The notes under the pieces: model-generated
Told to the model about the DNA's origin: nothing
Databases searched by the model: none
Seen by the model: the letters and a program-made list of their open reading frames with translations, nothing else
Part shown: piece by piece, positions 1-64,000 of the stretch
Numbering within the stretch: position 1 is the first letter of the stretch
Layout: each line of letters opens with the position of its first letter
Origin: Cliona cf. orientalis
Taxonomy: Eukaryota; Porifera; Demospongiae; Clionaida; Clionaidae
Direction: 5' to 3'
DNA length: 64,000 nucleotides
Assembly (NCBI GenBank): GCA_963930775.1
Contig: OZ005691.1
Span: forward strand, 5,639,000 to 5,702,999
Position numbers and translations under genes: made by a program

Positions 1-265
1 GGTGATGTACATGGAAAGTGCCAGTAGTCAGGTAAAGATTCGTAAAGGGACCTTTAACTACAACGTTGCAGCTGATAGAGGAGGTGTCATCGCCATTAAC
101 GGAAGCACTCTGCTAATTAACGGAGCCAATATCTGTAATAGTAACAATACTGCACATCTAGGAGGAGTGATCAGTGCTTGCAATAGTAAGGTCAGGATTT
201 CCCACCCCAAAATCCCTGCCACTGCTGATCCCATCCATCCATTCTGTACCCTTTACAACTGCTAA
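1..265 (+). CDS. PmpA1: beta-helix (Pmp-like) secreted protein, 3' end only
   Basis: The last 87 codons of a right-handed beta-helix repeat protein run in from the left edge and stop at 263-265. Repeats of the type GGVIAING and GGVISACNSK are visible, and the protein ends in the same short Cys-containing tail (PFCTLYNC) as PmpA2 and PmpA3 further right. There is no membrane segment after the repeats, so the family looks secreted. The upstream part lies outside the window, so intactness cannot be judged. It is the first member of tandem unit 1 and is followed by the AP gene on the opposite strand. Confidence 0.8.
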   Translation, partial: VMYMESASSQVKIRKGTFNYNVAADRGGVIAINGSTLLINGANICNSNNTAHLGGVISACNSKVRISHPKIPATADPIHPFCTLYNC

Positions 266-1541
266 AATTCGAACAATAATGATAGTAGCCAGATAATTAT
301 TGTGTGTATTCTCTACACTTAGATCACAAACTTGTACCTATGCAATGTACACTAGTAAATTTAATTTTGTGATCCCTTAATTTTATATTATCCAAAAGAT
401 TATGTAGTGGGATAGGGAAGGTGATTTAATCAAATACAATGCATGATCCAATGTAGCGTACGTAAGAAATTTGATTTCTGGAATTATGAATCCAATCTAA
501 CATAAGGTATGTAGCTAGTGAAGTAAACTTATTCCAATCCTAGCTTAGAGGCATTTTTATCCTAGTGTGCGCTATTGGCTAAGCTTATCTGGAAGCGTCC
601 TCATCACAACAAAATTAACGTGCCATAAGTGGCATTACATATCCTTTGCATAGCTAGCTGATGTAATAATTTTGTCCGCCGGCACTGCAACTGTCCATAA
701 AAGCAGACCCAAATTCTTCTACACTCTATAGTTACTTCAAAATATCCCCTAAGATGTCACACCATTATCTTTGCATTGTTGCTTCTTGATAAACATGACT
801 GCATGTCCAGAGAATTCACCTGACTGACTTCAGCAATAATAATTATTTAATAGACTAAGGACAGTCAGGTGAATTCTCGGGACTAAACCGGCTGCATGGA
901 TAGCTGAATCATGAATAATTATTACTAAAGTCAGTCAGGTGAATTCTTGGGACTAAACCAGTCATAATAATGATTATTATCATTGTAGACCATAATAGTT
1001 AATCTTAGTAAACCACTCGTGGAGAGGGGGAATTCACATAAATTCACCTGACTGCATGCGATAACGTTTCCACCCTAGTGAGTAACCTCTAGCTCTGGTT
1101 TGTGCTGATAAGCATTGAGGAATGTGTATTAGTCAACCACTCACGTCATGTCTATCTCTAATACTATTGTGTGCTATCTATAGTCTTGTGAGTTTATATA
1201 GCTATAGATCCTCACTGAAGACTACTGGTATCTGGTGACACTTCATTGTGGTTAGATAGATCACACACCCTCTTTCAAATCATGTGTGCACGCATGCATG
1301 GATGAATCAAGAGAAGAGGGCAAGTCCAGCAGCTACTGCATGGTATATAGACCACCCAAGAGCCTTGAAAATAATATGTATCACCTGAGTATAATATACA
1401 TGTGCAAGGAATAAAGATTTAGTTAATGCAATTTGTCCACCCGATAGAGTAATAATAATAACCACAATAATTATCATCAGACTATTATCATGTTTATGAC
1501 TAACTATGACCTATAGCTAGTCAAAGTATATAGTATCTTCT
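266..1541. other. Intergenic spacer of unit 1 with repeated GTCAGGTGAATTC motifs
   Basis: No gene is seen. The spacer is AT-rich and closely matches 34,186-35,705 and the non-inserted parts of 51,828-55,126. Near 810-1,060 it holds several copies, in both orientations, of a motif close to AGTCAGGTGAATTC; two of them form an imperfect inverted pair around an AT-rich centre. Relative to unit 3, about 500 bp between GCAATTTGTC and CACCCGATAG (near 1,440) are missing here, which looks like a deletion. Confidence 0.6.
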
Positions 1542-2747
1542 TTAGTTGGCAGACAGTGCCAAGCCGACTTGATTGTATTCAAGATTGAATTCAACGTAAG
1601 CAGTTTCAAAGAAAGCTGTTCCCAATGACCAGTCATATCCCATATCGTATCGAACACCTACAAATGAGCTGATACACACAGTTTTACCACTAGGCTCAGT
1701 CACCTTAAGCACATAGCGTTCTGGACCAATCACAAATTCTTTGCCAGCAATAGCAACAACTACTTGGGGTAGGGAACTAACGTCTTTACAGAAAAATCTA
1801 AAAAGGTCAAAATGAAGACTTACTCTGTATATGATTGCTCCAAGTGCTACATTAAGCTTCTCTGCTTCTGGATACTTCCCAATACTGAAAGCATCTTGGT
1901 TGCATAAAACAACCTGGCACCCATCACAGAAGCTTTTGTTGATGGACGGTACTTTCACACCATCCATTTTCACTTTCCAGCCCTCAAGAGCACCCGCGGC
2001 TGTGACATTCAGGTAGGTAAGTTGCTCCTGGTAGCGGCTGCTATCACGACCTCCTAACAGTAGTTCTCCACGTAGGGAGGTGTTCGTGCGCACTATGTAC
2101 ATACCAATGACGGGCTCAGGAAGAACACCTTGGTTGACCATGGTATAAAAGGGTGTCAGCCCAGTGTCTTCATGCTCCAGTGGACTGAATCCATAGTAGC
2201 CATCAGCATGCCAGTTTGCATCGGGGCTAGGGATGTTCCAAGCTTCACCAAATTTCTGTAGCTTAATCTGAAGAGGGCCAAAGTTCATGGTATCTGAAGT
2301 GAGGAGACCTGTGGTACCCAACGATGTCTCAAAGCTGTCTCCACTTGTATTGTATGTACTTGACTTTCTATGGTCATACTGGCGGTGATTCTTACACTGG
2401 ACATATAGTGGGTCACATGCTACCGATGGTACCCAAAAATCACTGGATTCATATCCTCCCGTATCGAATACAATCGAAAAGTTCTGAGGTGGTGTTCCAA
2501 TAGTCATGTTGAACGAAAATTCAATGCTGTCATCCTTATTAATATCAACTTTTGAGTCAATGTTAAGTGGCAATTGATGTGGAAATTGGTAACTGGCCTT
2601 CACTGCTTTCTTGAGGATGCTTGGTGTAGTGATAGCCTTCTGAGCAGCAGAAGGGGTAGAATGCCTGTTGATGGGAAGCCTTACGAGAGCCGTAGACCCG
2701 CTGAGAAGAATTAGGCATAACACTAGTAAAGTTGGCAGCGTTTGCAT
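1542..2747 (-). CDS. AP1: pepsin-family (A1) aspartic protease-like protein, probable pseudoprotease
   Basis: A 401-residue single-exon reading frame starting at the ATG at 2,747-2,745. The frame extends upstream only to a TTG codon, and this ATG gives a clean signal peptide (MQTLPTLLVL, hydrophobic to about residue 22). A propeptide-like stretch follows, then the pepsin fold: IGTPPQNFSIVFDTG with the first catalytic Asp at residue 95, the first disulfide pair, PEAEKLNVALGA, and a C-terminal DWSLGTAFFE segment. The second active site, normally a D-T-G, reads C-N-Q (residues 282-284) after GCQVVL, and the flap Tyr position (about 143) is Leu. Both losses recur in AP2 and AP3, so catalysis is unlikely although the fold is kept. 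Known A1 relatives with lost catalytic Asp act as binding proteins; that role here is inference. It lies head to head with GH3-1. Confidence 0.85.
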   Translation of the reverse strand: MQTLPTLLVLCLILLSGSTALVRLPINRHSTPSAAQKAITTPSILKKAVKASYQFPHQLPLNIDSKVDINKDDSIEFSFNMTIGTPPQNFSIVFDTGGYESSDFWVPSVACDPLYVQCKNHRQYDHRKSSTYNTSGDSFETSLGTTGLLTSDTMNFGPLQIKLQKFGEAWNIPSPDANWHADGYYGFSPLEHEDTGLTPFYTMVNQGVLPEPVIGMYIVRTNTSLRGELLLGGRDSSRYQEQLTYLNVTAAGALEGWKVKMDGVKVPSINKSFCDGCQVVLCNQDAFSIGKYPEAEKLNVALGAIIYRVSLHFDLFRFFCKDVSSLPQVVVAIAGKEFVIGPERYVLKVTEPSGKTVCISSFVGVRYDMGYDWSLGTAFFETAYVEFNLEYNQVGLALSAN

Positions 2748-3729
2748 TTTCTCTTTTCTCTCTGAGACCAATTTAAAATGTTACCGTCGGTCAGTATCGT
2801 CTCGGATATTATTAAAACGTGGAAGGAGAGTGCAATTGAGACCTGTAACGAGTTAACTGGTCCCCCTACACAAGTGGTCCCCCAGGACCACTTGTGTCAT
2901 CATAAATGGTCCCCCCGGACATCCTATGTGCGCCATAAATGGTCCCCCGCTGCAGTAAGTGGTCCCCCATTGCTATAGGGTGCTATTTGTCTCAAGACTA
3001 CCTATACACATTAATATTTAGCACAGGGATCGATGTTTGGCAAAGGAGTCAACATTTAGCCTTCCCGTGAAATAGGAAGATACGATAGAACGCAAGGGGT
3101 AAAGCAATCGGTTTGTCTGTTGTCTGTTGTCTTGTCGTCGTCAGCAATAAAACCCGAGAAAACCGCCAGATCTAGGCATCAGAGCAACTCCTAAGCACAA
3201 TGAATTCGTTGAAAAACTTGCTATATTATGCTTTGAATAGGCCCACGAGCGTCGTAAACACCGCATTTTATTGGCCACGCCTATCAATTGCACCCTGGCT
3301 ATAAGCACAATATGCAGGTAAAGATCGTCAACAGCGCAAGCCATACTGCTGCAGCAGGATGCAGCACGCAAGGTATTTGCTCTATAGAAGTTAGAACTCT
3401 AGTGCATTTCCATTATTATGAATGACACTGACATTGACACTTATCATTTTAAGTGTTGTGCAGCTAGTTCCACTGCTAAATGTGGGGGGACCACTTACCA
3501 CGACACAAGTTGTCCTAGGGGGACAACACAACTTGTCCTGGGGGACTACCTATGGCAACATATGTGGTCCGGAGGGACCACCTCTGTAGGGGGGACCATT
3601 AGTTGCATGACAGACCACCCCGCCCCACCCCCAAATTGGGTTACAAAAAACGTGCCTCTGCTAGCGCTGGTGCTGTGTGCTAGCTGTGCTAAAACTGAGG
3701 ATCACTAGCTGTTTAAATTGTAGGTAGTT
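2748..3729. promoter_or_regulatory. Divergent AP1/GH3-1 promoter region, split by a MITE
   Basis: AP1 and GH3-1 start on opposite strands. Without the 769-bp insertion the spacer is about 210 bp. It carries a C-rich box (CCGCCCCACCCCC) and then TTGGGTTACAAAAAAC at 3,646-3,661. Units 2 and 3 have TTATAAAAAA at the matching place, so the presumed TATA box is mutated here. No transcript evidence is available. Confidence 0.5.
2844..3612. mobile_element. 769-bp MITE with 4-bp TSD (GACC), inside the AP1/GH3-1 promoter
   Basis: Units 2 and 3 read straight through GAGACCACCCC, whereas unit 1 has an extra segment flanked by GACC (2,840-2,843 and 3,613-3,616). The ends form imperfect inverted repeats of about 25 bp (left TGTAACGAGTTAACTGG; right ends TTAGTTGCATGACA). 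Both subterminal regions carry short arrays of CATAAGTGGTCCCCC-like units with small hairpins. A second copy in opposite orientation lies at 29,106-29,897 with TSD GTCC. There is no transposase, so it is non-autonomous. The centre (about 3,090-3,410) contains a module seen elsewhere next to GGTTTGTCTGT repeats. Confidence 0.85.
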
Positions 3730-4277
3730 ATGCCAGTCCATTTCACGATAACGATGTTGCTACTTTACATTGCAACAGCGACTGCAGCCAGAGATAGGGA
3801 CACTGAATTCCCAGGACTAAGGAAAAGAGAGCTGACAAGCACTCCAACACCTTCAGTTGACTGCCAGAGCAAGCCACAGTCAGATATGCCCTTCTGCAAT
3901 ACAAGTCTTTCATTCATGGAGAGAGCCCAGGACCTAGAATCCAGATTATCCATTTCTGAGAAGATAGCTCAAACCTCCACCAATGCACCGGCCATTCCGA
4001 GGCTAGGGATCAAGGCATACAACTGGCGCTCTAACTGCTTGCATGGTTGATCCAAATCTGGTGGCCAGTGGCTGAGTGACTTGAAGTGGACTGTTTTTCC
4101 AGCTCCCATTGCATTAGCAGCTACCTTCAATACGGACCTTGTCAATAAAATTGGGCAGGCGACAGCAGATGAAGGCAGAGCTCTCCACAACACCATGCTA
4201 GCTGCTTTCAATGGCTCAAGCACAGAAGCAGCTGGTCTTAACTGTTTTTCTCCCAACGTCAACCTCTACCGTGATTA

Positions 4278-5410
4278 AACGACTTACCCTCCTCAATAGT
4301 GCACTCCGAAACTTTTCTATTCGCTGATGATACCAAATGTCTCCGACCAATATCTTCCTCAAATGACCATTTCTTGCTACAATCTGACCTTGATCTATTA
4401 TCCAAATGGAGCACAGAATGGAAACTTACGTTCAACGAGACCAAATGCTATCTCCTACCCATCATCTCCTGTCCATCGGCCAATCAAAGTGACCATCAAT
4501 ATCTCATCAATGGAATACCTATTTCCTCCAGTAACCAGCAAAAGGACCTACTAGGTGTGCTAGTGTCTTCAGATCTATCGTGGTCCCACCATATTGCTAA
4601 GATAACGTCCAAAGCCTATAAAATACTTGGCCTGCTCCGCCGCACATTCTCCTCATCAAGTGATATCGCCACCAAAAAGAGACTCTATATCTCCCTTGTC
4701 AGATCACAACTCCTCTATGGGTCTCAGATCTGGAGACCACTCCACCTCAAGGACATCAATCCGATTGAGTCTGTCCAACGTCGTGCCACCAAATACATAC
4801 TCAACGATTACATATCTGACTATAGATCTAGACTTGTTAAGCTCAATCTTCTACCTCTCACAATGTTGCTAGAGTTCAATGACATTTGCTTTTTCATCCA
4901 ATCCTTAAAACACATCTCACCTAGCAACTCTTTTAACATCTCTAAATACATCTCGTTCAGCCAACACCACACTAGATCTGGAAGTTTCAGAAAGCTTGTC
5001 CAGCCACTCATCAGACATAACAGAGATAAACAGTTTTACTTTAACAGGCTACCACACCTATGGAACTCTCTCCTACCATTCGACCTGAGTCTCTCCTACA
5101 ATACCATCAGATCCAAATTAAAAGATATCTTCTGGAATGAGTTTATTGCAAATTTTGACCCTGAAAACAATTGCACTTACTTTTACTCCTGCCAGTGTCC
5201 ATCCTGCTTCTCCCAGCCAAAATCTCGATTCACCTAGTTGTGTCAGCATTCCGGCTAAACTGAACCACACATTGTAATTATTAACTCATTTAATTATTTA
5301 TCATCTCATTCTTTGTAATTTTAATCTCCATTGTCTTGTCAGGCTGTTACATATTGTAGCAGACCTTCAGCTACCAGCTGTAAAGCAATAATAATAATAA
5401 TAATAATAAT
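4278..5410 (+). mobile_element. 5'-truncated non-LTR retrotransposon (CR1/L2/Jockey-like)
   Basis: This is absent from GH3-2 and GH3-3, where GTGATTATCGATGG is continuous. It encodes the C-terminal half of a reverse transcriptase in one open frame (about 4,278-5,237). Residues begin NDLPSSIVHS and reach the FADD catalytic box within about 10 residues, then run through the thumb and C-terminal region (LLYGSQIW, VQRRATKYI) to a stop. A 3' UTR of about 150 bp ends in an (ATA)n tail at 5,389-5,411. 5' truncation plus a microsatellite tail fits target-primed insertion. No clear target duplication can be resolved because the junction is AT-rich. The clade is uncertain. Confidence 0.88.
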
Positions 5411-6808
5411 ATCGATGGGGAAGGGGTCAGGAAACTTTTGGTGAGGATCCCTACCTCATCTCTCAGATGGGAAATGCATACACTCGTGGCCTGCAAGAAG
5501 GTAGTGATAGCAAGTACCTGAAAATAGCAGCCTGTGCCAAGCACTTTGCTGTACACAGTGGACCAGAGGAAAGCCGTCTTGAGTTTACAGCAAATGTTAC
5601 TATTCATGATCTATATGACACCAGGATTCAAATCCCAAGTTATTGAAGCAAAAGTGGCTCAGGTGATGCCCGCTTACAGTGGCTTGAAATGCAAGTATAT
5701 CCTGAAAGGGGCTCCTGATGTTGCCAATTCCTTTCTCCTGAAGACTGTCCTCCGAGAAAAATTCAATGCACCCAATATTTCCGTGGTGTCCGATAATGGA
5801 GCTGTTGGATTTGTGTACACCAAGATGAAGTAGCTACGTCACAGACGAGGAGACAGCAGCTGCAGTGTGCATTAATGCCACACTGATCTTGATCTTGGCC
5901 ATGATGAAATTTATCCTACTTACTTACCCAAGGCATTGGACAATGGCAAGGTGAATTTGCAAACCATTAGAGATGCGGTGGTGAGGAATTTCTATCTTCG
6001 AATGAGGCTTGGAGATTTCGACCCTCCGTCCATGGTGCCGTATCAGAGCATCGATAAGAGCCACCTGAATACACCTCAAAATCAAGCACTAAATTTGCAG
6101 GCTGCCCGTGAATCTATTGTTCTACTGAGGAATTCTGGTCAAGCAATTCAGCTTCCACTATTACCAAAAAACATAATTGAAATAACTGTTATTGGTCCCC
6201 ATGCCAATTCCACACAAGCCTTGCTATCCAGCTATGAAGGTATCCCCCCCCAAGACTGTCACAGTTTTGGAAGGTATTCAAAATGTATTAAAAGGTACGA
6301 ATGCTGACATAAAGTATGCCCCAGGGTGCATGGATGCCAAATGTAAAGACATGTCGAAATTTGAAGAAGCACTCGAACTCTGTACGGACAATAAACTGGT
6401 TGTCATGGTGATGGGAATGGATCAGTCTATAGAAAGTGAGGGTCGAGACCGAGGTCTAACAAACTGCTACGGACTGAGTAATGGTGTGCTTGGTCTTCCT
6501 GGTTGCCAAAGTATAACATTGCAGCTATCGTTGAAGCTTTCTATCCGGGAGCCCAGGGAGGCACTGCAGTAGCTGATGTCCTCTTTGGTCTATACAACCC
6601 TGCAGGACGAATGCCTGTCTCAATACTCTGGGGACTCTATCGTGTACCTGCACCAACAAATTACAACATGACTGGCAGGACTTATCATAACATGGATGAA
6701 AACCAACAGTATCAGTTTGGATATGGCTTATCTTACTCGGTGTTTAATTATACTAATTTCACTATAAGTCCCTCGACAATCACCCCCTGTGATTCAATCC
6801 GGGCATCT

Positions 6809-7154
6809 CAGGGGCGGATCCAGAACCTCCAATAAGGGGGGTGCTAAAGTTAATATTTGCGCGCGAAGCGCGCGCGAAAATTTTGGCCACGCCCCCTTTT
6901 TACGAAACCACGCCCACTTAATTGCCGCGAAACGAGGCAATAACCAGAAAACGTGGAAAAATCAGTGGAAGTCGAGTTTTTGTCTCTACAGACAGGTTTA
7001 TCAGTCATATTTTATAGCTAAATGTATGTTAGATCGAGGTTTTTGACTAGAAGGGGGGTGCTAGAGCTAGCTATGTCTATAGAAGCCTGTATGTTGTCTT
7101 GGCTGGAGGGGGGGTGCTTGAGCACCCCAAGCACCCCCCCTGTATCCGCCCCTG
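6809..7154. mobile_element. hAT-like MITE, 346 bp, 5-bp TSD CATCT, inside GH3-1
   Basis: GH3-2 and GH3-3 read GGGCATCTGTAACAG without a gap. Here CATCT is duplicated (6,804-6,808 and 7,155-7,159) around a segment with terminal inverted repeats CAGGGGCGGATCCAG and CTGTATCCGCCCCTG (14 of 15 match). The interior is G-rich near the ends and has no transposase. CAGGG ends are typical of hAT elements. A 5-bp duplication is shorter than the usual 8 bp but is also seen for the related element at 29,991-30,379. Confidence 0.88.
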
Positions 7155-7748
7155 CATCTGTAACAGTCACCAACATAGGTGATCCTGCAGGAGATGAAGT
7201 CGTACAACTCTATGTCTCTCCACCCAGACTAAACAACAAACCCTATGTTCAATTGCGATCGTATGATCGAGTTTCTCTTCAGCCCTCCCAGAGTCATATA
7301 GCTACATTTGAACTGAACCCATACCTCCTCTCCCTTGTTGATGAGGATGGAGAACACTACATTTTTCCTGGCGAGTACCTTGTTCTTACTGGTAACCAAC
7401 CTGATTCTTGGATCGATGCATTTAACAACATGCTGAAGGCTAATTTGACAATTATGGGAAGTGCTCCAGTGAAGACATCCACATGTACCTCTTCCCCGCT
7501 GTGTCTTGCTTGCTGACTGAAAAGTAAAATTTTCCTGTGATAACTTATAACAGTAACTGCTACTATTATAGTATACTATAATTGTGTATGTACATGACAT
7601 AATATTATGTACCGGCATTGATCTATCTTTTTCTAAGAAATGAATGACCCATAATAATATGGAACCTTGCCACTACAGAGTATCAATCAGATAGATAATT
7701 GTTATTTTTATGCTAATTGTGCATGTGGTTACTACAACGATATAATTA

Positions 7749-8483
7749 CCCCGCGTGCGCGCATGCGCAGCAGGGGGTAAAGCAATCGGTTTGTCTGTCG
7801 TCTGTTGTCCGTTGTCTGTCGTCTGTTGTCTGTTGTCTGTTGTCTGTCAGCACAAAAATCGGTAAATCTCAACATTTAGGCAAAAGTAGGATCAATAAAT
7901 GGGATAAAATGATGTAAGACAGCGAAAAAACACCTTCTGTTTCATTCTTAACACTAGGCAATACCCAGGGAAGCTACAAATCGTGCGAGTATGTCGAACA
8001 CGCCTACTTCGGACACGCCCACCTAGTACCTCCTAAAGTCTATTGCGCATGCTCGAGCTGCTCTCTATTTCCAGGGAGTCTACTGCGCATGCTCGAGCGG
8101 CTCTACAGCATACTTCCAGCTCAAAATTTGTGATCGTGGACCTCAGAAGGGAACGACAAAGTTTATGGGTAGCAAGAGATCCAGGGAAGCTACAAATCGT
8201 GCGAGTATGTCGGACACGCCCACCTACTAGGGTAGTAGTACCACATGAAGTCTATTGCGCATGCTCGAGCTGCTCTAGGGAGTCTACTGTGCATGCTCGA
8301 GCTGCTCTACAGCATACTTCTAGCAAAAAATTAATGTCATTTGTGATCATGGATCTCAGAAGGGAACGAAAAAGTTCATGAGTAGCAAGATATTAAACTT
8401 CAAAGAATAGAGGTCTCTAACAAGAGGCATGGCCATGGGTGATATTGCCATGGCACGCGGGGTATGTGCTCTATGAGCTCTAG
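7749..8483. mobile_element. 735-bp repeat element with 3-bp TSD TTA
   Basis: Unit 3 reads ATATAATTATTATAG continuously; unit 1 has this segment between duplicated TTA (7,746-7,748 and 8,484-8,486). The left end carries GCGCATGCGC palindromes and a GGTTTGTCTGTCGTC pyrimidine/GT tract, and the right end GGTATGTGCTCTATGAGC. Inside are two diverged copies of a module of about 190 bp (TCGAGCTGCTC, GTATGTCGGACACG). The same element lies reversed at 39,757-40,479 with TSD TAA. The 3-bp TWA target suggests a PIF/Harbinger-mobilised element, but the ends are not good inverted repeats. Confidence 0.75.
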
Positions 8484-8943
8484 TTATTATAGTAATCAGC
8501 CACAAGAGTTTATTGTTGTTGTTATTGTTTTATGTGCATACTATACTGAAGCAGCGTCACTGTAAGAAAAAGCTCCTTTGACAACAATAGAGCAGGTTAT
8601 GATGGTGGAGTTATGTATGTATCTTTCAGTAGCGGTATCACTCTGGGCAACAGCTTCTTTGGCAACAATGAAGCTGGTGATGATGGTGGAGTAGTATTTG
8701 CACAATACAGTAGCAGTGTCACTGTGGACAATAGCATTTTTGATAACAATGTAGCACATCGGTATATTATGGTGGAGTTATATTAGCATACTCCAGCAGC
8801 ATCACTGTGGGCAGTAGCTCCTTTGACAATAATGAAGCCGGCAACGATATCGATGGTCGAGTTATGTCTGTTGACTACAGCTCTTTTAAATTAAAGGAAA
8901 CAGTGGGAAATAATTGTATTTTTATCAGAAATCAAGGCTACTG

Positions 8944-10069
8944 CAGGTATAGTCCGACTCCAAATATGGATGATATTGACCCATAGAAAAGCATCCATTA
9001 TTTGATATTATCACCGACAGTTGAATTTCATCCATTAGTTTTTGTGATGAAAATGGGCCATAAATTATCATCCACAATGGGATGTAATTGTTTCAATGGC
9101 AATGACATGCATTTCATCACTTTTTGGATGATATTAGCACATCTTTCTCTATATTATTATAGCGACAGCACTGGCTAAATTCATCCATAGTTGGATGATT
9201 TCAATCTGAATCATCGCTATTTGGGTGACATTAGTTCATGTTTAAATTCATCCACAGTTGGATGATCATGATCATCTGTCATTACCAACATGTGTGATCT
9301 TACCTTAGCTCCCCTTAGTCGTCCTTCTTCTTCATTTCCACCTCCGACACCAGAGAATAAGCTTTTGTTTTTTCCCAATCTTAACCAGTGTAGCAAAGGA
9401 TTAGAAGACATCAATGCATGCAGGAAGTATTCATCGAATCACCTGACTCTAACCCCAGGAATCTTCACAATCTACTGCCTGCATGGAGTCTGCTGTGGTT
9501 TCGAAGTTATGGAACAGCACAAATCACCGTGACATCCCTTCGAGATCTTTTTGTCACATTTTGAAACCCCTCCAACAACAATAATTTGCGTACATGAAGC
9601 CAGATTATTGTGTTTCATGTGAAAAAAAGCTCGAGTAGATTTAAGTACTTTATGTTTGTAGCATGATGATGTATCCATTTGCATACCCACACCTGTTAAA
9701 TATTCACATATATTCGTATTATGTATAATCTCACCTGTATCATAATTTTATTGATGATCAAAATCATCCAACTGTGGATAAATTTAAACGTACATCAATA
9801 TCATCCAAATAGTGATGATCAAAATCATCCAACTATGGATGAGTTTAAACATGAACTAATATCATCCAAATAGTGATGATCAAAATCATCCAACTGTGGA
9901 TGAATTTAAACATACATCAATATCATCCAAATAGTGATGATCAGAATCATCCAACTATGAATATCGATGAATTTAATATCATCCATATAAACTGTGGCCC
10001 ATTTTCATCCATATTTGGACGTTTTTTAATGGGTCATTTTTATCCATATTTGGATTCAGAACATACCTC
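8944..10069. mobile_element. Foldback transposon with satellite-like arms, 7-bp TSD GCTACTG (KDZ-related, short form)
   Basis: The duplication GCTACTG (8,937-8,943 and 10,070-10,076) flanks ends related as inverted repeats (left CAGGTATAGTC then CTCCAAATATGG; right CCATATTTGGATTCAGAACA then TACCTC). The arms are arrays of a unit of about 61 bp (ATCATCCAAATAGTGATGAT, then CATCCAACTGTGGATG) in opposite orientation on the two sides. The core (about 9,285-9,650) keeps a deleted version of the coding region better seen at 60,586-62,785. Removing it restores the beta-helix frame (Q-G-Y-W-G-G-V-V). Unit 3 has the longer form at the identical position. Confidence 0.8.
9285..9650 (+). pseudogene. Internally deleted transposase remnant (KDZ-like)
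   Basis: The peptide run from FPPPTPENK through QCSKGLEDINACRKYSSNH to IFTIYCLHGVCCGFEVMEQH matches the longer remnant at 61,740-62,293. The FHWRGHIGCSSGY region present there has been lost here, as the frame passes from CCGFEVMEQH to a stop and then rejoins near the CVHEA-like end. It is not functional. Assignment to the KDZ group rests on the unit 3 copy. Confidence 0.5.
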
Positions 10070-13000
10070 GCTACTGGGGTGGAGTAGTATGTGCCAGTGA
10101 AAGTAAAATTAATGTATACTGTCAAATCATGCTAATGGCCAATAACACAGCTATAGATACTGGAGGGTCCATATACTTGTCCAGGACTAACATATCGTTT
10201 TTAAGCAAACATAGTACAATTGTGAGTAATGAAGCTAAAGCTGCATGGCCATAGAGGAGCAATATTTGCACGCGAAAGTCAACTTACGTTTGCCAGTGGC
10301 TATGGAAAGCTAGTTAGAAATAAAGCAGACCATATGGTGGAGCAATATGGCTATGCCAGAGAAAGCAAACTGATTGTAGAAGAGAACAGCAGGATGAATC
10401 TGAGTACTAACCTAGTATTGCACAATGGAGGTGGTTTATATTTGATAATGAGCGAACTGAATACTAAAGGGCACAACTTGTACTTCAATGAAAACCAAGC
10501 TAACGGCAATGGTGGAGGGATCCATGCTGACAACTCTTCCATTACAATTGAATGAGAAATTCACCTTATCAACAAAGTAGCTGAAAATGGAGGAGCAATC
10601 AGCCTGGAGAGATATACCAAATTATTGGGAAAGTCAGATAATAATGACACTATCAATTTGATATCAAACACAGCCAGGCATCATGATGGAGCCCTATATT
10701 ATGTTAAGGACGAGACCAATTCTGAGATGTCTGCAGCAGTTCATTCTTCAAAAACTGAGTGTTTTTCAAGATCAGTATTATTAAAATTTTAGCTTTTTGG
10801 ACAATTCTGCTGGCATTTCTGGTACAAACCTTTTCGGAGGACTGTTGGACTAATGTACAATGCATACAAAATTCCATCCGAGGAATCAAAAAGTGGACTC
10901 AAACGAGCTGAACTGGGACTTGACATCTTTCAAAACTCTAGTAACATTGATGAATCACAGTTGGATACTATTACTTCTGATCGTGTTCGGTCATGCTTTG
11001 CCAAGATGATCGACCGGACTGAGGCTATCAGCCAGAGCCCATCCAAGTTAAGGCATTTTCTCTTAAACTTGCTGCATTTAATCATATCCTAAGGCCGGTC
11101 AGAGCTGATGTCACGGAATATCAATTCAACAGCTAGTGGTAAGATTGCAGGCCAGAACATTGACAAAGTTTGTACAGAAATAGTACTACAATTCAATCTC
11201 TCAACCCAGGTTGAATCTGCCAATCTGACACTCTCCGTCATAGGACCTTGTAATGTCGCTGGAATATTGGTAAAAACTGCTATTATTCAATTTACTTGCA
11301 CTTGCCCAATTGGATTTCAAGTGCTCGTTACTAACAACAAATCATGTGACTGCATTTGTCACCGAGTGATTCAGCCATATCCGAAAACAGAATGCAATCC
11401 AACAATTGAATCCATCATCAGGAGAGAGAACTTTTGGATATCTTACATCAACCATATCTGGTCCAACTCAAGTGGTTATGTAGTTTACCCACACTGCCCT
11501 TTTGATTTATTGCTACACACCTGATAAATCAGTCAGCATCAATTTGAACCTTCCTGATGGATCAGATGCACAGTGCAATTCAAATCGTATGGGAACACTA
11601 TGTGACACTTGCAAGGCAAATTGCAGTGTGTCTCTGGGAAGTTCAAAATGCATATTCTGTCCATCCTACTGGCCTGGCTTGCTTGCTACAATCACTACAG
11701 TCTTCATTATATCAGGCATAGGTTTGGTAGCCATTATATTAGCTCTCAATTTAACTGTCAATTGCTATAGGCACACTCAATGCCATAATCTTCTATGCCA
11801 ACGTAATAGCTGCAAACAAGAGTGCATTTTTCCCATCTGGAGTGAGCCCTGCCTCTGTTTTCATTTCATGGCTTAACTTTAACCTTGGCTTTGATGCTTG
11901 CCTCTTTGATGGAATGGATACATATGTCAAGACATGGCTTCAACAGCATACATCATTATCCTAGTAGTGATGATAATCCAACTCAGCTATTATTTCAATG
12001 CTTTTGGGCGTCTTATTGGAAAGAAAGATCCGGTGGCCACTCTGGCTATATTGATCTTGCTCTCTTACACCAAGTTCCTACAGACCATCATCACAGCTTT
12101 CTCCTCTGCCACTCTAGCCTATCCTGATGGCTCTAAGAAGACTGTGTGGCTGCCTGATGCTTTTCTTGAATATTTTTCCAGCAAACATGCTGTTAAACAG
12201 TGTTGTTCTTTGTAGCCATTCTCATTCTTCTAGCTGGCCTCATTTCACTTTCTTGCTTTTCTCATGGCAATGGTTGTTTCAATGTCCGAGAAATAAAGTG
12301 AAGAGGATCGGAAATCAAAAACTCAGCTCCTTCATTGAAACCTACCTCATCCCCTACACACCAAAACATCGCTACTGGACTGGCCTACTACTACTAGTTC
12401 GTGTGAGTGTGTATCTGGTGTCAGCGTTTAACCCCTCTGGTGACCCAAGAGTTACACTATCAGCAGCAAACTTCATCATGACAATCCTAGTCATTTACAT
12501 TGCTATATTTGGTGTGAGAATGTATAAGAATCACTTCATCAATGCAATGGAAATACTCACGTATTTTAACATCATTGCCATCTCCATTTATACAATTGAT
12601 GCCAACACAAACCAGACAGCCATCACCAATGTATCCGTTGGAATAATCTTTATTCAGCTTACAGCAGTCATTCTGTACCATACCTACAAACACACGAATC
12701 AAACTATAATCCAAAGAAGTGTGATTTGTATTAAAATGAAGGAAAAGTTGTTCCCCCAAAAGCAGAAACGAGTTGATAACCACAGATCTAGAGTATCAAT
12801 TGACGAAGATATCCATCAATTTCACATATTCCTTGACATGATCGACCGTCCTGCAAACACAGACGATTATAACATCCCCCAAATCCAGCAGAAGCCAGCT
12901 GAGCCAACCCAGTCTGTTGTGGAGATACCTAATTAACCCTGTCAGAGCTGCACCTGCTACAACTCAGCCTCTGGAAGCCATAAAGGAAGGAGAGCTTGAG

Positions 13001-13280
13001 GCTGAGGAACAGCTGCAGGAAAGCCAACAAGATGGTGTCAATAATAATATAGTTATGATTCCAGCAGCTGAGAACCTAGCAACAGAGATTAGCAATAATA
13101 AGCACTGTGTCAACAAATGCCCTGGAATTGAAATCTCAGAATGTGACAATACCAGTTGCACAAATCCTGAAAACGCCAGCTGTAATATCCTTGAGGAAAA
13201 TTCTATTTCCATACCGCATTCTAATCCTCAAATTAATGTTAATAATTATTCTGGTATTGAAGAAGGCAAAGATTTTTAAA

Positions 13281-14628
13281 AGCTCTGGAGACGACTCAAT
13301 CGGATGACAAAGGTCAGAGTTCACATAATGTTCTTCCATTCCCAGCAGACAGTGCTCAGCAGAGTGGTTCTCAATGTATCATTGTCGAGGCCAAGATTCA
13401 TGATTAGCTACTAACCAGCTACAGCTGATATTTCACATCGCATGAACAAATCACCATAAATAATATTATAAGTAAATCCTTATCATAATAATATGTTTCA
13501 TTCTTTTCCTACTGACTTAATAGTCCTTCATAATAATTATTACAATGTAATATTGTAGCTATAGCTGACCAGTTTCAGCTATATAGCTAATATATTATAC
13601 ATAGCTATCAACTGATAGCTTGGTACGTCTGTACTATAATATTATTATCATCTATGCATGGTGCATGCTATAGCTGAAACTGGGCAAACTGTATGATAGA
13701 AATCATAAACCAAGAATATTAGTAAAGTCAGATCAAGTATACCACCATGATTCTAATTTGCTATCCCACTTGTGATTGACTTATACCCCGTCAATTGCAA
13801 TTGGACTTTCCCAATGATATTATTATGGGATTGCAATCTTTCCCTTCAAGGGCCAACTAGGCCCACCACGTCCCCCCCCTCCCCCCCCCCCCCCCCAAAT
13901 ACAAAATTTTAATACTGACCTATAGTCACTGTGACAATTAGATAGATTCTGAAGTAGGGCCCGGTGACTCTGGCCTCTGTCTCTCTATCATTTCGACTGA
14001 GCTCCCACATGAATTTCTCAAAGCCTTCTTTACAATGTCATCAATTGCAAGTCGTGCATGAGATACTGTAGGACAGGTGAGTATCTTATGCCATAATTTG
14101 CACATTCTCCATTTGCAAACTAATAGCTTTTTTATTATTGTGGTACAGGGTCAAAATTCATAATTATTATTGTTAGTGAATTCATTAACTTGCTATTGAT
14201 AATTATTGGAAACCTAGCTGGAGAGATGGAGGCGAATTCCCTCTTTGATCCACACAATTAAAATCCATTCTATGGTGTCACTATGACACGCAACAACGCA
14301 TCAATTGGACAGAGAGATGTGACATACAATATCAAGGCATGGTGGGTATAGGTCGTCACCCCCTTGAGCATGCGCAGTCGATACGGACGCGTCATGTAAG
14401 TGCGATTCTAGTAAATCCGTATAAATCACATGATCATGACTCCCAGACTCGCATGAACAATAGTTTAATAGCTATAATGAACAATAAATAGGCCTATATA
14501 TATAGTGCTGCATAGCTAGATTTAACTTTGTTTGATATCACAGGTAGCTAACTAGCTATAGTGCTTTGCCTTCAAAGATAGCCAGATTAGCTACAGTGTA
14601 TAGCTACTCAGTCATGGTACTCACAGAA
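13281..14628. other. Intergenic spacer PmpTM1-PmpB1
   Basis: No gene is seen. It closely matches 44,082-45,300 in unit 2. It contains a C-rich tract (about 13,867-13,896), many TAGCTA and AGCTATAGCT runs, and just upstream of PmpB1 a conserved block (GGTGGGTATAGGTCGTCACC at 14,340, GAGCATGCGCAGTCG at 14,367) that also precedes PmpA2, PmpB2 and PmpA3 at a similar distance. That conserved block is the best candidate for Pmp promoter sequence. Confidence 0.5.
14340..14384 (+). promoter_or_regulatory. Conserved Pmp upstream block (candidate promoter element)
   Basis: GGTGGGTATAGGTCGTCACC followed by GAGCATGCGCAGTCG occurs about 200-300 bp upstream of all four Pmp starts in the window: here, near 32,111, 45,033 and 49,747. 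TGCGCATGC-type palindromes resemble NRF1 sites (GCGCATGCGC). Promoter function is inferred from position and conservation only. Confidence 0.45.
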
Positions 14629-16453
14629 ATGAAAATTTAGCTATAGGTGCATCTCATTCACAAAATTGGCTCTTTTTTTGCTTGTACTCTCAGTGACACT
14701 GAGCAGCTCCATCCAGTAGCTACGCTGCTGCAGCAAGTGACGATGAGATCAATATCATTCCAATGGCTGACAGTCCCTGTCCAGGTGCTTCCAAGGGAGA
14801 ACCCTGCTTTACCTTACAGCAGTTCATTGCCAAACATATCGGCCCCAACCGTACAGAGTTCAGCACTAACACAACATTGAAGTTTAATCCCGGACAACAC
14901 CTCATGGATTCTCAACTCTCCGTATCTCCTGTCAACTCATTCACAATGTGGGCTACAGAAAAAGTTAGCTACAATTTTTTGCCGCCAGCCCTACTATGAT
15001 TACAGATTTAAGTTTGACGAAGTACAGAATGTTCAGGTTAGGGGCATTATTCTCAACGGTTGTAGAGTCTCTCTGCTTCAAAGTGGTCCTGTAGGAAATG
15101 CTGCTTTTATTAAAAGCTCGTTTGTGAACAACACTGGATACTTATGCTGCTCTCGGGGAGGAGTTCTAACTATGAATTATATGTCCTATTCAGGAGCGGG
15201 GTCTTCAGTGCTAATCAAACAGTGTGTGTTTTCTGATAACATTGGAGGAACTGGATCCATCTTTGACAGCAGTCATAATTTAACAGTTGATCAGTGCACC
15301 TTCAAAAACAATTACGGTGCTTACTATGAAGGCGGAGCAATCTACTCAAGTAGTGATTACATATCTATTCTCAACAGTCATTTCAGCAACAATAAGGACG
15401 TTTCACAAGGAGGAGCTGTTTCCATTATGTCCAATCGAGTAACTATAGCCAATAGTTACTTTAGTGACAATGTAGCTGGTGGTCAAGGTGGCGCAGTTGT
15501 TGCATTTGGTAGCCCAGTGGTGGTAACTAACTGTTACTTCAGAGATAACATAGCAAATTCCCGCGGTGGGGCTCTCTATGTTTACGGCAGCAATGATGGA
15601 GTAATCATAACGGACAGCTAACATGGCAGGATCCAGTGGTGGTAATGGTGGAGCAATTTTCATTGGTGGAGCATTCACACAGAGTGGTAACCACAGGGAC
15701 ATCCAGGCCACAGGTCAATTTCCGGATCCCTATATCACAATTAGTGGTAACACTTTCGAGCATAACATAGCCAGCAATGGTGGAGGAGGGGCAATATACT
15801 CGGGTGTACAGTACTCAAGCATTTTACTGATAAAGAATACCTTCAGTCACAATACTGCCGCCAACTGTGGAGCGGTGCAAATCAGTGAACCCTACCTTCA
15901 CTATAATGCAACATTCATTAAAAATATTTTCACCCACAATAGCGCCGTGGGGCAACCTGGCGGGAAGAATGAAGGAGGTGGTATGTGTATTAATAAAGCC
16001 TCTGCTGTATTTTCGGACAACACATTCAGCCACAACACGGCAACAGGAAATGCTGGAGCACTGCGAGTGGATGACTGTGATACAGTGACAATTGAAAGGT
16101 CTAAATTTAGTAACAACGTAGCCCAAGGTGATGGTGGAGGGATTTACTCTTACCACTTTTCAACCAATTACACAATTACCCAGTCTTCCTTTGTTAACAA
16201 TCGGGCTGGTGGTGATGGTGGGGTGATGTGCGTGGAAAGCACCAGTAGCCAGGTGAAGATTCGTACAGGGACCTTTAACTATAACCTTGCAGCTGATAGA
16301 GGAGGTGTCACTCTGCTGATTAATAGAGCCAATGTCTATAATAGTAACAATACTGCACATCTAGGAGGAGTGGTCAGTGCTTACAATAGTAAGGTCAGGA
16401 TTTCCCACCCCAAAATCCCTGCCACTCCTGATCCCATCCATCCATTCTGCTAA
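14629..16453 (+). pseudogene. PmpB1: broken secreted beta-helix protein
   Basis: Over most of its length this is very close to PmpA3 (for example repeats GGAIYSSSDYISILNS and GGAVSIMSNRVTIANSYFSD). The N-terminal end is broken by three separate GCTA insertions after TA: 14,640-14,643 (in the signal peptide), 14,719-14,722 and 14,968-14,971. Near 15,620 a short deletion joins ACAGCTA to ACATGGCAGG, ending the frame. About 30 bp are missing near 16,310 and the last codons before the tail are altered (IHPFC then stop). It lacks any membrane segment. Confidence 0.85.
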
Positions 16454-17220
16454 AATTCAAACAATAACGATAATATCTACAATTAGTCATTGTGTGTATT
16501 CTCTACACTTAGATTAGGAACTTGTACCCATGCAATGTGCACTAGTAAATTTAATTTTGTGATCTCTTATATTGTCCAGGCAAAAAAAAATATGTAGTGG
16601 GATAGGGAAGGTGATTTAATAAAATATAATGCAGTGATCCGGCAATGTAGCGTAAGAAATTCGATTTCTGAAATTATGAATCCAATCTAACGTATATGGT
16701 ACGTAGCTAGCAAAGTCAAAAATTTTTAGAGGCACTTTTGTCCTAGTGTGTGCTATTGGCTAAGCTTACCCGGAAGCGTCCTTGTCACAACAAAATTAAT
16801 GTACCATATATGTACATATCCTTTGCATAGCTATAGCTGATGTAATACATGTACTTTTGTCACTGCAACTGAAGGGCTGAGAACCATTATTGATAGTGGG
16901 CTAACCCACAAATTTAATGTTGAATCAGCGGCCTGAATCTTGAAATATGTTTAAATTGTGTCTCATGAGCTGCAGAAAATTCACATTAAATTTCAGTAAC
17001 TTTGTAGAGTACAATATATAGACAATTCCCCACATTTAATTTGGGATTAGCCCATTATACATGGTTCTCGATCCTACAATTATCCATAAGAGCAGACCCA
17101 AAGTTCTTTTAAACACTATATTTACTTCAAAATATCCCCTAAGATGTCACACCATTATCTTTGCATTGTTGATTCTTGACAAATATGACTGTCCAGAGAA
17201 TTCACCTGACTGACTTCAGT
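16454..17220. other. 3' flank of PmpB1
   Basis: No gene. It matches the flanks downstream of PmpA1, PmpA2, PmpB2 and PmpA3. It contains an extra segment at about 16,876-17,075 with inverted-repeat-like ends (AACCATTATTGATAGTGGGC and GCCCATTATACATGGTTCTC), probably a small MITE. It stops matching near 17,225 in the GAATTCACCTGACTGACTTC motif, where about 13.6 kb of foreign sequence begins. Confidence 0.5.
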
Positions 17221-19250
17221 AATAATGAATGTACAGGAGTGCAGAACCCTCACCGCTACATGCGTATTGAACAATATACCCTATACCACTACTAGAAGCT
17301 TAGTATTTGAAATGAGTTTTAAAAATTACGTGAATTAGTCCATTTTCACATAATTTGAAATATTTTTGAAAATTGATAGACTTTTTATGTTTTAATATCC
17401 TTTGAAATAGCTGTTTGGATAGAATTGTCTTTCTCTTGTGTTTTGATTTGAAAAAAAGCTTTGAATAAATATGTGAAATAATATGTGCATAGTATTTGAA
17501 TTATTGTGCATGAATCAAATCATTTCCATAATGATAAAACTATTAGTAAGACTTAATTAATGCAAAAAACATAATGTATACAAATTATGGACATACACTG
17601 TCAGCAGATGATGAATAATCATGACATGAAGATTAGTCTACAAGTTGAAGGTGGCTTAAGTTAACAGTTGTCTGTTAATTATATAATATAAGTTAGCACA
17701 TGTCCTAGGCCAATCATCCATAAGTTGCATTACTACATTAACCTGTTGGGAGAACCCCGATGTTCCTCAGATTCCTCTGGCGATAGCTATTATAATATTA
17801 TACCCCGCTGGATGAAGTGGACTGATCAGCAACAGCACTAGTGCTGGCACCATCTTCCTTTTTTATTTATCTCCTTTCCAGAGAAACTTGTCATTTTTCT
17901 GTACACAAAAAATCAACCAAGTCATAATAATTACTTTTGGTATACTTATGCCCTACTGTATACTACAAGTATGCATACATGTAAATCAACAAGCATAATA
18001 TTATAGTACACGTAACTGTAATAATTTTGAAGTGATATTGCTCTCTGTTACTGTAGCTATAGAGAAACAATGTGGATCCTTCGTGCCATGAGGATGACTA
18101 GAGCATCTAGTCGAAATGTCGGCAAGTTTTATACTGAACGTTAGTTGTTCACAAAGAATGTTCATTGTTTCTCTACTGTAGCAATAATGATTGTTTGTTC
18201 TGTAGAATGTATGATCCATGACATTGTATGTTGTATGCTTGTTGAGTATGTCATGTACTCGGAGACAGTTTAGCATGTCAGGTCAGGCTGTGTGCGCTGA
18301 TGTACATGTAGGCTTGGTGAGTTTAGTGTGCCTGTCAAATTTCTATGTGATCTGTGTGTCTGTGTACTTGGTGAGTTCAGAGTGTCTGTCCAGTTGTGAT
18401 TGATCTGTGTGTCCGGTGTGCTTGTAGCCTCATACCCCAGATCCTTTGAAGGGGGAGAAAGGACCTATAGCTGGTAGCTACATACTGACTACATATGCCA
18501 CAAAATGGGTGATCATATATTATTCCTCTTGTGACCCTTGATCTCAACCGTTACCTAAAATTCATCTAAGTCTAGCTAGCTACCGTAGTTATTTGCCAAG
18601 AATGCTTATTGTGACGAGTCTTGCCATCAAAGACGAACAAAAATATAAGAAGATTCATTCACCTTTAGTGAAAGATTTTTAAAGGCAATCAGAATTGTTG
18701 GTCACCCAACTGCAAAGAAGGGTTTTGTTTGGTTCTGGAAGCTCAGGAGGGTTTGTTTATAATTAGGATCTATCGTACAACAGTCTTTCAAAACATCAAT
18801 TGACTTGGTGTGCTCTATGGGAGAGAAAGGCCCTGGTCCACACCACATGCGCATACACAAACTTTACGAAATTTTTTCTGGTATAATTCATTTGCTACCA
18901 GTGGCACGTGGTTGGGCCATGAAAGGCCTGCTCAGGGGTATTAAGGCATGGGTGGCCCATAGAAATGCTGATGTTTCATATCTTCATAATGCCATGATGA
19001 TAAACCTTCACATTTAAGATCTGATAAGAACTCATGGTCCTTAGTGACCACACCCACTTTTAGGGTCATGTGACTTTATATGGCAGCTGCAGGATGAATA
19101 ATGTCCCTTAAAAAAGACTGCAAAATGAGGATTTGTTCCCATGGAGATCAAGACATGATACTTGCATAGAAACATAGACCTACTTACCTACTAATTATAA
19201 CTTGCTATGGAAGTTTAATCATGCTGTCATTAATTAGTTATTATAATTCT
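17221..19250. other. AT-rich insert region, no confident gene
   Basis: This has no counterpart in units 2 or 3. The only coding-like stretch is an ORF of 70 residues at 18,805-19,017 (for example RIHKLYEIFSGIIHLLPVAR, WVAHRNADVSYLHNAMMINL) whose frame is open upstream for a few codons. It looks like the C-terminal end of some protein, but I do not recognise the family. A GT-rich repeat with TGTGTGTCTG runs lies at 18,300-18,420. Confidence 0.35.
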
Positions 19251-19254
19251 TTTT

Positions 19255-20505
19255 TCTGCTTAGTGTTCTGGTCTCCTTGTTAAACACTAAGTAGAAAAAA
19301 ATTACCAACTAAGTAGAAAAAAACAAAATAAATTAATTCACGGGGGGTTTGGGAGCATCTGGGGAGATAATTTTTTCATGGGCACGCAGAATGGGTTGAA
19401 ATTAGAGATTAATTTTGACCTTTTGATTCACATCTTAGAATTAAAGTTATGGCCCTTTGAAGTATCCCCATACGTTTGTATAGGAAGCCATGCATTTGCA
19501 ATGTTTTCCGCCCACGCGCTACGTGAGGGGCGTGGCTACGCGCGCACAGTAACGTGACGACCTTTACCCACTTTTGTCAAAATTGAAGTTTAGGCTGCCT
19601 GCTTACATTGCATGGGTCTATTGTGCATCCAGCTCAACTATGTGGTAGTTCATGGACTTTTTTTCTGCTTAGTTGGTCCGCCTTTTGTTACCAACTAAGT
19701 AGAAAAAAACAAAATAAATTAATTCACGGGGGGGGGGGGGGGGGGGGGGGGTTGGGAGCATCTGGGGAGATAATTTTTACATGGGCACGCAGAATGGGTC
19801 GAAATTAGAGATTTGACCTTGGGGAATTTTGATTCATATCTTAGAATTAAAGTTACGGCCCTTTGAAGTATCCCCATACGTTTGTATAGGAAGCCATGCA
19901 TTTGCAATGTTTTCCGCCCACGCGCTACGTGAGGGGCGTGGCTACGCGCGCACAGTAACGTGACGACCTTTACCCACTTTTGTCAAAATTGAAGTTTAGG
20001 CTGCCTGCTTACATTGCATGGGTCTATTGTGCATCCAGCTCAACTATGTCGTAGTTTATGGACTGTTTTTTTCTGCTTAGTTGGTCCGCTTCTTGAAAAA
20101 GATTTAAATAATTAAATAATCTAATTCATGGGGGGTTTGAGAGCACTTGGCGGGATAATTTTTACATGGGCACGCAGAATGGGTCGAAACTAGAGATTTG
20201 ACCTGAAAGAATTTTGATTCACACCTTAGAATTAAAGTTACAGCCCTTTAAAGTTTTCCCATATGTTTGTATAGGGAAGCCATGCGTTTGCAATGTTTCC
20301 GCCCACGCGCTACGTGAGGGGCGGGGCCACGCGCGCACATAAACGTGACGACCTTTACCAACTTTTTTTTGACAAAATTGCAATTTAGGCTGCCTGCTTG
20401 CATTATAATATGGTTCTACTATGCATCCAGCTCGATTATATGGTGGTTTTGGACAATATTTTTTTTTCTGCTTAGTGTTCTGGTCGCCTTGAAAAAAAAA
20501 AAGCT
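19255..20505 (+). repeat. Three tandem copies of a ~389-bp repeat ending in poly(A)
   Basis: Units begin at AATTCACGGGGGG (19,335 and 19,724) and AATTCATGGGGGG (20,119), a spacing of about 389-395 bp. Each contains CATACGTTTGTATAGG, CCGCCCACGCGCTACGTGAG, CGTGACGACCTTTACC and GTGCATCCAGCTC, and ends with TTTTCTGCTTAGT. The third unit ends CTGGTCGCCTTG and then a run of A (20,490-20,502), like the 3' end of a retrotransposon or SINE. A reversed related unit with poly(T) lies at 51,939-52,450 downstream of a retroelement-like ORF. The second unit contains a 21-base G tract (19,729-19,751). Confidence 0.75.
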
Positions 20506-20688
20506 AATTAGGCTTAATTAAGCATATGGGCGTGTTCCTGGCACTGTGTGGAGTGTGTGCGTGTGCGTTAATGCAGGTTTTATTGCTTCCGATTGGGCGT
20601 GGCTTCACGGGCCAGTGCTTGGATATCGGCGCCTAAGACTTGGCCTCGGCGATAGGTGGGCGTGTCCCGGAAGCTGTGGTGACCTTTG

Positions 20689-21197
20689 GGTTAGGTTATA
20701 CGAGAGTGCCTACCTGCCATCGGAATTTTGCACCTCGCAGCCTAGGCTGTACGCGTTAATTAGGTTGCAGAAATCCAGGATGCAACTGCATGCTAGCAAT
20801 TACACTGTGTCTATCTGAAGATCAAGCGGGATTCGAACCCATGATCACCGCTCTACCAGCCCCAGTCCTAGCCCGCTCTGCCAACCCAGCTCGCCGCGGC
20901 TGGATGCCATTTTTTTTGCCATACTAACCCTTGGTCAACAACCATAGCCTAAACCCAAACCCCTCGTCACTAACCGAATACCGAAACCCAACCCCCCCAC
21001 TACTAGGCTCACTAGCCGTCTAGCGCTCAGTATTAGTGGCTAGCTATTACCGGTGCCGGTACGGTAGACACAGTATAATTGCTAGCATGCAGTTGCATCC
21101 TGGATTGCTGGATTTCTGCAACCTAATTAACGCGTACAGCCTAGGCTGCGAGGTGCAAAATTCCGATGGCAGGTAGGCACTCTCGTATAACCTAACC
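20689..21197. mobile_element. 509-bp element with ~125-bp inverted repeats and 8-bp TSD GACCTTTG
   Basis: The duplication GACCTTTG (20,681-20,688 and 21,198-21,205) flanks long, nearly perfect inverted repeats starting GGTTAGGTTATACGAGAGTG and running about 125 bp. The intact neighbour element reads GACCTTTGAACCCC without a gap, giving a true empty site. The centre carries a tRNA-like segment on the minus strand. There is no transposase. The 8-bp duplication fits hAT, P or Zisupton-type mobilisation. Confidence 0.85.
20820..20890 (-). ncRNA. tRNA-derived segment (pol III A/B-box-like)
   Basis: On the minus strand GGGTTCGAATCCC (20,827-20,840 in plus coordinates) is a perfect B-box, and TGGCAGAGCGGG (20,871-20,882) fits an A-box about 40 nt upstream. 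The acceptor arms do not pair convincingly, so this is not a working tRNA gene. It is more likely a tRNA-derived SINE remnant captured by the host element. Confidence 0.45.
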
Positions 21198-22776
21198 GAC
21201 CTTTGAACCCCGCGAGGAGGCTTTGTGGGCGTGGCAGGAGGTCAAAGGTGAGGCCATGTCCGTTAATGAGGCACTGTACGTACGCCAGTGCGATCGAGGG
21301 GACCGTACGGCTGGACGGAAGCTGACGATGGTTTGAAGCGGATATGGTTGCGATGACGTGTTGTTACCCCGCCCACACAGGAAATGAGGTGAGCTCTTGC
21401 GTGGGCGGTGTGGCAGAACGGCCTCCAAGTGTTTGTGTGTGTTTTGGCCTTGAGGAAGCTGTGTGTTTTAATTGGGGTTGATTGTGGGCTTCCGGTGGAC
21501 ATCCGGTGGCCAGTCGGCACTTGATTGAGAATGGTGGCCCTTGAGGCACAGGGTGGTGCCGTTTGGGGCGTGGCCTGGCCCCTCCCTTCCGGCTCGGCTT
21601 CCGATCCATGGAGGATATTAAATGAACACTTCCGGCTCTAGCAGCCACACCCCTGAGACCTGGGCAATTAAAAGGGCGTGGTTACACAACATGCACCTCA
21701 CTAATGACTTTGATGTGGTTTAGGTGTCATATTCCCCACCTCACGCCCACGCAATTTAATGGTACCTTAAGTCCAGAGAATTCATCTGACTGACTTCAGT
21801 GAACTATAATAGACTAAAAATCAGTCAGGTGAATTCTCGAAGAAGTAGAAGTTAGTGTAAAAAGAGCATAAGACCCTAGAGTTACTCATGGGAAGATTTT
21901 AAACCATCACAGCCTGGAGTTACTCATGGGAGGATTTTAAACCAGCACAACCTTGAGTTACTCTAGGGAATGTTTTAAACCATGGATGTTTGTCTAAAAT
22001 CCTCAGGTTTAAAAATAGTTGTTCCCTTATATAAGGGAGGATTTTACACCACTTCAAAATTGTAGGGTCTCACTCGTGTAATTTTCTACCCCATAGTATA
22101 ATATATTTCATATATATGGCACAATTTTAAACCACTTGCAGTAACCCAATATGATCTGGTTTAAAACAGTCCCACATAATATGAAGCTCCTAACTCACTG
22201 AAGAATCATTTTACATCTGAACCCTGACCTCACTTAAAATCCTCCCTTATATATAAGGGATCACAACTACACTCAGGCATAGTTTTACCTTCGAAAGTGG
22301 ATGGCAGTAGCGCTACGTAGCTTTGCCAGTAGCAGTGATGACCTTTGACCTTACGAGGGCGGGGCTGGTCTGCAAGCGGTGCTGGATATATATGGGAATG
22401 TACAAAATAAAAGGTGGGGCTGCACGTGTACTGCTCTACACGATTGCGTTCTTAGAAATTATTTCAGTAGTTAGGTAGCTCTCTCGACTACGTATGAAGC
22501 TATTCAAGGTGTTTCTGTTGTTTCTGCTTGGGGGGTGACTATCGGCTTAAGCCTGTTTCTTTAGAAGCATTCTCCCAGTTCTGTGGATGTGATGGAAGAG
22601 CTAGCTAACTTGCTGTTTGCGATAACTCAACCAGTCCTCCTTCAACAATCACACTTTACCAGAGGTACAGCCTTGCTGGTTGTCATTTTGTCCTTCCAGC
22701 GGTGATCATTCTACTTGAGTTGTTACAGAGGTCTGGAATATAAGACTGCCTATGTATACTGTTTATTAATTTTTAA

Positions 22777-23785
22777 GGTACCATTTAATTGCGTGGGCGT
22801 GAGCGTCAGGAATGGCTAATTCAATTAGCGAATCGTGAAGGGGCGTGGCCGAAGAGGCCATACGAGTGCTTTTGGTCGAAGGTGGGCGTGTCCAGAATCG
22901 GCCAGGGATGATTATGCGCGTGTAATTAGCGACCGGAAGTGGCCCCTGAAGAAAAGGCCGGTAATTGCCCACATCAAAGCAAGATCAAAGCATTCTTTCT
23001 TAACTATTAACCGCAACGACTTAAAAAAAAAAAAAAAAAAAAGCTTATTAGGCCTAATTAAGCATGTGGGCGTGTTCCTGGCACTGTGTGGAGTGTGTGC
23101 GTGTGCGTTAATGCAGGTTTTATTGCTTCCGATTGGGCGTGGCTTCACGGGCCAGTGCTTGGACATCGGCGCCTGGGACTAGGCCTCGGCGATAGGTGGG
23201 CGTGTCCCGGAAGCGGTGGCGACCTTTGAACCCCGCGAGGAGGCTTTGGGGGCGTGGCAGGAGGTCAAAGGTGAGGCCATGTCTGTTAATGAGGCACTGT
23301 ACGGCGGTGCGATCGAGGGGCCTGTACGGCTGGACGGAAGCCGACGATGGTTTGAAGCGGATGTGGTTGCGATGACGTGTTGTTACTCCGCCCACACAGG
23401 AAATGAGGTGAGCTCTTGCGTGGGCGGTGTGGCAGAACGGCCTCCAAGTGTTTGTGTGTGTTTTGGCCTTGAGGAAGCTGTGTGTTTCAATTGGGATTGA
23501 TTGTGGGCTTCCGGTGGACATCCGGTGGTTAGTAGGCACTTGATTCAGAATGGTGGTCCTTGGGGAACAGGGTGGGGCTGTTTTGGGCGTGGCCTGGCCC
23601 CTCCCTTCCGGCTCGGCTTCCGGTCCATGGAGGATATTAAATGAACACTTCCGGCTCTAGCAGCCACACCCCTGAGACCTATGCAATTAAAAGGGCGTGG
23701 TTACACAACATGCACCTCACTAATGACTTTGATGTGGTTTAGGTGTCATATCCCCCACCTCACGCCCACGCAATTTAATGGTACC
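22777..23785. mobile_element. GGTACC element, 1,009 bp, 4-bp TSD TTAA
   Basis: Terminal inverted repeats of about 30 bp (GGTACCATTTAATTGCGTGG and, at the right end, CCACGCAATTTAATGGTACC) lie between TTAA duplications (22,773-22,776 and 23,786-23,789). It is GC-rich compared with its surroundings and has an internal A-run (23,023-23,042). Its ORFs (such as 22,835-23,182) show no transposase motif and no recognised domain, so I treat them as chance frames. A copy of exactly the same length splits AP3 at 56,206-57,214. Confidence 0.88.
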
Positions 23786-23809
23786 TTAAAAATAATTATC
23801 AACCATAGG

Positions 23810-24198
23810 CATAGGCTCCAACTGTCCCTGAATCTCCGGGACAGTCCCGGATTTTTAGCAATTGTCCAGCGTCCCGGAAGGCTCTTCTATAATTGTATTA
23901 TTGGTCCCGGAAGAGGTCCAGACACTAGCATAAACACTGTAGTAGCAGGGCAACTAATCACTAATTGGTGGGAAAATGAACAAGCTGCTTGTGGTAGTGC
24001 CTTACAAACTTTGGTTTTTGCAGTAGCAACAGTACAAGAGGTCTACTAGGCTTGCAAATTCATGCTTATTCTGGGTATTGTGCTCATCAAATTCAATCAT
24101 ATTGGGTGTGGTGTGGGTGGAGTTTTAATTAATGATAGCCAGATCTAGTGGGTGTGGTCTATGTCCCTGGAGCTGTTCAGGAAAAGTTGGAGCCTATG
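23810..24198. mobile_element. 389-bp MITE, 6-bp TSD CATAGG
   Basis: The ends CATAGGCTCCAACTGTCC and (reversed) CATAGGCTCCAACTTTTCC form inverted repeats flanked by CATAGG at 23,804-23,809 and 24,199-24,204. The interior repeats the CCCGGA/GTCCCGGA motif. There is no coding capacity. The CATA terminus and 6-bp duplication are shared with the elements at 43,851 and 47,080. Confidence 0.65.
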
Positions 24199-24369
24199 CA
24201 TAGGGAAGTGTAGTTGAAAAGTGTTCACTTGTGTTGGATCAAGAATAGATATGAAACCTATTAGTATAGTGTGGAAGCAGTGCCCTAGTACTACAAATGC
24301 AGTAGAGAGCTATATAGAAGGAATAAAGACTGCAAAAGTGATACCCCTCAGTGCTTAAAGTTGGCAATG

Positions 24370-24860
24370 ATAAAGGTCTACAAGGTGGATAAAATAGCCT
24401 GCTTGCAACATATTGCTATAGAATTTGGAATTTCTTTGTTGAATCGATCTCAGACTGAAGAAGCAAGGAGAGTGGCAGCGGCAAAGAAGTCTCAGTAAAG
24501 AATGAAGCTGATTCCGGATAAAATAGCACAATTCAGTCCACCAGATCGCACTGACAACTTTGTAGTTAGCTCATCTAGAAGGAGAAGCAAACTCTCATCA
24601 CAAGAATGCACAAACAGCTGCAGTGGCCCTAAACGTCAATGTCAGAGAGTTGACAGAATTGAATGCATTCCCAACCAGCACCCAGAAGTCATGGGAAAGC
24701 GTGTTCGAATGAGGTTTGAAGAGGAGACTGGAGAACCGTGAGTGGTATGAAGGAAACATCATTATACTAGAAAGTATATAATAGCATTTATTTTCCATGT
24801 GATGGACGGATAGAGGAAGCATTGTTTGATGATGATGACATGGAAATAATCAATTAGTGG
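24370..24860 (+). pseudogene. Small coding remnant inside the large inverted repeat
   Basis: An ORF of 79 residues (24,502-24,741) is preceded in another frame by a coding-like stretch (KVDKIACLQHIAIEFG). It ends with GKRVRMRFEEETGEP, and after a 1-base shift continues EWYEG and then a DDDDMEII acidic end near 24,830. The 'VR-x-RF-EEETG-x-EWYEG' pattern resembles a Tudor/chromo-type barrel fragment, but I cannot assign it. It is likely captured or residual cargo of the element. Confidence 0.3.
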
Positions 24861-25053
24861 CTATACTCACTTCACAATGCCGCCAAGCACAATCATGCAT
24901 CAACAATCTCAAACTGTAATCAAGATGATTAATTATACTATACATCCTCGGTAATCTGCATAGCCAATACATTGCGATATTGGCATAATAGTAAATCATA
25001 ACTAAAATTTAATTACAGCACTAAATTAACAGGTATAATAATATATACACAAG

Positions 25054-25250
25054 AAGACACGCTGCACGTGCAGCCCCACCTTATTGTGCATCCAGCACCG
25101 CTTGCAGACCAGCCCCGCCCTCGTAAGGTCAAAGGTCACCACTGTATATCCAAGACACGCTGCACGTGCAGCCCCACCTTATTGTGCATCCAGCACCGCT
25201 TGCAGACCAGCCCCGCCCTCGTAAGGTCAAAGGTCACCACTGTATATCCA
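25054..25250. repeat. Tandem duplication, period 98 bp, containing DR1 motifs
   Basis: The 98-bp block starting AAGACACGCTGCACGTGCAG is present twice head to tail (25,054-25,151 and 25,152-25,249) at the inner end of the right arm. The left arm (around 22,325-22,440) has it once. Each copy carries AGGTCAAAGGTCA, a perfect DR1 arrangement. Confidence 0.85.
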
Positions 25251-25393
25251 AAGCTAGTGCTACTGCCATCCACTTTCGAAGGTAAAACTACGCCTGAGTG
25301 TAGTTGTGATCCCTTATATATAAGGGAGGATTTTAAGTGAGGTCAGAGTTCAGATGTAAAATGATTCTTCAGTGAGTTAGGAGCTTCATATTA

Positions 25394-25796
25394 GGCCACA
25401 CAAACTAAATTCACTGTTAAGCGTCACCGCCCGCATGCTATTTTGAAGATCCAGAAAAATTTTCATTATTCATTATTGATCACATGAACACTGCACAAAA
25501 CCTTCAAACGTTCGACATATATTATGCATAGCACGTCCAAAGCGTTTGTTTCCCTTCTAACGACACACTAACAAGTAGAAAACTTGCCTTAGACTCGCTG
25601 TCCTCAATGAAATACAACGAGCACGCGTGACCTTTAACCTTAGCATTGCTGTTAATGGTAAACCACGCCCCTTGAGTGAGGGGCGTGGCTCGCAATGACA
25701 AAGAAAATGGACAATGAATAATGAATAATGACCGCTCGCCCGCATGGAAATTGGAAAAAGTGGTGACGATAAACAGCGAATTTAGTTTGCGTGGCC
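25394..25796. mobile_element. Harbinger-like MITE, 403 bp, TSD TTA
   Basis: The left arm of the large repeat reads CATATTATGTGGG (reversed) with no gap, proving the empty site. Here TTA is duplicated (25,391-25,393 and 25,797-25,799) around about 36-bp inverted repeats beginning GGCCACACAAACTAAATTC and GGCCACGCAAACTAAATTC. The 3-bp TTA target is the hallmark of PIF/Harbinger. The interior has GAATAATGAATAATG repeats and no transposase. Confidence 0.85.
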
Positions 25797-25885
25797 TTAT
25801 GTGGGACTGTTTTAAACCAGATCATATTGGGTTGCTGCAAGTGGTTTAAAATCATGCCATATAGCTATATATGAAATATATTATC

Positions 25886-27236
25886 ATAGAGTCGGTAGAC
25901 TCTATAAGTAGGGATGGCACGGATACTCCATATATGTAATACATTACAAAAATCCAAGTATCTCAAAACAGGTAACTTTTTGAAATTTCTAAGTGTCAAA
26001 ATCAGAATCTACAGCAAATTATCTATCCAACAAGACCAAGATCATCCATCAACTCAATTGTATAGGCCAGAACCAGATGTTCAAAAAAATAGCCATTTCT
26101 CATTCTTTCTTTCTTTCTTTCTTTCTTTCTCATTTCCAGGGCTAACTCAAGACTCTCTGGACCTCTCACCTTGGTTCTCACATAAATCCACTCTATTTTG
26201 TAGCGCGCAGTGCAGTGGCTCGCTAGTTTTGCGTTATCTCTACAGTCACGTAATGGTGGGTGTGTACGGCGCGTTAGTAGGGGGGGTGTCTGATACGCCA
26301 TTTTTGTCATCTAATGCGCATGCTCATAATGTGTTGCCATGGTGAAGTCATGTGACTGTAGTCAGCGGCGCGCGCCACCGCCGCTAGCATGGCACTAGCA
26401 AGCCAGCTAGCTAGCTAGCGCCTCGAACCAAGCTAGCTTAGCCTAGCTAGCCATAGCCAAGCGCCAGGCTCTCCCGCGCGAGCTAGGCCAGCGCGAGCGC
26501 GATAAAGCGAACCTAGTTAGAGAGTAGCGTGTGCAGCACTAATACTGCGCTGGGATATGGAGACTCGAGGCCTCGAGTCAACGTACGGGCGCGGCACGAC
26601 CCACTGCAATCGGTATAACAGCCAACTCAGTACTCAGTGTCAGTAGTGACAAAGATAGTCGATAAAATCAATAATAGCTATACTCTGAGTACTATAGTCT
26701 CATCGACTTTATCGGCAATACGCTAGGCAAGTTAACGAGGGGCGTGGCTACCACTTTACGCGCACGCGCGAACTTCGGCACCACCCATCTATACTTAACT
26801 TTATGTATATATAGTTGCACTCATGCAATAAAAAAGAGCAGAAACAAGTGTAAAAACAATTGAATAAAATTGAAGGATGAAGTAGGGATGGCAATGCCAA
26901 AAAGCACACAAACAAGATTTTTAGGGATAAGAGACAATCATAACCACTATACATCCCTACGCTTGCTTTTTGAGTAGCATGGGGATCATAAATAGTCAAT
27001 AATAATATAAAAATTATGGATAGGGAGAACATTAATTTCTCCCACATGCAAATCAAGAACACTCCAAGGAGAGCATGAGTCGACATCAATATTATAATCA
27101 AGAAAAGCAAGCGTAGGGATGTATAGTGGTTATGATTGTCTCTTATCCCTAAATATCTTGTTTGTGTGCTTTTTGGCATTGCCATCCCTACTTCATCCTT
27201 CAATTTTATTCAATTGTTTTTACACTTGTACTAATA
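25886..27236. mobile_element. 1.35-kb composite insertion in the right arm, containing a foldback
   Basis: Placed by comparison with the left arm (GAAATATATTATACTATGGGG). It contains a (TTTC)n tract at about 26,105-26,130, a GC-rich stretch at 26,365-26,530, and a strong foldback at 26,837-27,231. The foldback has arms of about 130 bp (ACAAGTGTAAAAACAATTGA, GTAGGGATGGCAATGCC) around a loop of about 125 bp. No convincing coding region or clean terminal repeats of the whole insert are visible. Confidence 0.55.
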
Positions 27237-27375
27237 TGGGGTAGAAAGTTACACGAGTGAGACCCTACAATTTTGAAGTGGTGTAAAATCCTCCCTTATA
27301 TAAGGGAACAATTAGCTATTTTTAAACCTGAGGATTTTAGACAAACATCCATGGTTTAAAACACTCCCTAGAGTA

Positions 27376-27456
27376 GTCTATCAAGCTAGACCCCTTTTTC
27401 GCCCGACGACCTTGGGTAAAGGTCGTCGGGCGAAAAAGGGGTCTAGCTTGATAGAC
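27376..27456. mobile_element. Perfect 81-bp hairpin element at a TA target
   Basis: Two perfectly complementary 38-nt arms (outer end GTCTATCAAGCTAGACCCC) surround a 5-nt centre (GGGTA). The left arm of the large repeat gives the empty site GAGTAACTC; here TA is duplicated (27,374-27,375 and 27,457-27,458). It is in effect nothing but inverted repeat. Perfect pairing means it is very recent or maintained. Confidence 0.9.
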
Positions 27457-27572
27457 TAACTCAAGGTTGTGCTGGTTTAAAATCCTCCCATGAGTAACTC
27501 CAGGCTGTGATGGTTTAAAATCTTCCCATGAGTAACTCTAGGTTTTTTCTCTTTTTTTACACTGTTTTATGT

Positions 27573-29105
27573 AGGACCACCAGCCTGACAGTTGAATCAT
27601 GAATAATAATAATTACTATGAACCCTTGACCATTTCCCCGCACAGTGTAATGGTGCATGTGGTAAAAGGTCGTCTATGGAATGCATACACATCGATCGAT
27701 GCTGGCCCCAGAAATCATGGAGATGGCGTCTAAGATCGACTCTCAACCAAGGCTTGATAGCGACAAGTTTCGGTACCCAAGTTCAATCACAGCGACAAAC
27801 TCGACAGCACAGTATTCCTTCCGAACTTCAGGTTGGTAGCGCTGCTGCAGTCGCGCGTGGGCCAGCCCCTTGTGACGATGCGTGCTATATACAAGGGTGT
27901 AGATAATGGGGGGGCTAGGGGGGCTGAAGCCCCCCCCCCCCCCAAGATTTTTCACCATAAACTATGTACAACCAAGGGCTTATCAAGCCGTGGTTTAATA
28001 AGCCCTTGGTTTATTTTTGCCAAAAGGGACGAACCACTCTCTCATTAATTTATTTATAACACCACTGCCATGGTGGGAAACCATTAATAAGTAGGTGTGG
28101 TCAAAAAATTGGGCGTGGCAACACAAGCCCCCCCCCCCCCCCCCCCACTACGATATATAGCGCAAGGCTACCTTTTTAACCCTCGGCGCATGCGCGAGGG
28201 TTACTGTAGTTGGTTTGTCTGTCTGTCTGTCTGTTACCACGCTAGCTGCTACATACCTCGTTTGCGAGTCCAATTTGCGGTATTGCAAGGTTCCTTATGG
28301 CGTTCCCAATTCATGATTGTGTGGATTTCTCCGAAAACGCTTTGTTCGCCAGTTTTGGCGTCATTTGCCGATTCTAAGCTTCTTGACTTTGCCCGAGTTA
28401 GCGATAGCATGACTTAACGTATAAATAGGTTGCGCACTATATACGGTATATACGTCTACAACCCTCAGCGCATGCGCAGTTGCATCAATCCCGCCCCTCA
28501 GTAGCGATGTCCAACCTCGAATTTTCACCAAATTTTCCGCAGGATGTTTTTGAGGAAAACACAATTGTTTTAATACCAGAAGATAGCTCTCCGTGAGCGC
28601 TGTCCGATGGTTCTTGAAACGCGATCGTACATAAAACCGTGCTGGAGTCACGCCCACTTGAATTTATCCCATAGAGAGTTAATACAAACGAAAACGAGAC
28701 TAACAGCAATTCCGCTGAATCAATTTGCACGGTTCAGCCATCAAACGATAGTCCATTCAATGAGCTATCTGATGCAATTTGTTTCGTGAGCGTACTTCTA
28801 ACCAGAGCCGAGATATTTTCGATCAACTGGAGGCCCTTGGAGGTTGGATATCGCTACCCTCAGTCCACCAGCGAGCTTTTAACAATCGTGGCTTCTTCAA
28901 GTTCAATTCTAAGCGGCTTAGCTGCCTGTATTCTTGTGGTACCCTTTGACTCTCTGGCTTGTATGCATGCATGGAATTACAGTGCTTGAAACCAAGTGAG
29001 TTGCGATAATATTGGACATGCAATGTTGCTCAGTGTACTTCAGTCTTGTGCCAAGGCTTTGCATCATAGTCCTTCTATATAGTTAAGATGTAGCTAGCTA
29101 AGTCC
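27573..29105. other. Repeat-rich region without a confident gene
   Basis: 27,573-27,640 is a fragment of the unit spacer (GCTGAATCATGAATAATAAT-like). Homopolymer-rich segments follow (GGGGGGGCTAGGGGGGCTGA at 27,909; C tracts at 27,932 and 28,131), then a region with CTCGGCGCATGCGCGAGGG (28,181) and (GTCT)n at 28,216-28,234 resembling the GGTTTGTCTGT elements. Short ORFs at 28,200-28,990 have no recognisable domain. Confidence 0.4.
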
Positions 29106-29897
29106 TGTCATACAACTAATGGTCCCCCCTACAGGTGGTCCCCCCGGACCACATATGTTGCCATAGGTAGTCCCCCAGGACAAGTTGTGTTGCCATAAGT
29201 CGTCCCCCTAGGACAACTTGTGTCGTGGTAAGTGGTCCCCCTCAAACATAAGTGGTCCCCCCACATTTAGCAGTGGAACTAGCTGCGCAACACTTAAAAT
29301 GATAAGTGTCAATGTCAGTGTCATTCATAATAATGGAAATGCACTAGAGTTCTAACTTCTATAGAGCAAATACCTTGCGTGCTGCATCCTGCTGCAGCAG
29401 TATGGCTTGCGCTGTTGACGATCTTTACCTGCATATTGTGCTAGGTGCAATTGATAGGTGTGGCCAATAAAATGCGGTGTTTACGACGCTCGTGGGCCTA
29501 TTCAAAGCATAATATAGCAAGTTTTTCAACGAATTCATTGTGCTTAGGAGTTGCTCTGATGCCTAGATCTAGCGGTTTTCTCGGGTTTTATTGCTGACGA
29601 CGACAAGACAACAGACAACACGATTGCTCTCTAGTATACCCCTTGCGTGCGTTTTATCGTATCTTCCTATTTCACGGGAAGGCTAAATATCGACTCCTTT
29701 GCTAAACATCGATCCCTGTGCTAAATATTAATGTGTATGTAGTTTTGAGACAAATAGCACCCTATAGAGATATGGGGGACCACTTACTGCAGCGGGGGAC
29801 CATTTATGGCGCACATAGGATGTCCAGGGGGACCATTTATGATAACACAAGTGGTCCTGGGGGACCACTTGTGTAGGGAACCAGTTAACTCGTTACA
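29106..29897. mobile_element. Second copy of the 4-bp-TSD MITE family (TSD GTCC), 792 bp
   Basis: This is the reverse orientation of the element at 2,844-3,612: it starts TGTCATACAACTAATGG and ends CCAGTTAACTCGTTACA. GTCC is duplicated at 29,102-29,105 and 29,898-29,901. Subterminal arrays of AAGTGGTCCCCC-like units occur on both sides. The central part matches the other copy closely, including the AATGCACTAGAGTTCTAAC module. Confidence 0.88.
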
Positions 29898-29990
29898 GTC
29901 CCCAAGAATTGGAGGTTAGGCTACAGTGAGGAAGGTTGAGTTGACGTCGACACCACTTGTGACAGTGTGGAGTTCGATACAACACGCTAG

Positions 29991-30331
29991 CAAGGGCGGA
30001 GAACAGGTAGCAAAAGTGGGGGGGCTCACACCTTTGACTGTGTACTGTGATAACTGTTAGGCTGTGGGCATGAACCCACAGCCCACCTAGGGGGGTCTGG
30101 GGGCATGCCCCCCCAGAAAATTTTGGAAATTTCGACTCTCTGAGAGCGTTTCCGATGCAATCTGGCACCAATTTTTGGACTGATTTTAGTAGCAATTTTT
30201 ACTTTAGCACTCTTTGCAAACACCTAGAATTATGACAGAACTATGTTGCTGTAATTTTGTAGTATGGGCATGTGATAAAATGGGGGGGCTCAGCCCCCCT
30301 TGTTTCCAAAGTGGGGGGGCTGAAGCCCCCC

Positions 30332-30363
<32 letters not shown>

Positions 30364-30379
30364 CATTTCTCCGCCCCTG
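29991..30379. mobile_element. hAT-like MITE, 389 bp, 5-bp TSD GCTAG
   Basis: The ends CAAGGGCGGAGAA and (reversed) CAGGGGCGGAGAA are flanked by GCTAG at 29,986-29,990 and 30,380-30,384. The inside is rich in GGGGGGGCT blocks and ends in a long C tract (30,337-30,364). It is the same class as 6,809-7,154 by its ends and 5-bp duplication. Confidence 0.75.
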
Positions 30380-30384
30380 GCTAG

Positions 30385-32322
30385 GATTGTTGCTGCTATG
30401 AGCTGTTGAACCGTCTTGAATAACACTGCTGTGCAAGTATAACATTAGCCTCATCCCTGTCTGGCCCTGGCCCCAGCCCTTTAGCTGCCCCCTTTTCTGC
30501 ATACAACTGTTGAAGCATGTAGCTAGCTTAAATGCCATGCAGCGCGCCGAGGGTTTTGTGCTCGAGAGAGCTCTAGTTTTATCCACGGCATTACGTAAGC
30601 CAAGAAAACACGTGAAGTTCAACCAACAGTGCTTCTCAGAGAAAGTAGCGCTCAGCTTGTAATGTATTCGCTGGATACACGCGTAAGATACTCTACATAT
30701 TTACTGATTTTTAAGTCCCAGAAAGGCTCCAGTGAGGCCCTGGATTCTTTCATAATTACCTCATAGGTTGCATCATAATTTCATCATAGATTACACCACA
30801 ATTAACTCATAACCACAGAAAAGTAAATTGCTACTGGGGAGATAATCACTGAAATCAGTCAGATGAATTCTTGGGACTAAACCAGTCATAATATTAATAT
30901 TATTATCATAGTATTATTGTAGACCGTAATAGCTAATCTTTAATAGTAAACCACCGGTGCACGTGGAGAGGGGGAATTCACCTGACTGCATGCAACAACA
31001 TTTCCACCCTAGTGAGTAACCTCTGGCTCTTGTTCGTGCTGATAAGCATCAATGAGCAATGTGTAAGGGTAGATACATTTAGGGCACACAATTACAAGTA
31101 GCTGTCCGAACACATGTAAAATTGAAATGGCTGCACTCTATGATAGTGTAACTGAGTCTCCTCATGTCTCATATTATTGGTTTTTGTTAACATTATAGCC
31201 GGTTCAACTTGAGCATAATGGGAAATGTATTGGGAATTATAGTTGCACTTCTGGAGCATTATTAGGGATTTTTTGAGCATTTAAGAATAGAATTATAGGC
31301 CAAAAAATTAGCCTAGCATAATTTACCTACCCTTATACTCAGTGATAGCAATGTGTATTGGTTAACTACTCATGTCATGTCTATCTCTATCACGGCATTA
31401 TCTACAATCTTGTGAATTTATGTAGCTCTAGATTCTCACTGAAGACTACTGGTATCTGGTGACACTTCATTGTACATGACATAATATGTACCGGCATTGA
31501 TCACCTTTTTCTATGAAATGAATGATCCATATTATGATAGAACCTTGCCACTGCTGAGTATCAATCAAGATATAGCTGTACCTAGTAATGTTATTCTTAT
31601 TCTGATGTGGTCACTGCAATAATAATAATGATATTATTAGTTGACCATTTCAAACAAGTCATAACAATTTATACAATGGAATAATACAAAATTAATGTGA
31701 TGTCAGATTGAATGAAAGATACTAAAAAGTGACCTGACATTGAAAAAATGCATGATTATGAAGACCATACTCTATTCCCAGCTGCTTTCTGAGTGCTCTC
31801 TTTCTAGCCATTGGCCTGAGACTGGGCCACTGACTGTACAGAAATAATATACTACCTCATACCAGCAGATGACCCTCCCAACTGTCCTGGAGATCTCTGC
31901 CATTGATTTTTAATAATAATTATTATTATATAGTTTCTTTTCTTTCCCGCCTGATTTCTCTATATCATACATTGTCATCAACTAACTATAGCTGATAGTT
32001 AGATATGTGCTATAGCTGAAATTGGTCAAACTGTACGATGGAAGTCATAAACCAATGGATACAGAAATGTGATATATAGCTACATACATGTGTACCTCAA
32101 AAGATCAGGCATGGTGGGTATAGGTCGTCACCCGCCTTGCTCGATGTGCTTGAGCATGCGCAGTCGGTATGGACACTACGTAACCTCTGGATTCTAGTAA
32201 ATCACATGACTAGTATCATAATAATATTATCATCATTGTACATAACACTTGACTTTGTTTGATATCGCAGGTAGCTAACTAGCTACGTATAGCTAGTGTC
32301 ACCAAGCTTTGTACGGTCAGAA
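30385..32322. other. Spacer before PmpA2, including a small element at 31,066-31,346
   Basis: From about 30,840 this matches the spacer before PmpA3 (48,280-49,970). An insertion at 31,066-31,346 starts AGGGTAGATAC, contains AATTTACCTACCCTTA near its right end, and is flanked by AGCAATGTGTA on both sides, a direct repeat of 9-11 bp. The related, longer copy is at 48,510-48,991. The conserved Pmp upstream block lies at 32,111-32,168. No gene is seen at 30,385-30,840 apart from short chance frames. Confidence 0.5.
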
Positions 32323-34185
32323 ATGGAAATTTATAGGTGCATCTCATCAACAAAATTTGCTCTTTTGCTGCTTGTACTCTTGACCGTGACACCGAGCAGC
32401 TCTGTCCAGCATGCTGCTGCAGCAAGTGATGATGAGATCAATATCATTCCAACGGCTGACTATCCTTGTCCAGGTGCCTCCAACGGAGAACCCTGCTTTA
32501 CCTTACAGCAGTTTATTGCCAACCATATTGGCCCCAACCGTACAGAGTTCAGCACTAACACAACATTGAAGTTTTATCCCGGACAACACCTCATGGATTC
32601 TCAACTCTCCGTATCTCATGTCAACTCATTCACAATGTGGGCTACAGAAAAAGTTATAATTTTTTGCCGCCAGCCCTACTATGATTACAGATTTAAGTTT
32701 GACGAAGTACCGAAAGTTCAGGTTAGGGGCATTATTCTCAACGGTTGTAGAGTCTCTCTGATTCAAAGTGGAGCTATTGGAAATGCTGCTTTTATTAAAA
32801 GCTCGTTTGTGAATAACACTGGATACTTATGCTGCTCTCGAGGAGGAGTTCTGGACATGAATTATATGTCCTATTCAGGAGTGGGATCTTCAGTGCTGAT
32901 CAAACAGTGTGTGTTTTCTGATAACATTGGAGGAAGTGGATCCATCTTTGACTGCAGTCATAATTTAACAGTTGATCAGTGTACCTTCAAAAACAATTAC
33001 GGTTCTTACTGGGAAGGAGGAGCAATCTTTAAAAGTGGTGGATACATATCTATTCTCAACAGTCGTTTCAGCCACAATAAGGATGTTTCACAAGGAGGAG
33101 CTGTTTCCATTATAGCCAATCAAGCAACTATAGCCAATAGTTACTTTAGTGACAATGTAGCAGGTGGTAGAGGTGGCGCAATTGTTGCATTTGCTAGCCC
33201 AGTCGTGGTAACTAACTCTTACTTCACTGACAACATAGCAAATTCCAACGGTAGTCACGGTGGGGCTCTCTATGCTTACGGTAGCAATGGTGGAGTCATC
33301 GTAACAGACAGCTATTTCAGTGACAACATGGCAGGACCCAGGGGTGGTAGTGGTGGAGCAGTTTTCATTGGTGGAGCAAGCATATCAAGTGTTAACCACA
33401 GGGACATCCAGGCCACAGGTCAATCTCCCAATGTCACAATTAGTGGTAACACTTTCGAGTATAACATAGCCAGCAATGGTGGAGGAGGGGCAATATACTC
33501 AGGTGTACGCTACTCAAGTATTTCACTGATAAAGAATACCTTCAGTCACAATACCGCCGCCAACTGTGGAGCGGTGCAAGTCAGCGAACCCTGGTTTCAC
33601 TATAATGCAAGATTTATTGAAAACATTTTCACCCACAACAGCGCAATGGGGCAACCTGGCAGGAAGAATGAAGGAGGTGGTATGTGTATTAGTAAAGCCT
33701 CTGCCGTATTTTTGGACAATACATTCAGCCACAACACGGCAACAGGAAATGCTGGAGCACTGCGAGTGGATGACTGTGATACAGTGACAATTGAAAGGTC
33801 TAAATTTAGTAACAACGTAGCCCAAGGTGATGGTGGAGGGATTTACTCTTACCACTTTTCAACCAATTACACAATTACCCAGTCTTCCTTTGCTAACAAC
33901 CAGGCTGGTGGTGATGGTGGGGTGATGTACATGGAAAGCACCAGCAGCCCGGTGAAGATTCGTAAAGGGACCTTTAACTACAATCTTGCAGCTGATAGAG
34001 GAGGTGTCATCGCCATTAATGGAAGCACTCTGCTAATTAACGGAGCCAATGTCTGTAATAGTAACAATACTGCACATCTAGGAGGAGTGGTCAGTGCTTG
34101 CAATAGTAAGGTCAGGATTTCCCACCCCAAAATTCCTGCCACTCCTGATCCCATCCATCCATTCTGTACCCTTTACAACTGCTGA
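32323..34185 (+). CDS. PmpA2: secreted right-handed beta-helix repeat protein
   Basis: An intact, intronless frame of 620 residues from the first ATG (an upstream in-frame GTG at 32,296 is not a plausible eukaryotic start). A signal peptide (about 1-30, leucine-rich) is followed by a domain with CPGASNGEPCFTLQQF and NTTLKFYPGQH, then about 12 beta-helix rungs with GGA[IV] turns (GGAIFKSGG, GGAVSI, GGAIVAF, GGALYAYG, GGAVFIGG, GGGAIYSG, GGGMCI, GGGIYSY, GGVMYMES, GGVIAING). Several N-x-T/S sites are present, and a short tail PFCTLYNC ends at the stop. There is no membrane segment, so it is predicted extracellular. The fold resembles Pmp/pectate-lyase-like helices; the ligand is unknown. Confidence 0.87.
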   Translation: MEIYRCISSTKFALLLLVLLTVTPSSSVQHAAAASDDEINIIPTADYPCPGASNGEPCFTLQQFIANHIGPNRTEFSTNTTLKFYPGQHLMDSQLSVSHVNSFTMWATEKVIIFCRQPYYDYRFKFDEVPKVQVRGIILNGCRVSLIQSGAIGNAAFIKSSFVNNTGYLCCSRGGVLDMNYMSYSGVGSSVLIKQCVFSDNIGGSGSIFDCSHNLTVDQCTFKNNYGSYWEGGAIFKSGGYISILNSRFSHNKDVSQGGAVSIIANQATIANSYFSDNVAGGRGGAIVAFASPVVVTNSYFTDNIANSNGSHGGALYAYGSNGGVIVTDSYFSDNMAGPRGGSGGAVFIGGASISSVNHRDIQATGQSPNVTISGNTFEYNIASNGGGGAIYSGVRYSSISLIKNTFSHNTAANCGAVQVSEPWFHYNARFIENIFTHNSAMGQPGRKNEGGGMCISKASAVFLDNTFSHNTATGNAGALRVDDCDTVTIERSKFSNNVAQGDGGGIYSYHFSTNYTITQSSFANNQAGGDGGVMYMESTSSPVKIRKGTFNYNLAADRGGVIAINGSTLLINGANVCNSNNTAHLGGVVSACNSKVRISHPKIPATPDPIHPFCTLYNC

Positions 34186-35705
34186 AGTCAAACAATAATG
34201 ATAATGATAGTAGCTAGTTAATCATTGTGTGTATTTTCTACACTTAGATCACAAACTTGTACCCATGCAATGTACACTAGTAAATTTTGTGATCCCTTAA
34301 TTTTATATTATCCAAAAGATTATGTACCTAGTGGGATAGGGAAGGTGATTTAATCAAATACAATATTATATGCATAATCCAATGTAGCGTACGTAAGAAA
34401 TTTGATATTTGGAATTATGAATCCAATCTAACATAAAGTATGTAGCTAGCGAAGTAGAATTATTCCAATCCTATCTTAGAGGCTTTCTTATCCTAGTGTG
34501 TGCTATTGGCTAAGCTTATCTGGAAGCGTCCTTGTCACAACAAAATTAACGTGCCATAAGTGGCGTTACATATCCCTTGCATAGCCAGCTGATGTAATAA
34601 TTTTGTCCGCTGGCACTCAGCAACTGTCCATAAGAGCAGACCCAAATTCTTCTACTGTCAGGGTGTAGACAGGTGGGGGCTTGGGGGGGCTTCAGCCCCC
34701 CCCACTTTTTGAGCAATAATTTATGTACTATATATGGAATTGTCACAAAGTTAGATGAAATTCTAGTTGTATTCACTGTAATCATAGTTGGATAACCAAA
34801 AATATACAACAAATTTGGGAAATAATTGCTGGAAATAGCTGATTTTAATGCATTTTTAACGTTCTGGACACAATAGGATCAATAATTTTTCGCGCACTTT
34901 GCATGCAGTTGTCACAAAGCCCCCCACTTTGAAAATTGTGTCTACGCCCTTGCTACACTCTATAGACTCTCCTAAGATGTCACACCATTATCTTTGCATT
35001 GTTAACATGACTGTCCAGAGAATTCACCTGACTGACTTCAGCGATAATAATAATTTAATAGACTAAGGTCAGTCAGGTGAATTCTCGGGACTAAACCGGC
35101 TGCATGGATAGCTGAATCATGAATAATAATAATATTATTACTAAAGACAGTCAGGTGAATTCTTGGGACTAAATCAGTCATAGTAATGATTATTATCATT
35201 GTAGACCATAATAGTTAATCTTAGTAAACCACTCATGGAGAGGGGAAATTCACATAAATTCACCTGACTGCATGCGATAACATTTCCACCCTAGTGAGTA
35301 ACCTCTAGCTCTGGTGTGTGCTGATAAGCATTGAGGAATGTGTATTAGTCAACCACTCATGTCATGTCTATCTCTAATACTATTGTGTGCTATCTATAGT
35401 CTTGTGAGTTTATAATATAGCTATAGATCCTCACTGAAGACTACTGGTATCTGGTGACATTTCATTGTGGTTAGATAGATCACGCACCCTCTTTCAAATC
35501 ATGTGTGCATGCATGCATGGGTGAATCAAGAGAAGAGGGCACAGCATGCCATGGGAAGGGGAATTTACATAGAGTCACCTGACTGCCTTCAACAATATTT
35601 CCACCCGATAGAGTAATAATAATAACCACAATAATTATCATCAGACTATTATCATGTTTATGACTAACTATGACCTATAGCTAGTCAAAGTATATAGTAT
35701 CTTCT
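34186..35705. other. Spacer PmpA2-AP2 with a hAT-like MITE (34,659-34,952)
   Basis: It matches the spacers of units 1 and 3. An extra segment at 34,659-34,952 starts CAGGGTGTAGACAGG and ends GTGTCTACGCCCTTG, with inverted ends, CTACTGT/CTACACT-like flanks and GGGGGGCTTC inside, typical of a hAT MITE. The AGTCAGGTGAATTC motifs are at about 35,018-35,265. A CCTA insertion after TA lies at 34,327-34,330. No gene. Confidence 0.6.
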
Positions 35706-36917
35706 TTAGTTGGCAGACAGTGCCAAGCCGACTTGATTGTATTCAAGATTGAATTCAACGTAAGCAGTTTCAAAGAAAGCTGTTCCCAATGACCAATCAT
35801 AATCCGGATCTAATCGAACACCTACAAATGAGCTGATACACGCAGTTTTACCACTAGGCTCAGTCACCTTAAGCACATAGCGTTCTGGACCAATCACAAA
35901 TTCTTTGCCAGCAATAGCAACAACTATTTGGGGTAGGGAACTAACGTCTTTACAGAAAAATCTAAAATAGCCAACATAAAGACTTATTCTGTATAAGATT
36001 GCTCCAAGTGCTACATTAAGCTTCTCTGCTTCTGGATACTTCACATAACTGAAAGCATCTTGGTTGCGTAAAACAACCTGGCACCCATCGCAGAAGCTTT
36101 TGTTGATGGAGGGTACTTTCACACCATCCATTTTCACTTTCCAGCCAACAAGAGCATCAAAGGCTGTGACATTCAGGTAGGTAAGTTGTCCCTGGTAGTG
36201 GCTGCTATCACGACCTCCTAACAGAAGTTCTCCCCCTAGGGAGGTGTTCGTGCGCACAATGTACATACCAATGACAGGTTCAGGAAGAACACCTTGTTTG
36301 ACCATGGTATAAAAGGGTGTCAGCCCAGTAGCTTCATGCTCCAGTGGACTGAATCCATAGTAGCCATCAGCATGCCAGTTTGCATCGGGGCTAGGAAAGT
36401 TCCAAGCTTCACCAAATTTCTGTAGTTTGATTTGAAGAGGGCCGAAGTTCATGGTATCCGAAGTGAGGAGACCTGTGGTATCCAATCCTGTCTCAAAGCT
36501 GTCTCCACTTGTATTGTATGTACTTGACTTTCTATGGTCATACTGGCGGTGATTCTTACACTGGACATATAGTGGGTCACATGCTACCGATGGTACCCAA
36601 AAATCACTGGATTCATATCCTCCTGTATCGAATACGATCGAGAAGTTCTGAGGTGGTGTTCCAATAGTCATGTTGAACGAAAATTCAATGCTGTCAACCT
36701 TAGTAATATCAACATTAAATTTTGAGTCAATGTTAAGTGGCAATTGATGTGGAAATTGGTAACTGGCCTTCACTGCTTTCTTGAGGATGCTTAGTGTAGT
36801 GATAGCCTTCTGAGCAGCGGAAGGGGTGGAATGCCTGTTGATGGGAAGCCTTACGAGAGCCGTAGACCCGCTGAAAAGAATTAGGCACAACACTAGTAAA
36901 GTTGGCAGCGTTTGCAT
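35706..36917 (-). CDS. AP2: pepsin-family pseudoprotease
   Basis: An intact single-exon frame of 403 residues from the ATG at 36,917-36,915. It has the same signal peptide and fold as AP1. The first catalytic triad is kept (FDTGGYESSDFWVPS, Asp 97) but with an unusual 'GGYESSD' insertion replacing the normal S-S-N. The second D-T-G is R-N-Q at about 284-286 (GCQVVLRNQDAF), and the flap position is Leu. Compared with AP1 it has two extra residues in the propeptide region (SKFNVDITK). Purifying pressure on the frame is suggested by two long open copies, despite a predicted loss of catalysis. Confidence 0.85.
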   Translation of the reverse strand: MQTLPTLLVLCLILFSGSTALVRLPINRHSTPSAAQKAITTLSILKKAVKASYQFPHQLPLNIDSKFNVDITKVDSIEFSFNMTIGTPPQNFSIVFDTGGYESSDFWVPSVACDPLYVQCKNHRQYDHRKSSTYNTSGDSFETGLDTTGLLTSDTMNFGPLQIKLQKFGEAWNFPSPDANWHADGYYGFSPLEHEATGLTPFYTMVKQGVLPEPVIGMYIVRTNTSLGGELLLGGRDSSHYQGQLTYLNVTAFDALVGWKVKMDGVKVPSINKSFCDGCQVVLRNQDAFSYVKYPEAEKLNVALGAILYRISLYVGYFRFFCKDVSSLPQIVVAIAGKEFVIGPERYVLKVTEPSGKTACISSFVGVRLDPDYDWSLGTAFFETAYVEFNLEYNQVGLALSAN

Positions 36918-37204
36918 TTTCTCTTTTCTCTCTGACACCAATTTAGAATGTTAGGGTCAGTATCAAACGTGGAAGGAGCCCGGTGAGTGCAACTGAGACC
37001 ACCCCCGCCCTAGTCTCGCCCCACCCCCAAATTGGGTTATAAAAAACGTGCCTCTGGCTGGTGCTGCGTGCTGTGCTAAAATTGAGGATCACTAGCTGTT
37101 TAAAACTTATCTACTGTACACAGTATATGGCATAGTAAAAAGCTTAAAACTTATCTACTGTACACAGTATATGGCATAGTAAAAAGCTTAAACCGTAGAT
37201 AGTT
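36918..37204. promoter_or_regulatory. Divergent AP2/GH3-2 promoter region with a 44-bp tandem duplication
   Basis: The C-rich box and TTGGGTTATAAAAAACG (37,031-37,048) are conserved with unit 3, and TTATAAAA is a TATA-like candidate for GH3. A 44-bp unit (TTAAAACTTATCTACTGTAC...) is repeated head to tail at about 37,100-37,143 and 37,144-37,187; units 1 and 3 lack it entirely. Confidence 0.55.
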
Positions 37205-39624
37205 ATGCCAGTCCATTTCGCGACAACGATGTTGCTGCTTTACATTGCAACAGCGACTGCAGCCAGAGATAGGGACACTGAGTTCCAAGGACTAAGGAAA
37301 AGAGAGCTGACAAGCACTCCAACACCTCAGTCAGTTGACTGCCAGAGCAAGCCACAGTCAGATATGCCCTTCTGCAATACAAGTCTTTCATTCATGAAGA
37401 GAGCCCAGGACCTAGAATCCAGACTATCCATTTCTGAGAAGATAGCTCAAACCTCCACCAATGCACCGGCCATTCCGAGGCTAGGGATCAAGGCATACAA
37501 CTGGCGCTCTAACTGCTTGCATGGTTGGTCCAAATCTGGTGGCCAGTGGCTGAGTGACTTGAAGTGGACTGTTTTTCCAGCTCCCATTGCATTAGCAGCT
37601 ACCTTCAATACGGACCTTGTCAATAAAATTGGGCAGGCGACAGCAGATGAAGGCAGAGCTCTCCACAACACCATGCTAGCTGCTTTCAATGACTCAAGCA
37701 CAGAAGCAGCTGGTCTTAACTGTTTTTCTCCGAATGTCAACCTCTACCGTGATTATCGATGGGGGAGGGGTCAGGAGACTTTTGGTGAGGATCCCTATAC
37801 CTCATCTCTCAGATGGGAAATGCATACACTCGTGGCCTGCAAGAGGGCAGTGATAGCAAGTACCTGAAAATAGCAGCCTGTGCCAAGCACTTTGCTGTAC
37901 ACAGTGGACCAGAGGAGAGCCGTCTTGAGTTTACAGCAAATGTGACTATTCACGATCTATACGACACCTTTCTTCCGGGGTTCAAATCCCAAGTTGTTGG
38001 AGCAAAAGTGGCTCAGGTGATGTCCGCTTACAGTGGCTTGAAATGCAAGTATATCCCGGATGGGGCTCCTGATATTGCCAACTCCTTTCTCCTGAAGACT
38101 GTCCTCCGAGAAAAATTCAATGCACCCAATATTTCCGTGGTGTCCGATAATGGAGCTGTTGGATTTGTGTACACCAAGATGAAGTACGTCACAGATGAGG
38201 AAACAGCAGCTGCAGTGTGCATTAATGCCACAACTGATCTTGATCTTGGCCATGATGAAATCTATCCTACTTAGCTACTTACCCAAAGCATTGGATAATG
38301 GCAAGGTGAATTTGCAAACCATTAGAGATGCGGTGGTGAGGAATTTCTATCTTCGAATGAGGCTTGGAGATTTCGACCCTCCGTCCATGGTGCCATATCA
38401 GAGCATCAATAAGAGCCACCTGAACACGCCTCAAAATCAAGCACTAAATTTGCAGGCTGCCCGTGAATCTATTGTTCTACTGAGGAATTCTGGTCAAGCA
38501 ATTCGGCTTCCACTATTACCAAAAAACATAATTGAAATAACTGTTATTGGTCCCCATGCCAATTCCACACAAGCCTTGTTATCTAACTATGAAGGTATTC
38601 CCCCCAAGACTGTCACAGTTTTGGAAGGTATTCAAAGTGTACTAAAAGGTACGAATGCTAACATAAACTACGCCCCAGGGTGCATGGATGCCAAATGTGA
38701 AGACATGTCGAAATTTGAAGAGGCACTCGATCTCTGTATGGACAACAAACTGGTACGTTGTCATGGTAATGGGAATGGATCATGCAGTCTATTGAAAGTG
38801 AGGGTCGAGACCGAGGTCTAACAAACTGCTACGGACTGAGTAATGATGTGCTTGGTCTGCCTGGTTGCCAAAGTGTTTTGGTTGAGAGAGCTACTGCACG
38901 AAGCCAGCGGGTGATTCTGGTTGTTATAAATGGAGGTCCGATAAGCATACCTGATGGCATCTTTTGGAGCGATAATATTGCAGCTATCGTTGAAGCTTTC
39001 TATCTGGGAGCCCAGGGAGGCACTGCGGTGGCTGATGTCCTCTTTGGTCTATACAACCCTGCAGGACGAATGCCTGTCTCAATACTCTGGGGACTCTATC
39101 GTGTACCTGCTTTAACAAATTACAATATGACTGGCAGGACTTATCGTAACATGGATGGCGACCAACAGTACCTGTTTGGATATGGCCTATCTTACTCAGT
39201 GTTTAATTACACTAATTTCACTATAAGTCCCTCGACGATCACCCCCTGTGATTCAATCCGGGCATCTGTAACAGTCACCAACATAGGTGGTCCTGCAGGA
39301 GATGAAGTCGTACAACTCTATGTCTCTCCACCCAGACTAAACAACAAACCCTATGTTCAATTGCGATCGTATGATCGAGTTTCTCTTCAGCCCTCCCAGA
39401 GTCATGTAGCTACATTTGAACTGAACCCATACCTCCTCTCCCTTGTTGATGAGGATGGAGAACACTACATCTTTCCTGGTGAGTACCTTGTTCTTACTGG
39501 TAACCAACCTGATCCTTGGATCAATGAATTTAATAACATGCTGAAGGCTAAATTGACCATTATGGGAAGTGCTCCAGTGAAGACATCCACATGTACCTCT
39601 TCCCTGCAGTGTCTTGCTTGCTGA
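37205..39624 (+). pseudogene. GH3-2: nearly full-length GH3 beta-xylosidase-like gene with short frameshifts
   Basis: This is the least damaged copy, with a signal peptide, GH3 N-domain (RWGRGQETFGEDP, CAKHFAVHSGPEES), nucleophile region VVSDNGAVGF near 38,140, GH3_C (IVLLRNSGQAIRLPLLPK, VIGPHANSTQ, VLVERATARSQRVILV, GRMPVSILWG), a Fn3-like C-terminal part and a Cys-containing end. The frame is broken only by small insertions: TA at about 37,797 (CCCTATACC), GCTA at 38,274-38,277, ACGT at 38,755-38,758 and TGCA at 38,783-38,786. The ancestral enzyme would be a secreted exo-glycosidase of roughly 790 residues; xylosidase specificity is by resemblance only. Confidence 0.85.
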
Positions 39625-39655
39625 CTGAAAAGTAAAATTTTCCTGTGATAGCTTA

Positions 39656-40779
39656 CCGTAGAAACTGGTTGTTAAGCGCATGCGCTTATAACACGCGGCA
39701 GCAAGAAAATATGCGCTTAACAAAAAGTATGCGCTTAACAGGAAGCATGCGCTTAACTAGAGCTCATAGAGCACATACCCCGCGTGCCATGGCAATATCA
39801 CCCATGGCCATGCCTCTTGTTAGAGACCTCTATTCTTTGAAGTTTAATCTCTTGCTACTCATGAACTTTTTCGTTCCCTTCTGAGATCCATGATCACAAA
39901 TGACATTAATTTTTTTGCTAGAAGTATGCTGTAGAGCAGCTCGAGCATGCACAGTAGACCGTCCCTAGAGCAGCTCGAGCGTGCGCAATAGACTTCATAT
40001 GGTACTACTACCCTAGTAGGTGGGCGTGTCCGACATACTCGCACGATTTGTAGCTTCCCTGGATCTCTTGCTACCCATGAACTTTGTCGTTCCCTTCTGA
40101 AGTCCACGATCATAAATTTTGAGCTGGAAGTATATATGCCGTAGAGCCGCTCGAGCATGCGCAGTAGACTCCCTGGAAATAGAGAGCAGCTCGAGCATGC
40201 GCAATAGACTTTAGGAGGTACTAGGTGGGCGTGTCCGAAGTAGGCGTGTCCGACATACTCGCACGATTTGTAGCTTCCCTGGGTATTGCCTAGTGTTAAG
40301 AATGAGACAGAAGGTGTTTTTTCGCTGTCTTACATCATTTTATCCCATTTATTGATCCTACTTTTGCCTAAATGTTGAGATTTGCCGATTTTTGTGCTGA
40401 CAGACAACAGACAACAGACAACAGACACAACAGACAAACCGATTGCTTTACCCCCTGCTGCGCATGCGCGCATGCGGGATAATTAAAAGACTAAGTGCTA
40501 TATAAAATACGGTAGGTGGGGCGTGCGGAAAGAACGTGTCGAGGGTAGAAAGGCCTACGACGATGGCCAAGAAGCGACCAGAGAGCGTAATTCTCGACGT
40601 TTTCTTCTCCAGTATACTTCTATCCTTCTTTTTGGGCTCATGTAACCGATCGCTTGTTGTTCAGGTGGCCTGCTGGGCATATGCGCCTAACAAAGAGCGG
40701 TAAGGCTCGCACAAAACTATGCGCTTAATAAAAAGTATGCGCTTAACAGCGAGCAGCGCTTAACAACCAGTTTCTACGG
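39656..40779. mobile_element. TA-target element with perfect 26-bp inverted repeats, containing a nested element
   Basis: Units 1 and 3 read CTTATAACAG or CTTATAAAAG without a gap. Here TA (39,654-39,655 and 40,780-40,781) flanks perfectly inverted ends (CCGTAGAAACTGGTTGTTAA). Both subterminal zones repeat TATGCGCTTAACA several times. A TTA-TSD element (39,757-40,479) is nested inside. No transposase is seen, so it is a mariner/Tc1-type MITE by target. Confidence 0.9.
39757..40479. mobile_element. Nested reverse copy of the 735-bp element (TSD TAA)
   Basis: This is the reverse complement of 7,749-8,483, with TAA at 39,754-39,756 and 40,480-40,482. It shares the GAGCAGCTCGAGC modules, GCATGCGC palindromes and the GACAACAGACAACAG tract. 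It is located within another MITE, so it is younger than that host insertion. Confidence 0.8.
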
Positions 40780-41039
40780 TATAACAGTAACTGCTACTAT
40801 TATAGTATACTATAATTGTGTATGTACATGACATAATAATATGTACCGGCATTGATCTATCTTTTTCTAAGAAATGAATGACCCATAATAATATGGAACC
40901 TTGCCACTGCAGAGTATCGATCAGATAGATAATTATGCTAATTGTGCATGTGGTTACTACAACAATATAATTATTATAGTAATCAGCCACAAGAGTTTAT
41001 TGTTGTTGTTATTGTTTTATGTGCATACTATACTGAAGC

Positions 41040-43850
41040 AGCGTCACTGTAAGAAAAGCTCCTTTAATTGACAACAATAGAGCAGGTTATGATGGTGGAG
41101 TTATGTAAACTATGTATCTTTCAGTAGCAGTATCACTCTGGGCAACAGCTTCTTTGGCAACAATGAAGCTGGTGATGATGGTGGAGTAGTATTTACACAA
41201 TACAGTAGCAGCGTCACTGTGGACAATAGCTTTTTTGATAACAATGTAGCACGTCAGTATGGCGGAGTTACATTAGCATACTCCAGCAGCATCACTGTGG
41301 GCAGTAGCTCCTTTGACAATGGGCTCTTCCATTTAATAGGCATACACCCCCCATTGAGGAGTGATAATTACATCCTGAGGGGTCTTTTTTGTGAGTTTCT
41401 TGAGGGTCCTTTTGGCAATTTAATTGGTTCTTATGGGGCTCTTTTGGCGATTTTAATTAATCTTGTGGGGTATTTTCTATCAAAAAATAGATTCTGGAGG
41501 GGTCAAGCAACTACTTACTAATTTCCAGAGGGTATTTCAGATAAATTTAATTGATCCTAGGGGGTTCAACTGTCCAAATTAATTATTCTTAGGGGGCAAA
41601 ACGAGTTAATTAGTTCCTGGGGGGTCATTTCACAATTTGCTCCTCAATAGGGGGTGTTTGCTTATAAAATGGAAAAGCCCAATAATGAAGCCGACAATGA
41701 TATCGATGGTGGAGTTATGTCTGTGGACTACAGCTCTTTTAAATTAAAGGAAACAGTGGGAAATAATTGTATTTTTATCAGAAATCAAGGCTATATATAC
41801 TGTGGTGGAGTAGTAGTCTATGTGCCGGTGAAAGTAAAATTAGTGTATACTGTCAAATCATGCTAATGGCCAATAACACAGCTATAGATATTGGAGGTCC
41901 ATGTACTTGTACAGGACTAACATATCGTTTTTAAGCAAACACAGTACAATTGTGAGTAATGAAGCTAAAGCTGGAGGAGCAATATTTCACGTGAAAGTCA
42001 GCTTACGTTTGCCAGTGGAAGTGGAAAGCTAGTTGGAAATAAAGCAGACGATGGTGGAGCAATATATGCCAGAGAAAGCAAACTGATTGTAGAAGAGAAC
42101 AGCAGGATGAATCTGAGTACTAACCTAGTATTGCACAATGGAGGAGGTTTATACTTGATAATGAGTGAACTGAATACTAAAGGGTACAACTTGTACTTCA
42201 ATGAAAACCAAGCTAACGGCAATGGTGGGGGATCCATGCTGACAACTCATCCATTACAATTGAAGGAGAAATTCACCTTATTAATAATGGAGCTGAAAAT
42301 GGAGGAGCAATCAGCCTGACGAGATATACCAAATTATTGGGAAAGTCAGATAATAATGACACTATCAATTTGATATCAAATACAGCCAGCCATCACGGTG
42401 GAGCCCTATATGTTAAGAACGAGACCAATCCTGGAATGTGTGCAGCAGTTCATTCTTCAAAAACTGAGTGTTTTTCAAGATCAGTATTTAATATTGAGCT
42501 TTTTGGACAATTCTGCTGGCATTTCTGGTACAAATCTTTTCGGAGGACTGTTGGACAGATGTACAATGCATGCAAAGTTCCATCAGGAGTCAAAGAGTGG
42601 ACTCAAACGAGCTGAACTGGGACTTGACATCTTTCAAAACTCTAGTAACATTGATGAACACAGCTGGATACTATTACTTCTGATCCAGTTCGATTATGCT
42701 TTTGCCGAGATGATCGACCGGACTGCAGCTATCAGCCGCAGAGCCCATCCAAGTCAATAGAAGGAAGGCATTTTCTCTTAAACTTGCTGCATTTAATCAT
42801 AATATCCTAAGGCCGATCAGAAGTGAAAAGGATCAGAAATCAAAAAATCAGCTCCTTCATTGAAACCTACCTCATTCCCTACACACCAAAACATCGCTAC
42901 TGGACTGGCCTACTACTACTAGTTCGTGTGAGTGTGTATCTGGTGTCAGCGTTTAACCCGGCCCTCTGGTGTGAGAATGTATAAGAATCACTTCATCAAT
43001 GCAATGGAAATACTCACGTATTTTTACATCATTGCCATCTCCATTTTCACCTTGTATACAATTGATGCCAACACAAACCAGACAGCCATCACCAATATAT
43101 CCAATGGAATAACCTTTATTCAGCTTACAGCAGTCATTCTGTATCATACCTACAAACGTACGAATCAAAGCTATCTACTATGATCCAAAGAAGTGTGATT
43201 TGTATTAAAATGAAGGAAAAGCTGTTCCCCCAAAGCAGAAACGAGTTGATAACCACAGATCTAGAGTACCAATTGACGAAGACATCCATCAATTTCACAT
43301 ATTCCTCGACATGATCAACCGTCCTGCAAACACAGATGATTATAACATCCCCCAAATCCAGTAGCTAGAAGCCAGTTGAGCCAACCCAGTCTGTTGTGGA
43401 GATATCCAATCCTGTCAGAGCTGCACCTGCTACACCTCCCCCTCCTCAGCCTCTGGGAGCCATAAAGGAAGGAGCAGAGCTTGAGGCTGAGGAAGGGCTG
43501 CAGGAAAGCCAGCAAGATAGTGTCGATAATATTATGATTCCAGTGACTGAGAATCTAGCAACAGAGATTAGCAATACTAAGCACTGCATCAACAACCGCC
43601 CTGGAATTGAAATCTCAGAATGCGACAATACCAGTTGCACAAATCCTGAAAACGCCAGCTGTAATATCCTTGAGGAAAATTTTATTTCCATACCGCATTC
43701 TAATCCTCAAATTAATTATTCTGGTATCGAAGAAGGCAAAGAAAGAGCTCTGGAGACGACTCAATCGGATGGCAAGGGTCAGAGTTCACATAATGTTCTT
43801 CCATTCCCAGCAGACGGTGCTCAGCAGAGCATCATTGTCGAGCCCAAGAT
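41040..43850 (+). pseudogene. PmpTM2: deleted beta-helix membrane protein
   Basis: It parallels PmpTM1 but lacks about 1.2 kb. At 42,818 the sequence jumps from the post-helix region (GGCCGATCAGA) to AGTGAAAAGGATC, removing the Cys-rich module and the first membrane segments. A further 77 bp are lost near 42,955 (TTTAACCCGGCCCTCTGG). Other damage is AATT at 41,066-41,069, a 360-bp MITE at 41,321-41,680 and small shifts near 41,990. The cytoplasmic-like tail (EAEEGLQESQQDS, ISECDNTSCTNPENAS) is open from 43,396. It has no foldback transposon at the site used in units 1 and 3. Confidence 0.82.
41321..41680. mobile_element. 360-bp MITE with ~31-bp inverted repeats, TSD AAT
   Basis: Units 1 and 3 read TTTGACAATAATGAAGCC directly. 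The ends are GGGCTCTTCCATTTAATAGG and (reversed) GGGCTTTTCCATTTTATAAG. AAT is duplicated at the junctions. The interior is a set of diverged repeats of the form TAGGGGGT.AATTAATT. It has the 3-bp target size of Harbinger. Confidence 0.82.
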
Positions 43851-44075
43851 CATACCTACCAACCATCCAGTTTTCTGCTTGATTTCAAGCAAAAATGGTA
43901 CCCATCCCTCACAAAAATCACTAAAACCCTCATTTTTTGTGAGAACCTGGCCCATATATGCTGATACATTTTGAAGAAGCTTGACTAAGTAGCATTTTCA
44001 AGCAAAAACGCCCCCAAATCAAGCACATTTTATGCAAATTTCAAGCACAAGACTGTCCGCAGGTTGGCAGGTATG
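43851..44075. mobile_element. 225-bp MITE, TSD CAAGAT, at the end of PmpTM2
   Basis: The ends CATACCTACCAACC and (reversed) CATACCTGCCAACC lie between CAAGAT at 43,845-43,850 and 44,076-44,081. The interior contains TCAAGCA repeats. It extends and alters the last codons of the PmpTM2 tail. Confidence 0.85.
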
Positions 44076-44081
44076 CAAGAT

Positions 44082-45309
44082 TCACAATTAGCTACCAACC
44101 AGCTATAGCTAACATTTCACATCGCATGAACAAATCACCACAAATAATATTATAAATAAATCCTTATCATAATAATTATGTTTCATTCTTTTCCCACTGA
44201 CTTAATAGTCCTTTATAATAATTATTACAATGTAATATTGTCATCAACTAGCTATAGCTGACCACTGGCAATCACAAGTTCAGCTATAATATTAAAATAT
44301 AGTATTATTATACATAGCTATCAACTGATAGCTAGGTACGTCTGTACTATAATTATTATCATGCTATAGCTGAAACTGAGCAAACTGTATGATAGAAGTC
44401 AACCAAGAATGTTAGTAAAGTCAGATCAAGTATATACCACCATGATTCTAATTTGCTATCCCACTTGAGATTGATTTATACCCCCTCAATTGGACTTTCC
44501 CTATAATAATTATTATTATGGGGTTGCAATCTTCCCCTTCAAGGGCCAACTAGGCCCACCACGCCCACCCCCCTCCCGCCCCAAATACAAAAGTTTAATA
44601 CTGACCTATAATCAGTGTGACAATTAGCTAGATTCTGAAGTAGGGCCTGGTGACTCTGGCCTCTGTCTCTCTATCACTTCGACTGAGCTACCATATGAAT
44701 TTCTCAAAGCCTTCTTTTAATACATTTATACAATATCATCAAGTGCATGAGTTACTGTAGGACAGGTGGGTATCTTATGTAGCAAGTTCTCCATTTGCAA
44801 ACTGGATGTACATAATAGTTTTTATTATTGTGGTACAGGGTCAAAATTCATATTATTATTGTTAGTGAATTCATTAACTTGCTATTGATAATTACTGGAA
44901 AGCTAGCTATAGAGAGATGGAGGCGAATTCCCTCTTTGATCCACACAATTAAAATCCATCCTATAGTGCCACTATGACACGCAACAACGCATCAATTGGA
45001 CAGAGAGGATGTGACATACAATATCAACGCATGGTGGGTATAGGTCATCACCCCCTTGAGCATGCGCAGTCGATACTGACGCTTCATGTATAAGTACGAT
45101 TCTAGTAAATCACATGCATGATCATGACTCCCAGACTCGCATGAACAATAGTTTAATAGCTATAATGAACAATAAATAGGCCTATATATAGTGCTGCATA
45201 GCTAGATTTAACTTTGTTTGATATCACAGGTAGCTAACTAGCTATAGTGCTTTGCCTTCAAAGATAGCCAGATTAGCTACAGTGTGTAGCTACTCGTGGT
45301 ACTCACAGA
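44082..45309. other. Spacer PmpTM2-PmpB2
   Basis: It matches 13,390-14,628, including the conserved Pmp upstream block near 45,033-45,075. A CATG insertion relative to unit 1 lies at 45,117-45,120. No gene. Confidence 0.55.
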
Positions 45310-47362
45310 AACGAAAATTTATAGGTGCATCTCATTCACAAAATTGGCTCTTTTTCTGCTTGTACTCTCAGTGATACTGAGCAGCTCCATCCAGTACGCT
45401 GCTGCAGCAGGTGATAATGAGATCAATATCATTCCTACGGCCGACAGTCCCTGTCCAGGTGCCTCCAACGGAGAACCCTGCTTTACCTTATAGCAGTTCA
45501 TTGCCAACCATATTGGCCCCAACCGTACAGAGTTCAGCACTAACACAACATTAAAGTTTTATCCCGGACAACACCTCATGGATTCTCAACTCTCCGTATC
45601 TCATGTCAACTCATTCACAATGTGGGCTACAGAAAAAGTTACAATTTTTTGCCGCCAGCCCTACAGTAACTATGATTATAGATTTAAGTTTGACAAAGTG
45701 CAGAATGTTCAGGTTAGGGGCATTATTCTCAACGGTTGTAGAGTCTCTCTGATTCAAAGTGGTCCTGTAGGAAATGCTGCTTTTATTAAAAGCTCGTTTG
45801 TGAATAACACTGGATACTTATGCTGCCGCTCTTGGGAGGAGTTCTGGACATGAATTATATGTCCTCTCCATCTTTGACTTCAGTCATAATTTAACAGTTG
45901 ATCAGTGCACCTTCAAAAACAATTACGGTTCTTACTGGGAAGGAGGAGCAATTTTCAAAAGTGATGGATACATATCTATTCTCAACAGTTGTTTCAGCCA
46001 CAATAAGGATGTTTCACAAGGAGGAGCTGTTTCCATTATAGCCAATCAAGCAACTATAGCCAATAGTTACTTTAGTGACAATGTAGCAGGTGGTAGAGGT
46101 GGCGCAGTTATTGCATTTGCTAACCCGGTCGTAGTAACTAACTATTACTTCACTGACAACATAGCAAAACCCAACGGTAGTGACGGTGGGGCTCTCTATG
46201 CTTATGGTGTAGGAATTATCATAAAGGACAGCTACTTCAATGACAACATGGCAGAACCCAGGGGTGGTAATGGTGGAGCAATTTCATTAAAGAAGCAAGC
46301 ACACAGAGTGTTAACTACAGGGACATCCAGGCCACAGGTCAATCTCCCAATGTCACGATTAGTGGTAACACTTTCGAGTATAACATAGCCAGTGATGGTG
46401 GAGGAGGGGCAATATAGCTACTCGGGTGTACAGTACTCAATCATTTCACTGTTAAAGAATACTTTCAGTCACAATACTGCCGCCAACTGTGGAGCAGTGC
46501 AGATCAGTGAACCCTACCTTCACTATAATGCAACATTCATTAAAAATATTTTCACCCACAACAGCGCCATGGGGCAACCTGGCGGGAAGAATGAAGGAGG
46601 TGGTATGTGTATTAATAAAGCCTCTGCCTTATTTTCGGACAATACATTCAGCCACAACACGGCAACAGGAAATGGTGGAGCACTGCGAGTGGATGACTGT
46701 GATGCAGTGACAATTGAAAGGTCTAAATTTAGTAACAACATAGCCCAAGGTGATGGTGGAGGGATTTACTCTTACCACTTTTCAACCAATTACACAATTA
46801 CCCAGTCTTCCTTTGCTAACAACCGGGCTGGTGGTGATGGTGGGGTGATGTACTTGGAAAGCACCAGCAGCCAGGTGAAGATTCGTAAAGGGACCTTTAA
46901 CTATAGCCTTGCAGCTGATAGAGGAGGTGTCATCGCCATTAATGGAAGCGCTCTGCTGATTAATGGAGCCAATGTCTGTAATAGTAACAATACTGCACAT
47001 CTAGGAGGAGTGGTCAGTGCTTGCAATAGTAAGGTCAGGATTTCCCACCCCAAAATCCCTGCCACTCCTGATCCCATCCCATACTTGCCAACCTATCTAA
47101 ACCTGAAAGTGGGACAAAATCTTTGAAAAAGTGGGATTTTTGGCCTGAAAGTGGGACATTACTAAAAAACTTGGCAAAAATAGCCAAAATTACCGAGTTT
47201 GTTAGGAAAAATTGCACAAAAAAGTCACAAAAAATAGGGACAAACCTTATTTTAAGCAAAGAAAAAGTGGGACAGTGCACCAAAAATAGGGACTGTCCCT
47301 CCAAAATAGGGACGGTTGGTAAGTATGCCATCCATCCATTCTGTACCCTTTACAACTGTTAA
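45310..47362 (+). pseudogene. PmpB2: broken secreted beta-helix protein
   Basis: The start codon equivalent is ACG instead of ATG (in CAGAAACGAAAAT near 45,309), and CAG became TAG at 45,491-45,493 in TLQQF. There is a deletion near 45,865 joining TATGTCC to TCTCC. Further shifts lie near 46,285, and GCTA is inserted at 46,417-46,420. A 248-bp MITE sits just before the normal tail. The long open part (about 46,430-47,079) keeps rungs GGGMCINK, GGGIYSYH, GGVIAING. Clearly not translated as a full protein. Confidence 0.85.
47080..47327. mobile_element. 248-bp MITE, TSD CCATCC, in the 3' end of PmpB2
   Basis: The ends CATACTTGCCAACC and (reversed) CATACTTACCAACC lie between CCATCC at 47,074-47,079 and 47,328-47,333; other Pmp copies read GATCCCATCCATCC. 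The interior repeats AAAGTGGGAC and AAAATAGGGAC. It is the same family as 43,851-44,075. Confidence 0.9.
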
Positions 47363-47792
47363 AATTCAAACAACAATGATAATAGGTAGCTAGCTAGTTA
47401 GTCCCTGAGTGACATTGTGTGTATTCTCTGCATTTAGATTATAGGATTAGGAACTTGTAGCTACTCGTGCAATGTATTTTGTGATCCCTTAATTTATTGT
47501 CCAGGCAAAAAAGAAATCATTAGTGGCATGGGATAGGAAAGGTGACTTAATCAAATACAATGTATGATCCAGTGTAACATAAGAAATTTGATTCAAGTTC
47601 TTGACCGGAGTTTTGAATTCAATCTAACGTAAGATAGCGAAATAAAACTTGAAGTTATTCCAATCCTAGCTTAGAGGCATTCTTGTCCTATAGTGTGTGC
47701 TAGTGGCCTTACCAGTAACCTGGAAGCGTCTTTGTCATAACGAAATGTGCCATAAGTGTCATTACATGTCCTTTGCATAGCTAGCTGATGTA

Positions 47793-48005
47793 CCGTATTT
47801 CTTCTAAAAATTCGGCCCTTCTAATTATTCGGCACCCTTTACCGAATGATTGAATATAGTCTCTAATTTTTCGGCAAAGGTCGTCATGCGTATATGCTAT
47901 AATGGGATGCAGACGCAGACAGAATGTTGAATACTAACCTCTAAAAATTCGGCGAAGCTAAAGCAATATTATTATTTTCATGCCGAATTTTTAGAAGAAA
48001 TACGG
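47793..48005. mobile_element. 213-bp TA-target MITE, ends CCGTATTTCTTC
   Basis: Perfect inverted ends of about 25 bp (CCGTATTTCTTCTAAAAATT) lie between TA at 47,791-47,792 and 48,006-48,007; the other spacers read GATGTAATAATTTTG. The interior repeats AATT(A/T)TTCGGC. It shares CCGTA termini with the element at 39,656. Confidence 0.9.
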
Positions 48006-48509
48006 TAATAATGATAAAAGTTTTGTCACTGCAACTGTCCATAAGACTATGTGTAGCAGACCCAAATTCTCCTACACACTATAGCTACTTCAAAATATCC
48101 CCTAAGATGTTACACCATTATCGATCTTTGCATTGTTGATTCTTGATAATATAATAATCATGAGTGTTTATAAGTCCAGAGAATTCACCTGACTGACTTC
48201 CAGTGATAATACAATCACTATAATAGACTAAAGTCAGTCAGGTGAATTCTCAGGACTAAACCAGCCTGACTCAGCTGAATCATATATATAATAAATCAGT
48301 CAGGTGAATTCTTGGGACTAAAACAGTCATAATGATATTATATTATTATCATAGTATTATTGTAGACCATAATAGCTAATCTTTAATAGTAAACCACCCG
48401 TGGAGAGGGGGAATTCACATAAATTCACCTGACTGCATGCAACAATATTTCCACCCTAGTGAGTAACCTCTAGCTCTGGTTCTTGCTGATAAGCATTGAA
48501 CAATGTGTA

Positions 48510-48991
48510 AGGGTAGGTAAATTATGCCGGCATAATTTTGAGCATAATAGGTTCGAAAATTATGCTATTATTATAATAATTATTATATAGGCATTAACTG
48601 GCATAATTTTGAGAATTTTAGAGCACACAACTGCAAGTAGCTGTTAATTGACCTTTGTCACAATGCCTGGAATACATAATAATATCATGGACTTGTAAAG
48701 GGTTGATCAATCAGTTGGTATCCTCTTTCGAATCCAAGCACATGTAAAATTGAAATGGCCGCACTCAATGATGATGTGACTGAGTCTCCTCATGTCTCAT
48801 AATATTGGTTTTTTGTTTAACATTATATATACCCCCGGTAGTCAGTTCAACTTGAGCATAATGGAAAATGTATTGGGAATTATAATTGCATTTCTGGAGC
48901 ACTATTAGGGATTTTTTGAGCATTTGAGAATAACATTATAGGCCAAAAAAAGCCTAGCATAATTTACCTATACCTCTACACTATTATAATA
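48510..48991. mobile_element. Element with AGGGTAGGTAAATTATGC end, 9-bp direct repeat CAATGTGTA
   Basis: CAATGTGTA flanks both sides, as for the shorter relative at 31,066-31,346. It contains repeated GCATAATTTTGAG and, near its right end, GCATAATTTACCTATACC. The 9-11 bp direct repeat length resembles MuDR-type targets. Classification is tentative. Confidence 0.5.
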
Positions 48992-49976
48992 GCAATGTGT
49001 ATTAGTCAACCATGCACTCATGTCATGTCTATATATCTCTATCATGGCATTAATATCTACAATCTTGAGTTTATGTAGCTATAAATCCTCACTGAAGACT
49101 ACTGGTATCCGGTGACACTGACATATTATGTATTGGCATTGATCACCTTTTCCTACGAAATGAATGATCCATGATAGAACCATGCCAGTGCAGAGAATCA
49201 ATCAAGATAGCTATACTTAATAATGTTCATTCTTATGCTGATTGTATAGCTACATCTCTCATGTGGACACTACAATAATAATAATAATATTGTTATAGTA
49301 CTGTTGACCATTTCAAACAAGTCACAACAGTTTATACAATGGAATAATACAAATGTGATCACATGATGTAAGATTGAGTGAAAGATACTAAAAAGTGACC
49401 TGACAAAAATGATTATGAAGACCGTGCTGTATTCATAGCTGCTTCTGAGTGCATACTCTCTTTCTAGCCATTGGCCTGAGACCAGGCCACTGTACAGAAA
49501 TATACTACATCTTACCAACAGATGATCCTCCCAACTGTCCTGGAGATCCATGCCATTGAAAAAATAACTAACGGTTTCTTTTCTTTCCCGCCTGATTTCT
49601 CTTATATCATACATTGTCATCAACTAACTATAGCTGATAGCTAGGTATGTGCTATAGCTGAAAGTGATCAAACTGTACGATGGAAGTCATAAACCAATGG
49701 ATAGAGAAATGGATATAGCTACAATACATGTGCAAGGATCAGGCATGGTGGGTATAGGTCGTCACCCGCCTTGATCGATGAGCTTGAGCATGCGCAGTCG
49801 GTATGGACACTACAAGGAGTCTAGTAAATCACATGACTAGTATCATCTCATGAATAATGAATAAATAGGCTAGTGCTGCATAGTACATAACACTTGACTT
49901 TGCATGCTTTATTTGATATCGCAGGCAGCTAACTAGCTACGTAGCTATAGTGTCACCAAGCTTTTTACTGTCAGAA

Positions 49977-51827
49977 ATGGAAATTTATAGGTGCATCTCA
50001 TTCACAAAACTGGCAGTTTTGCTGCTTGTACTCTCAGTGACACTGAGCAGCTCTGTCCAGTATGCTGCTGCAGCAGGTGAGATCAATATCATTCCAACGG
50101 CTGACAGTCCCTGTCCAGGTGCCTCCAATGGAGAACCCTGCTTTACCTTACAGCAGTTCATTGCCAACCATATTGGCCCCAACCGTACAGAGTTCAGCAC
50201 TAACACAACATTAAAGTTTTATCCCGGACAACACCTCATGGATTCTCAACTCTCCGTATCTCATGTCAACTCATTCACAATGTGGGCAACAGAAAAAGTT
50301 ACAATTTTTTGCCGCCAGCCCTACTATGATTACAGATTCAAGTTTGACGAAGTACAGAATGTTCTGGTAAGGGGCATTATTCTCAACGGTTGTAGAGTCT
50401 CTCTGCTTCAAAGTGGTCCTGTAGGAAATGCTGCTTTTATTAAAAGCTCGTTTGTGAACAACACTGGATACTTATGCTGCTCTCGGGGAGGAGTTCTAAC
50501 TATGAATTATATGTCCTATTCAGGAGCGGGGTCTTCAGTGCTGATCAAACAGTGTGTGTTTTCTGATAACATTGGAGGAACTGGATCCATCTTTGACAGC
50601 AGTCATAATTTAACAGTTGATCAGTGCACCTTCAAAAACAATTACGGTGCTTACTATGAAGGAGGAGCAATCTACTCAAGTAGTGATTACATATCTATTC
50701 TCAACAGTCATTTCAGCAACAATAAGGACGTTTCACAAGGAGGAGCTGTTTCCATTATGTCCAATCAAGTAACTATAGCCAATAGTTACTTTAGTGACAA
50801 TGTAGCTGGTGGTCAAGGTGGTGCAGTTGTTGCATTTGGTAGCCCAGTCGTGGTAACTAACTGTTACTTCACTGACAACGTAGCAAATTCCCGCGGTGGG
50901 GCTCTCTATGCTTACGGCAGCAATGATGGAGTAATCATAACGGACAGCTACTTCAGTGATAACATGGCAGGATCCAGTGGTGGTAATGGTGGAGCAATTT
51001 TCATTGGTGGAGCATTCACACAGAGTGGTAACCACAGGGACATCCAGGCCACAGGTCAATTTCCAGATCCCTATATCACAATTAGTGGTAACACTTTCGA
51101 GCATAACATAGCCAGCAATGGTGGAGGAGGGGCAATATACTCGGGTGTAATCTACTCAAGCATTTTACTGATAAAGAATACCTTCAGTCACAATACCGCC
51201 GCCAACTGTGGAGCGGTGCAAGTCAGCGAACCCTGGTTTCACTATAATGCAAGCTTCATTAAAAATATTTTCACCCACAACAGCGCCATGGGGCAACCTG
51301 GCGGGAAGAATGAAGGAGGTGGTATGTGCATTAATAAAGCCTCAGCCGTATTTTCGGACAACACATTCAGCCACAACACGGCAACAGGAAATGCTGGAGC
51401 ACTGCGAGTGGATGACTGTGATGCAGTGACAATTGAAAGGTCTAAATTTAGTAACAACGTAGCCCAAGGTGATGGTGGAGGGATTTACTCTTACCACTTT
51501 TCAACCAATTACACAATTACCCAGTCTTCCTTTGCTAACAACCGGGCTGGTGGTGATGGTGGGGTGATGTACTTGGAAAGCACCAGTAGCCAGGTGAAGA
51601 TTCGTAAAGGGACGTTTAACTACAATGTTGCAGCTGATAGAGGAGGTGTCATCGCCATTAATGGAAGCACTCTGCTGATTAATGGAGCCAATGTCTGTAA
51701 TGGTAACAATACTGCACATCTAGGAGGAGTGGTCAGTGCTTGCAATAGTAAGGTCAGGATTTCCCACCCCAAAATCCCTGCCACTCCTGATCCCATCCAT
51801 CCATTCTGTACCCTTTACAACTGCTAA
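49977..51827 (+). CDS. PmpA3: secreted right-handed beta-helix repeat protein
   Basis: An intact intronless frame of 616 residues from the ATG at 49,977, giving a signal peptide MEIYRCISFTKLAVLLLVLS. It is colinear with PmpA2 with small in-frame differences, including a shorter AAGE linker after the signal peptide and GGAIYSSSDY in place of GGAIFKSGGY. It has about 12 rungs with GGA[IV] turns, many N-glycosylation sequons, no transmembrane segment, and ends PFCTLYNC. Parts are nearly identical to PmpB1, which suggests gene conversion or a recent origin of one from the other. Its function is unknown beyond the fold. Confidence 0.87.
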   Translation: MEIYRCISFTKLAVLLLVLSVTLSSSVQYAAAAGEINIIPTADSPCPGASNGEPCFTLQQFIANHIGPNRTEFSTNTTLKFYPGQHLMDSQLSVSHVNSFTMWATEKVTIFCRQPYYDYRFKFDEVQNVLVRGIILNGCRVSLLQSGPVGNAAFIKSSFVNNTGYLCCSRGGVLTMNYMSYSGAGSSVLIKQCVFSDNIGGTGSIFDSSHNLTVDQCTFKNNYGAYYEGGAIYSSSDYISILNSHFSNNKDVSQGGAVSIMSNQVTIANSYFSDNVAGGQGGAVVAFGSPVVVTNCYFTDNVANSRGGALYAYGSNDGVIITDSYFSDNMAGSSGGNGGAIFIGGAFTQSGNHRDIQATGQFPDPYITISGNTFEHNIASNGGGGAIYSGVIYSSILLIKNTFSHNTAANCGAVQVSEPWFHYNASFIKNIFTHNSAMGQPGGKNEGGGMCINKASAVFSDNTFSHNTATGNAGALRVDDCDAVTIERSKFSNNVAQGDGGGIYSYHFSTNYTITQSSFANNRAGGDGGVMYLESTSSQVKIRKGTFNYNVAADRGGVIAINGSTLLINGANVCNGNNTAHLGGVVSACNSKVRISHPKIPATPDPIHPFCTLYNC

Positions 51828-51938
51828 AATTCAAACAATAATGATAGTAGCTAGTTAATCATTGTGTGTATTCTCTACGCTTAGATCACAAACTTGTACC
51901 CGTGCAATGTACACTAGTAAATTTAATTTTGTGATCCC

Positions 51939-53401
51939 TTTTTTTTTTTTTTTTTTTTTCAAGGAGACCTGAACACTAAGCAGAAAAAAAAATTGTCCAG
52001 AAAACGACATAATACACCTAGGATGCACAGTAGAGCCAATGCAAGCCGCAGGCAGCCTAAACTTCAATTTTGTCGAAAAGTTGGTAAAAGTCGTCAGAAA
52101 TCCACATAATACACCTAGGATGCACAGTAGAGCCTTACAAAGCAAGCAAACAACCTATACTCCAATTTTGAGAATTTTTCTAAATAACGCACACCACGGG
52201 AATTTCCCGTTTTTCACGTAGCGCGTGGGCGGAAAACATTGCAAACGTATGGCTTCCCTATACAAACATATGGGAAACTTTAAAGGACCGCAACTTTAAT
52301 TCTAAGGTGTGAATCAAAATTCCGCTTCCAAGAAATTTCCAGGTACGATCCATTCTGCGTGCTCATATGAATAGTTTGTCATGAATAGCTTCCCAGAGTC
52401 TCAAACATTATTTACATTAAATCTTTTTTTTTTTCTACTTAGTGTTTAATTTCTCTATAACAATTTATGTGATCACATGATACACAAAGGATACAAGAAT
52501 AGCCTTGGGCTAATACGAGCCTGTACCCTAACTAAGACTTAAGTCTGGATCGAGTTCTCGAAGCAATGGGTGTCCAGGTAGAAGTGCTGGTAGATGTTAC
52601 TTTTAGACCAGGTTTTCCACGACAAACGGAATATTGCACATCAGCACCAGGTGGAATATGTAAGGAACAGTCAGAGCCTGAGTCAGAATCACTATCAGAT
52701 CCACTAGATGGTACAGTTGCTCGAACGTGAGGAGGTGCTCTCAGTCTGACCAAGTGAGTAGGAACTTTATACTTTCGCCTTTTCCCAACAACGGGTGTCC
52801 AGCCTTCGTTTCCATCACAAACGTACTTCACACCGTGTGTACCATCATCTTGATGATGGTAAACAATCTCACTGCATGCATTTAGGTCAATGGCTACTTC
52901 TTCATCTTGGTCAGATACGTCAGATTCCTTAGACATGTTACTAACAGAGGGACCATCTTCCTGGAGCGGGGACACACTGTGGTCAGAATCAGGCTTACAT
53001 TCAGGTGGCAAATTGCAGGTGTCCACTTTCACAGGGTTGGCATTAATTGGAACTTTGGACACACAAGACCCAGGGGCAGATGGAGCTACATTACTGTTAA
53101 AGTTAATAATGGCCTTAGCTTTCCTCTTGTTTCTCCTTCTTCGCTTCTTCTTAGTTTTCTTCAGTTCAATAGCACTCAGATTGACAGGCCAAAAGAGGCT
53201 GACAGAGAAGCCTGTCCTTGTGGATTTGGCAGTCCACATAGCTCTTTCCAGTCTGAGGTCACTCTGCTGCAACTGTAGACTCAGTGGCATGGGAAGTCCA
53301 AGAGTAGTGAGGCTGGCAAAGTACCCCTCTAACACAGCTACGTGAATAGCCCTGTCAGCCATATTATTTGGTAAAGGTCGTTTTTGATACCTGCACTGTA
53401 C
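51939..53401 (-). mobile_element. Poly(A)-tailed retroelement with ORF1-like gene, no RT
   Basis: PmpA spacers of units 1 and 2 read GATCCCTTAATTTTAT; here about 1.46 kb is inserted. It is oriented right to left: a short leader, an ORF (53,362-52,532), a unit related to the 389-bp repeat (52,450-51,960) and poly(A) (the T run at 51,939-51,959). The target duplication is at most 2-3 bp. An element with one ORF, no reverse transcriptase and a poly(A) tail looks like an internally deleted LINE ('half-LINE') or an element mobilised in trans. Confidence 0.7.
52532..53362 (-). CDS. ORF1-like protein of the retroelement, function unknown
   Basis: Open for 276 residues. The N-terminal third has a compact part (MADRAIHVAVLEGYFASL) and then a strongly basic patch KKTKKKRRRRNKRKAK at about 88-103, suited to nucleic-acid binding. 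The middle is acidic (SDVSDQDEEVAIDLN), and the C-terminal part has GWTPVVGKRRKYKVP and an SDSDSDSGSD run. No zinc knuckle or RRM is obvious. I do not recognise a named family. An ORF1/gag-like role is inferred from the basic patch and the position ahead of a poly(A)-tailed 3' UTR. Confidence 0.55.
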   Translation of the reverse strand: MADRAIHVAVLEGYFASLTTLGLPMPLSLQLQQSDLRLERAMWTAKSTRTGFSVSLFWPVNLSAIELKKTKKKRRRRNKRKAKAIINFNSNVAPSAPGSCVSKVPINANPVKVDTCNLPPECKPDSDHSVSPLQEDGPSVSNMSKESDVSDQDEEVAIDLNACSEIVYHHQDDGTHGVKYVCDGNEGWTPVVGKRRKYKVPTHLVRLRAPPHVRATVPSSGSDSDSDSGSDCSLHIPPGADVQYSVCRGKPGLKVTSTSTSTWTPIASRTRSRLKS

Positions 53402-55126
53402 TTAATTTTATATTATCCAAAAGATTATGTAGTGGGATAGGGAAGGTGATTTAATCAAATACAATGCATGATCCAATGTAGCGTACGTAAGAAATTTGAT
53501 TTCTGGAATTATGAATCCAATCTAACATAAGGTATGTAGCTAGCGAAGTAAAATTATTCCAATCCTAGCTTAGAGACATTATAATTGTTTATCCTAGTGT
53601 GCGCTATTGGCTAAGCTCATCTGGAAGCGTCCTTGTCACAACAAAATTAACGTGCCATAAGTGGCATTACATATCCTTTGCATAGCTAGCTGATGTAATA
53701 ATTTTGTCCTCTGGCACTGCAACTGTCCATAAGAGCAGATCGACCCAAATTCTTCTACACTCTATAGTTACTTCAAAATATCCCCTAGGATGTCACACCA
53801 TTATCTTTGCATTGTTGATTCTTGATAAACATGACTGTCCAGAGAATTCACCTGACTGACTTCAGTGATAATAAAAGTTTAATAGACTAAGGTCAGTCAG
53901 GTGAATTCTCGGGACTAAACCGGCTGCATGGATAGCTGAATTATGAATAATAATTATTACTGAAGTCAGTCAGGTGAATTCTTGGGACTAAACCAGTCAT
54001 AATAATGATTATTATCATTGTAGACCATAATAGTTAATCTTAGTAAACCACTCGTGGAGAGGGGGAATTCACATAAATTCACCTGACTGCATGCAACATT
54101 TCCACCCTAGTGAGTAACCTCTAGCTCTGGTTTGTGCTGATAAGCATTGAGGAATGTGTATTAGTCAACCACTCACGTCATGTCTATCTCTAATACTATT
54201 GTGTGCTATCTATTGTCTTGTGAGTTTATATAGCTATAGATCCTCACTGAAGACTACTGGTATCTGGTGACACTTCATTGTGGTTAGATAGATCATGCAC
54301 GCACCCTCTTTCAAATCATGTGTGCATGCATGCATGGGTGAATCAAGAGAAGAGGGCAAGTCCAGCAGCTACTGCATGGTATATAGACCACCCAAGAGCC
54401 TTGAAAATAATATGTATCACCTGAGTATAATATACATGTGCAAGGAATAAAGATTTAGTTAATGCAATTTGTCTATTTTCTGTCCGCATTTTCCACACAA
54501 AAAGTTTTTATCATACTGGAAGACTTAGGTGTCATAGTGAGCTGAGATAATAATATAATATCCCTTAAATAATTTGCCCCTAATTGAAGTGATTTACCTA
54601 ACAATTAGTGCCTCTGCAACTGTATTCACAGTTTCAGTTATGTACATGTACTTGTATAATTATGGTGATTTGTACCTATTCTATAGAATCTATAGAATAG
54701 GTACAAATCACCATATGATATTATAGAGCTTACGGCAATAACACTTGAAAATAGAAAATCTGATGATTATTTGCACCATGCATAGCTATAATATATGCAG
54801 AGCTAGAGCACCAGGCCAATCATAATAATAATAATAATATTCTGTATAATAATAATACCGGTATTATAGCCTATAGCTACTTGTCATGAGACAAGATGCT
54901 CACCAGCTATCTAGTGAAGCCATTAACTGCACACAACATTAAAAATTTAATATTAGATCACACAGCATGCCATGGGAAGGGGAATTTACATAGAATCACC
55001 TGACTGCCTTCAACAATATTTCCACCCGATAGAGTAATAATAATAACCACAATAATTATCATCAGACTATTATCATGTTTATGACTAACTATGACCTATA
55101 GCTAGTCGAAGTATATAGTATCTTCT
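53402..55126. other. Spacer PmpA3-AP3
   Basis: This resumes the normal spacer after the retroelement. TCGA at 53,740-53,743 and TGCA at 54,296-54,299 are extra relative to units 1 and 2. 54,474-54,970 has no counterpart in unit 1 and only its right end in unit 2; the two other units have different deletion points, so unit 3 probably keeps the older form. A TA-flanked hairpin lies at 54,663-54,713. No gene. Confidence 0.55.
54663..54713. repeat. 51-bp hairpin flanked by TA
   Basis: Perfect 23-nt arms (TGGTGATTTGTACCTATTC...) surround GAATC, bounded by TA on each side (54,661-54,662 and 54,714-54,715). Its structure parallels the 81-bp hairpin at 27,376. No empty site is available in the window, so insertion is inferred. 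Confidence 0.75.
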
Positions 55127-57351
55127 TTAGTTGGCAGACAGTGCCAAGCCAACTTGATTGTATTCAAGATTGAATTCAACGTAAGCAGTTTCAAAGAAAG
55201 CTGTTCCCAATGACCAGTCATAATCCGGATCTAATCGAACACCTACAAATGAGCTGATACACACAGTTTTACCACTAGGCTCAGTCACCTTAAGCACATA
55301 GCGTTCTGGACCAATCACAAATTCTTTGCCAGCAATAGCAACAACTATTTGCGGTAGGGAACTAACGTCTTTACAGAAAAATCTAAAATAGCCAACATAA
55401 AGACTTATTCTGTATATGATTGCTCCAAGTGCTACATTAAGCTTCTCTGCTTCTGAATACTTCCCAAAACTGAAAGCATCTTGGTTGCGTAAAAGAACCT
55501 GGCACCCATCGCAGAAGCTTTTGTTGATGGACGGTACTTTCACACCATCCATTTTCACTTTCCAGCCGTCAAGAGCACCAAAGGCTGTGACATTCAGGTA
55601 GGTAAGTTGTCCCTGGTAGCGGCTGCTATCACGACCTCCTAACAGTAGTTCTCCCCCTAGGGAGGTGTTCGTGCGCACTATGTACATACCAATGACGGGC
55701 TCAGGAAGAACACCTTGCTTGACCATGGTATAAAAGGGTGTCAGTCCAGTGTCTTCATGCTCCAGTGGACTGAATCCATAGTAGCCATCAGCATGCCAGT
55801 TTACATCGGGGCTAGGAAAGTTCCAAGCTTCACCAAATTTCTGTAGTTTGATTTGAAGAGGGCCGAAGTTCATGGTATCCGAAGTGAGGAGACCTGTGGT
55901 ATCCAACGATGTCTCAAAGCTGTTTCCACTTGTATTGTATGTACTTGACTTTCTATGGTCATACTGGCGGTGATTCTTACACTGGACATATAGTGGGTCA
56001 CATGCTACCGATGGTACCCAAAAATCACTGGATTCATATCCTCCCGTATCGAATACGATCGAGAAGTTCTGAGGTGGTGTTCCAATAGTCATGTTGAATG
56101 AAAATTCAATGCTGTCAACCTTATTAATATCAATATTAAATTTTGAGTCAATGTTAAGTGGCAATTGATGTGGAAATTGGTAACTGGCCTTCACTGCTTT
56201 CTTGAGGTAGCATTAAAGTGCGTGGGCGTGAGGTGGGGGATATGACACCTAAACCACATCAAAGTCATTAGTGAGGTGCATGTTGTGTAACCACGCCCTT
56301 TTAATTGCACAGGTCTCAGGGGTGTGGCTGCTAGAGCCGGAAGTGTTCATTTAATATCCTCCATGGACCGGAAGCCGAGCCGGAAGGGAGGGGCCAGGCC
56401 ACGCCCAAAACAGCCCCACCCTGTTCCCCAAGGACCACCATTCTCAATCAAGTGCCTACTAACCACCGGATGTCCACCGGAAGCCCACAATCAATCCCAA
56501 TTAAAACACACAGCTTCCTCAAGGCCAAAACACACACAAACACTTGGAGGCCGTTCTGCCACACCGCCCACGCAAGAGCTCACCTCATTTCCTGTGTGGG
56601 CGGAGTAACAACACGTCATCGCAACCACATCCGCTTCAAACCATCGTCGGCTTCCGTCCAGCCGTACAGGCCCCTCGATCGCACCGCCGTACAGTGCCTC
56701 ATTAACAGACATGGCCTCACCTTTGACCTCCTGCCACGCCCCCAAAGCCTCCTCGCGGGGTTCAAAGGTCACCACCGCTTCCGGGACACGCCCACCTATC
56801 GCCGAGGCCAAGTCCCAGGCGCCGATGTCCAAGCACTGGCCCGTGAAGCCACGCCCAATCGGAAGCAATAAAACCTGCATTAACGCACACGCACACACTC
56901 CACACAGTGCCAGGAACACGCCCACATGCTTAATTAGGCCTAATAAGCTTTTTTTTTTTTTTTTTTTTAAGTCGTTGCGGTTAATAGTTAAGAAAGAATG
57001 CTTTGATCTTGCTTTGATGTGGGCAATTACCGGCCTTTTCTTCAGGGGCCACTTCCGGTCGCTAATTACACGCGCATAATCATCCCTGGCCGATTCTGGA
57101 CACGCCCACCTTCGACCAAAAGCACTCGTATGGCCTCTTCGGCCACGCCCCTTCACGATTCGCTAATTGAATTAGCCATTCCTGACGCTCACGCCCACGC
57201 AATTAAATGGTACCTTGAGGATGCTTGGTGTAGTGATAGCCTTCTGAGCAGCGGAAGGGGTAGAATGCCTGTTGATGGGAAGCCTTACGAGAGCCGTAGA
57301 CCCGCTGAGAAGAATTACGGTCAACACTAGTAAAGTTGGTAGCGTTTGCAT
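55127..57351 (-). pseudogene. AP3: pepsin-family pseudoprotease split by a 1,009-bp element
   Basis: The 5' part (57,351-57,215) encodes the signal peptide and pro-segment to SILK; the 3' part (56,205-55,127) continues with KASYQFPHQLPLN to the normal end. The GGTACC element between them duplicates TTGA and contains stops. The body is otherwise open and close to AP2: FDTGGYESSDFW is kept, and the second site reads LLRNQDAF with the catalytic Asp missing. Unless the insertion were spliced out, which no sequence suggests, it is inactive. Confidence 0.87.
56206..57214. mobile_element. GGTACC element inserted in AP3, 1,009 bp, TSD TTGA
   Basis: It lies in reverse orientation relative to 22,777-23,785 and is identical in length and nearly identical in sequence. 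TTGA flanks both sides (56,202-56,205 and 57,215-57,218); AP1 and AP2 read CTTGAGGATGC. The left terminus has drifted (GGTAGCATTAAAGTGCGTGG). The ORF of 221 residues it contains on the minus strand has no recognisable domain. Confidence 0.92.
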
Positions 57352-57522
57352 TTTTCCTTTTCTCTCTGAGACCAATGTTACCGTCGGTCAGTAGCTATCG
57401 TGATATTGAACGTGGAAGGAGAGTGCAATTGAGACCACCCCCCGCCCCACCCCCAAATTGGGTTATAAAAAACGTGCTGTGCTAAAATTGAGGATCACTA
57501 GCTGTTTAAACCGTAGATAGTT
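57352..57522. promoter_or_regulatory. Divergent AP3/GH3-3 promoter region
   Basis: A 171-bp spacer with the C-rich box (CCGCCCCACCCCC) and TTGGGTTATAAAAAACG; TTATAAAA is at about 57,463-57,470, some 55 bp before the GH3 ATG. This is the shortest and probably closest to the original form. It carries GCTA inserted at 57,394-57,397. Confidence 0.5.
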
Positions 57523-59900
57523 ATGCCAGTCCATTTCGCGACAACGCCGATGATGTTGCTGCTTTACATTGCAACAGCGACTGCAACCAGAGATAGGGAC
57601 ACTGAGTTCCCAGGACTAAGAAAAAGAGAGCTAACAACCACTCCAACACCTTCAGTTGACTGCCAGAGCAAGCCACAGTCAGCTATGCCCTTTTGCAATA
57701 CAAATCTTTCATTCATGGAGAGAGCCCAGGACCTAGAATCCAGACTATCCATTTCTGAGAAGATAGCTCAAACCTCCACCAATGCACCGGCCATTCCCGG
57801 GCAAGGCTAGGGATCAAGGCATAGCTACAACTGGTGCTCTAACTGCTTGCGTGGTTGGTCCAAATCTGGTGGCCAGTGGCTGAGTGACTTGAAGTGGACT
57901 GTTTTTCCAGCTCCTATTGCATTAGCAGCTACCTTCAATACGGACCTTGTCAATAAAATTGGGCAGGCGACAGCAGATGAAGGCAGAGCTCTCCATAATA
58001 CCATGCTAGCTGCTTTCAATGGCTCGAGCACAGAAGCAGCTGGTCTTAACTGTTTTTCTCCGAATGTCAACCTCTTCCGTGATTATCGATGGGGGAGGGG
58101 TCAGGAGACTTTTGGTGAGGATCCCTACCTCATCTCTCAGATGGGAAATGCATACACTCGTGGCCTGCAAGAGGGCAGTGATAGCAAGTACCTGAAAATA
58201 GCAGCCTGTGCCAAGCACTTTGCTGTACATACTATTCACGATCTATACGACATCTTTCTTCCGGGGTTCAAATCCCAAGTTGTTAGAGCAAAAGTGGCTC
58301 AGGTGATGCCCGCTTACAGTGGCTTGAAATGCAAGTATATCCCGGATGGGGCTCCTGATGTTGCCAACTCCTTTCTCCTGAAGACTGTCCTCCGAGAAAA
58401 ATTCAATGCACCCAATATTTCTGTGGTGTCCGATAATGGAGCTGTTGGATTTGTGTACAACAAGATGAAGTACGTCACAGACAAGGAGACGTACAGCAGC
58501 TGCAGTGTGCATTAATGCCACAACTGATCTTGATCTTGGCCATGATGAAATCTATCCTACTTACTTACCCAAAGCATTGGACAATGGCAAGGTGAATTTG
58601 CAAACCATTAGAGATGCGGTGGTGAGGAATTTCTATCTTTGAATGAGGCTTGGAGATTTCGATCCTCCGTCCATGGTGCCGTATCAGAGCATCGATAAGA
58701 GCCACCTGAATACGCCTCAAAATCAAGCACTAAATTTGCAGGCTTCCCTTGAATCTATTGTTCTACTGAGGAATTCTGGTCAAGCAATTCAGCTTCCACT
58801 ATTACCAAAAAGAAATAACTGTTATTGGTCCCCATGCCAATTCCACACAAGCCTTGTTATCTAACTACGAAGGTATTCCCCCCAAGACTGTCACAGTTTT
58901 GGAAGGTATTCAAAATGTACTTAAAGGTACGAATGCTGACATAAAGTATGCCCCAGGGTGTATGGATGCCAAATGTGAAGATATGTCGAAATTTGAAGAG
59001 GCACTCGATCTCTGTACAGACAATAAACTGGTTGTCATGGTGATGGGAATGGATCAGTCTATTGAAAGTGAGGGTCGAGACCGAGGTCTAACAAACTGCT
59101 ACGGACTGAGTAATGATGTGCTTGGTCTACCTGGTTGCCAAAGTATTTTGGTCGAGAGAGCTACTGCACGAAGCCAGCGGGTGATTCTAGTTATCATAAA
59201 TGGAGGTCCGATAAGCATACCTGATGGCATCTTTTGGAGCGATAATATTGCAGCTATCGTTGAAGCTTTCTATCCGGGAGACCAGGGAGGCACTGCGGTG
59301 GCTGATGTCCTCTTTGGTCTATACAACCCTGCAGGACGAATGCCTGTCTCAATACTCTGGGGACTCTATCGTGTACCTGCATTAACAAATTACAACATGA
59401 CTGGCAGGACTTATCGTAATATGGATGGCGACCAACAGTACCTGTTTGGATATGGCCTATCTTACTCAGTGTTTAATTATACTAATTTTACTATAAGTCC
59501 CTCAACGATCACCCCCTGTGATTCAATCCGGGCATCTGTAACAGTACTAGTCACCAATGTAGGTGGTCCTGCAGGAGATGAAGTCGTACAACTCTATGTC
59601 TGTCCACCCAGACTAAACAACAAGCCCTATGTTCAATTGCGATCTTATGATCGAGTTTCTCTTCAGCCCTCCCAGAATCATGTAGCTACATTTGAACTGA
59701 ACCCATACCTCCTCTCCCTTGTTGATGAGGATGGAGAACACTACATCTTTCCTGGTGAGTACCTTGTTCTTACTGGTAACCAACCTGATTCTTGGATCAA
59801 TGCATTTAACAACATGCTGAAGGCTAAATTGACCATTACGGGAAGTGCTCCAGTGAAGACATCCACATGTACCTCTTCCCCCCAGTGTCTTGCTTGCTGA
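57523..59900 (+). pseudogene. GH3-3: broken GH3 beta-xylosidase-like gene
   Basis: It has the same domain order as GH3-2. Damage includes a 5-bp addition near 57,797 (CCCGGGCAAGG), GCTA at 57,824-57,827, a 42-bp deletion near 58,229 removing the SGPEESRLEF region, GTAC at 58,491-58,494, CGA to TGA at 58,640-58,642 and loss of about 8 bp near 58,812. The C-terminal 348 residues (58,854-59,900) are fully open, with GH3_C and the Fn3-like part and an in-frame ACTAGT insertion near 59,545. The nucleophile region VVSDNGAVGF is kept near 58,425. Confidence 0.85.
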
Positions 59901-60585
59901 CTGAAAAATATAAATTTTCCTGTGATAGCTTATAAAAGTAACTGCTACTATTATAGTATACTATAATTGTGTATGTACATGACATAATTATGTACCGGCA
60001 TTGATCTATCTTTTTCTAATGAATGACCCATAATAATATGGAACCTTGCCACTACAGAGTATTGATCAGATAGATAATTGTTATTTTTATGCTAATTGTG
60101 CATGTGGTTACTACAACAATATAATTATTATAGTAATCAGCCACAAGAGTTTATTGTTGTTGTTATTGTTTTATGTGCATACTATACTGATCGAAACAGC
60201 GTCACTGTAAGAAAAAGCTCCTTTGACAACAATAGAGCAGGTTATGATGGTGGAGTCATGTATGTATCTTTCAGTAGCAGTATCACTGTGGGCAATATAG
60301 CTTCTTTGGCAACAATGAAGCTGGTGATGATGGTGGAGTAGTATTTGCACAATACAGTAGCAGTATCACTGTGGACAATAGTGTTTTTGATAACAATGTA
60401 GCATGTCAGTATGGTGGAGTTATATTAGCATACTCCAGCAGCATCACCGTGGGCAGTAGCTCCTTTGACAATAATGAAGCCGGCAATGATATCGATGGTG
60501 GAGTTATGTCTGTGGACTACAGCTCTTTTAAATTAAAGGAAACAGTGGGAAATAATTGTATTTTTATCAGAAATCAAGGCTACTG

Positions 60586-62785
60586 CAGGTATATATTAGT
60601 CTGACTCCAAATATGGATGATATCGACCCATAGAACAGCATCCGTTATTTGATATTATCACTGACAGTTGAATTTCATCCATTAGTGTTTGTGATGAAAA
60701 TAGTCCTTAAATTATCATCCACAATGGAATGTTTCAATGGCAATGACATGCATTTCATCACTTTTTGGATGATCTTTCTCTATAATATAGCGACAGCACT
60801 GGCTAAATTTATCCATAGTTGGATGATTTCAATCATCGCTATTTGGATGACATTAGTTCATGTTTAAATTCATCCACAGTTGGATGATTTCGATCATCAC
60901 TATTTGGATGATATTGATGTTACAGTACCTTTGAATTCATCCACAGTTGGATGATTTTGATCATCACTATTTGGATGATATTGACGTACCTTTGAATTCA
61001 TCCACAGTTGGATGATTTTGATCATCTCTATTTGGATGATATTTAAATTCATCCACAGTTGGATAATTTTTATCATCACTATTCGGATGATATTAGTTCA
61101 TATTTAAATTCATCCACAATTGGATGATTCCAATCATCATTATTTGGATGACATTGATGTATGTTTGAATTCATCCACAATTGGAAATGAGGAGGCTATT
61201 GAACTGGCTCAGCTAGTAGCCTCAGGAGTCAATATCCACCAGTGTCAGTATCAAGTAGAACTGAAACTCCTTCAAGATGCAGTACCTATCTTAGTGTCTT
61301 TTCTTCTGAAATTGCCTTACGATGTAGAAATACCAAGTGATATCTGTTCTATCATTACCAACATGTGCGATCTTGCCTTAGATCCTACTTGTAACAAATA
61401 CTGTAATCTGATTGGTTAAACTGAAGTATCTATCCTTCATAGAAAATCATGTAAGCTCTGTAGAAAATTATGTAAAGCTCTGTAGAAAATCATGTAAATT
61501 TTCTTGCCTATGGTTAGGGTTGTTGCTAGGCAGCAGTTTATGTATCAAGCTTTTGGGCATTGTTGCTAGGATCTAAACAGGTTAGACACTGTTTAGGAGG
61601 TTTCTACATGATTTAGAAGACTGAAGGGCTCTGTGTAGAATCCCGAGCGAAGCGAGGGTTCTACTGAGCCCCGAGTACAAGTTGATCAGAATCATCCAAC
61701 TAGCTATGGATATCGATGATGTCACTTAATCTTCTTCATTTCCACCTCCGATACCAGAGAACAAGCTTTCGTTTTTTCCCAATCTTCTAAAGATTCGTGG
61801 AACTCACTGCTATTCTGCCGACCAGTGTAGCAAAGGATTAGAAGACATCAATGCATGCAGGAAGTATTCATCGAATCACCTGACTCTAACCCCAGGAATC
61901 TTCACAATCTACTGCCTGCATGGAGTCTGCTGTGGTTTCGAAGTTATGGAACAGCACAAATCACCGTGACATCCCTTCGAGATCTTTTTGTCACATTTTG
62001 AAACCCCTCCAACAACAATAATTTACACTAATTCATGCAACCTACACCAATATACCCTATACAGCGAGCCAACTCATTTTAAGAACACACGTTTCTTTGT
62101 GGACAGATTCCATTGGCGTGGACATATCGGTTGCTCCAGTGGCTACTCAATGGACAAGTACGCAACACAATCGATTGGCAGCATAAACTCCCAAGTGAAT
62201 GAACAAGCTAATGCCAGTCTTCAACGGATCAAAGGACAACTTGCGTACATGAAGCCAGATGATTGTTTTTCATGCGAAAAAAAGCTCGAGTAGATTTAAG
62301 TACTTTATGTTTGTAGCATGATGATGTATCCATTTGCATACCCACACCTGTTAAATATTCACATATATTCGTATTATGTATAATCTCACCTGTATCATAA
62401 TTTTATTGATGATCAAAATCATCCAACTGAGGATAAATTTAAACGTACATCAATATCATCCAAATAGTGATGATCAAAATCATCCAAATGTGGAAGAATT
62501 TAAACGTACATCAATATCATCCAAATAGTGATGATCAAAATCATCCAACTATGGATGAGTTTAAACATGAACTAATATCATCCAAATAGTGATGATCAAA
62601 ATCATCCAACTGTGGATGAATTTAAACGTACATCAATATCATCCAAATAGTGATGATCAGAATCATCCAACTAGCTATGGATATCGATGAATTTAATATC
62701 ATCCATATAAGGATGTTTATCTGTGGCCCATTTTCATCCATATTTGTTCTTTTTAATGGGTCATTTTCATCTCAGAACATACCTC
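60586..62785. mobile_element. Foldback transposon with satellite arms, long form, TSD GCTACTG
   Basis: It occupies the identical insertion point and duplication (60,579-60,585 and 62,786-62,792) as 8,944-10,069. The left arm (about 60,830-61,190) and right arm (about 62,405-62,690) are opposite-orientation arrays of the ~61-bp unit built from CATCCAACTGTGGATGAATT and ATCATCCAAATAGTGATGAT. The 1.2-kb core carries transposase-like coding. As both units share the insertion, it predates the duplication that separated them. Confidence 0.82.
61170..62293 (+). pseudogene. KDZ-like transposase remnant
   Basis: Separate open stretches read NEEAIELAQLVASGVN and KLLQDAVPILVSFLLKLPYD (61,180-61,419), then ADQCSKGLEDINACRKYSS and IFTIYCLHGVCCGFEVMEQH (about 61,820-61,970), then DRFHWRGHIGCSSGY followed by SQVNEQANASLQRIKGQLAY (61,988-62,293). 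The 'N/D-x-C-x-L-H' and 'D-R-F-H-W-x-G-H-x-x-C' pattern resembles Kyakuja-Dileera-Zisupton transposases, which are linked to satellite-rich, long-armed elements. The position where an Asp is expected reads T-N-S-C, and several stops intervene, so it is dead. The family assignment is from memory of the motif. Confidence 0.45.
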
Positions 62786-64000
62786 GCTACTGGGGTGGAG
62801 TAGTATGTGCCAGTGAAAGTAAAATTAATGTATACTGTCAAATTATGTTAATAGCCAATAACACAGCTATAGATATTGGAGGGTCCATATACTTGTCCAG
62901 GACTAACATATCGTTTTTAAGCAAACATAGTACAATTGTGAGTAATGAAGCTAAAGCTGGCCATAGAGGAGCAATATTTGCACGCGGAAGTCAACTTACG
63001 TTTGCAAGTGGCTATGGAAAGCTAGTTAGAAATAAAGCAGACCATGGTGGAGCAATATATGCCAGAGAAAGCAAACTGATTGTAGAAGAGAACAGCAGGA
63101 TGAATCTGAGTACTAACCTAGTATTGCACAATGGAGGAGGTTTATACTTGATAATGAGCGAACTGAATACTAAAGGTACAACTTGTACTTCAATGAAAAC
63201 CAAGCTAACGGTAATGGTGGAGGGATCCATGTTGACAACTCATCCATTACAATTGAAGGAGAAATTCACCTTATTAACAATGTAGCTGAAAATGGAGGAG
63301 CAATCAGCCTGGAGAGATTACCAAATTATTGGGAAAGTCAGGTAATAATGACACTATCAATTTGATATCAAACACAGCCAGCCATCACGGTGGAGCCCTA
63401 TAATATGTTAAGGATGAGACCAATCTTGAGATGTGTGCACCAGTTCATTCTTCAAAAACAGAGTGTTTTTCAAGATCAGCTTTTTGGACAATTCAGCTGG
63501 CATTTCTGGTACAAACCTTTTCGGAGGACTGTTGGACAGATGTACAATGCATGCAAAATTCCATCAGGAGTCAAAAAGTGGACTCAAACGAGCTGAACTA
63601 GGACTTGATATCTTTCAAAACTCTAGTAATATTGATAAATCACAGCTGGATACTATTACTTCTGATCCAGTTCGGTTATGCTTTTGCCGAGATGATCGAC
63701 CGGACTGCAGCTATCAGCCAGAACCCATCCAAGTTAATAGAAGGAAGGCATTTTCTCTTAAACTTGCTGCATTTAATCATATCCTAAGGCCGATCAGAGC
63801 TGATGTGGATATCAATTCAACAGCTAGTGGTAAGATTGCAGGCCAGAACATTGACAAAGTTTGTACAGAAATAGTACTACAATTCAATCTCTCAACCCAG
63901 GTTGAATCTGCCAATCTGACACTGTCTGTTATAGGACCTTGTGATGTCCCTGGAATATCGGTGAAAAATGCTATTATTCAATTTACTTGCACTTGCCCAA

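What the first reader, a model, noticed from the sequence alone, without database searches (positions are those of the whole stretch)
5833..62677. Recurrent 4-bp self-complementary microinsertions, dominated by TA to TAGCTA
Using tandem paralogs as references, GCTA is inserted exactly after a TA at 5833, 14640, 14719, 14968, 25864, 27315, 38274, 46417, 47460, 57394, 57824 and 62674 (start positions). CGTA at a TA occurs at 21279. Other 4-bp gains are CATG/TGCA at 10244, 38783, 45117, 54296; TCGA/GATC at 48123, 53740, 60191; GTAC/ACGT at 38755, 58491; AATT at 41066 and (by frame) 12931. All can be written as palindromic tetramers, and the result always has the form NN-xx-NN. One non-palindromic exception is CCTA at 34327. 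Many cause the frameshifts in the GH3 and PmpB pseudogenes. This looks like one process. Candidates are excision footprints of 2-bp-target elements (one nucleotide left from each end, or a 2-nt palindromic overhang) or P-nucleotide-like end processing. I know of no described process with exactly this signature. Polarity is not certain in every case (for example 60191).
Basis: seen in the sequence. Interest (0 to 1): 0.92.

Follow-up and report, generated by a model that had tools for sequence, protein, structure and literature searches.

The report
Recurrent 4-base self-complementary insertion scars
In this animal-like stretch of DNA, copies of duplicated genes keep gaining exactly four bases in a fixed self-complementary pattern (most often TA becomes TAGCTA); the pattern is real and far beyond chance, and it looks like the scars of repaired two-base staggered cuts, such as those left when mobile DNA jumps out, although the source was not found.

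Summary
In a self-comparison of the window's paralogs, four bases is the commonest length of derived insertion: 20 gains against 5, 8, 5, 5 and 5 for lengths 1, 2, 3, 5 and 6. Fourteen of the 20 have the form AB-xy-AB with a self-complementary, all-four-base unit (chance per gain 0.0085; class defined after seeing the data). Two classes: A, TA to TAGCTA (13 seen, 6 polarised); B, AB to AB-rc(AB)-AB at TG/CA, GT/AC, GA/TC and AG/CT (11 seen, 8 polarised). TAGCTA is also 3.6-fold over-represented in the window (90 against 25). In four of six copy pairs there is one 4-bp gap per 8-26 substitutions; two pairs have none.

Best reading: end-joining scars of 2-bp staggered breaks. Class A resembles a Tc1/mariner-type excision footprint with a self-complementary GC overhang; class B is what flank hairpins opened two bases in would leave. 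Against it: no resident TA element with GC ends was found here, two enzymologies are needed, and no host genome or reads were available. A single unknown mutational process stays nearly as likely. Slippage, microhomology deletion and local templating are disfavoured.

The parts
5833..5836 (.). class A gain TA>TAGCTA in a GH3 copy
   Evidence: lacking in 2 other copies
14640..14643 (.). class A gain TA>TAGCTA, beta-helix/PMP-repeat gene copy
   Evidence: lacking in 3 other copies
14719..14722 (.). class A gain TA>TAGCTA
   Evidence: one clean lacking copy; two more differ by substitutions
14968..14971 (.). class A gain TA>TAGCTA
   Evidence: lacking in at least 2 copies
27315..27318 (.). class A gain TA>TAGCTA (one flank substitution)
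   Evidence: one lacking copy on the minus strand
25864..25867 (.). TAGCTA inside a TATA run; net difference 6 bp
   Evidence: one partner; corrected from 4 bp
38274..38277 (.). class A gain TA>TAGCTA in a GH3 copy
   Evidence: lacking in 2 copies
   Evidence: one lacking copy, which has CA in place of TA
46417..46420 (.). class A gain TA>TAGCTA
   Evidence: lacking in 3 copies
47460..47463 (.). class A gain TA>TAGCTA, diverged flanks
   Evidence: one lacking copy near 51862-51911
57394..57397 (.). class A gain TA>TAGCTA, diverged flanks
   Evidence: one lacking copy
57824..57827 (.). class A gain TA>TAGCTA in a GH3 copy
   Evidence: lacking in 2 copies
62674..62677 (.). class A gain TA>TAGCTA beside the 61-bp satellite; a second copy with it at 61701
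   Evidence: lacking in the copy at 9913-9990, present identically at 61683-61719, which suggests that the gain was copied; unpolarised
   Evidence: lacking in at least 2 copies
   Evidence: one lacking copy
10244..10247 (.). class B gain TG>TGCATG
   Evidence: one lacking copy; a third copy has a larger gap
38755..38758 (.). class B gain GT>GTACGT in a GH3 copy
   Evidence: lacking in 2 copies
38783..38786 (.). class B gain CA>CATGCA in the same GH3 copy, 28 bp away
   Evidence: lacking in 2 copies
48123..48126 (.). class B gain, ATC>ATCGATC (contains TC-GA-TC)
   Evidence: lacking in at least 3 copies
   Evidence: 2 copies lack it and 2 are scored as having it; four lacking rows
53740..53743 (.). 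class B gain GA>GATCGA
   Evidence: lacking in 3 copies, a fourth differs otherwise
54296..54299 (.). class B gain CA>CATGCA
   Evidence: lacking in 2 copies
58491..58494 (.). class B gain AC>ACGTAC in a GH3 copy
   Evidence: lacking in 2 copies, one with a substitution beside it
60191..60194 (.). class B gain GA>GATCGA
   Evidence: lacking in 2 copies, so a gain
41066..41069 (.). gain TT>TTAATT (same rule, two bases only)
   Evidence: lacking in 2 copies
34327..34330 (.). exception: TA>TACCTA
   Evidence: lacking in 3 copies
41814..41820 (.). 5-bp gain TA>TAGTCTA
   Evidence: lacking in 2 copies; GTC matches the end of the resident TA-flanked palindrome at 27376-27456
41106..41112 (.). 5-bp gain TA>TAAACTA
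   Evidence: lacking in 2 copies
21279..21282 (.). tandem duplication of TACG, not AB-xy-AB
   Evidence: two copies with one unit
45117..45120 (.). tandem duplication of CATG, not AB-xy-AB
   Evidence: one partner, with other differences nearby

Best explanation
The gains are end-joining scars of double-strand breaks with a 2-bp stagger; the two copies of AB are the duplicated 2-bp site. Class A (TA to TA-GC-TA) most likely records insertion and later excision of one Tc1/mariner-type family that duplicates TA and leaves a 2-nt 3' overhang GC from its ends. GC pairs with itself, so joining always gives TAGCTA. Class B (AB to AB-rc(AB)-AB) most likely records breaks whose flanks were sealed as hairpins and reopened two bases in: each end then carries a 4-nt 3' tail (AB plus its own reverse complement), the last two bases of the two tails always pair, and fill-in gives AB-rc(AB)-AB for any AB. 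Shown: the gains, their polarity where stated, their exact form and their excess. Inferred: breaks, enzymes, hairpins and the element.
For: Derived 4-bp gains outnumber every other length, 20 against at most 8, and the alignments show no lost bases at the clean sites. TA is 7.5% of dinucleotides (4,793 counted) but takes 13 of the 24 class A+B gains (list). Symmetrised flanks of 38 de-duplicated exact TAGCTA sites prefer A at +2 (0.50 against 0.28, chi2 18.6), and the 13 gains prefer C at +1 (0.46 against 0.20, chi2 12.4), as a target site might. Other TA gains look like footprints too: TACCTA, TAGTCTA, TAAACTA, and resident TA-flanked elements start with CC (39656-40779; 47793-48005) or GTC (27376-27456). 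A review passage says that Tc1/mariner excision leaves a 2- or 3-nt 3' overhang and a footprint with the TA duplication (PMC3878927, passages). Another paper says that Ac/Ds footprints are palindromic sequences from flanking DNA, attributed to hairpins, while mariner/Stowaway footprints keep element bases and the TSD (PMC4561436, passages). At TA or AT the hairpin model predicts a 2-bp duplication instead; derived TATA/ATAT gains are seen at 10332, 16832 and 37796, though slippage also gives these. Sleeping Beauty's favoured non-TA sites are TG/CA (PMC5801840, Results), also the commonest class B seed (5 of 11).
Against: A seed search (7 exact bases beside TA, G first, 40-4000 bp apart, satellite stretches left out) found no resident element with GC ends beyond short chance repeats and one stretch inside another element, and no large insertion has its edge at a gain site. 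The A at +2 seen in the background sites is not clear in the 13 gains themselves (0.35 against 0.28, chi2 3.2). Sleeping Beauty uses non-TA sites in only about 1.4% of insertions (PMC5801840, Results), whereas 11 of 24 gains here are non-TA and follow another rule, so class B is not the same element. I know no hairpin-forming superfamily with a 2-bp target duplication (recalled). Two enzymologies at similar rates in one genome is a coincidence. The matches of CC and GTC to resident ends are weak: several families and few events. GCATGC (25 against 6.4) and TAATTA (36 against 16.1) are also enriched without any matching 4-bp gain.
Confidence: 0.4

Rival explanations
1. One endogenous mutational process, not a mobile element, adds four bases at a 2-bp seed so that a 1.5-unit self-complementary tetramer with all four bases results; this is how (AGCT), (ATGC), (ATCG) and (ACGT) repeats are born in this lineage.
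For: Both classes have the same length, no deletion, a 2-bp overlap and self-complementarity. Apart from C and CG runs, the ATCG, AGCT, ATGC and ACGT classes are near the top of 39 tetramer classes for 1.5-unit excess (2.64, 2.46, 1.99, 1.84; CCCG at 2.09 lies among them), and two-unit runs of AGCT (40 against 6.0) and ATGC (35 against 5.9) are in excess, as are some other classes such as ACTG (41 against 10.1). TAGCTA sites cluster: 21 neighbour gaps of 100 bp or less against 6.6 expected, maximum 17 in 2000 trials (a few of these are adjoining units of one short array). One event per 8-26 substitutions in four of six pairs is high for excision scars.
Against: I can write no chemistry that gives GC at TA and the reverse complement elsewhere. 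With exactly 1.5 units the excess is uneven: TAGCTA 3.3 but AGCTAG/CTAGCT 1.09 and GCTAGC 0.87, so it is not a property of the AGCT class as such.
Confidence: 0.33
2. Replication slippage / microsatellite growth.
For: A few gains are true tandem duplications (31829, 20363; also 21279 and 45117).
Against: The class A and B gains overlap the flank by 2 (a few 3) bases only, so one or two of the four inserted bases are new; the same hexamer does not lie nearby more often than expected (4 of 24 within 60 bp, expected 2.8; 8 of 24 within 200 bp, expected 7.2).
Confidence: 0.07
3. Reverse polarity: microhomology-mediated 4-bp deletions of ABxyAB.
For: A 2-bp direct repeat flanks every class A and B event, as in such deletions; 10 of 24 are not polarised.
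Against: 20 polarised gains against two loss rows, which look like one loss, at length 4. Ordinary ABxyAB hexamers are self-complementary with all four bases in only 8.6%. In the beta-helix gene two copies are open (32296-34185, 49950-51827) while the gains at 14719, 14968 and 46417 lie in the other two copies; four bases shift the frame.
Confidence: 0.03
4. Sequencing or assembly artefact.
For: No reads or second assembly could be examined.
Against: Motif-specific exact 4-bp insertions fit no platform error I know (recalled). The gain at 62674 is present again, identically, at 61701, and many TAGCTA sites are shared by paralogs. No 4-bp row lies in the three aspartyl-protease reading frames, though that is weak and the filter applies.
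Confidence: 0.08

Closest known systems
Tc1/mariner (IS630-Tc1-mariner) excision footprints
   Same: Site TA duplicated, 2 (or 3) extra bases between the copies, no deletion; a target-like flank preference.
   Different: Extra bases are GC in 13 of 14 four-base cases; no resident GC-ended element found; nearly half of the gains are at non-TA dinucleotides with another rule.
hAT (Ac/Ds) and V(D)J-type hairpin/P-nucleotide joints
   Same: Inserted bases are the reverse complement of the adjacent flank, as P-nucleotides are.
   Different: hAT inserts into 8-bp sites (PMC3878927 passage), here the duplicated unit is 2 bp; joints are uniform instead of variable.
Self-complementary tetranucleotide microsatellites, (AGCT)n, (CATG)n, (GATC)n, (ACGT)n
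   Same: Same units; two-unit runs of AGCT and ATGC are in excess here.
   Different: Arrays are short; the gains start from a 2-bp seed and are not tandem duplications.
Topoisomerase II 4-bp duplications (recalled)
   Same: Exactly four bases gained.
   Different: Those duplicate four existing bases; here two of four are new.

Membership tests
Tc1/mariner excision footprint (class A) | target TA present once in the copies without the gain | tested here: met
   seen for most of the 13 TAGCTA gains; the empty copy of 43362 has CA, and flanks of 25864, 47460 and 57394 are diverged
Tc1/mariner excision footprint (class A) | 2-3 element bases between the duplicated TAs | tested here: inconclusive
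   GC lies there, but no element with such ends is known here
Tc1/mariner excision footprint (class A) | resident elements of the family with TA duplication and matching ends | tested here: not met
   seed search for TA + G-initial inverted repeats gave no GC-ended element beyond short chance repeats and one stretch inside another element; window only, satellite stretches left out
Tc1/mariner excision footprint (class A) | DDE/D transposase of the family in the genome | not testable with these tools
   no host genome held
hairpin/P-nucleotide footprint (class B) | extra bases are the inverted copy of the flank | tested here: met
   the 11 class B gains (grouped by this rule) and TTAATT; among non-TA AB-xy-AB rows only AAGAAA (scored as a loss elsewhere) and a TC-AG-TC gap near 14608 do not fit
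hairpin/P-nucleotide footprint (class B) | variable number of P-nucleotides among joints | tested here: inconclusive
   one 3-base version, AGT-ACT-AGT at 59543, lacking in two partners but not scored as a derived gain; otherwise uniformly two
hAT transposon footprint | 8-bp target duplication | tested here: not met
   only two bases are duplicated at the gains
microsatellite slippage | gain duplicates the adjacent unit in full | tested here: not met
   overlap with flank is 2 (a few 3) of 4 bases in class A and B

The most novel reading that the evidence does not exclude
An undescribed germline mutational process in this animal lineage inserts, without loss, four bases that complete a self-complementary tetramer at a 2-bp seed (TA to TAGCTA; AB to AB-rc(AB)-AB). 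It acts at about one event per one or two dozen substitutions, disables genes by frameshift, and seeds self-complementary tetranucleotide repeats across the genome.
Probability: 0.33. Interest if true: 0.85.

Novelty: new variant of a known kind. Interest (0 to 1): 0.62.

Why it matters
If they are footprints, a single window holds the record of very many excisions of elements that are no longer there, and a readout of how this organism repairs hairpinned and overhanging ends. If they are not, a frequent insertion process with a rigid sequence rule has gone unnoticed; it would bias indel models, break genes, and explain how self-complementary tetranucleotide repeats begin. Either way, the rule AB to AB-rc(AB)-AB versus TA to TAGCTA makes the question testable in any genome with recent duplications.

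Tried and rejected
Local template switching: disfavoured, no excess of the same hexamer near the gains. Microhomology deletion and slippage: see rivals. One unified break-repair model: I could not derive GC at TA and the reverse complement elsewhere from the same ends. A Tc1-like element with CA ends inserting at TG/CA would give TGCATG and CATGCA, but not the GT, AC, GA, TC and CT cases, and no TACATA or TATGTA gain is among the 4-bp rows. A general palindrome or tetramer-class effect: rejected in part, because with exactly 1.5 units TAGCTA, GCATGC, TAATTA and GATCGA are clearly raised while CTAGCT, GCTAGC, CGTACG and ATGCAT are not. That table also has raised hexamers that are not self-complementary (CATCCA 63 against 26.5, part of a satellite; CCCACC, CCGCCC, GATAGA), so composition alone is not clean evidence; the paralog gains are. 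Relatives: two scans of genome contigs and scans of viral contigs gave none; one search gave one viral contig that I judged unrelated from its GC of 0.34 and the lack of the second inverted repeat. Literature: nine searches. Searches returned no paper; some searches listed all of 1, 2 and 6; some searches listed 15 of 26, 15 of 68, 20 of 21 and 10 of 148. Judging by titles and abstract starts, none of those listed describes this signature; the library is open-access only, and unlisted papers were not seen. Passages of PMC1925063 show Stowaway footprints made of short element-end pieces, unlike class B. My recollection that rice is rich in such tetranucleotide repeats was not confirmed by any search. 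Rfam (gathering threshold) and tRNA scans of the window were empty.


Full report
What the window is. 64 kb, GC 0.419, no own genome held. It contains tandem copies of an aspartyl-protease gene (Pfam Asp, 1.3e-57), a beta-helix gene with PMP repeats (Beta_helix, 2.2e-18), and a glycosyl hydrolase 3 gene (Glyco_hydro_3_C, 2.4e-23), plus many insertions that look like mobile elements. I guess a marine invertebrate, perhaps a sponge; that is recollection and was not tested (an ORF at 4299-5237 that I read by eye as LINE-like has no Pfam match). No relative was found in the collections scanned (the single hit was judged unrelated).

Noticed in passing
27374-27458: TA-flanked near-perfect palindrome of about 81 bp (GTCTATCAAGC...), lacking in the paralog near 21959; its GTC end matches the 5-bp gain TAGTCTA at 41814.
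   Followed up: partly
39656-40779 and 47793-48005: TA-flanked inverted-repeat elements that begin CCGTAG and CCGTATTTCTTC; CC ends match the odd TACCTA gain at 34325. Only the first was seen absent in paralogs.
   Followed up: partly
59543-59551: AGT-ACT-AGT: a 6-bp insert that is the 3-base version of the class B rule, lacking in two partners but not scored as derived.
   Followed up: partly
10879, 39960, 42737: Derived 2-bp gains that are CG (one CGC), in a sequence where CG is the rarest dinucleotide.
   Followed up: no
13405-14966 and 44089-45287: Dense clusters of TAGCTA, most of them shared by two paralogous stretches.
   Followed up: partly
20688-21197: About 500-bp element made of two long inverted arms with an 8-9 bp overlap of the flank, absent from two related copies.
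   Followed up: no
9752-9963, 60804-61185, 62407-62672: 61-bp satellite (ATCATCCAA...) in both orientations.
   Followed up: no
6809-7153: Insertion of about 350 bp beginning CAGGGGCGGATCC, hAT-like by its ends (recalled), in one GH3 copy.
   Followed up: no
whole window: GCATGC and TAATTA are also strongly over-represented as exact 1.5-unit runs although no matching 4-bp gain is among the rows.
   Followed up: no
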